NCBI GenBank assembly: GCA_011033025.1
Contig: WFMF01000142.1
Location: 124,001 to 188,000, forward strand
DNA length: 64,000 nucleotides
Reading direction: 5' to 3'
DNA from: Beroe forskalii
Lineage: Eukaryota > Ctenophora > Nuda > Beroida > Beroidae
Below are positions 1-64,000 of the stretch, piece after piece. Each line of letters starts with the position of its first letter. Positions within the stretch are counted from its first letter, which is position 1. A program made the translations under genes and the position numbers. The notes under the pieces were generated by a model. That model was not told where the DNA came from, ran no database searches, and was given only the letters and a program-made list of their open reading frames with translations.

Positions 1-91
1 TCGTTTGAGCTTACTAGCAATAAACACCCATTTTAAATTATCATGATTTGCCTGTCTGTGACTACGTGACTAAAAATTATGATTAACTTAC

Positions 92-2508
92 AGTCAGTCA
101 GAACTATCCGAGCTGGATCGAGACTGCAGTAGAGCCCCTCATCCATTATCTTAGCCAGTGCTTTAGCAAAAGACTCCTGCGATGACCTAGTCACATGACT
201 AATGGGGTTAGAAGCTTGGCTTGGCACGTGTCCAGGACTGGATATGGTGCTGGGATTCAGTGACACGTTGCTAGGCAGCGTCACCTGACTCTCAGCGGTA
301 ACGTTGGTTGAGTTGGAGACTATGGAGACCTGGCAGGTATAGGATATTTAATTGTAAGACACTTCATCTCCCTTTCCTGGTCCTAACCTTGACCTTTACC
401 CAAACCTCAAACCTGCATAAACCAAAATCAAATATCGTGAGATCAAATGTCGTAGGATCAAAGTGTCGTGAGATCAAAGTATCGTGACATCAAAGTATCG
501 TGACATCAAAGTGTCACATTACAAGTGAAAGTGTCGTAAAATCAACTGCCTGTTCACCTGTCCAGGGCTGGCAGTGGACATCAAATGCCCGTGGACCTGT
601 CCCTACTGGACGGGAGACTGCAGATGAATGCTCTCCTCCAGCAGTCATCCGTCCCTTGCTGTCCAGGATGAAGTCACAGCACTTGAAGGCGATGGGACAG
701 GCGGACTGGGAGACTCCCACACCCCTGCAGATCACGTCACGTAGACAGGGCAGCTGGGTGTACTGAGTCACAAACACGTCGTCAGGAACCTCCTTCATGT
801 ACGCAGTCTGGGGGGGGGGTGAAGGTAAGTTTGCATTATAAGGTTGGAAAGGGGGATTAGAAGGTGAATTACTTTGTGCAGACAGAGATAGAGAGAAAAC
901 TGTCTCAAGAGGTTGAAGTCCAAACGTTATAACTGATTCGAGAATTTTATCATCAAAAATATTCGAATAACATTTGATTATCGTCGTGGAAAATTTTCGG
1001 CCCAGGAGAAATGAGAATTTTGATGAGCAATTTGATCTCATACCTGTAAATCGCCCAGGAATTTGAGGCGTGTGGACACAACCACAGAGTATACCAAGTG
1101 GTAGACTTGACCAGGGACGAACTGATCAGTGCTGAAACGAGCTGTCTTCAACATCTCCTGCGAGGGAAAGTCATATTACGCCATCCGACAGCAGATCGTT
1201 ACCAATTCCATGATAGGTTCATGTTCAAAGGTTCTCACAGCTCATGTTGCCATAGTAACAACCACGTGTTGCCATGGTAAACCAGAATATAGTAATGAAC
1301 TCGTAGCCATGGTTAGGACCACAGGTTGCCATGGTGTTTTGATCTTACCTCGAGGTGTTCTATGTTGAGGGTTAGATGCCATGGTGTTTTGATCTTACTT
1401 TGAGGTGATCTATGTTGCCAGGTTACCATGGAGCTCTGAATTTACCTTGAGGTGTTCTAAGTTGACAAATTGAGGATTAGGGTTACCAGGTTATCAGGTT
1501 GCCATGGTACTCTGACTTTATACCTTGAGGTGTTCTATGTTGAGGCTCTTGACCATGACGTCTCCCATATCCACTGCCCCATGGTACACTGTGTTAGTTC
1601 TGAAGTCGTAGTGATCTATCACTGGCACATCTCTCACGAACTTCAAATCAGTCCAGACATCGTGAAACCTGACGGAGTGAGGGGAATGTTGAAATTTTGA
1701 CTTCAGTCACATTGATAATGATAACAATGTAGTCCGATAAACGTACCAGATTGGGATGATATCAGACGGATAAATCAAAGACAGCAAAACCAATATTACT
1801 CCAATAGCTCGGTGAAGCTGCTGTTTATACCTGATGAAGAGCCGAGTGGAGGAGGACTTGTTGACCACCAGAGGACCAGGAGCGTAGACCAGGTGGTCTG
1901 ACAGATTACCTGGGACATTGGTGATTGGAGTATGAGACATTACCTCATGGGACATGGCAACATATTATTGGGCATGAGTGGGTGGTGGCTCTACTTAGCC
2001 ACCTCTTGTTCAAAGGCCATTCTACCACTTATTTAGGCTATTGAAAGATGTAGAAGTCAAAAAGTCAAACAATCCCCAGATCTCACCCAGCACATAAGCG
2101 AGGTTGTTAGCTCTGTTGAGGTAGGGTCTGTACCACACTCTGGCGTACTTCCCAAGAACTGTGAGGGTGTTGAACCGGTGTGGGGAGGTCAGTGGGCAGA
2201 CTGTGAAGCCCTGAAAGGAAAGAGGTACAGAAACAACTTCTTAAAGATAGTTAGAGTTAGACTGAAATATCAAGAAAATGTGATAGAATCATGCTTGATT
2301 ACAAATTACGATATAAACTAATCTATTTGAAGTTCTGAATTTTGAAGTAAACTGTGCTTGAAATTGATTATCAGATTGACGATTAACGTACGGGGAAGTG
2401 TTTTCTGATGATTTCTTGCAGGATAAGTTTAGCGCTGGAAGGTCTGACGGGGGGCTCAGGGTTGGGAATCACATGTTCAGGTGGGGGTGAGGAAGATCTC
2501 ATGGTGTG
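92..2508 (-). CDS. Unrecognised multi-exon gene, probable glycosylated ectodomain protein (partial at both ends)
   Basis: Seven exons with good splice sites can be read on the minus strand: 2392-2508, 2087-2210, 1831-1909, 1524-1668, 1044-1157, 558-807 and 92-329. Coding character comes from open, non-repetitive frames bounded by AG and GT; joins such as GDLQ|TAYMKEVPDD (1044 to 807) keep frame. The second exon contains KYARVWYRPYLNRANN, the fourth DVWTDLKFVRDVPVIDHYDF. The 558-807 exon is cysteine-rich (PCLRDVICRG, KCCDF) and the 92-329 exon has N-glycosylation sequons (NST, NVT, NVS), suggesting a secreted or membrane ectodomain. I do not recognise the family. No initiator exon or stop is visible; the gene runs off the window start and its 5' exons may lie above 2508. 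Exon borders are my reading of splice consensus, not confirmed. Confidence 0.6.
1310..1523. repeat. Intronic tandem repeat built from copies of the adjacent exon end and its splice donor
   Basis: About three degenerate copies of a 50-70 bp unit abut the real donor at 1524. Each copy repeats a GCCATGGT core followed by the reverse complement of the exon's last bases and its donor (plus-strand pattern TTACCTCGAGGTGTTCTATG, near 1345, 1400 and 1441, against the true one at 1520-1540). Each copy therefore carries a donor-like sequence in the same orientation as the genuine one. Confidence 0.75.
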
Positions 2509-2627
2509 CTAAAGAATCATGTCATAATCCTGAGAGATGTACAGTCGAGTCGGAGCTCAAGATTTGCTACACAAATGGAGGCCCCTGGCACGATGAAAAT
2601 GGACCATTTTCTATCGGTGGTCGTCGG

Positions 2628-2990
2628 CGCTGATCAGCGGTATCACCGATTAGTGGTATCACCGATAAGTGGTTTCACCGATTAGCAGCATCCCCGATCA
2701 GCAGTATCACCGATCAGCGGTATCACTGATCAGCGTTATCACCTATCAGTGGTATCACTGATCAGTGGTATCGCCGATCAGTGGTATCGCCGATCAGCGG
2801 TATTTCCGATTAGCGGTATCACCGATCAGCGGTATCACTGATCAGCAGTATCGCCGATCAGCGGTATCACCGATCAGCGGTATCACCGATCAGCGGTATC
2901 ACCGATCAGCGGTATCACCGATTAACAGTATCACCGATTAGCGGTATCACCGATTAGCGCCTGATCAGCGCCAATCGGCATCGATTCGGC
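2628..2990. repeat. 16-bp minisatellite, about 20 copies
   Basis: Tandem units of consensus CGATCAGCGGTATCAC with point variants (attag, ataag, atcact) run without a break and end in a palindromic GCGCCTGATCAGCGCC near 2959. The unit length is not a multiple of three and no frame is sustained, so it is non-coding. Confidence 0.93.
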
Positions 2991-4723
2991 GGTTTTGCGA
3001 TCTGGTCATTTGCCTTCAGGGCACGTTCGATGGTCATAAATGCACGACGGCACGAAATATTCTTTAGAAAATCAATTAAGACAATTTCACGAACTACGGT
3101 GCAATGAAAATTGATTCATTAATTAAAATCCCGGATATGAAATTCTACAAATTCCAGACGGTGTAAAATATCGGAACTATTCTAGACTAAATCAGTATTT
3201 TGCAAAACACACTCTCACAACAAGTTGTAGCAATGGAAAGGTTTAACAAGCACAGCGAGCGAGCGGCAACTACAGCCCCTGAGCTGTGCATATGATCAAG
3301 TGTTTTCAATTACAAATTATATAGATGACGCATTACTTACTGTACGTGCCGTGGCTTGCGAGATACGATATATTCATTGTATACACCAGTACTTCGCTCA
3401 AAATTTTATAAACATTGATCACGAGCTTGTAAACAGAATTTGGAGGCAAGCAGTTTAGGAATGATTTGATATGAATACACAGAGTACGCACTCAGATACA
3501 CATTTCTGATTGGAGTAGATGACAGATGCTCGGAATTTGACTGTTTTTTTACAAGATGCATGCTTTGAAGGAGTTACACTGTGCTCCTCTGACTGCCTCG
3601 TCATGCTTAGTATTTCGTTGTGCAAATTCCGTGATTGACAGAGCTGATTCATTCGAAGTGAAAAAGCAAATCATTCATGCCTATCGCGTGAAGGACAAGT
3701 ACAACACAAATTTAGAACTGTTTTTGGAGTGTGGAGACAGTTGCGCAACTCGGCTCAGAAAGATTCCAATTTTCGAAATTGCGAGACTCGTGTAACTATA
3801 AATATCGTGGCTATAAACGGCACAGAGAGAATTCCTCCCTGTAAGACTAAGAGAGTAAAGTGTAGTGCATTGTGAGATTGTGTCACTACTCCTTCGAGAA
3901 TGTGTGAGTGTTTGGTCTCCTGCTGCGATCTCACATAGCAGTGCTTACACAGCAGTGCTGACCAAGCTGCTGAGTCCTGAGTTAGCTCCTCACTCATCCA
4001 GCGCAGTTGCGTTATCAGCTCAGTAACGAAGATGCAGGGAGGCGCATGCGTACTGAGTATACGGATTAATTGTAATTTGTAGATTGATTGACAAATTAAG
4101 ACGCATTTCTGATTAAGCAACTTTATTGTAATGCCAATTTCACAAAAAATAAGTACAGCATAAACAAGCAGCATTTAATAATAACCTGAAGTCCGATAGT
4201 CATTTGATTAAAATTACAGTAAATCCAAACAGAAAACAGCATACTCAAAATTATTGAATTAACAACGAAATTCTTTGATAAATACCCGCCTTGATGAAAA
4301 GAAACAAACTGCATTTAATGCTAGATACAAAATAGTTCAAGATATCTCGTACCTGAACTAGATACCTAGATAGATAAAGGAAAATCAAACAAAATACATA
4401 TCTAAAGTTTTATCTCAGCTTCATGAACATAACCCCGTTTAACGCAGCTTTAATTTCAAAACATTTCCATAAACTTCAAATTTATAAAAGAAGACTGTTA
4501 GAACAACTACAATCATGTCATTTAAACATGCTTTATAGTTCACATAACCACTCAAAGTTCAAAATATCACAACAATATAACATCACACAATATCTAATAC
4601 ACATCACAGCAAATTTCAGAATCTCTTCGAAACAGTCCGCATGCAACTGGCATTGTCTCTATCTCATTTAACTGCGATAAGTTTACAGTTTCTAGTGACA
4701 CTTCACAGTTTCTACCGTTATTT
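2991..4723. other. No gene seen
   Basis: This AT-rich stretch separates the two minus-strand genes. Short open frames (for example 3755-4174 minus) lack any recognisable domain, repeat or paired splice sites. I see no RNA gene. A 5' exon of the gene at 92-2508 could be hidden here but cannot be supported. Confidence 0.5.
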
Positions 4724-7467
4724 CTACTGACACAGCACAGAAGTGATTGCCATGGGAGCACTGAGTTTTGAGGACACGAATGCGAGCACCAGAGGTTTAG
4801 CAATCCCTGGGTGGTACTCCCAGGGAAACGAGACCGTGAGTTTGTCTGAAGGTACGTACTGGTAGGTGAGGTAGTGAGAGTTGGCATCTGTCCAGGAGGG
4901 CTCTAGTAGTGCTATCCAGTCCCAGGAGGAACGGTGGGCGGACTGCGGAATATCATGGTAAATTCAATGATGCTGTCCCAAAATCCAAATACTGCCAAAT
5001 TATTTGATCCTAATATTTTGATCCGTGGTGAAATTTAGAATATAAGAACATTGAAATTAAGCAAATGAGGAAAGATACCTCTTCTGCGACCTCCAAAGAA
5101 ACGGAGAGTTTCTCTCCCTTTGTCCACGTGTACTGGGACTGAGCGAACTTCACCAGCGGCTGTCTAGAGCAGTTCACTCCGATCTGAAGAGTGTTGGATT
5201 AGTAAACAAGAATTTCGCTCGTTTTTTCTAACGAGCGCTTAAATTTCCCTCTTCCGTTAGCAGTAACCGAATCATGAATAATCATTGAACAAAATTGTTT
5301 CACGGTTTCAGTGATGGGTAAATCAATGAAAATCGTAGAAATTGTATAGCGTATCAGCTTTGAAGAATACAAAACGAGTAATCCAATAACAATTCGTGAC
5401 TGACACTCAAATAACACGGTTACCTCCAGAAGTGCTGATACTGGTTTGTGATCTGATTTCTTGTACTGAGGGTGGGACCTGTAGTGAAGTGGCCTCACAG
5501 CGTTCTCATATTTGTGTTTCACGAGAGATACCTGCAACAAAGAAAGGTTACAGTTGACGAGCAAACCAGATTAACCGATACTTCAATCATTGTTTAGCCC
5601 CGTTCGTTCAGTAGCTAAGTCAGAAAACTCGAAAAATATTTAGAAGGCAAGAGAATGTTTTTAACAATTATAATTCGAGTTTTCACATTCGTCGCTCAAA
5701 AACTTGTTGAAAACCGTACGCCTTTGTTTTGTCATGAAATCATGCCAAAAATTCACACGCCGCGCGCACGTACGTTTAAATTGTCCGTTTCTGAATTTCA
5801 ATAAACAATATCCAGACACGGTGCTCCGCGCGCTACGGATATCAAAATATTTTCCGTGTGACTGGCACAAAGTTAATTTCGTAAATATTAAAAACAAGAT
5901 ACCTTTTTACGCTCTAATGTGCTTAGTAGGTCTTTAAATCGCTCGGGATCGGCAACGTCAGCTTTGTTAATCATTATAGGGGCGGTTCCCGTGGCAGTTC
6001 TCAAGATTGCGTTTCCAGTAGTCAAATTATGTGTTAATGACGTAATTACATTAAAATTCTGGAATTGAATGGAATTTAAGATAATTAACCCTTATCTCCG
6101 ACCCAAAAGTGTGTGAAATTCTCCCTGGTGTGAATTCGCTCTACTGCATGAAGTCACATACATTCTCATTACACACATCCTGAATTAAATCACTCTCTCA
6201 TGCCCATTACAGTAACACACTACACGCCCTTGTATCCAGTGTTTAACTGATGACTCATTACCAATGTAACTTGATACATTTACTATTAACAGACTCACAC
6301 ACGCAACACACACACAGACACACATACACACAGTCTATTTCCAGTAGCTGCAGCGTAAGTTGCTGTTTTCTTCATCAAACTGACGGTTTTACGGCGCATG
6401 TTTTCCCAGAGCGACTTGTGCGAGTAATCCACAACCTCCTCCTTTTCTTTCTTCTTCTTTTTCTTCTTCTTGAGGTTCTTGGTTTTAGAAACACAAGCAC
6501 CGTCAACTTCACAAGTTTCAGAGTCACTTGAAGTCACAGATAAATCTGAAACATAATAATAAATTGACGAAATAAATGCAACAAGCTTCATCTCATCTTA
6601 AAATATTATAGAATAATTGGAATATTTGAATAAGTAATACTACAACAATTAGCACTATAAAAGACGCAAGAGTAGAGAAAATTGGTTATTTTAGCACCTG
6701 AGAGTGAGTCCGAAGACTCGTAACCCCAGTGCACAGCATGCACTATTTCCTCCCTTTCTGCCTTGATCCGCCAAAGAACTCTATCACACCAAGACGGCGT
6801 CCTGTTCTTCTCACTCGTGTCATACACGTCCGTGTCTAGAGGGGTGGTCTGTGTTAAGTCTAGAGGGGGTGCAGTCTGGGATATCGACAAAACTAGAATT
6901 TCTAAATTTCTGCTCAAGTCATTAAGGCATTAGTATGAAATAACTACTTGCATGGGTCCCAGATGGTGGCCTCCTTCCAGTCTATTTGAGGGATGTTCTT
7001 AATAAATTTGGATTATTTCTACAATAAACTTAACTCTACAGTAGAAAAATAAACCTGGATCGAATTTGTAAGTAGGTTTAAAGTCGATGTCCGCCTCATG
7101 AAATCCAATGAAAGCATGACCAGCACACTGTTCCTGTTGTAACTGGTCGTATTGCATCAGTTCGAGGTGCTTGCCGGAGTCAATGGCAGCTCGTACCTGT
7201 AAATATATGCAATATACCTACAGACAGACAAAACATACAGAGTATGGCACAAGTCGCAAGATGGTATGTAAGGACACGCTTTTCTTATAAACAGCCAGAC
7301 AGTTGCACATACCTCGTCCAAGTGTAAGAGCCCCTTTGGACTATTCTCGTTTAACTATGTTTAGTGTTTACCTCCTGGTTGTCATGGTCAATACGGTAGT
7401 TGAGATCTCCACTCCAGAACAAATAGTCGTGATCGTAGAGGTGCTTGGAGACTGGGTCGTCAAAATC
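4724..7467 (-). CDS. Inositol polyphosphate 5-phosphatase with C-terminal SKICH domain, 5' end missing
   Basis: Exons on the minus strand: 7372-7467, 7055-7196, 6698-6875, about 6400-6545, 5424-5531, 5079-5183 and 4724-4942 (stop TAG at 4724-4726). The family removes the 5-phosphate of phosphoinositides. Visible catalytic motifs, in order, are FWSGDLNYRID, GHAFIGFHEADIDFKPTYKF, RTPSWCDRVLW and YRSHPQYKKSDHKPVSA. The last two exons give the beta-rich SKICH module, with SSWDWIALLEPSW and YLTYQYVP, so the closest vertebrate arrangement is INPP5K or INPP5J. A lysine-rich insertion (about eight consecutive Lys) separates the WCDR and SDHKPV motifs. The exons for the N-terminal half of the phosphatase fold were not found; upstream lies an 8-10.5 kb minisatellite, so they may lie beyond it. 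The donor of the 6400-6545 exon is uncertain. Confidence 0.85.
5903..5974 (-). other. Possible internal first exon of the 5-phosphatase gene
   Basis: On the minus strand an ATG at 5974 opens 24 codons (beginning MINKADVADPERF and ending RKK) that stop exactly at a good donor, AAAAAG|GTATCTTG. The reading ends in phase 0, the same phase as the next exon (5531-5424). It has no clear acceptor of its own. If used, it would start a product containing only the last phosphatase motif and the SKICH domain. It could equally be chance open sequence in an intron. Confidence 0.35.
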
Positions 7468-7469
7468 CT

Positions 7470-8150
7470 GCAGGAAATAACGCAATCACTGATTCGTTGC
7501 ATTTTAGAGTGGGGGTTACTGTAAACACACTACCTTAATACACTTAATAATCCAATGTCTTATCTATAGAGGTGTATAGGTATACTACAAACATAACAAA
7601 ATACTGACAGATCGATTTTCTGATTCAAGGATTGATATGAGAGGCGGAAGAGACTAAACTGTGAATCATCAGCGGTTACCCTACAGTTGTAAGGCTTCCC
7701 TGCCATCTGCGATGTAGATGTCCCATCAGCAGGTGACAAGGGAAACGGAGGGGTTTCGGCCCACGTACCCCTCACAGCTTACAACTGCAAGGCTGGGCCA
7801 CCCAGGACTCCAGATTCCTGAGCAACACAGTTTAGAGGGAAGGGGTAGAAAAAAGGAAGAGTTCAGTAGAGGCAAAAGATAAATGAGTGTTAAAATCGGG
7901 TGAAATATCTTAATGTTATGCTATTTAAAACCTGAAAGTGAAAGTTAAAATGAATGGGAGGTTACAGGCATCTGCCTGTCCAGCCCACATTCAGTCCCAG
8001 GTTAATCATACAGTAAGTTGCTCAGGGTCAGCAACAAGCTGCACAACTATCCAGTACAGAATGTGAAGAACCTCGCGTGTCAATATCTAAACAAATTGAT
8101 CTAAAATTGTACTGTTATCTAAAATTGCATATTTTTGAAAAACTAAGCTA
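7470..8150. other. Non-coding; contains a short inverted-repeat element at about 7680-7800
   Basis: No exon with paired splice sites is visible. Around 7682 the sequence ACAGTTGTAAGGC is repeated in inverted form as CTTACAACTGC near 7778, enclosing a GC-richer core, which looks like a small foldback element or its remnant. Nothing else is recognised before the minisatellite begins near 8156. Confidence 0.4.
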
Positions 8151-8215
8151 TTAGTCCGGAGAATGGGCCCTCCGGAGAATGGGCCCTCCAGAGAATGGAC
8201 CCTCCGGAGAATGGG

Positions 8216-8531
8216 ACCTGTTTTACCTCTGAGACTGTCTAGGATCAATTCAGCAACAAAATTTGATCATAACAGGTTTTATTCCATATTATGAATTTGG
8301 TAATGTAAGTATAATTGGATTACAAGTACAATATCCCGGAGAATGGGGCCCTCCGGAGAATGGACCCTCCGGAGAATGGGCCCTCCGGAGAATGGACCCT
8401 CCGGAGAATGGGACCTGTTTTACCTCTGAGACTGTCTAGGATCAATTCAGCAACAAAATTTGATCATAACAGGTTTTATTCCATATTATGAATTTGGTAA
8501 TGTAAGTATAATTGGATTACAAGTACAATAT
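8216..8531. repeat. Spacer type A, two near-identical copies inside the minisatellite
   Basis: A roughly 120-bp AT-rich spacer, starting GGGACCTGTTTTACC and ending ACAAGTACAATATCC, occurs at about 8208-8337 and again at 8411-8533. The two copies differ by almost nothing, so the spacer and neighbouring minisatellite units were duplicated together recently. Confidence 0.9.
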
Positions 8532-8908
8532 CCCGGAGAATGGGCCCTCCGAAGAATGGGGCCCTCCGGAGAATGGGGCCCTCCGGAAAATGAGCCCTCC
8601 GGAGAATGAGCCCTCCGGAAAATGGGCCCTCCAGAGAATGGGCCCTCAGGAGAATGGGCCCTCCGGAGAATGGGCCCTCCGGAGAATGGGCCCTCCAGAG
8701 AATGGATCCTCCGGAGAATGGGCCCTCCGGAGAATGGGGCCCTCCGGAGAATGGGCCCTCCGGAGAATGGGCGCTCCGGAGAATGGGCCCTCCAGAGAAT
8801 GGGGCCCTCCGGAGAATGGGCCCTCCGGAGAATGGGCCCTCCGGAGAATGGGCCCTCCGGAGAATGGGCCCTCCGGAGAATGGGGCCCTCCGGAGAATGG
8901 GCCCTCCG

Positions 8909-9150
8909 GAAAAGTGACACATTGGTATGTGAGACAGTAATTCTAAAAAGTGGTGTCAACGACACGTAGGATCGCTGACGAAGTGACGTAGCGGAATGCA
9001 GGCTGACGTAAAGTGGTGTCAACGAAACCTTTATAAGTGGCTGCACAGTGCAATAGTCTCACTTCCGTTTGGTGTCACTGGAAGAAAGTAAGTAAAAGTA
9101 AGTATAAAAAATAAAAAGTGTGTAAAAGTAAATGGTCCGTAAATAAGGAC
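8909..9150 (+). repeat. Spacer type B copy 1, promoter-like
   Basis: A roughly 240-bp spacer with two CRE-like TGACGTA sites near 8983 and 9003, a TTTATAAG TATA-like box near 9030, and then several donor-like AAGTAAGT strings just before the next minisatellite block. The second copy is at about 9730-9970. Promoter function is inference from motif order only. Confidence 0.6.
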
Positions 9151-9729
9151 CCTCCGGAGAATGGGGCCCTCCGGAGAATGGGGCCCTCCGGAGAATGGGC
9201 CCTCCGGAGAATGGGCCCTCCGGAGAATGGGCCCTCCGGAGAATGGGCCCTCCGGAGAATGGGCCTCCGGAGAATGGGGCCCTCCGGAGAATGGGCCCTC
9301 CGGAGAATGGGCGCTCCGGAGAATGGGCCCTCCGGAGAATGGGCCCTCCAGAGAATGGTCCCTCCGGAGAATGGGGCCCTCCGGAGAATGGGGCCCTCCG
9401 GAGAATGGGCCCTCGGGTGAATGGGCCCGGAGAATGGGCCCTCCGGAGAATGGGCCCTCCGGAGAATGGCCCCGCCCTCCGGAGAATGGGCCCTCCGGAG
9501 AATGGGCCCTCCGGAGAATGGGCCCTCCGGAGAATGGGCCCTCCGGAGAATGGGCCCTCCGGAGAATGGATCCTCCGGAGATGGGGGCCCTCCGGAGAAT
9601 GGATCCTCCGGAGAATGGGCCCTCCGGGGAATGGGGCCCTCCTGAGAATGGGCGCTCCGGAGAATGGACCCTCCAGAGAATGGGCCCTCCGGAGAATGGG
9701 GCCCTCCGGAGAATGGGCCCTCCGGAAAA

Positions 9730-9970
9730 GTGACACATTGGCTTGGTATGTGAGACAGTAATTCTAAAAAGTGGTGTCAACAACACGTAGGATCGCTGAC
9801 GAAATGACGTAGCGGAATGCAGGCTGACGTAAAGTGGTGTCAACAAAACCTTTATAAGTGGCTGCACAGTGCAATAGTCTCACTTCCGTTTGGTGTCAAT
9901 GGAAGAAAGTAAGTAAAAGTAAGTATAAAAAATAAAAAGTGTGTAAAAGTAAATGGTCCGTAAATAAGGA
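9730..9970 (+). repeat. Spacer type B copy 2, promoter-like
   Basis: This repeats the 8909-9150 spacer with only a few base changes, including the CRE-like, TATA-like and AAGTAAGT stretches in the same order. Its conservation exceeds that of many single minisatellite units, so block duplication or gene conversion is recent. Confidence 0.6.
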
Positions 9971-10523
9971 CCCTCCGGAGAATGGGCCCTCCGGGGAATG
10001 GGGCCCTCCGGAGAATGGGCCCTCCGGAGAATGGGCGCTCCGGAAAATGGGCCCTCCAGAGAATGGGCCCTCCGGAGAATGGGGCCCTCCGGAGAATGAG
10101 CCCACCGGAGAATGGGGCCCTCCGGAGAATGGGCCCTCCGGAGAATGGGCCCTCCGGAGAATGGGCCCTCCGGAGAATGGGCCTCCGGAGAATGAGCCCT
10201 CCGGTGAATGGGCCCTCCGGAGAATGGACCCTCCAGAGAATGGGCCCTCCGGAGAATGGGCCCTCCGGAGAATGGGCGCTCCGGAGAATGGGCCCTCCAG
10301 AGAATGGGCCCTCCGGAGAATGGGGCCCTCCGGAGAATGGGGCCCTCCGGAGAATGGGGCCCTCCAGGGAATGGGGCCCTCCGGGGAATGGGCCCTCCGG
10401 AGAATGGGCCCTCCGGAGAATGGCCCTCCGGAGAATGGGCCCTCCGGAGAATGGGCCCTCCGGAGAATGGGCCTCTGAGAATGGGCCTCCGGAGAATGGA
10501 TCTCCGAGAATGGGCCCTCCTTT

Positions 10524-10879
10524 ATAATACTCGTTGTTGCGTGTTAAAATAAGCTCGCTTATCGCAATGCTTACAATTCATGCTTAATGGACGCAGCACT
10601 GCAGCTGATATCTGACAACAACGACTGCAAGACCTGGCTCGGTGGCCCAGTAACAGACTGGGCCTTCTTCCGATAGTGATAAGTCCACCTGCTGCCCCTA
10701 ATAACAGCGTGTCTTTGATATGGCAACAGCTAGATGGGCAGTGACACGTCTGATTCAGTGACAGACGCGGATGCTACAGTTTCTGTCTGACTCCTATAAC
10801 GTGTTTAGAAGTTATAGACAATCTTTCTGATCAACAACTTGATAGAGAAGTAAAGTACAAATTCAGCACTGACGATTTA
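10524..10879. other. Non-coding between minisatellite and AlkB-bearing fossil
   Basis: This stretch includes a small hairpin-forming sequence near 10645 (GGCCCAGTAACAGACTGGGCC). I see no gene; it may be the leading part of the fossil element that follows. Confidence 0.4.
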
Positions 10880-11860
10880 ACATCTATGAACACGCCTGGA
10901 CTGAAAAAACAGGCTCTCTCACAATATTTCAATACTATAATACGTATACAAAACGACGATATGAGAGATAAACTGTACAAACTAAACAGTCTTATTTCGA
11001 GGAACGTGGAGCAAGCTAAGAAAGAAATGGAGCTCTTGAACAAGTCCATCAGTACTGCACGGGAAACACTACAATCCCTCGCAGACACACAGGCTTCACC
11101 ACAGCCTCCCTACCCCTGAGTCTCCCCCTAGCACTTCCCTCATCCACCCCCTCTGCCGGTACCACAACATCTGCCAGGTACCCGCGCCCCTTATTTCAAG
11201 TTTGCGGGAACGCCCTTTTTATGAGTTCAGCGCCGAACAGCTGGATGCGGAGACACACTATGATAGGAAGTTCTGAGACGCGTAGTGGCCTACTATGGAG
11301 ATGTTCCCTATAAGTATGCAGGCGGTAGTCACGCGACAAGGAACATATCCGACAATCATACCACGACCACATGAGCACAGTGCGTGACCTTTGTACCGAG
11401 TATGGGATTGATTACGAGCGTTTCAACAGTGTCATGGTCACAAAATACGACAGTCCTGATTCCTGTATTCCGCCTCACTCTGATGATGAGTTCACTTGTG
11501 AGGGACAGAAATCCTCACAGTGTCCCTTGAGGAAATCGCCGCGTAGTATTCCGCAGTGAAGCCCCAGGCCTGCACACTGAAAACTATGGAGATTCTGCCA
11601 TGGTGAGGTTTATCTATGACACGGTTCTCACAGGACTGGTATGACTATTCCGTGCCCTGAGGCGACGTGAAGATTTTTGATGGGGTGCGCATTAGTATCA
11701 CTTTCAGAGAGCTAAAGACCAATTACCCTCAATTCACCATAACGCCTCGAAACGTGCCCCAGCACCATCGCCACTCTGTAACGGACAGTCACCCTCAACG
11801 AGGTCAACGAGAAGGGCCTTTTCCCCGCCTAGAAAGAAAGTTCTGATCTTGTCTGACCTG
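10880..11860 (+). other. Broken mobile-element or virus-derived copy with AlkB-like dioxygenase region
   Basis: The plus strand carries a predicted coiled-coil stretch (about 10886-11119), followed by a segment resembling the AlkB-type 2-oxoglutarate/Fe(II) dioxygenase fold, with the family signature PPHSDDE and an upstream VPYKYAGGSH-like segment. A later segment reads KKVLILSD, which recalls the start of SGNH-hydrolase-like domains. This combination suits ORFs of retroelements or viruses rather than a host AlkB gene. The copy is clearly broken, with several breaks, and no terminal repeats were found, so the parent family is undetermined and the copy looks old. Confidence 0.5.
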
Positions 11861-12440
11861 AAAACTGCGATTTTGACTGCTCACAGTTCCTGCACCCATT
11901 AGCAGTTTTCAGGAAGCGACTTGTTTATCTAAGGACTTAGACCAGCACAAGGAGGCAATTGGGGCAGGCGGACTTTTGTACCTACCCGGAAAAACCCCTA
12001 AAAATGACCGATGGTAAAGGTAATTGTATGACTTGCCTGTCGCATCATGCAGGCGGATTGTTGTGCCAAATTCCAAAATTCTTACAAGGAAACATGATAC
12101 ATTCAAACCAAATAATCACTTATGTTTAGAATTAGCATAAAACCGTCAATGTGTGTCAATCAGTCAGAGTCATTTTCAACACAGTTCACTTCATCTGTCA
12201 ACATCGTTAACATCGACAAAACTCCTTCATATGGCGTTATCAACGCCAAGTTCTCCCAGCCTGCAACTCCCAGATACCTGCTTCGACGATCTCCTGTTTT
12301 GAATTCCACGCCTACCATTGAAGACATGGATGCAACTCTTCCTTACCCCCTCCTCCTAGTCCACTGCCGTCCAGTCCTTCCCTGAACGACGATTCCCTAC
12401 CCTTCCTCCTTCTTTAGACGAATCTACGCTGACTTCATGC

Positions 12441-14003
12441 TTGCATCACGATCTGTCCATCGCTCCACCACCCGCAATTCCTAACCTCTCCGACTTCCTA
12501 CTTCCCGACCACGTGGCCCACCTCAACGACCCTGACATCGATCCTTCAAACACGTCGTTTCTCCACTCGCTGTATTCAGACTCAGACTCGTTTTCATCAG
12601 AGCCAGAACTGACTTTCATAAAAGGGAGGAAAGGAGGCCACCAGGCATGCTATGATGGCTACGTTTACACTGCTGACAAGCCTAAAGCTAATGGTCATCA
12701 TCGGTGGCAGTGCCGCGATAGAAAGCACTACAAACCGTCATGTACTGCTCGTCTCATCACGGATGGGAACTCTGCTGGGTCTCAGGTCATCACAGTGCCG
12801 ACCCATTGTCATCCAGCTTCCCACAAGGAAGTCCTGAAGTCTTCAGCGATCAGTGCCATCAAGTACAACACCACAGCAATGGAACCTGGATCTGTTGTTA
12901 AGAATGTTTTACTGACTGTACCAGCTGACGTGAGAGGTGAACTCGCCATGAACCCTGAAAAACTGAAGAAGCAGAATCGTCGTTATCGCGCGAAGGTCCA
13001 ACTTGCTCCGTCTAACCCCTCTACTGCCGCTGAGATCGTGATTCCCTATGAGTATTCTGTTGATGCGTTCGATCGAACATTCCTACATCACGATTTTACA
13101 ACCGCTGAGGGATATAGGATTCTCATATTCGCTTCCGACATCACTCTCAATGCTGCAGATGCTGCCAGTGTTTCTATCACGTACGCTGATGGCACTTTCT
13201 CAGTGTGTCCTCCACAGTTTGAACAAGTCTGGATCATTCGAGGGCTCTTCGATCACGAAACTCCCCTTCCCATTCTCTATGCTCTCCTCCAGAACAAGAA
13301 ACTCTCCTCATATCTTGCTGTTGTGGAATTCCTTCACTCACGCTGTCCTCGACTGAATCCTGTCACTGTAATCCTTGATTTTGAGCACAATGAGCACAAG
13401 GCTTTCCTAACTTTTTATCCTCGAACTCGAATACAGGGATGTCTTTGGCATTTTACGAACAGTCATCTGAAAAAATGCAAAAAGATTTTCCCAGGGTTCA
13501 TGAAGGATACACCCCTGCGTGAACTATGTGCTTATGTGTTTGGACTTCCTTTTGTTCCAGTAGACGACGTCTTGGCGGCTTGGTCTGAATTGAAGAACGA
13601 GCTCTTCAAGCTGCGGCCCACTCCTCAGACTGTGCAGTACATCAGTTACACGGAAGAGACCTGGATCTTTTCATCCTCCTACAGTCTCGACATGTGGAAC
13701 GTGAATGCAGCTGTCAACTACGAGGAGCCGCGCACTAACAACGCTTCCGAGGGTGGTAACAACGCAATGAAGAGACATTTCAAGTGTGCTCATCCTACCA
13801 TATGGAAGTTCATAGATTGTTTGAGGCTGTTCCACGCTGAAGTGGAGACGAAAATGGAACAACTTGCTCAAGGAAATGTTGTGAATGCGCCAAGACGTCT
13901 ACAATGGAGAAGAAGAGAACAGCAGCTTCAGAAGGACATGGAGAACAACAATCCAGCGGGGAAACTAGACTTCATGCGTCGGGTTGGATTTAAGTATACG
14001 TGA
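12441..14003 (+). CDS. MULE-type transposase with FLYWCH zinc finger (DNA transposon)
   Basis: One open frame of 520 codons ends at TGA 14001-14003. An N-terminal FLYWCH-type finger (about residues 55-125) shows DGYVYT, HRWQCRDRKHYKPSC and a THCH end. The MULE core follows, with a likely catalytic Asp in YADGTF (about 250), a second in VILDFEHNEHKA (about 313), the family CxxH motif GCLWHF (about 338), and a likely Glu in NNASEGGNNAMKRHF (about 437). The enzyme would cut and join DNA at terminal inverted repeats. The frame stays open upstream to about 12360 without any ATG, and the first in-frame ATG lies after the finger. The true start is therefore lost or spliced in from an earlier exon. 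Terminal repeats were not identified. The long open frame suggests recent activity or domestication. Confidence 0.88.
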   Translation: MHHDLSIAPPPAIPNLSDFLLPDHVAHLNDPDIDPSNTSFLHSLYSDSDSFSSEPELTFIKGRKGGHQACYDGYVYTADKPKANGHHRWQCRDRKHYKPSCTARLITDGNSAGSQVITVPTHCHPASHKEVLKSSAISAIKYNTTAMEPGSVVKNVLLTVPADVRGELAMNPEKLKKQNRRYRAKVQLAPSNPSTAAEIVIPYEYSVDAFDRTFLHHDFTTAEGYRILIFASDITLNAADAASVSITYADGTFSVCPPQFEQVWIIRGLFDHETPLPILYALLQNKKLSSYLAVVEFLHSRCPRLNPVTVILDFEHNEHKAFLTFYPRTRIQGCLWHFTNSHLKKCKKIFPGFMKDTPLRELCAYVFGLPFVPVDDVLAAWSELKNELFKLRPTPQTVQYISYTEETWIFSSSYSLDMWNVNAAVNYEEPRTNNASEGGNNAMKRHFKCAHPTIWKFIDCLRLFHAEVETKMEQLAQGNVVNAPRRLQWRRREQQLQKDMENNNPAGKLDFMRRVGFKYT

Positions 14004-14224
14004 ACTGTTATTTTTGTCCCTGTAGGAAAATCAAATATTACTATATTTGAGCTTTTGAGATTCATAGTAACCTATATTTCCCAAGATTTACAGTTACCGA
14101 TTTCAATTTTCAAGTTATCGATGTAATAGATATTCATAGAATTAATAAAGGTTTATATAAGTTTTTACATCCATTCTCAAAACTGAAGTTCATTCATCGT
14201 TCATGAAAATTAGTACTTTGGTGG

Positions 14225-14437
14225 CGAGGGTATTCAGAACTGAGCAGTGAGGGTATTCAGGACTGAGGGCATTGAAGACTGAGGGTATTCAGGACTGAGG
14301 GTATTCGAGATGATCTGAGTATGAGTACCCTAACAGCCGCAATACCCTCGATCCCCTATGCCCTCGAATTTCATTCGAGGGTATTCGTGACTGAGGGAAT
14401 TCATCATCGAGGGTATTGGGGACTGAGGGTATTCAGA
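14225..14437. repeat. Short tandem repeat of GAGGGTATTCAGGACT units
   Basis: About eight degenerate copies of an 18-20 bp unit lie just downstream of the MULE transposase, with part of the array inverted (AATACCCTCG before TTCATTCGAGGGTATTC). The same motif appears singly at about 16555 inside the left arm. The array abuts the outer end of the left arm. Confidence 0.8.
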
Positions 14438-15479
14438 CCTGGAATCGCTTGAGTGCCGTGACGGGAGACCAAGTTGAAAAAAACATGAGGTAAATCACTT
14501 AGAATATTATATTCAATTCATAGGTGAATGATCATGGAGCATTAATTATGCCTAAATAAGCCTGAATGAAACTGGAATGCTATACAATGCCTTTTAAACA
14601 TGACGAAATAATTACAATCATGCCATGGTTATTGCTTGGCAACGCTGAAAACGTTTGAGGTGCCGGGAAAAGGAATGGAAATTGTGATCACAGAAACTTA
14701 TACTTCACCCTGATTCAGTCGGAAAAAAACGTTTTGATGTTTGCTTACAGAACTAGAAGTGGATTATTTTGAATATGTCGTGATATTTGTCATCACGCCA
14801 CATGGACGAGTGGTGAGACACTGCTTAGTCACATGATCTCAATTTGACGTGAATAGTGATGCACTGATCACGTAATGTGATAAATGGAGATGTGAGTAAG
14901 GGAGTGAAAATATTATGTAAAAAGCGTGTAAGCATCTGAGCAGAAATGACAGGTGACAACGATTAACTTAGTACAGATTATATTTTTATTTTGCTAGACC
15001 GTGTAGTTAAATGATTCTAACGATTTTGCTTAGCTGCAATCATGGCTCTGTGTAAAATGATGTAAGAGTTGAGCAATCAAGCATTATCATCAAGCTCTAA
15101 GGAACACATCAAAATATGATTGGATAATATTCATTAAGTAATGAACAAGTTGTGCAATCATTTGCTCATTTGCAATAGTTATGGGACATTTCCTATCTCA
15201 TCGATTAAATGGACAGGAAGCGTTTAGTGCGAAACGGATATGAGATCGTCACGACACTGTTATTGGCGGCATGAGTGGGGCATGAGACTGACGCCAAACC
15301 ATTCTAGTGACCGTGCAACAATTCAATTGGTTTGAATACTTGGGATCCACTTAAAGTGTTTAAATGTGGGAACAAGCATTCACTCCCCCTACCCTGAAAT
15401 TATCGTGTCAAAGCGCGAGAAATTTAAATAAATATGAAACAGACTCACTGTGACACATCTGAAGATCCAGGACAGATCC

Positions 15480-16118
15480 ATGAGGAAAGGTCCTGCTTTA
15501 ATATCAAGTTGTCACTCCTATTACTGTTGCTACTCCTATGACAGTCACTCCAGATCCAGTGGATTCTTTAGGAAAGCAGGTACGAGGGCCTGAAAAACAC
15601 AGAGTGATTATGATCTCGCGAGGCAGCGCATGAGCTCTTTGAAGGGGAGCTACAGAACCTTCTCTACAAATATGAAAATACACATTTGGATGTCAACAAC
15701 TGATCATTCTAAACTATGATCATGACATCAGTGGCCATAGCCTGCAATATTCGAGCGTGACTTACGCAGTCCTATTTAGCTAGCTATTTCACAGTGGTGG
15801 TCTCATTCATCATCATGATGATGACGGTGTTATCAAATACACAATGCAGTGTTATTGTGTATCCACTTCAACTTACTACCAGGACGACTTACCAGGTATT
15901 TCTGTGTGCCTAATGAGATGATGGGATTTGAAGGGCAGGGGCACGGCGGGCAGGCTGTTCCGTACGGTGAATATCGTGATCTCCGAGCTCAGGATGCATA
16001 TCTAGAGAGATACGGAGTCTTCTCGAGAAGCTTTGCTATGTCATTTCGAAGCGTGGCTCTTGTTATTCATTTCATGAGCATAATATGTCGTCATCAAGAG
16101 ATGTCGTCATCACCATAG
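15480..16118 (+). CDS. Candidate small two-exon gene, left-arm copy
   Basis: Exon 15480-15579 starts at ATG and ends in phase 1 at CAG|GTACGA; exon 15883-16118 begins after ACTACCAG in matching phase. The predicted protein is about 112 residues: a Cys/Tyr/Ser-rich start (HSYYCCYSYDSHSRSSGFF), then a block with NEMMGFEGQGHGGQAVPYGE. The same structure exists in the right arm, with one codon fewer in exon 1, so the indel keeps frame. Against it, most differences between the copies in exon 2 change the protein, and surrounding non-coding DNA is about as conserved. No family is recognised. It is convergent with the ING gene. Confidence 0.35.
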
Positions 16119-16974
16119 TGCGTTGCTGTGGAGATGTCGCCACGACATTTCTCTGAAGTCATCATATCCCATCCATCCAAGGAACTTTAACTCACTGTTT
16201 TCATAGAAGCTACCTGTGATCAGTTCAAATGAAAAAGCGACATAGTAAATTGTATAGTATTTGGAGCCTGAAATCTGTACAGTGATTGGCAGAGCCATTA
16301 TCAAGACGCAATATCACAAACTTGGGAGGGGCAGCGTAGATTTAAACAGAAAATAATGAGCTTTTAATTTGCTTATTGTGGTTTGAGTTACATGATGAAT
16401 TCTATCAATCAAACAATTCATATGCAATCCATTAAATCTTAGATAAAAGTTAAAATTGAGAACAAATTCACAATTTTACATGAAATATTGTACGGGTACA
16501 ATAATTAATAATACGCATGTTTTGACATTGCTTGAAGAAGAATCTAAAGTATCAATACCCTGCGCCCTCGAAGTCGGCAAAAGTATTTACTATTCAGTAT
16601 GCACCAATACTTCACAATGAATTCACAAAACAGGTAAATAAGTAAATATGGAAACACTTTGAAATCTTGATATATCTTCTGACAGATTGATCTATCTAGG
16701 ACCAGGTCAATCCATTTATTCCCTAACGCACACATTTAGCAACAAAAAGTCTTCTCACGTACAGCATATTCGCAAGTATTGTCTGGGAGTTCTTACTGCT
16801 TCATTCCATGCAATGAACAACTGATATCCACGAATGTCCTTTGCCTTGAAGTGCAGCACTTGATTCAGTCTTTGCATGCTGAGCTGCGATGGTCTTAGCC
16901 AATGAACTATTGAACTGTCAAGGGCTTTCAAATATTGGGGGAGTTTACATCTGATACCAATCAAACGGGACCCT

Positions 16975-18204
16975 TTACGAGCTCTTCTTCTTGTCCTGAG
17001 TGCAATTAGGGCAGAACCACTTGCCCTTTGGCTTGGCAGTGAGGTTGACGCACTTGAAGTGGAACCACTCGATGGGACAGTTGTTGTTGTCACACCCGAT
17101 CATATCCCCGTACGATACCTCGTTACACGAGCAATACCGGGGCTCCTCCGGGTCAGGTGGGTCTATTTCCAGCAAACTCGGGGAACTCTTCCGCTCCGAC
17201 CTCCTCTTGCGGGCCACGCCCTTCTTCCGCCCGAAACTACCCCTGCTATTGTTCAGGATAGCGTCTAAATCCTCGTCCTTTGTTTCTCTTGGAGGCAGGG
17301 ACTTCCTCCCCCGACCCCGGGTACTCCCGCCCATTCTCTTGGGTTTCTTAGCACTTGCCTCGTAGTCCTCGTCCAGGTCCAGGTCTTCAGGGGGCGTCAC
17401 CTCGTCCCCCGCCTCCTCCGTCGAGCAGATGGGGGAGGGCGTGTCCGTGTCCAGAGACTTCATGGCTAGACTCCTACTTTGCTCCTCGTCTAGCGAAGTA
17501 GACGACTCGTCCAGGATGGAAGAGATGGCTTGTACACTCGTGCTCTTCATCTCCTCCAGAACCAGGATCCGGTGGAGTTTCCGCTTAGCTAGTTGCAGGT
17601 CCTCACGAAGCTCGGGCTTGGAATGCACTGCGCTCTTCATGATGTTCTTGATGTTATCGATCTCCTGTGTTGTAGGGTAGCCGTGGTGTTTCCACATAAA
17701 AGACGGCGCGCACTCAGTGCGCGCCACTGAGTGCGCGCCATTCCCACCTTGGAGATTTAATGGTGGGAATGGCGCGCACTCTGTGGCGCGCACTCAGTGC
17801 GCGCCGTTTTTATCATGTGGAAACACCACGGTAGAAGTGTTAAATATATATCCAAGACATTAAAGTGTATAAATTTATCATAAATAAGTTCGTCTCATTT
17901 CTCTACTTCGGTCTTTCGGTACGCCCCCTTGCTCAGACGAATAAATTATCTGGTAGTACACAAATCCCCCCTTCTACTACACCTGGAAGTTCTTCTGGAT
18001 CTTCACATCGATCTCCATGATCTTGGAGACCTCCCGCATGACCCGGGGAGGCATGTCCTGAACTGTCTTGATGTAGTTGTTGATGTACGAAGTGATCATG
18101 TCGTTCTCATCTCCACTCTCTAGGCTGTTGTTGTTGGAGAGATCTGAGTCCGAGGAGAGGTTGGAGGAGGAACTTGAGGAGGAATCAGCGCCGATGTCAT
18201 ACAT
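16975..18204 (-). CDS. ING-family PHD-finger chromatin protein, left copy
   Basis: Two exons, 17983-18204 and 16975-17664, give 303 residues plus TAA. ING proteins bind histone H3K4me3 through a C-terminal PHD finger and recruit acetyltransferase or deacetylase complexes in the nucleus. The N-terminal ING helix region contains [20 protein letters not shown]; a serine/acidic linker and basic stretches ([15 protein letters not shown]) follow; the PHD finger has [28 protein letters not shown] and WFCPNC with all zinc ligands. Length and layout fit ING1/ING2. Compared with the right copy I counted ten synonymous changes and one replacement (Asp/Glu) over 35 codons of exon 2. The intron carries a 151-bp foldback insertion, so an apparent longer open frame into the intron is not coding. 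Confidence 0.93.
17681..17831. mobile_element. 151-bp foldback MITE in the ING intron
   Basis: Ends CCGTGGTGTTTCCACAT and its inverted copy TGTGGAAACACCACGG, with inner inverted GGCGCGCACTCAGTGCGCGCC blocks, make almost the whole element self-complementary. It is flanked by 3-bp TAG repeats, and the matching place in the right arm (near 42260) is the perfect empty site with a single TAG. It encodes nothing. Insertion happened after the arms duplicated. Confidence 0.93.
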
Positions 18205-18228
18205 TGTCTTGCTGTCTTGCTATGCTCA

Positions 18229-18927
18229 GACCTGCAAACCTGCTATAAAACTTCGAAAACCGACTTGTGTTCGGGACTTTTTAATTAATGAGAGGTTGTT
18301 TTCGAGTTTTCGAGAAATAAATTGTGATTTCTCGTTACAGATTTATATTGGAAAACCCACTATCCATGCGTCCTTGCTGCTTTGCTGATTCACCAGGGTT
18401 TACAGCTAAGACCAAACAGTCATATTCGGCGGCTAACACTTTTCAACATTTTTCAACACTTTGCTCCGCTTTTTGTACGGAAACATTAATTCGAAAACCT
18501 CCACATGTGCTATGAAAACATGAAACTTAAAAACCACAAAACATTGATAAGCACTCCTCGGTCACTACATATTTCACACCATTTTATCATCTACATTTCG
18601 TGACAATATTTTAGTGCTTTAGATTATTTTTACAGTTTTACGTTTACATTGTAACAAGCACGAATCACGTTGCACGAGGTAGATCAACAATTTAAAATCA
18701 AAACGGCTGAGTTTACATCTCGTGACGTTGTTTTCCTTAGTCGAGTGCTCATCAAATTCCAATTTTACAATAGACAGCAATAATGAATAACTATGCAATC
18801 GCGATTTAATAAAAACACTACATAATTAATTAATTAATGGATTAATTCCATAACGAATTGATTAATTAATAATCGAATTGATTAACAAAATTAACTAATT
18901 GATTCTTTAACGAATGAAAGTACTCAC
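18229..18927. other. No gene seen; between ING promoter side and TSNAXIP1
   Basis: This is presumably the upstream region of the left ING gene. It holds AT-rich repeats (TAATTAATTAATTAATG near 18826) and no readable exon. The missing 3' exons of the TSNAXIP1-like gene would be expected on this side but are not here. Confidence 0.5.
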
Positions 18928-21900
18928 TTAGACGCATCAAGTTCGTCAACCAGATCCTGTTTCTCGCGTTTCAGCTGCTCAATTTCCGCGGTTTCAACCT
19001 GTCTTAAGTCCTGCATTCGCTTGTCATTGGCCTCTGTCAACTTGTCCAACTTAGCCTGATTATGGTTTCATTTCAAGGAGTGAAATCGAATAAATAAAGG
19101 AAAATACATGCTTTCCTTGATCAATGAATCTGCAATATACATACTTACATGCCCTGTGTACACATTAGGTACATAACATGATATAAGATCCATAATATGG
19201 GATTTGAAAATTTCTTATCAAGAAAGCATTATTGGCGTCTCCAAAGAAGGTTCTTAATTTGACAGACTCTAACCTTGAGTGGATCGAGCTCCTTGAGTCT
19301 TTCCTCCTGATCCTTCAGGACAAGCTCATACTCCTGCTTGATAGAAGCTAGCAACTGCTGGTATGTCTTGAAGTCGTTAATCAGGTATTCAAATACTTCC
19401 CGATACACCTGGATATAAAAACATTTTACCTACTGGATTAAGATATTATTATCATTATTGGACTTTTAGCTCTCCGTTCACTGGAACTCTAAAAGAAGGA
19501 AACTGATCTCATGAATACTCAACACACTGTTGTATGTAATTCCGTGATTTCGTCACAGTCAATCATGAAATAAAATTTACGAACCTGAAGTCTGGTGAGA
19601 CTAGGGCCCTTTTCAGGACACCGCAGCAATCTCAGCTCATGGTGAAGGTAACTCTCTAGTTGTTCTAAATAGTGGGGTTTTCTGGGTTGTTCAGGGGCTG
19701 CCGTTATGAAAACCTGATGGAATTTTTCTTTCATAGGTATAGGTGTATAGAAATCACAATTCCAGGCACTGCCATTTGACAATAAATGGAACTCCGAGAA
19801 ATTCCTTGTCAGTATTTTGACTAATTTGCTAGAAATTTTGACAAAGCTTTAAAAAGAATTCCAGTCAATTTTGATATTTGAAATCTTTAATCAATATGAA
19901 AATCTTACATCTATGAGTTATAGGTACTTCAATCATAAAATATTTGTATCACAGCCCAATTGAAAACTCAAGTTAAGGAACTCACATTTGCATTGGGAGT
20001 AAGGTTAGCTCGAATAGCAGTGGGGGCAGTATGAGCTATGTGAGTGGCAGGCCATGTATCAATTGCAGAGTGGTTTTCCTGAAACATTAGAGAAAGGTCA
20101 ATAATAGATGAAGTATTTGTTTGAAATCTGATATTGATTAATTTTTACATGAAATGCCACTAAAGGAATTCCAATACCATTATGAAGTAACAATCGGGAA
20201 AATTGTAATTGAATTCAGAAGATTCATGATATATTTGATATTATTATTGTATATTGTTTGAGTGAAATAAAATTTTTCGTTTCCTTATAACCTTTCAAAA
20301 GACCAGAATCTATCGAAGAATTTGGATTCCATTAACTGAATGAATAGGGATATCAATTGATGAGACCCATCCTGACAAATTGGTTTCCATGCTAGTCAAA
20401 CAAAATATTCAAACAAAACAACAAATAATTCACACTTGCAACTGGTTGGAGCATGAATTCATGCTAGCATGAATTCATGATATGCAGCATGAATTCACAA
20501 TTATAACCAGTGAGTATTTGGTGCCATTTTGTCTGGCCCCATGTCATCATTTTCCCAATTTGCAGCCTCTTTTCCTATGCATTATTGTGAAATTCAGGAT
20601 TTGTATTGATGTTCATAGTACCTATTATAGATACAATTGAAATTCTGCTAATCTGTTCATGATATATAGGGGGAGTGTCACTGTCCCAATTGTCCTTGTC
20701 CCAATTTACTTTTTTTTGAGTTTGGGACTGGTTTTTGGGACAATTGGGACATGACTTGATATTACGTAAACTAAAGGATAAATTTAATATAAATGGACCC
20801 ATGCTCAGATTTATTCGTGCATATTTGAAGGACAGGAAACAGCAGGTAGTAATTGGTGGATCACTGTCGACTCAGTTACCAGTCAACTCAGGAGTACCCC
20901 AAGGTTCTATTCTAGGTCCCCTGCTATTTGTTTTATTTATTAATGACATGTTCGACTGTATAAGCCCTGAAACTAACATCGCCCTTTATGCAGATGATAC
21001 AAAAATCTGGAGAGAAATTGAGATTTCGGCTGATCATTTTGCTCTACAAGCTGACATAGATAATCTTCATAACTGGTCTGTACTAAACAAGATGAAATTT
21101 CATCCCTCGAAATGTAAAGCTTTAGCTGTAACAAACCAAAGAAACATACTCCATAATCTACCATGTACAATCTTCCAGTACAAGCTTCACAATACTTACA
21201 TAGATTATGTTGCATCTCAAGTAGATCTGGGAGTCACAGTAAACTCTAGACTTTTATGGTCAGAACAATGCAACAGTCTCTTATCTAAAGCAAGCTCCCG
21301 TCTAGGACTTGTAACACGTATTTGTCATTTCACCTGTGATAAAAGACAAAAAAGAACATTTTACCTTACACTAGTTAGGTCTTTATTTGAGCATTGCTCT
21401 ATCATTTGGCATCCAGTCAGCTCCAACCAGCTCAGTGGTTTTGAGGCCATCCAAAAGCGGGCCATTAAGTGGATTGAAGGCCGTCCCCATGACCATATCT
21501 GTGATACTGAATACTATAATAAACTGAAAACCCTGCATATCCCTCCAATAAAACACAAATTTATCATAACTGACCTAATCATGATGTTCAAAATCATACA
21601 CTCTCTTATCTCCATCACCTTACCAGAAGGCTTTCATATCATTAAACATACTGAAGTAAGGAGCACCAGAAGTACACATGATATTGTGAGCAAAGAGGAT
21701 TGTTCAAGATTAAAATGTACCATAAGGCCCAACTGTGATAATTTTAGGAATTCATTTTTCTATAGAACAATGGTCATATGGAACAAAATCCCTTATAGTA
21801 TTAGGCAAGTTAAAAGCATCTCCACCTTTAAATCACAACTCAAAACTTTCCTTTGGAAAGCAGATCTAGACTGGCCCGATTAATTCAATTTACTCAGTCC

Positions 21901-23127
21901 GTGAACTAGATGGTCATTACGTTGTAAGGCAAGAACAAAATACCCTTATTTAAGAAATTATTAATAAATTTGTATTTTTCGAAATGATGGTCTTGATGCA
22001 GAAAAGTAATTTCTTTGTGGCCTAGGACTTTAAGTGTGACAATTTAAATACCAATCTATGATTACAATTGACAACCATATTATTTGTGAGTTTGTGATTT
22101 AATTTTATCAGATGACATAATTATTTATTATTATTTATTCTATACCCTATTTATTGATTGATGTTTTTGACGGGCCTCCCTGTAATAATGGTTAACGCTG
22201 TGTTGGGAGTTTAGCCCAGATTTTGCACTTGATTTATATTTTCTGTGCTATTTTGGTTAAGTAGGAATGACAGAATATTTTAACCTGAATGACATTGTAA
22301 AATATATTTCATGTAAAATTTGAATTTTGAAATAAAAAAAATTTGGGACAATTGGGACAAACAAAAAGTTGAAAAAATCAGCCATTTATCATTTTTGACA
22401 TTGATCTAAGTTTTTCTATCATTGAAGTATTGAAATGAAAGTTATATTCCTACTACTGAAATTTAAATTGAAAGTAGAACATATTTTGGTTGTGTTTGTT
22501 TGCGAAACAAAATCATTTGAGCCCCAGTTGTCTCTGTCACTTTTGTCCCAATTGTCCCAAATGTCCCATTTGTCCCAAATGTCCCAATTGTCCCAGTCTG
22601 CATCCACTTTTTTGAATCCCATTTGGTCCATTTTCTCTGTCCCAATTGTCCCATTTGTCCCAAATGTCCCAATTGTCCCAGTCTGCATTCACTTCTTTGA
22701 GTCCCATTTCTTCCATTTTCTCTGTCCCATTTGTCCCAAATGTCCCATTTGTCCCAAATGTCCCATTTGTCCCAATTGTCCCTGTCCCAATTCACTTTTT
22801 CTTGAGTTTGGGACAATTGGGACAGTGACACCCCCTGTATAAACATAAACATCATAAATTCACACACCATAAATTCACACATCATACACATCATCGCACT
22901 AATGAATTCATGCTTGCTACCCAGTTCATCAAGCACTCATTCCAGAAAACCAACTCATCAGGACAGATAATGTACTATTGGTCATCGATAATTCTAATGA
23001 GTAATGTAGTGTGGGTATTATAGAAACCTTAAAAACATTTGGAGGAGGAAGCATGTGTGGTCTGTCCTTTAACATGTATGCTGGGTTAGTAAGAGACCGG
23101 AATGGTGAAATGGCTGGCAGTGGTTCC
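18928..23127 (-). CDS. TSNAXIP1: Translin-associated factor X-interacting protein 1-like, partial
   Basis: Five minus-strand exons: 23028-23127, 19986-20078, 19585-19713, 19274-19408 and 18928-19055. The family is a sperm/cilium-associated coiled-coil protein binding translin-associated factor X. Matching stretches of the N-terminal domain are PHYLEQLESYLHHELRLL, TRLQ|VYREVFEYLINDFKTY and IKQEYELVL...EERLKELDPLK, followed by coiled coil (KLDKLTEANDKRMQDL). Joins between exons keep frame. The gene has no start or stop in view; family members continue well past this coiled coil, yet the last exon ends with a donor only 700 bp before the ING arm. Either the remaining exons lie beyond the ING gene or the duplication cut the gene. 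The 23028-19986 intron holds a nested transposon and LINE. Confidence 0.82.
20751..22341 (+). mobile_element. 5'-truncated LINE with open reverse-transcriptase frame
   Basis: A frame open from the insertion point to TAA at 21881-21883 encodes the C-terminal part of a non-LTR reverse transcriptase, including GVPQGSILGPLLFVLFINDM and the catalytic YADD in IALYADDTKIW, then a thumb/C-terminal region (DLGVTV, LVRSLFEHCSIIWHP) typical of the CR1/Jockey group. A 3' UTR ends in an A-rich tail (AATAAAAAAAA). The 17-bp target duplication TTTGGGACAATTGGGAC lies at 20734-20750 and 22342-22358. The apparent first codons before 20751 belong to the target, not the element. An intact frame and perfect duplication mean a recent insertion. 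Confidence 0.92.
22510..22830. repeat. GTCCCAAATGTCCCATTT minisatellite
   Basis: 9-bp half-units (TGTCCCAAT, TGTCCCAAA, TGTCCCATT) are repeated tens of times, with a larger repeat marked by CAGTCTGCATCCACTTT at 22591 and 22680. It is the body of the TIR element at 20667-22837. Open frames through it are artefacts of the 9-bp period. Confidence 0.93.
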
Positions 23128-24862
23128 CTGAAATTTTACCTTTTATGAAAACCATAGAAAATTCTGAGGATTGAATTCAAATAATTAATTTAAGCCTTAA
23201 TGTAAGTATTCAAACTTATTCAAATTAATAACCAGCATGCAAAAAATGCTTAAGTAATGTGGTAGGTACCTAGGTAAATTTGAATAAACAAAATCACTTA
23301 CAGTTTTTCCTGCATTCTGTTTACAGTACCCATTAACGACTTTTCCCCTAGACAGGGAAGTTGTACAATAATCATATGAAGGACAAAATCAGGAAATGAA
23401 GTCCCAAAAGATGAAGATAAAATCATGTGTACCCTCATTAGGTAACTTACATTATTGCTTTGATAATAATCATAATAATATAAGTAGTACATAGGTGGGT
23501 TTTGTAGAAATAAACTGAAAATGTTTACAGCAAAAGATGCAGTTAATCAATAGTGACATGCCTAATGGATACATTGGCATGTTGAATAATCTATGCTTGA
23601 TGCATTTAAATTGTGCTAGCTTTGTCAGATGACAAAACTTTCATCTGACCATGGTAGCAACTGAAAAACCAGTCAACTTGAAACAATCAGTATATGGAGT
23701 ATCCCTGATCCTCATTGCATGAACTGTAAATTTCAAGTAAATCGGTGTTTCAGTTCCTGGCACAGGTAATTTCAAAGTTTTGAGTCATGTGACCAAGCCG
23801 GCACATTCCAGAGTGTTGATTTTGATAATAAATCCATTTCCATGTTTCTCACTGTCCAATACATCAAATGTTTTAAAAATTCAACAATTTTTAAAACATT
23901 GTTTTTATGTGACAGTTGACTTGATCTTTTGATCTAGTTTGACCAGATGGAGCTATGAATTCCCTACACTGGACAAAGACTAATGATGAACTTAAATGCC
24001 TAAATGAACTTGAAGCTTATGAACCTAACACACCATCTAGTGGTTGGGGGAGCGTTGGGCGCCCGTCAAATGCATTCAACCCCACAACACGGTCGCAAGT
24101 CCGTGTGCCACAGTGTTAGCTTTCATTACACCATATCATTTTTGGTGTCTCATTAAGATATTTTGTTTGGATCTACCTAGATCTCTGATGAAGGTATCTC
24201 ACTTGGATCCTGTCAAAGACTAAGGAAAGAGCTGTTGGAAAGTTTTGTGGCTTGACTGTACAAAGATGACTGTATTTGTATCCCAAAGATAAACACTCAT
24301 GCTTTAGAGAATAAGATTTAAGAACTGAGATCAGGATAAGTATTTATTTTGAAAAAGGTATTGCAATTGATTTGGGTTGGTGGATATGAGTGATGAGCTA
24401 TTCTAGAAGTGCCCAGAAAGATTGCACATATTGATAAATTGACTGACATTCTTCAGTTCCCCTGCCACTGTATCCCCAATAACTCAATAAGGGGTTACAT
24501 TTCATATGTACCTACAGACACACCATTGCAGCCTTGAACTTCAAATATAACTTCAAATATAAAAATTTAGAATGAAAACTGGCCAAAGTCTTAAATTAAG
24601 AATTCTTGACTGGATAAGGAGTTGTCTGCACAGGATGTTGCATGCACCTGTAATGAACCAATGCATTCCAGACCGACTAATGGCAGAGTAACGAGAGTCA
24701 ACATATGGAATCAATATATGGAAATAGAATAATAATAATGATAATAATAAATAATATAGGGGTTTTACAATAATGTAACACAAATGGCTCTGCAAATATT
24801 AAAAAATAACAAACTTCATCATTCAATTCCACACATTATAGCCAAGGTATCCTAATAACAGA

Positions 24863-25023
24863 GGCGTGTCGAACTCATATATGCACGGCCTTTCCATGCA
24901 ATGCGCGGCGTAATCGTGCGCGGCTCACTGCCTGTTAATTACAAGCAGTCAACAGTCAAGCAGTGAGCCGCGCACGATAACGCCGCTCATGGAAAAGCCG
25001 CGCACATATGAGTTCGACACGCC
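24863..25023. mobile_element. Foldback MITE, about 160 bp
   Basis: Left arm GGCGTGTCGAACTCATAT onward and right arm ending ATGAGTTCGACACGCC are inverted copies over about 70 bp, including inner CGTGCGCGGCTCACTGC and its complement. The loop is about 25 bp. No coding. No clear target duplication was seen. Confidence 0.88.
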
Positions 25024-25327
25024 ACCGTTAGATGAGGAAGAAGTTTGAGCGCGCGCGCGCCGCGCAACGCAAGTCGCAAACAGGGATATTTGTGTCTAGC
25101 AAGTAAAAATGTTTTAAGCGGCACGAGGCCCGCACGTCTGTCGTCTGGTTACTTGGTTAGGGGAATTGTTTTTTAATTCAACTTGACGACCCGGACGATC
25201 ATGCGATGTTTGTCCCTAATTCTTCTGACTTGTTGTTAAACAAAGCATGAGCAAAGGCGTAATAATGTCACAATGACCAATGACGCGACGTACAAATGTA
25301 GAACGTTGCTACGCGCGCGTTCGGTAT

Positions 25328-25571
25328 GTCTCCCAGGCCATATAAACGGCTCTGAGTGACGTCACAGATCTAAACGTCAATTTTTCTGTATCCTAAACCT
25401 AACCATTGCCCTAACCAAAACCCTAACCTTAATCCTAACCCTGAACCTTACAAATCCTGACGCTAACCAAAACCCTAACCTTAATGCTTAAAGCGCTAGA
25501 TGCGCTTAATTATATTTGTCTGAGTGACGTTATTGTCATAGATAATGAAGGCTCCCGTTTACATGGGAGAC
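25328..25571. mobile_element. Small TIR element filled with telomere-like repeats
   Basis: Ends GTCTCCCAGGCCATATAAACGG and the inverted form CCGTTTACATGGGAGAC enclose two GAGTGACGT motifs and a block of degenerate CCTAACC/CCCTAAC repeats (about 25393-25485). The imperfect units and flanking inverted ends argue for a mobile element rather than a former telomere. Confidence 0.65.
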
Positions 25572-25887
25572 GCACCGCGCGTTCCCTTAACCAGGGGTGT
25601 CGATAGCGATTGCCACAAATTTGATTGTAGCACTGAAAATGTTCTGACTAGGACTGTGCACAACATGAATCAGTTTCGGACCGAAAGTGGTGCGGGCAAA
25701 TTTTGGGGCAGCCATTAATGATATTGGGTTCACGATATGACATGTAAATGTGTATACGCAATGAAAGGCTTTAATTTATTGAATCAGACATTGGCTTCCA
25801 CGCCTTGAGACGGGCATCGTATTGTAGCAATGAAAAATAACAACAATAAAATATTTTAATGTGTATGTAGCATGAAAAAAGTGTATT

Positions 25888-26235
25888 GGGCCATGATAGC
25901 TCAGAGATGCATAATCGTGGACATGGTGGGTTCAAGTCCTGCTCCTGGCGACCTGGCAATGGCCCTTTGATTTTCGGATTGCTGTGACACTTGCACTATG
26001 TGCCTAACTGAGCATTACCACAGAAAGGCCCTACCACTCAAAAACATTACTATCTGATACTAACCACAACTGCCAGACAAACATTTGGACTGAAGTCTTA
26101 AGTGTAGGTATCTAATGACCCCTTTGGGATACCTCTACTCTCATTTAAGACTTGGAAGGTTTTCTATATATTTGCTTTGCTGTTTTCCTCACCTAGCTTA
26201 TTCTCATTATAGGCACTGATGATGATGATGTGTGA
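25888..26235 (+). mobile_element. tRNA-derived SINE
   Basis: The head has an A-box-like TGATAGCTCAGAG and a B-box GGTTCAAGTCC spaced as in a tRNA, but the stems do not close as a real tRNA. An unrelated body follows and ends in a (GAT)n-type tail, GATGATGATGATG. RNA polymerase III would be the expected promoter user. Confidence 0.65.
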
Positions 26236-28202
26236 AACGAAAGATTTCTGCCTCATTTTAATGAGAGTTTAATTCAGTATATCAGCATTAATTCATTCTT
26301 GTCAGAGCGATTGGGAATTCATGTATTCATAGGTATCTAGTATACATTAAAAACACGATTACAGAATTAAAAGTAAGGCACCTGCATCATTCTGCATTGA
26401 TCAAATAAACAGATCAAATGAAAAAACACACAATTGCTCATGCTTACTGTTTTGTGTTGACATCATCATAAAAATGTACTGTACATGCTTTTAATTTGAT
26501 CAATCCATTCAATCAATGCAGATCGATGAACCATTGTACTTTACTCCCACCTAAATTACAATATATTATTTCATTTGCATTCTCTTCAGAGATTTTTTCA
26601 AAGAAAAAATACAATTAAATGACACACAAAAATAATTAAACCTTGACAAGTTCAATCCTAAAGAAGACTGAGGTGAACTAACAATTTAAATGCTGCAGAC
26701 ATAAATGGATTCTCCCACTGCACTGTTATTTTTTTATTTACTATGATGGTTGCATGCCACTATTGGAAAGCAGATGTCAGATTGTCATTTACATAACCCT
26801 GAAGCTTTGTTTGTTAAGTTAATTTAGTTGAGTTAGAGCTAGATAGTTTTATATATTTGTTGGTGGCATGGGCTAGAAAGTCCAAAATAATGTTCAATTA
26901 AACATTGATGTTATCATCAAAATATTTATAATATATTACTTTTTATTTAGTTTGTTTTTCTATGGTGATCCTTTATGATATCAAGCGAATGAGACTTAGT
27001 GAATGAAACTCAATGTTGATGTTCTCTAAGAATATTATGAGTAAAGTCTTGTTAACTGTGGTGTCTCGACCTTTTGAGTGTATTGTGCCATGCTTGTGTG
27101 CTTTTTAATGCACATTGAAATGAAAGTACTACGCGCACTGTCACATGCAGCAAAAAAAGCACTCAGCTGCAGCGTATTTGGCCATGCCTCAACCCTCAAA
27201 AGGTCAAGACACCTTGGTAACAGTCTTTGCTATTGGCTAAGTGCTTTCCCTCAGCACAACCAAGAAGCTTCTTTAAATATATTCATTGGAAAATTATTCT
27301 ACTGCAAAATTATTTGCAATTCAATTCAATTCAGAATTGACAATTGAATTGAATTGAATAATATGTTCACTTTTAAATTCCCCAAATTCAGAAGCACCAC
27401 AGATCTTCAAAAAGAAATACAATAAAAGAACTGCATATCTTTTAACTTTGCACTTTTAAAAGTTTAAACTGGCCCTTAGGGCCAGTTTATGTATAATCAC
27501 CAAGAGGGAGGGGGAGGGGGTTTCCAAATGAATATGTTACATGTTATTGTAACAAATACAACTACTGTAAACTTGATTACGAGGGGGAGGGGGGGGGGTT
27601 GTAATCGGCCAAAAATTGATTACGTAATATTTGAACAATCCCTAGCTTCATGATATAGCTTCATGTATTCTTTTCATGATATCAGCTATAGCAATCTATC
27701 CCAAATAGCATGACATATGGGGGTAGAAGGAGTTAAATAATAACACCAGTAGTGGTAGTTATGAGCTATTGTAACTATTGTACCAAGCAAAGGGTAATAG
27801 TACTTGAAAATATTGAAGAAGCAAATTCAGGTAAATTTTGTCAAATATTATGATTTTCCTACCCTGATTGCATTTTCCCATACAAGACAGCATTGATGTA
27901 GGGTTAACTGACATACAAATTCTGTGGAATGTGTGCTAACTACCCTTGTCATCAATGTTAAACCTGCTTCCTAGACACATGCTTGTGGTGTGCAGTGCGC
28001 TTTAGCCAAACAATATCATTTGCTTGGTTCTGTGAAATTTCCCATAAATAATAAATATAATACCTAATTTAAAATCAGAAGAAGCCTTGTGCTAATACTT
28101 CTTTGACTGCAAATTTTATATTGAAACTAGAGATTGGGAGTGAAATTATGCTCTTTTAAAATTATGCACAATCAGTTTTGCTTATTGTGCAATCAATTTT
28201 AG

Positions 28203-31200
28203 GGCCAAAAATTTTAAAAATTCATTTCTCAGCAACATCCGAGTTCATTGAATCTCAAGTTATTATTGGACTAGACTGTGAGTGGAATTCAGACAAAAAC
28301 TCAAAGGTAAACCACAGTATCTATATTTGTAACTCACATAAAGACTAGCTTATATAACATCAAGATCGAAGATAACAGTACTGTGTTGAATGTTGATATC
28401 TAATTTCAAACACAAGGAAGTGTCTTCTAGATCCTTAAGGTATAAAACCAACTTCTGTCCCTATGGTTGTTTGTATATGGCCTAGCCTGGCGAGCTTAGT
28501 GGATGTCCTTCTTTCTTTTCCTAAAATTTCTTTTCCTTGCTGAATGGCATGTTAAACAAGGAACTGAAGCTGAGAGGTTCCGTTCAGTATGAACAACTAT
28601 TGTGTCAAATGTTGGTATATACAAAGTGTGTTTCTCAACACAACCCCAGATTGTTTTGTAGAGCACTGTTCCATTAATAGGCCAATTACTATTGTGAAAA
28701 AGTATTTATAGCAAGTAAAAAATTCCTAATATTCTTACATATGTGCAAAGGTTACTCATTCAATTCACATGTCATCTTCATTTTGCTGTGTCTTGGTAAT
28801 TTATAAGTTTGGTGCTACCATGCACCACAAATCTCACCATGCTAGACCATCAACCATGCCAATTTGATGCTTGCTAGTCACAGATGTAGAGTTTGTCTGT
28901 TTTGACCCTGGCCTCTCCTCAAAATCTTATCTATAGTTACTGTTTTGTAACTTATTCTTGAGTAACTTTCAGTAACTTTCTGTGCAACTCAGATCATACT
29001 TGAACTCCGCAGATTTCACTGATACAAGTTGCTACGTTTTCAGAAGTCCTACTTTTCCGTTTATCAAAATACAGATATTGGGAAGTACCACAAAAGCTTA
29101 AGTCAGTGCTGGAAGATGTAAACGTTATTAAGGTTTGCACACGTAGTGAGGTGCTGCTCCATATATTAATTCATGACATCTTATTTTGCTTTTTTTGTGA
29201 AATGAAATCCAATTTTGTATTATTTCTGAATATTTTCAAACTGACTATTCATCACTTTGTAGCTCGGTGTAAACATTGTGCATGATGCTGGGAAACTTAA
29301 AAGTGAGCGAGGATGTTTCGTGAGAGGATGGGTTGATCTGCGGTCAATTGCAGTGTCACGGCCAGCATTTGGAAAGGTCCTTGTTAGGAAAGTAAAACAG
29401 TTTGAGGAGGAACTGAACTTGAAGTATAAAGAGGATCACGATAACGTGAGTTCTTGAGTTTTTTAAGGATCAAATCAAAACATCTATGTGATATGTCACA
29501 CCTTTAATAATAAAGTTTGCTCCATGACTGATATTCTGCTCAAATTTGATGCATTTGTAATTATTTAAAGTTGGAAATAAATCACTGAAATCAAATAAAG
29601 TAGGTAATGATTTATAGCTTATTAACCCCACAGGAAGCATTAAATCTAGAAGCTAGAAAGCAGAAAAAGATGAGGAGATACAGTTGGTTTCCCAAGCTGG
29701 GACTTGGATCCCTATCTGAAGACTGCTTGGGGTTGCGTTTACAGAAGAACAGCTCTGCAAGATATAGAGGTATGTTAACTTGAGTGCAATAATTGAACTG
29801 AATTGAACTTCCCAAAATTATAATTGGTAATTAGTCACCTTTATTTCATATTGTTGAACAATGAACATAGGACCATATTGTTATGAATACTTTAAATCTA
29901 AGTATAGCATTATACACTGTTATACAGTCCGTATCTATTGTAAAATACACTGTACTACAGTTAACAATTTATTGATAACAAGCATGAATACTGACTATTA
30001 GTATCTTCCAATATTTTCCTAACAATAATCCAACAATTTGCACAATTTATTGAGCTTTTTCTAAACGTCCAATGATAAATGATGCTCTGACAAGACCCCA
30101 TGACATTAATTGAACTGTACTGACTCAAACTGCCTCAGGCAGTCAAAATTTTATCGTAATAAATAAAGATTTGACATGAAGTGCAGTAACATGATCCATA
30201 TTGCATAGTCAGGGCTTTTCACTGCTAAGACTTATTACGTGCTTGTGTCAAATATTGTGATCTTGCGATCTTTTCGTAGGTATTCAGGGTATTTCGTCCA
30301 TGGGATTATATAACAAATCACAATACACTGTGACAATTGACTGTACTTAAAATGAATCTTGCCTTTACGAGCATTTTCCTTTCCAAATATAATCTTGAGT
30401 CTTGTCTCTTGCTTAATATGTTATATTTTGCCTTGATTTTTTAGCCCTCTTTCATGATCACTATCTAAGGGCAACGTTCTTTCTCCTCAAACCCCCACTT
30501 AATATGCCTCTCCCTGACAACCCCCTCAAACCTCCCGCTAGATTGGTTTATACCCATTCTCATCCCCTCCCTCAAACCACCACAAGATATAATAATATCA
30601 TATTATACCTTCAGATAACTGGGAAGCGCGCACTCTCCCCATCCACTCAAACCCCCCTCATGCCCACTCACACCCTCTCCACTCTCTTCAGATAACAGCG
30701 CGGACTCTCTCCCCCCTTTCACACCCCTTAAACCCCTACTAGCATATACCCCACTCTCCTCTTCCCACTCACACCCCCACTTCTCTTCAGATAACTGGGA
30801 AGCGCGGACCCTCTCCCCGAAGCAGATTGACTACGCTGCCGCAGACAGCGCCGTAGCACTGGACATATTTCTGGCTCTGTGTCTCAATGAGACACTTGGG
30901 AGTCCGGTGAGCTTGATAAAGGAGGAGATGGTTTCTAAAGAGAAAATACAGGATCTCATCACACAGCACTGCTCTAGGTAAATGCTTCATCAATTTGGAC
31001 GTAGACGTTTGATAGTTAAACTTTAAATCTGTTGAGGTGAGATCTGTTACAAATCTTTCAGCTACAACTCTAATAATCTAATATTGAGTGAAGGTCTCCA
31101 ATCAATTCCTCCCATCCTGATATTATTGATGCTTTAAATAGTTGAATGAAAATAATTTCATGATTTGCCCAATTGCCCATGATGATACGAGCTGTTGCAT

Positions 31201-32924
31201 TAAAGCATATAGCTGTCATTACAGGTATGCATTATTCATATTATATTTGTCTTTACTTCCTTATTTCAGATTTATCGAGTCTAGAGTAAAGAGGCCGGAG
31301 AAACTCTGTAATGCTCTCATTGCGTCCGTGGACAAAGAGTTTGACTTGACAGATTACGTCTCAAAGAACTACGAAACCAAAGATAAAGGTTAACTTTTAT
31401 CAGTTGTAGGTTGTAGTCTGAAGGGAACTTTCGTATAATGATTGTCGATTGAAAATAACACTTGGTACCATTTACCACTTTTGAATTACAAACACATTGA
31501 TTTCAGTTCTAAGGAAGCCTGGAGGCAAAAAAGGTAAAAAAAGAAAAAGGCAAGGTATTGACAACATACCGAAGGGAAAGAGAAGGTTCGATCAGTTTAT
31601 AAGCTGTTTATTGAAAAACAAGGTATTGAAATAAGACAGAAGGTAACATTTCGATGATAAGCTGTTGGTTGATTTGAATGACTAATTTCAATGATTTCCG
31701 AAAGTCCGTATTACCTTCCCCATGATAGTCCTAATGTCCAGGGAAAGAGAAGCCGCCCCACCGGATGATTTCCAACAAACCCCTCTACGAGAACTGCAAG
31801 CTCTTCGCCCCAGACGGCACCCTGCTCTGTACCTGCAACCAGCAGAAAATAGAGTGGTACATCAGCAAGGAGCTTGCTGTGTCTGTGGAGCAGCCCGAGG
31901 GAGCCCCCATCGCAGCTAAACTCCTCTTTGAGCCGTCCGGCAAGCCCCGGGATGCCTCTGATTTCTACTGTCAGGACAAGGTGAACCAGTGCTGCTGTTG
32001 CGCGGGCACGGAGAAACTGGTGCGGAAAACGTTATCCCGCGGGAGTACCGGAAACACTTATCGGAGCGGTTTAAAGACCGTCAGTCGCACGACGTGGTGT
32101 TGTTGTGTGTGCGGTGTCACTGTGCGAGCAATGTCCTGGATAACTTGCTGAGGGAGGAGCTGGCAACGGAGTTCGGGGTGCCAGTAAACTATAGAAACAC
32201 TTTCACTGTAGTTGACGAGGAAAAGGCGAGGGCTCGGAAGGCTGCGACAGCGCTGATGTCACCAAATCGTGATTCCATCCCTGAGGAACGGAAAGCTGAA
32301 CTCCGCGGAGTTGTGACGGAGTATCTTGGACACGAGCCAAGTGAGGGCGAGCTGGCGGAGCTGAAGAACATTTACAAACATTCAGTGAGAGTGGAGATGA
32401 GTGATGCAACAGATCACGGTACTGAGGTGGTGAGGAAGGTGGTGGAGGAGGGAAAGGAGGAGGAGTTCATTGTGAGGTGGAGAAACTTCTTCCTCAGTTC
32501 CATGAAACCGCAGTATCTGCCCACCGGGTGGGACGTGGGCCACAGAACCAGGGACATGGAGAGCGCTGAGGTGGAAATGGGAGCTGAGGGGAGTGCTGAG
32601 GTTCAGATGCGAGCTGAGGGGAATGCTGAGGTTCAGATGGGTCTGGAAGGTCCGCTTGAGGCGGGAGCAGAGGAGAGTGCTGTGGATCAAGGGGGAGTAG
32701 CACTAAGTGATGGAATGAAGGGGGAGGACAGTGAGTTAGAGGATGGTGAGTTGGAGGAGGAGGAAAGGGAGATTGTGGAAGAAGTGGGTTCAGGCGAAGT
32801 GGAAAATGGGAAAAGTACAGTGGAGGAAGAAAATGGCCTAAAACTGGAGGCGGGCGTAACAATGGAAAAGGACGCAACTCTGGAGCAGAGTGTGGCATTA
32901 GACGAGGGTGTGACACTAAAGTAA
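28203..32924 (+). CDS. EXD2: EXD2-like 3'-5' exonuclease, copy A (5' end not found)
   Basis: Exons: 28203-28306, 29013-29132, 29263-29445, 29634-29769, 30791-30977, 31270-31388, 31507-31533 and 31742-32924; all junction phases agree. EXD2 is a DEDD-family exonuclease implicated in DNA-end resection and organelle RNA metabolism. Motifs: IIGLDCEWN (Exo I), GVNIVHDAGKL (Exo II), and QIDYAAADSAVALDIF (Exo III, Tyr form). The last exon matches the EXD2 C-terminal region (PLYENCKLFAPDGTLLC, IPREYRKHL, SHDVVLLCVRCH) and ends in an acidic repeat tail. In the last exon the frame changes at a run of four A at 32026-32029: both sides match the family but in different frames, so one base seems missing. 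That is either a read error or a disabling change that removes the C-terminal zinc-binding part. No start codon exon is identified. Confidence 0.85.
30605..30790 (+). repeat. Intronic tandem copies of the EXD2-like A splice acceptor
   Basis: TTCAGATAACTGGGAAGCGC, the true acceptor and exon start at 30786-30805, recurs at about 30612 and, shortened, at about 30685, each followed by CTCTCCCC and C-rich CTCAAACCCCC spacer. Each copy therefore contains a pyrimidine tract, an AG and the first exon bases. Confidence 0.85.
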
Positions 32925-33387
32925 AATGATAAGAGTGGAGTGAAGGAGGTAACGTCGTAGCTGGGAAGTTGTACCACTTTGAAATGGTACATGATATTTC
33001 TATGAGAATATAGGGGTACTTACAATCAAGTTATAATGAGAGCAGGGAGGATCCAAAGAAATAGATATTTGAAGTGAAGGATTTATATTCGTTTTTTTAA
33101 TTGTTTCCGTTACTGTAATATGTTTGTCAGCAGAATGACTCAGAAACCAAGTTGGATCAGATTATTGATTCATTTTTTTTCAAGTTGCTTCTCCGTTTTC
33201 ATTAGTGTCCATTGACTCAATCTTATTCAACTCATTGTCTGCTTTTCAACCAATGATTGTAGGAATATTTAGAAAACGTTAACGCTAGAATGAACCATTA
33301 AATTCATCTTGAATCCCCTATCACTAATTCCTCCATCTCTTTGAGCACGATGAATTAGGAGAGGTTCCAGTGTTGCAGAAGAGGAGA
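32925..33387. other. Intergenic spacer between the two EXD2-like genes
   Basis: About 460 bp between the stop of copy A and the first ATG of copy B; no additional exon or repeat seen. It must contain the 3' end of A and probably the promoter of B, unless B is read as an extension of A. Confidence 0.55.
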
Positions 33388-35513
33388 ATGTCGTACACCT
33401 GTACTCAGCAAGTCCTGGTCATTGAGGACGCTGAACAATGCAACGAAGGTTTTTACTGTTTTACATCTTAGATCTTTAGACATTATCTTGGATATCAACT
33501 TATCGAGGATGATATCCATTTTTCAACTGATTTTGTGCCATATACAGTATACTGTTTTTCCGAGAATTTGTGATCTTAATGAGTTGACTGTCAAAAGCTT
33601 ATCAAATCTGGAGCAGAATCACATTTATGATCTCAAAGCATCAACCTATCAGCTGACATAACACTCCCGCAGCATTCAAGGACTACATTCTGGCTCCGGG
33701 TCTGCAGTTCATTGGGCTGGACTGCGAGTGGAACACTAACCGACCCATCTCCCTGCTCCAAGTAGCCACACCCACTGTAGTGATGCTAGTTCGTATCTCA
33801 AAGATGGGGTTTGTTGTGCCGAATAATGTGAGACTGGTGTTGGAGGACCCCACCATCTACAAGGTATGGGGTTTGGGCGATGGATACGATTGAAAGATCA
33901 TCTCCGCTTTATCTTATTTGTACCGTTATGATATAAGAAATTAAGAAAATGCTGTCAATATAATGGCCTTTTAAAAGGCTTTTTACACTCAAGTATCCCC
34001 TATTAATAGCACCCACCCGCAATACCCATGTAAGTATCCCCTGTGGCCTGTAAAGCTGCAAGTAACACTACTTTGAATACCCATTCGCCCACTCGTAGTA
34101 CCCAAGTACGAAAGTATCCCCTGTGGCGTGTTAGTGTAAGTAACCCACTCGCCCACTCGTATCCAATTCCCCCTGCTTCTAACACCCACTCGTATCACCT
34201 AATCCCCCTGGTACTAACACCCACTCGTATTACCCAAGTATCCCCCTGCTTCTAACACCCATCCCCGCAGGTTGGAGTTAACATAGAGCACGACGGTGCT
34301 AAGCTGGGAGAGGACTGTCTGTGTGGTATTAAGAGCTGGGTAGACTTGCGACATGTGGCAGTTAGGAGCACCTCCTGGGTGCCCTGTGTAGTGAGTCAGA
34401 TAGAGAATCATGAGCAGGAGCTTAGGTTCTACGGTCAGACAGACCCGGTATGTGGGGACCGGAGTGGGCATGAGTGTTCTTGTTGGGTCCCAATATGGAT
34501 TAATTCAAACCCAGCATTGTATGTGGGGACCGGAGTAGGCAAGAGTGGTGGTGTTTCTGTTTGAATGTGCATGAATTGGTATCCAAGTGTCAAGTGGGAT
34601 TTGCTAGCGTTTACAAATCTGATAATTTGGGGAACTGTGGGAACTGTGCACGACCTTGTTCTTGACGTTATTTCAAAATTTGTTTTGATAAAGGCTAGCT
34701 TTATCTTTTAGATGCGATTATAATCATGTTTTCTATCGTCTCACCAATTTTCCTCAGAATTCTGAGAGTGCTAAGACTGCGAATGGAAAGCGTCTAAGTT
34801 GGTCTCCTAAAATGGGGCTGGAGTCTCTGATAAGCGATTGCATGGACATGAAGCTACCCAAGAACTCTTCTGCGCGTTGGAATGGTTTGTCTTGTGATCG
34901 GTATGACGAAAGTCTGCTTTGTCGATAGAATCTCTGAGAGTCAGAACTGAACGTCAAGATTGAACTATCCTATCCTTGAAAAGATGAAAATCGGCTTTCC
35001 ATGTGTTATGTTACATGATTATACATCATCATGGTATACCGCGATGATAATTTTTTCGGTACACTAAAAAGGTATACCTTCACTTAAATTCTAACCAAAA
35101 TCTTTCTTTTTCCAGATGATTGGGAGGTGGACAGGCTCCGTCCTAACCAAGAAACGTACGCTGCTAACGACGCAACAGCTTCCCTTGACATATTCGCTGC
35201 TCTCGTCCACACCTCCCTCACTGAGACCACTCTCCCTGTTACTCTCGACACCTTCGACATTAGTGACGTCATCAGTAAACACGCCAAGGAGTTGGAAGCA
35301 GCGATAGAGGAGCTGCTGGATGTGCCTTTCTTACAGGCTCCTGAGGATACGTTAGCTCTCTACCATGTCATTGAGAAGCAGATGCCTCATCTCAATATCA
35401 AGGGCTATTACACCAAGCCTGCACCCTCAAAAAGTAAGATACCGCCCCCAGCCTCTAAGAAGCATTTAAAGAAAGCTAAAAAGCTCAAGAAATTGCAAAA
35501 TTCTAGCGCTTAA
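33388..35513 (+). CDS. EXD2-like 3'-5' exonuclease, copy B (tandem paralogue, complete)
   Basis: Exons 33388-33448, 33673-33863, 34271-34447, 34758-34884 and 35116-35513 form one continuous frame from ATG to TAA. DEDD motifs are all present: FIGLDCEWN, SLLQVAT, GVNIEHDGAKLGEDC, and ETYAANDATASLDIF. The C-terminus is a short lysine-rich tail (KKHLKKAKKLKKLQ) and lacks the zinc-binding domain of copy A. Exon boundaries match those of copy A motif for motif, so the two arose by tandem duplication. I infer an exonuclease of similar chemistry; its substrate is unknown. Confidence 0.88.
33990..34262. repeat. Intronic minisatellite next to an acceptor of EXD2-like B
   Basis: Repeats built on CACCCACTCGTA, AAGTATCCCCCTG and TTCTAACACCCA, in units of about 45-60 bp, fill the intron and run directly into the true acceptor CATCCCCGCAG (34270). 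Several units carry the same pyrimidine-rich run as the acceptor. Confidence 0.75.
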
Positions 35514-37123
35514 TGATTTAAGTTTAAAGATTTTAGTTGAATAATTATGTTCGTCGTGAAATTCTTATTATTGCCGATATTATGGAATTCTTGTCATTGT
35601 CAGTTTAGTACAGTTTGTTTAATGAATTATGTTGGAATCGAAAATGTTTTCACTTTTCCTTCTTGCTAACAGTTTTAAAATAAAATCAGTTAAAACAGTG
35701 AAATAACATTATTAAGATCAAAACGGTATCACAAAATAATTTAAGGCCTGGGAATTCAGTATCGCAGAAATTATGATCAACGAGTGCTTTTGTATAACTG
35801 CAGGTTGTTTTGTAGTTTTCTACATTTAAAAAAATCATATTAGTTTAACTATACACTGTACAATGCACATCAGGTATATCAGTCGTTAAAAGTTTACCTA
35901 AAGTACAAATTGATAAGTTACACATCTTATCAGAGTAGCATATGTAGTCATAGAAATATAATTAGAAACCTATCAGAGTATCATGTTATCATGTTATCAT
36001 CGTGAACTTACTTCTGGCGGCAATCTGGGGTTCACTGTACATCGGTAATAAATACTATCAGGTGGAATAGTTAAAGTTAAAGGGGAACATGGGAAATTCT
36101 CGCTTTTGGTGCAAATTTTTAGAACCCTTGCTTTGGCACCTGACCACGCTGACTTACGGCTAAAAATACATCCCGTTGACTGTTTCAAATGCAGAACAAG
36201 GTCTGTCATAATAGTTTAATCAGTCAATCCAATTCGTGGACGATATATCCAGTACACCACTTTACATCATGGCATTGATTCTTGTTGTTACCAGTTCTTA
36301 CTGAAATGACACCTCGCTGACACCAATTCTGTCTGACACCACTCCTCTCTGACACCAGTTCTTACTGACACCACTTCTCACTGGCACCAGTTCTTACTGA
36401 CATGACTCCTCGCTGACACCAGTTCTTACTGATACCACTTTTACAACTAGGATACCTGGCATTGTATCTTGTTTTACCAGTTCAGTTCTTTCTGACACCA
36501 CTCCTCGCTAACACCAGTTCTTACTAACACCACTTCATGCTGACACCACTTCATGCTGACACCAGTTCTTATTGCAACTATTCATGAATATTTTGATTAT
36601 TTCTCTCTGACACCAGTTTTGCAGACAACACTTCTCGCCGCATCAGACATGTTTGTGTCGCATATTATGTGTCGCTATTTTTTGCTGACACCAGATTTAA
36701 ATGACATCCGGTCTCAAGAACCATCCGATATCAAGAACCATATTAAGAACCACGGATATCAGCTCACGTTGACACTATTTTGTGTTTATCCAGTGACTCC
36801 GGTTTTGCTGACACCATTTCACGCTAAATTAACGCTACTATAATAAAGTAGCATCGTTTTCCGCCTATAGAAGTATGGATGTAGATAAGTAGATAATTTA
36901 GATCAGCTCAGAATCTCTTGAAATCTCATCCCACTTGTCCTGTGTTTTCCTTGTCACTTAGTCAGCAGTCCTGTTTTGCGTTGTCTGTACTTTGTAAATT
37001 GTAATTGTATCAACTGTTATATGATAACCAATCATTTTGGAATCTAGTGTATAAAGCAGCATTGATTTCCAGTTCATTACTATGAAAATGTTTTTTCAAG
37101 CCGCTAAATTCAAACCATTTCAG
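35514..37123. repeat. Intergenic region with a 17-bp CTGACACCA minisatellite (about 36300-36820)
   Basis: Degenerate CTGACACCAGTTCTTA and CTGACACCACTTCTC units, with larger breaks, occupy about 500 bp; the first part (35514-36290) shows nothing. An upstream exon for the gene starting at 37124 is expected here but is not recognised; an ATG at 37082 is in open sequence directly before the acceptor. Confidence 0.75.
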
Positions 37124-39347
37124 AAAAGTTGGAACGCCTGGAGATGTACAAGAAGAAGAGGCAGGAAGCCTACGCAGCCACGCCACCTAGAACCGCCCCT
37201 ATTGCCCCACCCCCAGCCGTCCAATCCGAATCATCAGACACATCCCGTAACTCCTTCACATTTAACGAGATAACCTCCGCTCTCAAGGATACTAAGGCCG
37301 ATCCCAAGAGTGCTGCTGAGGACTTCGTCAATACCCAGATCGAGTCTGACAGTTTGTCGGAGGACGAGGTTTTCTCGCCTCAGTACGAAGTTCTGTTCTA
37401 CTTCCGTCCCATTTCCGATCGATCGCTTCCGATTATTGCTGGTTACAGCTACGGTCGAGGCTCGCAACCTTTACCGGGATATAGGCGGTTCAGGAACGTG
37501 GAAGCAACGACTCAGACGGATTTTGTCGTAAACGAAGGTCAAATGAAAGAGTGGTGCTACGATTTCCATCTAAGGTGGAAAATGAGTATCAGAAGAGTAT
37601 CCACACCAACACATCCCAAAGCTTCATATTTCCTCGAAAAGCTAAAATCAGGACAGAATCGCCTCTCCCCAAGTCCACGACAGATGATGACAATGAATCG
37701 GTTTCAAGCGCAACCTCCTCGAACTATCAGTCGTGCTCGAGTGCGCAGAGTAAGAACAAAGGTCGTGGGAGGGGGAGGGGTAAAGTGGCCCCCTTGGTGG
37801 GTCCCTCCAGGACTACGGATAGTGATGGAGATTTGAGAAAGGGCCGGGGTCGGGGCCGCGGGGCTCTGCCCCTAGGGGCCAAGTCCAGTGATAAGGAGTC
37901 AGATCTCGAGCTTAAGGCGTGAGTATTCGTCTGTCTTACTCATAATATTGTTAATACTTAACTACCAAGTCTGACTGTGATGAGAAAAAGTAGCTGACAG
38001 CCAATTGTGATGGTAAAATACCAGTTGCCAATTGCTATCGGTCACACAAGAAATCTTGCATATTTGGAACACGCGATACATAATCTGTGATCGCATTGCG
38101 CGCAATATTGCGGTTTTCAGTGCGCACGTGATTTCATAAAGTGGTTTTGTAGATTTCAATTTTGCACATTGATGCTAAATTAAACGATTGCAGGACGTTC
38201 TCAAGCACAGATATCCGCTACCAAGATTGCCCAGAAGATCTAATAAGACCGACTGATTTAGCCATGTAAGTTGAACCACTCCGAATTCTACGAATAATCG
38301 GTTAGATGGATTAAAATTAGCTTGAGTTAAGGTTAAATCGGAAGGGGCTCTGCATGTCATGATAGTGCTATTTGGGATTTATTTCATTTACCAACCATTT
38401 CTCACTTGCTTCAACTGAAACATTTCAGAGAAAGTAGGTCTAGGAATCCAACTACCTCATCGGTTTCATCCGCGACCACCCCATGTGAGTTAAATGAGCC
38501 TTAAAGTTGAATATTTTGTATGCTTAAACCTTTATTGAACCAACGACATTTTCATCTGTAAAATGTGAGTTAAAAGTTAAATATTTAGTTTTAGCACCAT
38601 TGCGAGCGCTTCTGTAAATACAATGAAAAATTGATTGTAAATCTCAAGATTGACGGGGTTATAACTCTTGTTCCAGGTCATCAGTCGCTTCGTGAACGAA
38701 GTTCTCTGAGCGATATCACGCCAACCATTGCTGATGGTTACCAGTCGTTCCCAACTCCAACCTTGCCAGACGCCACCCCAACCCAGCCAGACATCAGCCC
38801 AACTAATCCCAGTAAAAACTCATTCCTTCCTCAAACTAACAGTAATCCTGGTGTCCCGGAGCCAGATTACAGCACATATTCAGTAAAAGACCTCATGGAC
38901 AAAGTACCTAAGTCAGACGATTATATCACAGTGCCACTCAATAACCAATCTAAAATGCGGTCAGACCGGAATGGCAACATGGGTTACAATCGAGCCTCAG
39001 CCGACAGATATTCCAGCAGACCGCCACCCAATCAGGACAGAGATTACAGGTCACGTGATCAACGGTCAACCAATCGCACGGATATAAACCAGAACTACGA
39101 ATACCAAACCTCGTGTTTCCGGCAGGCTAAACAGGCCGGATTCCACAGTCTCCACACGGGTAGCATTTCGAGCGACAGCACCTACACCAAGCCTCAACAG
39201 GAAGAAGTGGCCTTTGACTGGGGCAAGTTTAGGGAGTCTGAGGGACTAACTCAGGAAAAGGAACCAGAGAAGAAATCGTACCATCTGAAGTTGTCAGATT
39301 CCGAAGATGAGGATTTCCTACGAGACGATTACTCTAAATCATCGTGA
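37124..39347 (+). CDS. Unrecognised low-complexity protein gene
   Basis: Exons 37124-37527, 37575-37918, 38194-38265, 38429-38484 and 38677-39347 join in phase; the 37528-37574 intron would be only 47 bp (GTAAAC to CTAAG), and it repairs the frame between NVEATTQTDFV and ENEYQKSIHTNTSQ. Sequence features: a basic helical start (KLERLEMYKKKRQEAY), Ser/Asp-rich linkers, an RG-rich patch (GRGRGRGK, then KGRGRGRG), and a Pro/Thr region with repeated ATPTQPDISPT-like phrases. The end is acidic (SDSEDEDFLRDDY), with TGA at 39345-39347 overlapping a possible donor, so more exons may exist. It resembles RNA-associated or scaffold proteins in composition only. No domain is recognised; the 5' end is missing. 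Confidence 0.6.
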
Positions 39348-40197
39348 GTATCAGCCGTATACACCGTCCTGGGAGCAGAAACTACTCCGTTGAATTGTCA
39401 CGAGGGTCTGTCAACGACCGACAAACCACTCCGAAAGTGAATGGTGGTGTTGGTTCAATAGATAAATGCAATGAATTACATCGCTAATTCCCGTCAGTCA
39501 ATAATCCATTATCATTCTCCGTCATCGCTTCATTAATCCCATTTCATGTTTGTTTAAACACCAGTTTAAAGTTTCAAATTATAAATTGATTAATTTCTTT
39601 TATAATAATAAAACAGTTCAACCGTAAAAACGCTACCGTTACGATATTTGTTTTGTTGATTTGATAATTCAGTAGGAATGTACCATAGAACTTTATATTG
39701 ACGCTATTTGACTCCTTTAATTTCACGTTGAACAATAAAATCAGTTATTGTTACTAAATAAAATTAAAACGTTTAATAAAAATGTAAAATGATTGATTAG
39801 TGCTGAATATTTGAATTGAGTTCTTAATATCATTTAATGCTAGATACCTGATATTTTTTTCATTTATTTATAATCAATCACGTTATCAATTAGTGAAATT
39901 AAACGGACTGTTCACCGTTGAATCATAATTAAATAATTATATCATTTTAACTGATATATGTTTAGCAAACAGATTTTTATAGTTACAGTTGAGTGTATTT
40001 TAAACACTTATATAATTTTAATTTGGGTTTAATTACTGAATTTTACTCTGCTTAAATTTTTCAAACCCATAATTCGACTTCAATGTTGGATTCTGTTGCT
40101 CAAACATTTGGATTTTTCAAAAAAAGATTTGCTGTTATAGCAATACTTATCTCCTATTTCTAACCATTATCCCATTCCAAAGCTAAGTTTACTCGCA
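39348..40197. other. AT-rich intergenic stretch, no gene seen
   Basis: Strongly AT-rich sequence between the low-complexity gene and CZIB, with no open frame or repeat. It probably includes the 3' end of the former and the promoter of the latter. Confidence 0.5.
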
Positions 40198-41414
40198 ATG
40201 TTTGTGGAACTCCAGCTCAAAGCTTCCCTGGTGAATATTGAGAGCTTTTCAGCCGAGGGCGAGGACTTCAAATGGCAACTCAAGATCAAGTTTCAGAATA
40301 GATACAACCTTCTTAATAAAATGCATTCTATAGGAGGTTTCCAAAGTCTAGGGCCTGAAAATTTGACTGTCGAGGAATATCCCGGTTAATTAATTTCAAA
40401 AATCAAATTCTGATAAACGCCCCCTAACAGAGCCTCCCCAGATCAAGTGCTCAAGTTGCGGAGAGGAGCCGGATCACCTGATCCACGTGTCTCAGGATGA
40501 GTCCTCTGAGATCAAGGGAGGGAGGGGCTCTGCTAACCTCGTGGTTAAGTGCAAAATGTGCGGCAGGGAGAACTCGATGAGTATCGTAGGTTTGTAAATC
40601 CTAGCAGCTTAGTTGGGGTATTGACTTGAAGTTTGAACGTTAACTTAAATAAAATCAGCGATTATGAAATTTATTCATAATCGCTGATTCCCGCGTAAAT
40701 TAAGTTAAAACCAGATTTTCCCCAGTTTTACAGGGGAAATCAATTTTCAGCCTTTCTTCGATTTTCCAATCGCCTTTCTGTCCTCAGAAGGAAGTGTGAA
40801 GCCGTACAGTAACAGCAGTGTCCAGTTCGCTAGTGTGGTGAGGTTTGAGTGTAGAGGAGTTGAACCAGTGGACTTCCAGCCCCACGGAGGTATAACTTAT
40901 TGTCTTGGGCTTGGCTTTGCGATCCTTTCTAAGTTATTACTGTCTCTAATCAATGTGCATCATTTCCATGATCAATTGATCGCACAATTTTAATCGGGCT
41001 GTTTTCACAGTTTGGACAGCCACTGCAGCGGACAGTGGTGTAGTGTTCAGTGACGTAGAGCTGGCTGACAAGGAGTGGTGTGAATACGACGAGAAAGAGG
41101 TACGTGCAGGGTTAGGTACAAGGCCAATCCTGCTTTCTGAGGTCAACTTTCATAGAATTAGAGATTTTCAATTGATCTAGTAAAATAGTAAGTTGAAACG
41201 GTGAGACTCCTCAGTAAAATAGGCCCATTGAAGCAACTGATTAGAAATTTTAGAAAAGATTTGGTGTTGAATACTTGCGAGTCGGGGGGCGCACGGCGAA
41301 GGGAGTCTGACAAATGTTTATTGGATGATTGCGCTCACAATTATGTTAATATTTCAGAACAGAGAAGTCGGTATATACGAACTGGAAAGCAAGTTCATTG
41401 CTTGCAAGAAATAG
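40198..41414 (+). CDS. CZIB: CXXC-motif zinc-binding protein (DUF866)
   Basis: Exons 40198-40336, 40431-40589, 40788-40889, 41011-41099 and 41358-41414 (TAG). The product matches the small conserved eukaryotic CZIB/C1orf123 family along its length: a start like the family's (LQLKASLVNI), two zinc-binding CxxC pairs (KCSSCGEE and KCKMCGRENS), KGGRGSANLVV, RFECRGVEPVDFQPHG, EWCEYDEKE and the ending VGIYELESKFIACKK. The function of the family is poorly known. The border between exons 1 and 2 is uncertain: the in-phase join at 40336 keeps about 20 residues not typical of the family. It lies 460 bp upstream of the right ING gene, same strand. Confidence 0.92.
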
Positions 41415-41874
41415 ATAAACATTCTACTAGGACATTGCATGCAGATTTTAATTGTTATAGTTTTATAGTGTTGATATGAATTTAACCACTTTTTGATGCT
41501 ATGAAAAGATTTATATTAAATCTTCGTTCACAATTTTTCATAAGTTTTGAACAGTTCTAGTTGATAAATGATATTTATGGCCAAGGTTTACTTTTATGTT
41601 TGACTATTATTTATTTGGTTAATATGTTATGATATATTTTTGATAGAATTCACATGGATCGATCAATATTCATATTTCACGTTAAAACTTATTAATTAAT
41701 TGTGTCCCAATTTATTTAATTGAGCTATCATGAATCGGCACTAGCAATGTCATTACCTTTAAAACTTATTATTAGGTTCATTTATTTCTGATTCTTAATC
41801 TTGTATGTCACCAATTTACAATGTATGACATCTAACCCAATCCCCCTTATAGCACATAGCAAGACAGCAAGACA

Positions 41875-42961
41875 ATGTATGACATCGGCGCTGATTCCTC
41901 CTCAAGTTCCTCCTCCAACCTCTCCTCTGACTCCGATCTTTCCAACAACAACAGCCTGGAGAGTGGGGATGAGAACGACATGATCACTTCCTACATCAAC
42001 AACTACATCAAGACAGTTCAGGACATGCCTCCCCGGGTTATGCGGGAGGTTTCCAAGATCATGGAGATCGATGTGAAGATCCAGAAGAACTTCCAGGTGG
42101 GGCTTTGTGTTCTATCAGGGGGGCTTTGTGTTCTATCAGGTAATTTAGTGGTCTGAGCTGAGCGGCCAAGGGGGCGTACGGAAGTAGAGAAATGAGACGA
42201 ACTTATTCATGATAAATAGATACACTAAAATGTCTTGGATTAAGATTTAACACTTCTACCCTACAACCCAGGAGATCGATAACATCAAGAACATCATGAA
42301 GAGCGCGGTGCACTCCAAGCCGGAGCTTCGTGAGGACCTGCAACTGGCTAAGCGTAAACTCCACCGGATCCTGGTCCTGGAGGAGATGAAGAGCACGAGT
42401 GTGCAGGCCATCTCATCCATCTTGGAGGAGTCGTCCACCTCGTTAGACGAGGAGCAGAGTAGGAGTCTTGCCATGAAGTCCCTAGACACGGACACGCCCT
42501 CCCCCATCTGCTCCACGGAGGAGGCGGGGGACGAGGTGACGCCCCCCGAGGACCTGGATCTGGACGAGGACTACGAGGCAAGTGCTAAGAAACCCAAGAG
42601 AATGGGCGGTAGTACCCGGGGTCGGGGCAGGAAGTCGCTGCCTCCTCGGGAGACGAAGGACGAGGATATAGACGCTATTCTCAACAACAGCAGGGGAAGT
42701 TTCGGGCGGAAGAAGGGCGTGGCCCGCAAGAGGAGGTCGGAGCGGAAGAGTTCCCCGAGTTTGCTGGAAATAGACCCACCTGACCCGGAGGAGCCCCGGT
42801 ATTGCTCGTGTAACGAGGTTTCGTACGGAGATATGATAGGGTGTGACAACAACAACTGTCCGATCGAGTGGTTCCACTTCAAGTGTGTCAACCTCACTGC
42901 CAAGCCAAAGGGCAAGTGGTTCTGCCCTAATTGCACTCAGGACAAGAAGAAGAGTTCGTAA
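41875..42961 (+). CDS. ING-family PHD-finger chromatin protein, right copy
   Basis: Exons 41875-42096 and 42272-42961 give 303 residues, the same size as the left copy, with both exons of identical length (222 and 690 nt). Predicted proteins differ at two residues (Asp/Glu in the linker after SSIL, and Leu/Ile before DAILNN). The PHD zinc ligands and the aromatic/acidic histone-binding positions are unchanged. Over the PHD exon I counted five synonymous and no replacement differences. The intron carries a 20-bp tandem duplication (GGGCTTTGTGTTCTATCAGG twice) right at the donor side. Because the duplication ends just before the ATG, its upstream region is unrelated to that of the left copy, so expression may differ. 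Confidence 0.93.
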
Positions 42962-44886
42962 AGGATCCCGTATTAGGTATTTCAGAATATTATGTTAACA
43001 CCCCGTTATTTGAAAGTCCTTGGCAGCTGACTGTCTAGTGTCTATTGACTGATATCTGATTATCTGATTTCTCGGGTCGGGTCGTTGAAGCTAAGACTAT
43101 CGCCCCAGCTTCCAGCATGCAAAGACTGAATCAAGTGCTGCACTTCAAGGCAAAGAAAATGCAGATATGCAGGTGTTCATTAGTTCATTGCATGGAATGA
43201 AGGAGGAAGAACTCCCAGACAATATGTGTGATTATGCTGTACATGAGAAGATTTCTTGTTGCTAAATGTGCGGGACGTGGGTTAGGGAATGAATGGATTG
43301 ATCTGCTCTTAGATCAATCTATCAGAAGATTTATCACGATTTCATCCAAAGTCTTATCTATAAAGTGTTTCATATTTACCTGTTTTTGTGAATACATTGC
43401 ATATCGCATGCTAATAGAACTGAATAGTAAATATTTATGCCGGATTCGAGGGCACATGGTATTGATATTTCTTCTTCAAGCAATTTCAAAACATGCGTAT
43501 TATTAATTATTGTACCCGTACAATATTTCATGTAAAATTGTGAATTTGTTCTTAATTTTAACTTTTATCTAAGATTTAATGGATAGCATATGAATTGTTT
43601 GATTGATAGAATTCATCATGTAACTCAAACCACAATAAGCAAATTAAAAGCTCATTATTTTCTGTTTAAATGTACGCTGCCCCTCCCATGTTTGTATTGT
43701 GATATTGCGTCTTGATAATGCCAATCACTGTACATATTCCAGGCTCCAAATACTACAATTTGCTATATCGCTCTATCTACTCGAGTAGCAGCGTGTAGTT
43801 GTGTATGCACTTCATTGCCCAGATTTTTTGACGGTTGCACGTTGTTCTCCAGGCAATTCTGGTCCAGAATCACCTTGGTACCACTTTTGTATCGCTAGAC
43901 ACATGTCTGTAGGGCCACGCCCATGCCACGCCCTTAAGCGCGTATGGGGAAATTCATATCTCAGCTTCAGAAGGTCGTAGAGACTCCGTTTTGGGCTCAA
44001 ACGAAGCGCAATGACCACGTTTTTATGCAATTTTTAGTACGAATAGGCCTAAAAATGCCCAGGAAAAAAGTTATGGACCAAAAACTTGTTTTTCAGTGTA
44101 TTGCAAGGAAGTTACAGATGTTTATTTTGTATCTTGGTCTAGGAAGGTCCTAGAGACTTCGTTGTGGGCTCAAAAGAATCGCAATGACCATGTTTTTATG
44201 CAATTTTGAGTGTGAATATGCGTCAAAATGCCCAGGAAAAAAGTTATGGACCAAAACCGGGTTTTTCAACTTGTATCGCAAGCAAATTACACATGTTTAT
44301 ATTCATATCTCAGCCTAAGAAGATCACAGAGATTCCATTTTGGGCTATAAAACGGAGCACAATGGCCATGTTTATGTTTGACTTTCAATAAACATAAGGC
44401 CAAAAATGAACTTAAAAAATGTTATGAAGTTATGAGCCAAAATCCGATATTTGGGCACCTGCAAGACACTGTAGAGGGCATTTTGCATCTTGACCCTGGG
44501 AAGGTCGTACTTTAGAGACTTATAAGTCAGCTCAAAACCGCAATGGCCATGTTTATAGTTAATCTTATATTAGGGACTTGAAATAAAAAGTATAGCCCAA
44601 AGTGCACAAAAACTAGGTCTTGGGACATAAGCAACTCATATGCATTGGGGTTTTTGCCCAAAAAGGTGTACTGTACTGCACAACCCACATGTGTACAATT
44701 CTCTTTTGCTTGAAAATATATTCACTTTATGGAGACAATTGAATTCTATTATGTCTTGTATGAAAACCATATTTAGTCATAAATTCATGGTTGTGGGCAA
44801 GAAGAGGACGGTCAAAGGGTGAGGAGTCAAGGATGATCAGCCGAACAGGACATCCCCGACCAGCTTCTTTACACTTTCAGAAGGGC

Positions 44887-45551
44887 CTAAGGGAGGTGCT
44901 GCAACAGTGGAACAAGATGAGGAGGGGAAGGAGGAAGAAAGTGCGACATTTGACCCCCCCCGACATTACATCCCCCGACATCCGACCCCCCGTAATTACT
45001 AAAATGTGATAGACAGGATTTGGATATGTAGTTGTGAGCAATTCCAGTCAGGAAGGTGTCAGCAGAAGGTCTGAGTAGTTCCGGAGGAGGTTCTGGATCC
45101 TGTCGTTCCTCCTTCTCCAGGACAGATGACTTGAACACGTCTTCTCCGGTAACACGGAACACCTTGGCTCTGGAGAGGTTCTGCTGCGTCTGGAGTGTCT
45201 TGAGGAGGGTCCAGATGGAGAGGTGGTGGCAGGACAGCAGGGAGTTGAAGGAGTGGTGAAAGGACTCCAGTTCGTTGGTTGTGCGGGCAGATCCAGCCAA
45301 AGCTCTGTTCTGCATGTGGAGAGGGAAGATCGGGAGAAGTCCAGCTGGAAGTCCGATCCAGGTCCTCTCGAAGTAGGCCAGAAGTGGGAGCTCATCTGCC
45401 AGGAAGGTGATGGAGAGGGACTCGAAGATAGCCACAACATTCGCAACAGGAACTGCTGGTACTCCCTCATCAGGCCATGCTCCTTAACCTGGACACCCAG
45501 CCGCTTGCACGAGTGGAAGAAGCAACCTTCTGCTCCAATCCCAGGAAACAC
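44887..45551 (-). pseudogene. Partial MULE-like transposase (C-terminal part)
   Basis: Two overlapping minus-strand frames, 45551-45048 and 45435-44887, together carry the end of a MULE/FLYWCH-type transposase: GCFFHSCKRL (CxxH-type motif), YFERTWIGLP, and ARTTNELESFHHSFNSLL (the NN/E-x-H helix of the core). The frames overlap near 45350-45435, where a frameshift separates them. The N-terminal and first catalytic parts are absent, so this copy cannot make an enzyme and the element is non-autonomous. Confidence 0.7.
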
Positions 45552-45845
45552 TTCCAGAACAGCTCAGTTGCTGGTGCGACACATGAACCCCGTTCCCAAG
45601 CACAGTTGCATGGGAGGTTACTGTGCCTATAGAGGGGATGTGTTGTCGGGGGTCAAATGTCGCACTTAGATACCTTGGTCAAGCCGCGGATCAGTGCGTT
45701 TGATCTATGTTTATTCATCGGGGGATGTAATATCGGGGGTCAAATGTCGCAGCAATCGTCTAACTGCGACGTTTGACCCCCCGCTTTCCTCTATAGATTT
45801 ACAGTACTGAAGTCGGGGGATGTAATGTCGGGGGGTCAAGTGTCC
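44936..45845. repeat. Inverted and direct GACATTTGACCCCCCG repeats around the transposase fragment
   Basis: AGTGCGACATTTGACCCCCC near 44938 is inverted as GGGGGTCAAATGTCGCACTT at about 45650-45669, bounding a nested unit. Further copies lie near 45727, 45767 (inverted) and 45813, two of them with GGGGGATGTAATGTCGG. These look like the terminal repeats of a second element and its solo or duplicated ends. Confidence 0.7.
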
Positions 45846-47685
45846 CTTTACCAGGAGGAAAAGGGAGAAGTCTCCTAGTATGTTATCTGTCTGAAAGGAC
45901 CCAGTGAGGTGCTGGAATGTTGTTTGTAGAGTATAGATGTTGAAAATAGTGAACTTTGCTTCCGAGAACCATTTGACATGCTACTGTGTGGGACCAATGT
46001 TAGAGACGCAATACTGCAGTTTGGCGAGTCATACCAATCACCATTATCACTCCCCGAAGGTGGTGTGTGATGTTGTGTGGGACCAATATGATATAAAATT
46101 TGACAGGGGACAACGAAATATGACCTGCTACTGTAATCACTGATAAGGCATGCTTGTATGTTCCAGCACCTCCCTCAGACGTAGATCCTGTTCAAAATCC
46201 TCCTTCCCATCCCTCCAACTCCTTCTGCTGATCTATATGTCTCCTATACTCCTGTAAAAAGCTTTCCGGGGATGTTCTGCTTGGCTGACACTCCATGACC
46301 CCTCCCCCCTGTGGTCCCCTTCTTGCCCAAAGCCATGAATTTTTTGTACTGTACTTACTATGTGCATTCATGACAAACATTTTTGAGCAAATTGCCAATT
46401 ATATATGAGTTGCTTAGGCCAAGAACCAAGTTTTGGCTAACCTATAACTTGGGCATTTTACGCTCCATTTTTATTTCAAGTTTAATATACTCTACTATAA
46501 AAGTATAAATATGGCCAGGGGTGTAGCCAGATTTATAAAAAGGGGGCGCCGAGTTACCTTCAAAACCTGCATTGCGGGTCTTTCAAATAGCTGACTTATA
46601 AGTCTCTAAGTACAACCTTCCTGGGCAAAGATACAAAAATGCCCTCCGGCCTCCACAGTGTCTTACAGTTGCCCGAAGATCGGTTTTTGGCTCATAACCT
46701 TTTTCTGAGCATTTTAGGCCTTATCTTTATTACCTAGTCGAATATGAACATAGCCATTGCAATTCTTTTGAGTCCAAAAAATGAGTCCCTACGATCTTCC
46801 TTGGCAGATATATGAATATAAACAATAAACATGTGTAATTTGTTTGCGATACCAGTTGAAAACTAGTTTTTGCTCCGTAACATTTTTTCTGGGCATTTTG
46901 AGGCAAAGTCGCACTAAAAATTGCATGAAAATGTAGCCATTGCGATTCGTTTGAGCCCAAAATGGAATCTCTGTGATCTTCTTAGGCTGAGATATGAATA
47001 TAAACATATGTTGCCTTTGCGATACGAGTTGAAAAACCAGGTTTTGGTCCATAACTTTTTTCCTGGGCATTTTGACGCATATTCACACTCAAAATTGCAT
47101 AGAAACATGGTCATTACGATTCTTTCGAGCCCAAAACGAAGTCTCTAGGACCTTTCTAGACCAAAATACAAAATAAACATCTGTAACTTCCTTGCGATAC
47201 ACTGAAAAACCAGTTTTTGGTCCATAACTTTTTTCCTGGGCATTTTTAGGGCTATTCGCACTAAAAATTGCATAAAAATGTGGTCATTGCGCTTCGTTTG
47301 AGTCCAAAACGGAGTCTCTACGACCTTCTGAAGCTGAGATTTGAATTTCCCCATACGCGCTTAAGGGCGTGGCATGGGCGTGGCCCTACAGACACGTGTC
47401 TAGCGATACAAAAGTGGTACCAAGGTGATTCTGGACCAGAATTGCCTGGAGAACAACGTGCAACCGTCAAAAAATCTGGGCAATGAAGTGCATACACAAC
47501 TACACGCTGCTACTAGAGTAATCATTATGATTTTAACTGATTCCAGGTAGCTTCTATGAAAACAATGAGTTTAAATTCCCTGAATGAGTGGGATCTGGTG
47601 ACATCAGAAAAATGTCGGGATGACATCTCCACAGCAACGCACTATGGTGATGACGACATCCCCATGGCAACTCATCTTGATGACG

Positions 47686-48287
47686 TCATAACATACTCAT
47701 AATATGAACAACAACTGCCACGCTTGGAAATGACATAGCAAAGCTTCTCTTGAAGACTCCGTATTTCCCTAGATATGCATCCTGAGCTTGGAGATCACGA
47801 TATTCACCGTACGGAACAGCCTGCCCGCCGTGCCCCTGGCCTTCAAATCCCATCATCTCATTAGGCACACAGGAATACCCGGTAAGTTGTCCTGGTAGTA
47901 AGTTGAAGTGGATACACAATATCACTGCACTGTGTATTTGATAACGCCGTCATCATGATGATGAATGAGACCACCACTGTGAAATAGCTAGCTAAATAGG
48001 ACTGCGTAAGTCACACTCGAATATTGTAGGCTATGGCCACTGATGTCATGATCATAGTTTAGAATGATCAGTTGTTGACATCCAAATGTGTATTTTCATA
48101 TTTGTAGAGAATGTTCTGTAACTCCCTTCAAAGAGCTCATGCGCTGCCTCGCGAGATCATAATCACTCTGTGTTTTTCAGGCCCTCGTACCTGCTTTCCT
48201 AAAGAATCCACTGGATCTGGAGTGACTGTCATAGGAGTAGCAACAGTAATAGGAGTGACAACTTGATAAAGCAGGACCTTTCCTCAT
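47686..48287 (-). CDS. Candidate small two-exon gene, right-arm copy
   Basis: Exon 48191-48287 (ATG at 48287) and exon 47686-47891 mirror the left-arm candidate, with one Ile codon absent from exon 1 and a stop giving a protein of about 100 residues. The block NEMMGFEGQGHGGQAVPYGE is identical to the left copy, while the flanking residues differ at about ten places. It sits beyond the inserted transposon, convergent with ING. I cannot tell a young gene from conserved non-coding sequence here. Confidence 0.33.
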
Positions 48288-49607
48288 GGATCTGTCCTGG
48301 ATCTTCAGATGTGTCACAGTGAGTCTGTTTCATATTTATTTACATTTCTCGCGCTTTGACACGATAATTTCAGGGTAGGGGGAGTGAATGCTTGTTCCCA
48401 CATTTAAACACTTTAAGTGGATTCCAAGTATTCAACCCAATTGAATTGTTGCACGGTCAATGGAATGGTTTGGCGTCAGTCTCATGCCCCACTCATGCCG
48501 CCAATAACAGTGTCGTGACGATCTCATATCCGTTTCGCACTAAACGCTTCCTGTCCATTTAATCGATGAGATATGAAATGTCCCATAACTATTGCAAATG
48601 AGCAAATGGTTGCACAATGCACAACTTGTTCATTACTCAATGAATATTATCCAATCATATTTTGATGTGTTCCTGGGAGCTTGATGATAATGCTTGATTG
48701 CTCAACTCTTACATCATTTTACAAGTCACAGAGCCATGATTGCTGCTAAGCAGAATCGGAGCCGTTAGAATCATTTAACTACACAGTCTAGCAAAATAAA
48801 GTTATAATCTGTACTAAGTTAATCGTTGTCACCTGTCATTTCTGCTCAGTTGCTTACATGCTTTTTTATAATATATTCACTCCCCTACTCCAAGCACCAT
48901 TTATCACATTACATGATCAGTGTTTGTGCATCACTATTCACGTCACATTGAGATAATGTGACTTAGCAGTGTCTCACCACACATCTATGTGGCATGATTA
49001 CTGATATTACGACACATTCAAAATAACCCACTTCTAGTTCTGTAAGCAAACATCAAAACGTTTTTTTTCCGACTGAATCAGGGTGAAGTATAAGTTTCAG
49101 GGATCACAATTTCCGCTCCTTTTCCCGGCACCTCAAACGTTTTCAGCGTTGCCAAGCAATAATCATGGCATGATTGCAATTGTTTCGTCATGTTTAAAAG
49201 GCATTGTATAGCATTCCAGTTTCATTCAGGCTTATTTAGGCATAATTAATGCTCCATGATCATTCCCCTATGAATTGAATATAATATTCTAAGTGTTTTG
49301 CCTCTTTTTTTCAACTTGGTCTCCCGTCACGTCACTCAAGCTGCTGCCTACTGAGGAACAAAAATTCCGCGTCTCCATGAAACGTGAATTAAATATCACT
49401 CGCTTGGAAGGATATTGCCTTTTCTATAGGAATCCTTTTTATTGTGCCATTCATCAATTCTGCAGTGCGCGTATAACTTTGAAAGTATGAACACTCTGTG
49501 ACAAGCAGCTCGTAAATTGAAATTTGATTGAATGAGGTGAGGATCGTTGTTGGTACGTTGAATGGTTTTTGAGTGGCTCAAGGTTTGATTAAACTTACAG
49601 TATGAGA

Positions 49608-49798
49608 TATGTACTTTAGAGGCGTAAGACGAACACGCAGACAATATAGAGCCCTGCGCGAGCAGGGCTCTATATAATATTTAAATGTCGACAGCGAAGC
49701 TGGAGACATTTAAATGATTTAGAGTGCGAGGCGAAGCGAAGCTGAGCCGAGTGCTCTAAATCATATTTCTGCGGTGAGTTTGAGCCTCTAAAGTACTA
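49608..49798. mobile_element. Foldback element made of three successive hairpins
   Basis: Outer ends TGTACTTTAGAGGC and GCCTCTAAAGTACT are inverted copies. Inside, in series, are GAGCCCTGC-GCGA-GCAGGGCTC (9-bp perfect stem), a CATTTAAATGTC palindrome around GACAGCGAAGCTG, and GATTTAGAG...CTCTAAATC around GGCGAAGCGAAGCTGAGCC. It encodes nothing. Confidence 0.8.
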
Positions 49799-50714
49799 TA
49801 GTCGAACGGTGTACACAAGACACACCCTGTACACAACAAGCACACATTACCTTATATGGTAATAATAAAAAATGCTTGTTTACACAAAACAAAAAAGCGC
49901 ATAACTCAGCCGTTTTTTGAGCAATTTCGATCAAATTTTCAGGATATTACGGGCAAGATATGACCAATATAATCCTGGAGTAGCTTACATTTTTGACCTC
50001 CAGAAATTGAGATATGACAAATAAACTGGTGTTTTGTTTTAAAGTTACCGCTTAATAAGTAGCTTTTCGGACATAACTCCGCTTCTGGGACTCAAAATGA
50101 ATCTAAACTTCACTGAGATGTTGCTTATATCTAGCTCTAAATATCCTGAAAGTTTCATCAAGTTTGCTCAAAAAGCCTCGGAGATATGCACATTTTTGTA
50201 ACGCAAATACAAAGGTCGTATAGATTTACATTTAAAGTTGTGAGTCATAACAAACACATGATATAAAGCGCGTGTAGAACACGACTCTACGCATATAGTA
50301 CTACCCTTTAAATCGGTCAAAACTTGTCGTGAGACTACTATATTGAGATGCAATTCATCGAACTTTAACTTACCTATATTTATTATATTATTAATTAATT
50401 AATATATTTTCATTATCCATTTATTGTTGTCGACCCTGTGTTCACAATAAGCTCCGAGGCTCTTTGAAACGTAAAGCTGCAGGTTCAAACTATACATTGG
50501 TGTTTGGTATCAGAGTTGTTGGAGGGGTTATTATTGATTAAAGTTACTAAACTTAAACCACCTTCTGGTAATAATGTTGCTATGTATACGCCTCTTGTTT
50601 TAATACAGCTTGATATCGACCAAACTTAATCATGTTATTGTTAGAGCAGATTGCACTGAAGGAACTGAAAGAGTTAGGTTGCGTACATGATTCAATCTGC
50701 ACCTTCTTGTATAG
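49799..50714. other. Non-coding, transposon-like wording
   Basis: Phrases such as ACATAACTCCGCTTCTGGGACTC and AAATTTTCAGGATATTACGG recall the subterminal repeats of the 3.74-kb element at 43778-47520 without aligning closely. Probably old transposon DNA. No gene seen. Confidence 0.35.
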
Positions 50715-51070
50715 TCAAAGTTGTTAAATACGTATTTTTTAAGAAATATGGCAAAAAATACAACACCTATTTTTTTGGCAAAAACTGCCGTACTTTTTTC
50801 TCCTTCAAATTTGAAACTTTGCTTGAATTTTGAGTAACTACTATTGTCTCGGCTAGGTCGCGCGCGCACTTTACAAGTTTATGATACCATCGTTTTATTG
50901 TACTTGGTAGCGCATGCGCGCGTACTTTTTCACGTATTTAAAAACCCCTATTTGGACTCCATTTTGAGATTTCTAAGCCACGTATTGTGAGAAAATACGC
51001 GTACTTTTTTCAGAGTCTAATACACCGTATTTTTTCGCGATTTTTGCACGTATTTGCAATCAGCAATATA
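50715..51070. repeat. Dispersed repeat family, copy 1
   Basis: AT-rich sequence with AAATACGTATTTTTT, CGCGCGCACTTT, ACTTTTTCACGTATTT and TTTGCACGTATTTGCA occurs again in the same order and orientation at about 61995-62275. No ends or coding were recognised. Confidence 0.65.
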
Positions 51071-51394
51071 CCTTATTACAGGAAATTACGCTTACATGTC
51101 ATATAAGCTACACGACAAAGTATATTTCCTAGACTAAAATTTTTAACTTCTTGCGTGCTTTTTATTTTAGGATCAATTTTTCATGTTTCTTTTATTCAAC
51201 TGGGTGTTGTTCCATTGGTGTTTTTTCAATGGTTGCTTTTTCATTTATATTTTTGCTAATTTGAATGGGTTTCTTTCCATGGATGCATTTCACTTCTGAG
51301 CCATAGGGCTTGATTAAATGTAAAATAAATCAAATGTAAACTAATTTCCTGTAATGAGGTAATATGCGTAATGCGCATCTCTGTTATTATCGAT

Positions 51395-51835
51395 TTTCTC
51401 TACGCTAAAGCTGTACTCTGTAGGTTTTCAGCTCCAGATAAGGTTTGTCAAGGCTAGCTGTAAGGCTGTAGGTTTTCAGCTGTAGATAAGGTTTGTCAAG
51501 GCTAGCTGTAAAGCTATGTAGGTTTTCAGCTACAGATAAGGTTTGTCAAGGCTAGCTGTGAAGCTGTAGGTTTTCAGCTACAGTTAAGGTTTGTCAAGGC
51601 TAGCTGTGAAGCTGTAGGTTTTCAGCTACAGTTAAGGTTTGTCAAGGCTAGCTGTAAAGCTGTAGGTTTTCAGCTACAGTTAAGGTTTGTCAAGGCTAGC
51701 TGTGAAGCTGTAGGTTTTCAGCTACAGATAAGGTTTGTCAAGGCTAGCTGTAAAGCTGTAGGTTTTCAGCTACAGATAAGGTTTGTCAAGGCTAGCTGTA
51801 AAGCTTTAGGTTTTTAGCTACAGATACCAGGTTCT
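51395..51835. repeat. 48-bp tandem array, first half
   Basis: Units of GTAGGTTTTCAGCTACAGAT followed by AAGGTTTGTCAAGGCTAGCTGTAAAGCT repeat about nine times. The array continues at 54262-54640 after a LINE insertion. With a period of 16 codons it yields an open frame (54326-54556) that is not a gene. Each unit can form a short CAGCTACAG/CTGTAGG pairing. Confidence 0.95.
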
Positions 51836-54261
51836 GATGATTCGGGCACCATACCGTTAAATCAGAACATCGGTGAGATTCCCTGGAACGGAGCTTCGTT
51901 GCTGCTCCCGAGGCCGTAGTCTGTAGATTAGCTTGCTAATACTACAGCGATGGTGCGTTAAGACCAAGAAGCAACAAAGTAGGCTGCCAACTTATGCTCT
52001 TGGAGTATAAGAACAATGTGCAACCTAACAGACTAGCGCTGTATCAGCCATTAGTCTTTTCTCTTAAAGTCAATAGTTCTTTGTGCTTTCAGCCGGATGA
52101 GAACTAAAAATCCTCCAGATCTACCAGTGAGGTCCCAATCTGTCACACTAAATTCAAGTGATATTGGGAATTTTGTTCAGCAGTTTGAAGTAGGGCTTCT
52201 TTGCCCTGCAGGAAGCTCTGCCAAAATTTTAAATTTCACTACTCAAAAACATAGAATAAATTGAATCTGTACAATCCTCTACGAATCATTATAACTTAAA
52301 TTTGATTGTAGAAAACAGTATTGTCAAGTTAAACACAGAAATATACAAATAACTAGTACAAATATGCATAAGAATATGATTAATTAATCAAGAAATAATT
52401 AATTAATTAACCTTAATTAGTTTAAATGATATACAAGTATATTTACAAAAAAAATAAATAAATAAATAAATAATACTGTATCAGATTACTAATCCTCTAA
52501 AAGTAATCTCTTACTTAGTTAAATATTGAGTTAAAATTAGAAGAAACAGCTATAAAAAGAGCATTAACTCTCAAGACTGAAAGACACTGGAACATGAATA
52601 ACTATAAAAATGAAAAAATACAATCAACACAAGAAATAATTGATTGGAAATTTAAAAATATGATAAAAATTGACCCAAACCCAATTTCAAACAAAATTAG
52701 TCCTTTCTCAATCTTAAACAAAACATACAAAATCAACATTGAAAACAGGGACAGTATACAAATGAAAGAATGTGAATCAAACCTTCTAATCTTCACAGAT
52801 GGGTCAAAAATGAAAAAAGGCAACACAGGAATCGGTATAACATTCAGTGAAGAAGAAATAAATGAGGTAGCAGAACCACTCCCAACACACACCAGCATTT
52901 ACCAAGCAGAAGCAATTGCCATATGGAAAGCGCTAGCGAAATCATACGAAACAAAAACTTAAGTAATTTAAATATCGAATTCTACTCAGATTCACAAGCA
53001 GTACTTAAGTCTCTAATGAACAAACATACAAAAAATGAATTAATAAAAATGTGCCATAACTCACTTAATGAGCTGGGAGGAAATAACACAGTCAATCTCA
53101 ACTGGATACCTGGCCACGAAGGTCATGAAGGAAATGAAATAGCTGACTACCTTGCCAAGAAAGGTTCCCTAAAACAAGTATCAAATCCGCTATATAATAA
53201 AGCACCATTCACAACATTTATTAATATCATTAACAAACACTACCATAGATCAATAGAAAACAGATTTATATATAGTGATATAAGCTGTGAGGCTAAGATA
53301 CTTACATCTGGTTTAGTTAAAGCTTATAAATACAGGACAAATAAAATGACAAACAAAATCTTAACACTAAACTATGAGAAAATAAGTACTTTAATTAAAA
53401 TATTATCCAATCATAACAACCTAAACTATCACATGACAAAACAAAACAGAGTTATAATGAACACTGTGAATACTGTACGAAGTAATGAATTACGTTGACT
53501 ACAACTGGGAAGAACTGCCTAGAAACAGCGCATCATATACTGTGTAAATGCTCTTATTTCAGCAATAAAAGAAAAGAAATATTCAACAAATACCAATTTG
53601 ATAGCATTGACGATCTGCAAAATAGTCATCTAATCAACAACACCAATATTTTTGAAAGAAAGCCACAAATAACAAAAAGAAGCCTTTCCCCCAACAGAAC
53701 ACTATCTCACAAAACTAACAAACGTAGAAGCACACCTACACAAGGTAATAATAATAAAAGACGACGATACACCAGCTGATTCAAGAAAATAATGGAAGGA
53801 GAGCAGGAGGGTCCTGACATTTCGATAATCACCACTCAAAATGAAATCCGTACCACTTTTTTTTAAATACACTTATGTTACCGAAGGCAACTCAGCTCAC
53901 GCCTTCAAAACTACACTTACCTTTATGACTTTTTGACCGACCCATGGCAATGTGGACAGAGAGAGTAAATCTATTTTTTCTGTGCTTTGGACAGAGATAT
54001 AGTTGACTCAAACTGTAGTGTGCAGCAGTAAAAGGCGGCTTGTCTGGCCTAACACCCGGACCACCATTGCTCAGTGAAGTTCACCAAGCCAATGTCACTG
54101 AAATGCTGTTCCCAATAAAGCCAGAGCACCCAGTGGGTACCAGTGGCAACTTGCCGTCGCTATAAGTGGTGTCCCGTGGCCCCAGTGCTGGCAGTGCCCT
54201 TAAGGGTACTGTCCCCCTTACTTCCGAGTTTGGGGAACCTACAATACAATACAATACAATA
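51836..54261 (+). mobile_element. Internally deleted non-LTR retrotransposon (RNase H clade)
   Basis: It splits the 48-bp array; GCTACAGATA is found on both sides. A long 5' UTR-like part leads to a short frame starting MRTKNPPDLPVRSQ at 52097. Then, after AT-rich sequence, the 3' part of ORF2 encodes RNase H and a C-terminal zinc knuckle. No reverse transcriptase or endonuclease lies between, so the middle is missing. The 3' UTR ends in (TACAA)n. RNase H plus this tail style fits the I/R1-like group. Confidence 0.82.
52594..53779 (+). pseudogene. RNase H domain and zinc knuckle of the LINE ORF2
   Basis: Frames 52594-52962, 52923-53498 and 53495-53779 follow each other. The first gives LLIFTDGSKMKKGNTGIGI (RNase H first Asp) and YQAEAIAIWKAL (Glu). 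The second gives NIEFYSDSQAVLKSL (Asp) and LNWIPGHEGHEGNEIADYLA (His/Asp). The third gives CLETAHHILCKCSYF (CCHC-type knuckle). Frameshifts separate the pieces at about 52930-52960 and 53495, so it is inactive. All four RNase H catalytic acids are still present. Confidence 0.85.
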
Positions 54262-54640
54262 GCTACAGATAAGGTTTGTCAAGGCTAGCTGTAAAGCTGT
54301 AGGTTTTCAGCTACAGATAAGGTTTGTGAAGGCTAGCTGTAAAGCTGTAGGTTTTCAGCTACAGATAAGGTTTGTCAAGGCTAGCTGTAAAGCTGTAGGT
54401 TTTCAGCTACCGATAAGGTTTGTGAAGGCTAGCTGTAAAGCTGTAGGTTTTCAGCTACAGATAAGGTTTGTCAAGGCTAGCTGTAAAGCTGTAGGTTTTC
54501 AGCTACAGATAAGGTTTGTGAAGGCTAGCTGTAAAGCTGTAGGTTTTCAGCTGTAGATAAGGTTTGTCAAGGCTAGCTGTAAAGCAGTAGGTTTTCAGCT
54601 GTAGATGAGGTTTGTCAAGGCTCAAGGCTCAGTCTTTGTC
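54262..54640. repeat. 48-bp tandem array, second half
   Basis: Same unit as 51395-51835, about eight copies, with a variant GTGAAGGCTAGC replacing GTCAAGGCTAGC in alternate units. That alternation suggests a 96-bp higher-order unit on this side, while the first half shows its own variants (GATAAGG or GTTAAGG). Confidence 0.93.
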
Positions 54641-56435
54641 GTGTGGTTGATGAGCTTTGCCCCATTCCCTCACACACTGCGCTCAATTCTTTTCTCTTGA
54701 CAAAAGCCACTCACGTCACACTGCCTCGCATAACTATGCGCAATGACGTTTGTCGGACCTTTTTTCTAAATACGGCAACAGTTGAAACGATAATGCCTTT
54801 ACTAAAGGTGCCCATTTCTCTGTATAAAGCGAGGATGACGATTCTTGGTTTCTGTTTTGCCGCTCAAAATAAAAAGCTTCTTGGCTAAGATTTCATCCGA
54901 TCATGTGACATGTAGCAATAAAAATAAATCCGTTATATTCTAGGAGAGTCAGGCTGTGGGGGATGCTATTGTGTGCACAGTTGCTGAGTCGCAGTGCACA
55001 CCATTTTAATGGAATGTCGTCACAGCGGCCCCCTATATAAGGTCTGATCTGTGTAGATTACCCCCTTTAAAAAGGTGGTCAATCCCAAAGTGAAACGTTC
55101 AGTCTTACTGTTGTGTTTCATTGAGAGGCTTTTCTAGCTTATCAGCTATAAAATACTGTATTGCGATGAAAAATACTATTCAGTATTTCAATACTACGTT
55201 TTTTCAGTTCTCTCTTTCGTTTTTATTCGAAATAATCAACGATTTTTCGATTTCATCCATATTTCTATCATATTTTATTTCTTCAAAGTCATAGGTATTT
55301 ATCCATGTCATTTGCCATAAAACTACATATCAGGAAATCGGGAAATATCGTACATTAATGCCTCATGTAATAATTGGATCATGCCCTAGTGTCGCCAAAC
55401 CACTGCCCTAAATTTAGGCAGTTCAAAGGAGATTTCCCTTTCATTTGCTATCACCAAATCGGTTTACAATATATCAGTTTAACAGTGAACTGGTTTCGTG
55501 TCTTTTCGGCTCATTGGAATCCACAAAAGTAGATAAAGTATAACTGGGGAGTTATTTGAGCTTTGAAGAAGCTTTGAGGTTGGGAGTAAGTTGAAAACGT
55601 TTGAATGGTAGAAGTTTTTAGAAGCTTTCAAATAGCATGTGCTTATCGACTATCGTCTTCAGCCAGGGGTTGTATGATGTGTGGGGGCATATGCTTTGAA
55701 TTTGTCGTCTCGTTTTTTCTTCTTGCCATGCTTGGCTATCGATCCACCCACATCTTCAAACCTTCGTCACGTGTGTGTTCATTAACTTATTAATTGAATT
55801 GTAAAATCTTTCCATCGTTCTCTGGAGCACTCGGGGAGAAGCAACCGAGAGGCACTTCCACCTGCTGCTGTAAGCAGTCTACACAGTCTACAGTCTACAC
55901 GGTTTACACTCTACAGTCTACATAGTCTACACACGCTACAGTCCCTTCCTTACAGTCCTATCAGAAAACTTCAGTTTCTCTACAGATGCTGGCTGCTGTA
56001 GTAAGCAGTCTACAACACAGTCTACAGTCGTGTACGTCTGTAAACGTCTACACTCCACGTCTGTAAATATTGTTTCTCAGCTTTGGGCGGGGGTATCTTG
56101 CGCTGCACAAACTAGAGCGTGAGTCATACTTGCTATCAAGTGCACGGCTGATCACTACACCACTACGTTTTATTGCTTTGGCATGCATACACTCGTGTAC
56201 AACTCGTGTACTGCAGTACTGGAGTGTCGGGATGACTTTTAATCGGAGCATATTCTGATAGCACGTCGTTGTAGTTTCTCCTTCAGCAGTTCGCAACCCC
56301 TTCGTTACCTTGTGGTTTGAGAGGGATAAACTCAGACTCTTACACTGATTCTTATCTTTCTTTTGATTTGAGAGGGATAAATTCAGAATCGAGCACTGTT
56401 TCTTCTACTCTCCTAGTCGTGGATTCGTGGACACG
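54641..56435. other. No gene seen; leader region of the first-exon cluster
   Basis: It contains a run of CAGTCTACA and CTACAGTC short repeats (about 55875-56045) and no recognised exon before 56436. Part of it is presumably promoter and 5' UTR for the exon at 56436. Confidence 0.45.
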
Positions 56436-56534
56436 ATGTCTGTTCTAAACTGCTTCTCCAAGAGGAGACGAGTCAACCGGCAAAGGAAGAGGAGCTCCAT
56501 CTACCAAGTCACAAGATCTCCTCCCCTCAAGAAA
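56436..56534 (+). CDS. Candidate alternative first exon 1 (33 codons, phase 0)
   Basis: ATG to a strong donor AAGAAA|GTAAGC gives a short basic N-terminus (starts MSVLNCFSKRRR, then NRQRKRSS). The open frame stops exactly in phase 0. With the exons at 57997 and 63428 it forms a set of same-strand, same-phase short ATG exons. The rest of the gene would lie beyond the window. Function unknown; the basic N-termini could be localisation signals. Confidence 0.5.
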
Positions 56535-56817
56535 GTAAGCGATTTGAAAACCTACATTAATTAAGAATTGACGTCCAACATTTGAACAACCTAAAATTTA
56601 AACTATGTTCTTATGTTGGATTGAAAATGATATGTCTGATGTATTTGTTGGGCAGGCAGTGCAAAGGCAAACAGTTAAAATGGATTAGAAATAATATGTA
56701 CGCAGTACCCTCAAGGTTTTATGCCTCAAGCCGGATCAGAATGTTCCATTGAGTTCACTTGGGACTAGGCCCTAGGGAGAGAATAACAGTTGCAGTTCGA
56801 AGTCGAACTGCACTTTT

Positions 56818-56924
56818 GTGTGTGCGTGGCGCAAGGTTGCGCGGCGTACAGACAATGTTTAATTTATATGTCTTAACAGTTAACGCCGCGCAAACTTACG
56901 CCGCGCACACGAAAGTGCACCGTA
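56818..56924. mobile_element. Foldback MITE, about 107 bp
   Basis: TGCACTTTTGTGTGTGCG plus GCGCAAGGTTGCGCGGCG and the inverted CGCCGCGCAAACTTACGCCG plus ACACGAAAGTGCA make a nearly full-length hairpin with a short AT-rich loop. It shares the GCGCGGCG motif with the element at 24863 and may be of a related family. Confidence 0.82.
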
Positions 56925-57996
56925 AGGTCTTCCTATGGTTTCATCGTTTGTGACTTCTGGCGAGGATTTCTTCCTTTGGGTCTAATTTCAAAAATTCATT
57001 CTCTGAAAGTTGAAAGGAATAATAAGTGATTTTCACCATTCAGCCGTACCTATCCACAACAAACCTAAATTAAATGATTAGGTTTGTGGGCATGAAACCA
57101 CGAGTCTCCCCGAGCTAGGTATTAACTTACCAAATATCTCTAATTTCGTGGATTCCTGAAGCTAGAAAAGGTAGAATTGAAGGCACAATACGATTTCATA
57201 AGCACATTATTTCACTCTGTACCAGGTGGCATCCACTTTTCACACTTTGTGACTTGATTTCTGTTGCTCACCCAGTTTTTTATTATGATATTTTGAAAAT
57301 ATTGTTGAACAGGTAAAAAGTAACATTCTATTTAGAATTGTTAAATATCCAAGGATTCGAGCTTCCACACTATCGAATTTCCCTCATGAATGTGATTCTG
57401 GACTTGGGAGCATGGCTGTAATCGCGATTCCGGCAATTTACCATCCATTGTTATAGTGGCTACGATTCCTGCACTGAAATTTGAAACTTTTACCCGCTAC
57501 GTCGGTTCTAGGGTACATCAAACCCATTAAATAAAGTGGGATGTTGCGCTTTCCTTAATACTTTAATACCCCGGATATTGTAAACCTATCTTTAGTATAA
57601 TTGCTCCTCCTCTGTGAACCTGGGAGTTCTAGTTTTCCATCTTTCGTTGTTGGAATGTTGGACTCGTTCTCATACCCGATGACCCTGTGGAACACTTGCA
57701 CTGTGGTCCAGAAGCTCCTAAGCTGAGTGACTAGTGATCTAATTCCTGATCTACAGCAGGAAATTCCTTCGCTTCTAAATTTCTGATTCTACTTTGTACC
57801 CGTACTGTTGACGACTCAATATAGGTGCGACGTAGACTCCCTTGTGCAGTTATTTCAGTATTTATCTTGAATATTTTATCATTTTGGCAGCTGCTTTGCA
57901 AAACGCAATAACTTGTTCAATTGCATGAAAACGAAGATGTAAATTGCATGAAAAGGAAGATGTAAATGAATAACTTCTCATAGCAAACCCGCTCGC
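56925..57996. other. Intronic or intergenic, no feature seen
   Basis: Ordinary AT-rich sequence between candidate first exons 1 and 2. A duplicated phrase near 57925-57965 (TGCATGAAAACGAAGATGTAAA and a second near-copy) is the only local repeat. Confidence 0.45.
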
Positions 57997-58065
57997 ATGA
58001 AGTTTGGCAGGAAAAAGTCCCTTCATTGGTTCGGCCGGGATTCATCCGCAAAGTACAAGGAGATT
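57997..58065 (+). CDS. Candidate alternative first exon 2 (23 codons, phase 0)
   Basis: ATG opens MKFGRKKSLHWFGRDSS and ends KYKEI at a consensus donor, ATT|GTGAGT. Like exons 1 and 3 it is short, basic and ends in phase 0, so all three could be joined to the same downstream acceptor. No stop lies between ATG and donor. It could also be an internal exon, but an upstream acceptor is not obvious. Confidence 0.5.
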
Positions 58066-58539
58066 GTGAGTATACCGTCATAAGTATTATCACCTATTTG
58101 TAATCCAGCCGGTGATAATGTGACATGTTCGCATGAAATAATGTTCAAATGAAATCCCTACGTCCCACGGTCACAGTTATAAGGATTATGGTTATTAACT
58201 TATTAAGGTTAGGGTTACCGGTTAGGATAATAGAATATTGGGTTCTATGTCCATCAAAATTTGATAATTTAATGAATCGACCCCAAGTGTCAGATGGGGC
58301 TTAATTACCTACATTTAGTGCTTTAATTTCGGATCGGGCTTAAACAGCCCTCTTAGCATATAATGAGGTCGTGTTAACATGGCTTCATTGTTCTTTCATA
58401 TACTAATTTGCTTATGAAGACAATAAAAAGTAAAAACAGATTTAGCTATTTATAGTCAAACTCCAGATTCCAAATAAATTTCAGAATTTTGTAGTGAATC
58501 TATACAAAATTAATCAGATCTGCAATCAGCGATTAAAAA

Positions 58540-59832
58540 TTATATAATAAGCTCAGTGAATAATAAATAATTCACGTCTACTTCAAATTCCCAACCCATC
58601 CGTTTGATCAATTTAGCGCAATGTTTATTAATAAGTTTTACTTTTTCAATATCCCATGTTTTATCAGTAAGATAACGCCATTTTTCCAGCACTTCCCTTG
58701 AATTTTTGATTGTGTTTAGCGATCCACCTGCTGATTTATCTTTATTTTCTTCGGCTCCACTTTCATCCTTCAAAGTATCCTTTGATACAATGTATTGTCT
58801 GACTGCTTCAGTCATCTTCAGTCCCACGAATGAATAGATCTTATCGGCATATTCCGCTGTGTTGGCACTCAGTTCATCGTGTGTTACTCGCATATATCTG
58901 CCTTCCAACCAACGAACTGAATCCCCATAGTCTATGTCTCTAAGATAGCTATCACATTCTGTTTGTATCTCAATTCCGAGCTTTTCAAAAGTTTCATTTT
59001 TTGTCCAGTCCAAGCGATTTCTGGATGCCTGAAAGATTTCCTTGAAGCCCGATCTAGACCTAAATAAAGCTCTGGGATCTCGTATCAGGTGTATAACCCG
59101 GACATCTGCTTCCCGGATCCCCGATATGAGATCCAGATCCTGGATCCTTCTCAGTCGGATAACTTTCAGTGCGACAGCGGCCCGGTTCCGGCAGTGATGC
59201 TGCCTCACTTTCTCAATAGGCAGTCCCTGCCAGTAGTCCTGTTTATCCTCGCATGTCTCTGACCCAAAGAGGAACTTGTTTTCCTCTGGGGTGGACCCGC
59301 ATCGCCAGTGTTTGTTCATGACGTATAAAAACACACTAGCAGGAATGGAGCAGTTGTGTAAGGTTTGTTGGAGGACGAGCATGTTAAGTTCGTCTGGTGT
59401 GTGTCGGGATTGTGATCCCGATATCAGTCCCGAAGTTAGCGTCCGTTTCATCCCTGTCGGATGGAATGACTCAAAATCGTATAAAACATCCCCGTTTTGG
59501 TTGAACAGCTCGCCCAAAAACGTTGAGCCAGATCTAAACTTGCAGACAATTACGATAACTTTAGGTTTCTCTGGTAGCGGTAAGCTGAAAGCTGGATCCG
59601 GTTTCCTTGGGAGTATTCGTTGAAACTTCGTCAGAACGCCCGTGATGAAAGGAAGGAAAAGGAGAATACCCTTAGTTCCCGTCCGTGTCATATTTTCATA
59701 ACTCTTGGAGTTCGGAGCACCTGAATTATATATGAGATTTTGTCCTTCCTCAATCGCTTTTTCGTTCAAAAAAGGCAATGAGGAAGGGTTGGAAAAGATC
59801 AAGTGATTTGTGGGAGTTTTGTGAATACCCAT
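58540..59832 (-). CDS. Carbohydrate sulfotransferase (Golgi, PAPS-dependent), single exon
   Basis: One uninterrupted frame of 430 codons. The family moves sulfate from PAPS to sugar hydroxyls of glycans in the Golgi lumen. The 5'-phosphosulfate loop is KFRSGSTFLGELF (about residues 97-109) and the 3'-phosphate site is VIHLIRDPRALFRSR (about 247-261), both intact. A hydrophobic anchor, GILLFLPFITGVL, follows the Met at residue 48, which makes that Met (59691) a better start for a type II membrane protein than the first one. Length from there is typical of CHST1/3-like enzymes. The gene is intronless and lies between, and antisense to, candidate first exons 2 and 3. Confidence 0.92.
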   Translation of the reverse strand: MGIHKTPTNHLIFSNPSSLPFLNEKAIEEGQNLIYNSGAPNSKSYENMTRTGTKGILLFLPFITGVLTKFQRILPRKPDPAFSLPLPEKPKVIVIVCKFRSGSTFLGELFNQNGDVLYDFESFHPTGMKRTLTSGLISGSQSRHTPDELNMLVLQQTLHNCSIPASVFLYVMNKHWRCGSTPEENKFLFGSETCEDKQDYWQGLPIEKVRQHHCRNRAAVALKVIRLRRIQDLDLISGIREADVRVIHLIRDPRALFRSRSGFKEIFQASRNRLDWTKNETFEKLGIEIQTECDSYLRDIDYGDSVRWLEGRYMRVTHDELSANTAEYADKIYSFVGLKMTEAVRQYIVSKDTLKDESGAEENKDKSAGGSLNTIKNSREVLEKWRYLTDKTWDIEKVKLINKHCAKLIKRMGWEFEVDVNYLLFTELII

Positions 59833-59904
59833 AACTCTTCAAGCTGAAAAGGAGATTATGCACCGATCAGAACAACATTCAAGTACGAAAAACTTATAAA
59901 ATAC

Positions 59905-60070
59905 AATATAGACACGCGCCTCTCGGGTCCACCTTGGGATACTGTCCGAGGGATGTACCTGGTACCGGTTTTGGCCCGAGTTAAGGGCGTGGTTCCAAAA
60001 TTATATCGGACGATCAGGCAAGTGTCTCTATGTATAAATTATGGACCTGCATCACGCATGTCGCATGAGA
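59905..60070. repeat. Dispersed repeat related to 61255-61430
   Basis: GACACGCGCC, then CCGAGGGATGTACC, and an ATCAGGCA box occur in the same order at 61258-61360 (GACACGCGCC, CCGAGGAATGTATCC, ATCAGGCACG); a third partial copy near 60855-60925 has AAAACGTCAGAGGGTTC, as does 61398. The identity is patchy, so these are old copies. Confidence 0.55.
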
Positions 60071-60399
60071 CAATTCCTTAGAGTAGTAATTTTCAACGCA
60101 TTAAAAAACCGTGCCATAAAAGTGCCCGGATTCGACTTCTAAACTCAACCTCATGGAACAAATAAAGAGCAAAGATCTGTTACTGTACTACTATGTTTTT
60201 AGTATGAACCCATCAACGGGGAAAACTGCCCTGTTGACAGTACATATCACTTCTATTTCCCATCACCGAGATGCTTAGACGCGCTTTTCTCATGGAGAAA
60301 TGTGTGATTATGAAAGCTGTACTGGTGCTTTAATAAATGATATGATTCATGAAGCGAATAATTGACATGTACATGTCAATTAAGCGAGGGTTTAAACCA

Positions 60400-60851
60400 A
60401 TACCTTATTGGCATTTATTTAGCCGGTCTTTTTAACCTGGCCCTTTTTTAACCGGCCCTGTAATGTGGACAAAAATCGAATCATTTTTTAACCATTTTAA
60501 CTGGCCCCTTGGACAGAATTTTTCAAGCAGTTGCCAAACCAAGAAATTTTTGCTCAAAAATAGCAACGAAAACGAACTAATACTTTGTAAATTGCATCAA
60601 AAGAACCTCAATCCCAGTCTATAATATCATGATTTAGGTCATTATCTTTGTCGTATAATCTTATGATGACGGTCAAATGAATTTAAACTATACATAAGCC
60701 AAGTAAGAAAAGTTTCGTCTGACTAAAATTAACTGGCCTTTAATTTAATCGACCTCACTTTAAGCGGCCTTTTTCTAAACCGGCCCTTCGACAAAAATCT
60801 CAAAGTCGTTTTGTCCTTACTGGCCGGTTAAAAAAGGGACCAATAAGGTAT
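60400..60851. mobile_element. MITE-like element with ATACCTTATTGG ends
   Basis: ATACCTTATTGG at 60400 and CCAATAAGGTAT ending at 60851 are inverted. Next to them AGCCGGTCTTTTTAAC and GGCCGGTTAAAAAAGGGACC pair as well, and the inside repeats AACCGGCCC and ACTGGCC motifs. It has no open frame. It interrupts the older dispersed repeat. Confidence 0.7.
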
Positions 60852-61254
60852 ATGGACACAATCAGGAAAGTGTATCGGTATTATAATAGACCCTTGTGAA
60901 AACGTCAGAGGGTTCTATATCAAGAAAGATGCACATACTGTTGAAAATAGACAGACTACGCTGCACTGTCACGTCATCCTAAAAGCAGTGGGTATTCCGT
61001 GAGTACACTTATACACTGACACAGTTGTAGGCAGGTATAAAACATTTTTATAAGCAAACAATTTCATGAAATACGGAGCCTTATAATTAGTTAATTAGAG
61101 CTTGTTTTAGTGACCATGTTCACTGCGAAATTTAGCCGTGATTCAAAACTGATTATGTGAAGGGGCATTTCATAATTAAGCGATGAATCTGAACGAGAGT
61201 CAAGTCATCTGAATCGAGTACGAGAAAATTCTTTGGTCTGGCTATATTATAAAA

Positions 61255-61430
61255 TACATGGACACGCGCCCATTGGGTCAATTTTTGGAAACTTCCCGAG
61301 GAATGTATCCGATTTTAACCCGAAGGGCGAGCCGGCGAGGTCATAACCAATATCGACCCAATCAGGCACGTATTAAAGACATGAGACATCGATGAAAACG
61401 TCAGAGGGGTCCATGATAGTAAAACAATTA
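61255..61430. repeat. Dispersed repeat, second copy
   Basis: Matches 59905-60070 in order and orientation through the CACGCGCC, CCGAGG-ATGTA and ATCAGGCA boxes, followed by GAAAACGTCAGAGGGGTCC. No ends recognised. Confidence 0.55.
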
Positions 61431-61994
61431 ATTCATTTAATAATTAATGAAAACCGGACGTCGTACCATATACAGCAAACCCAAAACTGGATGCATCACA
61501 AAATAATCTGGTGAATCGAAGTTGGAAGTTGAATAAAATGGGCCCTCCACAAATTATTCACTAGTTCTACTCGCTCATCGTTTGGTAAATTAGCAGAAAT
61601 CATAAACTTATTGATTATTCTGAATTCCGATCGTGCAAAATCAGCTGTAAGTGAAAGTAAACTTGATATTAAAGTTAAATAATAGAGATAGCAACTTCAT
61701 AACGCGACACAATTCCACTTTTAACAGGCCCCTTAGATAATTGCCATCAAAGCATTTAAGTTATTAAGATACCTAAATTATAAGATACCTAAAATGTTAA
61801 ATTAGTTGGTACGGCATGTCAATTATTTTGTAAGTGGATCTTTTGGAGCAAAGTTAATAACACAACGCTGGATAGAGAGTGTGAATACTTGCCGATTGTA
61901 TAGGTATATCCTTAGTCGAGGTCAAATGTACGTACACTCGCCCTCTCAGAAATATGGACCATGTCATTGATGATCTACATACAACTAAGCCCAT

Positions 61995-62275
61995 GCCAAG
62001 GTTTTTAAATACGTACTATTTTTTCGAATACGGCAACAAATACCATACGCATTTTTCCCTGAAAATTACTTTATTTTGTTGGGAGTGCAATAATCAGCCA
62101 AAATGCATCTTTCAACTTATATGATTGATTTTTATTGCCATATTATGCGCGAAAACGTCGCGCGCGCACTTTTTCGCGTATTTAATTAACAACCCCTCTT
62201 CAGACCTTATCGCGTATTTTTTTCTCCAGGAGCGAAAACGCCCTTTTTCACGATATTTGCACGCAAATGGAATTT
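61995..62275. repeat. Dispersed repeat family, copy 2
   Basis: Shares with 50715-51070 the boxes AAATACGTACTATTTTTTCG, GTCGCGCGCGCACTTTTTCG, CGCGTATTTTTTTC and ATATTTGCACGCAAAT in the same order. Confidence 0.65.
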
Positions 62276-63427
62276 CGAAAATTTCACATTATCCACTTTG
62301 TAGCTCATGAAAAACATTATTCGTATCAAAGAAGCTAAGAAGAAGATGTTGTACTTCTGCTCTTATATGTACAACGAGTGCATGAAGTGAAGAGGAACGC
62401 TAATTAAATTTCTTCAGAAGTCGTAAAAGAGCGCAAGGCTGAAGAGTTGAGTGGATTGTAGCGAAAAATTGTGAATGAATATCTGCTGTGTATTGCTCAA
62501 ATTATGTAAAAGTGGTAGGCTCATCAAAAGAATGAGCTCGCAGTGTTTGGGTATCAGAAGACGAATGCTGAATCAGCTGAGTGTACGCTTGGAATGATGT
62601 GGAAGGCAATCCCTGCAATCAGCGCTTGAAATCATCTTCGGACTGCGAATTATTTGCTTTGATAAATAAATACAATCCTCCCTATTGTCATCCATCAAAG
62701 GAACCTCGTTGGAAACGCATCATGATGACCCGGCTGTCCCTCCCCCTCATGGCATATCCAGGTATAATAAATGAGTACCTTATCACTGACTTTTAGAGCT
62801 GTGCTAAAGACTGCCGAGCCATACCGATCTAAATGAGAAGGTATTAATTGACTTTGACTTTGTGTCGCACCGAGAAATTTGAGAGCTCCAGGGTATCATC
62901 AGATATAACACGCGGAGAGAATTATTAACTGGAAGTCTTCTTTGAATTTCTAAACCCTGAGCTGGTACAGACTATAAGATGAAAGTTAGAATGTCTCTCA
63001 CGGTAATCTAAAGCCTACATTATGTCATTGTGATACAGAAAACATTAAAATATGTTCAAACGTAATGCTCAAATTTTAGAACTTTGAACATATTACGTCT
63101 CGATGGGAAATGCTAATAACGTGTGATCCCCAGCCTCTGCACATTTCACTCCCAGCCACTGACGTAAGACACACTCCCCCTCTAAAGCTACCAGTTGTTA
63201 CTTAACAAGTTCCCACTCCCAGCACACATGTGATCTGGTCCAACATGCGAGTATGTTATTCAGGTAATCTAAGTAAAACCTAATAATGTCCACCTTATTG
63301 CGGGTATTGTGTTTCAGTATGTGTCCCCCCGTTGCCAAGCGTCAAGTTGTATCCCTTTGCTCAGCAGTTTTCTGGTCTTTATAGTTCATATTATACCTAA
63401 AAGTACCTATATTCATCTTGTGGTGGG
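62276..63427. other. No gene seen; upstream region of candidate first exon 3
   Basis: A short open stretch with an ATG near 62722 and a possible donor at 62762 exists but ends in a different phase from the other candidate exons. The pyrimidine- and C-rich 63120-63240 segment could be promoter or 5' UTR. Nothing firm. Confidence 0.4.
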
Positions 63428-63502
63428 ATGAAAAAGTTGAAAGGCAATGTTCGGAACTTCTTCGCTAAGATACGACCGACAGCAGCCATTCAGCCGTCCA
63501 AG
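63428..63502 (+). CDS. Candidate alternative first exon 3 (25 codons, phase 0)
   Basis: ATG opens MKKLKGNVRNFFAKIRP and ends IQPSK at TCCAAG|GTGAGC, phase 0. It is short and basic, on the same strand as the exons at 56436 and 57997. The next exon is not in the window. Confidence 0.5.
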
Positions 63503-63769
63503 GTGAGCCCTTTCCCAGGTGTCGAGCTTCCAATAAGCTGTCGATATCAAGATTTTCAATGTAGGAACTAAGAACTGCAGTTCTTAGTACTGTTATTGAC
63601 TTAGTACTTATGGTAAGTGGTTAGATTTTCTGGATGAGTAGAAACTGTTAAGGTTTCAGGTTTTTTGGTGCAATATCCGCCGACCACACACCCCTACACC
63701 GCCGGCCGCCGGGGGAGGGTGGCGGCAATTACTTTCTTTTGCGGAGTACTCCCTGAGACTCATCAGGCA

Positions 63770-63840
63770 GGCCCATAGCCAGAGCACTGCGCAGCGAGCA
63801 AGCTAAGGCTGGGGTCTGGGGTTTGATTCTGTTTTTCTGT
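63770..63840 (+). repeat. Possible tRNA-like SINE head
   Basis: GGCCCATAGCCAGAGCACT and a B-box-like GGGGTTTGATTCTG lie at tRNA-like spacing, but the acceptor and anticodon stems do not pair convincingly. A C/G-rich stretch precedes it. Probably a decayed tRNA-derived SINE. Confidence 0.3.
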
Positions 63841-64000
63841 CTGCAGAAACTATAGAAATATCTCCATGACTCAATCTTCACAGTTTTACTACCAACAAGA
63901 CATCATACTTGTTTATAAACAGCTTCCTCCACTACTGAGTATTTGCCGGTGAAGCATAATCTAATCCTGAGTAGTGAGTACATTCCCAATCAAACTCAGC

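Follow-up and report, generated by a model that had tools for sequence, protein, structure and literature searches.

The 64-kb window analyzed here (the whole stretch of DNA presented) contains a dispersed inverted segmental duplication, fairly old and an ordinary kind of event, the structure of which was read from one assembly. Each of its two arms carries one open two-exon gene of the ING family that codes for 303 amino acids, and the two genes are oriented outward relative to the spacer that separates them. The two proteins have remained nearly identical, and the non-coding DNA of the arms has diverged at two distinct levels.

Structure of the inverted duplication

The features that define the locus are as follows.
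14447 to 18224, minus strand: arm A, with the ING sense on the minus strand
18225 to 41854, unstranded: spacer of 23.6 kb, with a TSNAXIP1-like gene, a reverse transcriptase open reading frame (ORF), two EXD2-like genes, an unrecognised gene, and CZIB
41818 to 41832, plus strand: 15-bp word immediately beyond the inner end of arm B, which repeats part of the start region (41872 to 41886)
41855 to 49341, plus strand: arm B, which includes a 3.74-kb element
17681 to 17831, unstranded: self-complementary, MITE-like element of 151 bp, bordered by TAG at each end, which lies within the copy A intron and is absent from arm B
43778 to 47520, unstranded: multicopy element of 3.74 kb with terminal inverted repeats of ~600 bp (94%), in arm B only

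The arms are inverted copies with 93.2% identity over 3,578 aligned, ungapped sites, and the largest gaps in their end-to-end alignment correspond to 3,752 columns absent in arm A and 154 absent in arm B. Self-BLAST of the window returned three collinear inverted pairs with E-values from 0 to 1e-146, namely, (i) 14447-16230 with 49341-47530 (92.2%), (ii) 16236-17680 with 43772-42256 (85.2%, gaps counted), and (iii) 17830-18224 with 42260-41855 (87.0%). The inverted arms that an earlier note had described from the sequence were thus recovered, at coordinates that proved correct to about 10 bases. In an 84-kb stretch, made up of the window with 10 kb added at either end, further self-matches that reached 500 bp and 78% identity came only from minisatellites and from the inverted termini of the element in arm B. 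The spacer block is unrepeated within the window. The outer arm segment 14447-16230 was found at two places in the 216-Mb assembly, which are the two arms; this segment therefore does not belong to a dispersed repeat, nor did the search reveal an allelic contig of its own. The locus accordingly comprises two copies of more than 1 kb that do not form part of a dispersed repeat, with high identity and in opposite orientation, as an inverted segmental duplication does.

The description of the locus as palindrome-like was too strong, given arms of ~3.8 kb that are 93% identical and a 23.6-kb spacer six times their length. The palindromes of mammalian Y chromosomes have arms of tens of kilobases to more than 1 Mb, which are more than 99% identical and separated by short spacers. 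Like them, the present locus has inverted arms that bear gene copies and may undergo conversion, but it differs in arm length (3.8 kb), spacer length (23.6 kb), and identity (93.2%).

At the inner end, the homology stops 20 bp upstream of the ATG, and the upstream DNA therefore differs between the two ING copies. The 15-bp word of the start region occurs twice at arm B and once at arm A. The extra word could be a trace left by the duplication event, in which case copy B would be the derived one; we take this as a weak hint.

Each arm has received a different insertion, as had been noted earlier. The MITE-like element of arm A was scored at 40 places in the genome (from 102 first-look candidates), and its best other copy is identical over 152 bases. 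It begins 16 nucleotides from exon 2 of ING copy A and may therefore contain the intron's branch point. The 3.74-kb element of arm B has at least 223 matches in the assembly, of which the long ones show 90 to 98% identity. With the words and offsets tried, no target-site duplication was found for this element, and neither of the two internal ORFs that were examined for a transposase family scored above a Pfam cut-off. Because each element is absent from the other arm, both insertions would postdate the duplication.

The spacer genes named earlier were largely backed by Pfam and PDB matches. TSNAXIP1 matched PF15739 (1.1e-14), CZIB matched PF05907 (1.2e-15), and the two exonuclease genes, whose exon translations were joined by hand, had EXD2 as their best PDB match (2.9e-15 and 7.1e-17); their joined exonuclease exons are 44% identical to each other. 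The segment 31962-32921, which we take to be the C-terminal part of the first EXD2-like gene, matched no Pfam family at E-values up to 0.1, and its best hit in the PDB, ribosomal L17 (0.031), fell short of significance. For the fifth gene, at ~37.1 to 39.3 kb, the three ORFs tried gave no Pfam match. The spacer also holds a reverse transcriptase ORF at 20720-21880 (RVT_1, 3.3e-14), which was missing from the earlier list.

Several other repeats were observed. To the left of arm A, at 8155-10520, lies a minisatellite with a 16-bp unit (CCGGAGAATGGGCCCT) in ~121 copies, and further 16-bp arrays are found in the window at 2632-2959, 14248-14434, and 36313-36570. One 48-bp minisatellite unit is present in two arrays 2.4 kb apart (51418-51826 and 54261-54622). 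On the same contig as the window (C184), the last 135 kb (278-413 kb) yielded self-match pieces of at least 1 kb and 80% identity, 528 of them inverted and 697 direct, and about half of this region (67,016 bases) was covered by repeated blocks of 1 to 6 kb in both orientations; as a biased control, this repeat-rich region shows only that blocks repeated in two orientations are common there. On the mitochondrial contig (C1134, 13,339 bp), ~50 residues of one reading frame are present twice (L006, ~4311 and 7546), the first 10 kb is 56% T, and COX1 is very divergent, with four in-frame TGA codons. The composition of this contig and its COX1 may point to a ctenophore (related papers cover the mitochondrial DNA of Beroe forskalii, PMC6991124, and the genome of Beroe ovata, PMC11184263).

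Selection on the two ING copies

The exon borders of both copies were read from the sequence, with GT and AG in both introns, and are predictions made without RNA.
17983 to 18204, minus strand: exon 1 of ING copy A, predicted splice sites, codes for 74 amino acids
16975 to 17664, minus strand: exon 2 of ING copy A, predicted splice sites, with the PHD finger
41875 to 42096, plus strand: exon 1 of ING copy B, 74 of 74 amino acids identical to copy A
42272 to 42961, plus strand: exon 2 of ING copy B, two amino acid differences from copy A

The Pfam and PDB scans were made with the arm A protein, from which the arm B translation differs at 2 of 303 residues. The arm A protein matched the Pfam family ING, PF12998, with 26.2 bits (cut-off 23.9), and its PHD finger matched ING4 (5.1e-28), ING2 (1e-26), ING5 (3.8e-26), and ING1 (5.8e-26) in the PDB; the general Pfam PHD model scored 23.1 bits, slightly under its cut-off of 24. 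The protein has the architecture of the family, with the ING domain at the N-terminus and the PHD finger at the C-terminus. These matches, together with the near identity of the arm B translation, uphold the earlier assignment of an ING gene to each arm. Proteins of the ING family bind histone H3 trimethylated at lysine 4. The pair was absent from the matches of a six-frame search of the genome with PF12998, presumably because the intron splits the domain.

The other ING genes of this genome, on contigs C553 and C1053, are distant from the pair. C553 holds an ING gene with both domains in one open frame (L038, ~4718-5470) and, 25 kb off, a truncated copy (L039, ~4785-5039), the first 65 residues of which are identical. 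The gene on C1053 we would call ING3-like, a name that reflects our own judgment of its sequence. In this gene (L040, C1053:6001-16000, ~6850-7330), the 5' part of the PHD exon (QVSYGDMVGCDNPN) has been multiplied by a 46-bp tandem repeat, and at least seven extra copies precede the full PHD exon. A full-text search of a set of open-licence papers returned none on an ING duplication in ctenophores.

A number of observations bear on selection in the pair. (i) The two proteins are identical at 301 of 303 residues, the differences being D126E and L207I. (ii) Of the 912 coding positions, 49 differ between the copies, distributed as 4, 0, and 45 over codon positions 1, 2, and 3; 47 of these changes are silent and 2 are replacements. 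(iii) dN amounts to 0.0028 and dS to 0.29 (NG86) or 0.41 (YN00), and 32 of 120 fourfold-degenerate sites differ. (iv) Silent sites number 194 and replacement sites 715, and on these figures the probability of 2 replacements among 49 changes is 2e-29 without selection. (v) Had one copy been free for one-tenth of the silent divergence, ~17 replacements would be expected, against the 2 seen (P ~5e-6). Since 49 DNA differences have led to only 2 amino acid changes, strong purifying selection must have acted on each copy after the two separated. This constraint has held for both almost since the duplication and includes the serine-rich N-terminus and the basic linker. Judged by their sequences, the ING copies are real paralogues, neither a mirror nor two alleles, and both look functional. 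The simplest reason for such selection would be dosage, that is, two doses of the same reader of a histone mark being useful. The possibility that the duplicate is a retrocopy was rejected, as the intron and ~2.5 kb of downstream DNA were copied as well.

Two levels of divergence in the non-coding DNA

A two-state hidden Markov model fitted to the 2,666 aligned non-coding sites gave rates of 2.8% and 14.9% (2 delta lnL, 95); in 12 permutations, run with fewer fitting rounds, 2 delta lnL was at most 3.25. The tracts, in arm A coordinates, are as follows.
14447 to 14762, unstranded: low tract, 3.5% over 313 sites, counterpart 49028-49341
14936-14763: high segment, 13.3% over 173 sites
14937 to 16002, unstranded: low tract, 2.5% over 1,059 sites, counterpart 47772-48848, holds the longest identical run
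16265-16003: high segment, 13.4% over 261 sites
16266 to 16539, unstranded: low tract, 2.6% over 268 sites, counterpart 43472-43744
18224-16540 without the exons: high segment, 15.7% over 592 sites

The longest identical non-coding run covers 221 sites, a length reached in none of 5,000 permutations (mean longest run, 76). Two fairly constant levels of divergence are the pattern expected from partial gene conversion after a duplication. The element of arm B is located in a high segment flanked by two low tracts, which is expected, in a post hoc reading, if conversion stops at a large insertion. The exchange between arms proposed in the earlier note thus gained support from the two levels of non-coding divergence, although it is unproven.

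The low tracts might instead be shared functional non-coding DNA (an enhancer, elements of a 3' untranslated region, or a non-coding RNA) kept alike by selection in the absence of conversion, which we regard as possible but doubtful. In its favor, one low tract (14447-14762) extends to the very edge of the homology, where conversion should be inefficient; low and high tracts alternate over a few hundred bases, as conserved elements do; and the strong selection on both genes makes shared control DNA plausible. Against it, the three low tracts lie near one level (2.5 to 3.5%) and the three high segments at another (13.3 to 15.7%), and neither the single block folded nor the Rfam search gave a signal. 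Indels show no special depletion in the low tracts, which also speaks against constraint, but the comparison (indels to substitutions, 10:45 in low versus 20:151 in high tracts) is non-significant (Fisher P, 0.25) and does not tell the two readings apart. On balance, we favor conversion as the source of the low tracts, with modest confidence. Divergence at the fourfold-degenerate sites exceeds even that of the high non-coding tracts, an excess that neither reading accounts for on its own and that indicates that rates are uneven for other reasons too. Within the coding region, no conversion tract was significant (fourfold differences 26 of 85 versus 6 of 35; P, 0.17).

Other identities for the outer arm were considered and rejected. 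As a protein-coding gene, its best ORF had one of six differences at the third codon position in the part checked (15906-16040), and an informal modulo-3 count of differences in 200-base steps showed no steady phase. As a structured RNA, one 225-base block folded on both strands gave z values of -0.13 and +0.21, and the only Rfam match in 14440-16980 at E-values up to 1 was a bacterial family (E, 0.35), far under its gathering score. As a transposon, it would be represented by only the two copies found in the assembly search.

Recombination between the arms could also invert the 23.6-kb block, so that both orientations would be segregating. The inverted arms, in which stretches of identity reach 221 sites, are a possible substrate for this, but they are short, 93% identical, and broken by a 3.7-kb insertion, and we consider such inversion improbable. 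An assembly artefact, in which two haplotypes or a chimeric contig were joined in inverted orientation, is very improbable as judged from the assembly alone, since 32 of 120 fourfold sites differ, far above ordinary allelic differences, each arm carries its own insertion of a dispersed element, the spacer block has no second copy in the window, and dS of 0.29 to 0.41 bears out the earlier view of genuine arms as opposed to a mirror made by the assembly.

History of the pair and comparison with known systems

The account that we consider fairly probable for this one genome is an inverted ING duplication followed by selection, separate insertions, and partial conversion downstream. A single copying event placed an inverted duplicate of a ~3.7-kb segment ~24 kb from the original on one chromosome; the segment holds the two-exon ING gene and reaches from 20 bp before its start codon to ~2.5 kb beyond the stop. 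The reading frames were kept intact, selection purging nearly all amino acid changes in both copies (47 silent and 2 replacement changes), and different mobile elements entered each arm, probably after the duplication. Gene conversion between the arms may then have partly re-homogenised the downstream DNA, producing alternating tracts of 3% and 15% divergence.

Related cases are known. In Caenorhabditis, paralogous gene pairs with inverted repeats have arms more conserved than their surroundings, which the authors interpret as active maintenance (Zhao et al. 2007, PMC1803023). The pairs described there resemble the present one in being inverted paralogues on one chromosome with a repeat part far more alike than the rest. 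They are, however, divergent neighbors whose intergenic DNA is the inverted repeat, whereas here a spacer of 23.6 kb with five genes lies between the copies, the more-alike part is downstream of the genes, and a single species was analyzed. In Drosophila, according to a review, ectopic conversion between duplicates falls with distance (PMC3924832). The duplicates it describes are likewise linked and under purifying selection, with conversion tracts proposed for uneven divergence; its methods draw on several species or population samples, whereas here conversion is deduced from tract structure in one genome.

A more far-reaching reading, which we put forward only tentatively, is that the ING copies form a selected dosage pair with ~1.6 kb of low-divergence downstream DNA as a shared control region. 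If true, selection on this region would exceed that on silent positions in the coding DNA, or the region would be repeatedly copied from arm to arm. The downstream DNA would then evolve in concert and the coding DNA would drift silently. The informative detail is that selection kept the ING proteins near-identical and that any homogenisation of DNA hit beside the gene; the pair may thus allow selection at the protein level and homogenisation at the DNA level to be separated on one duplicate.
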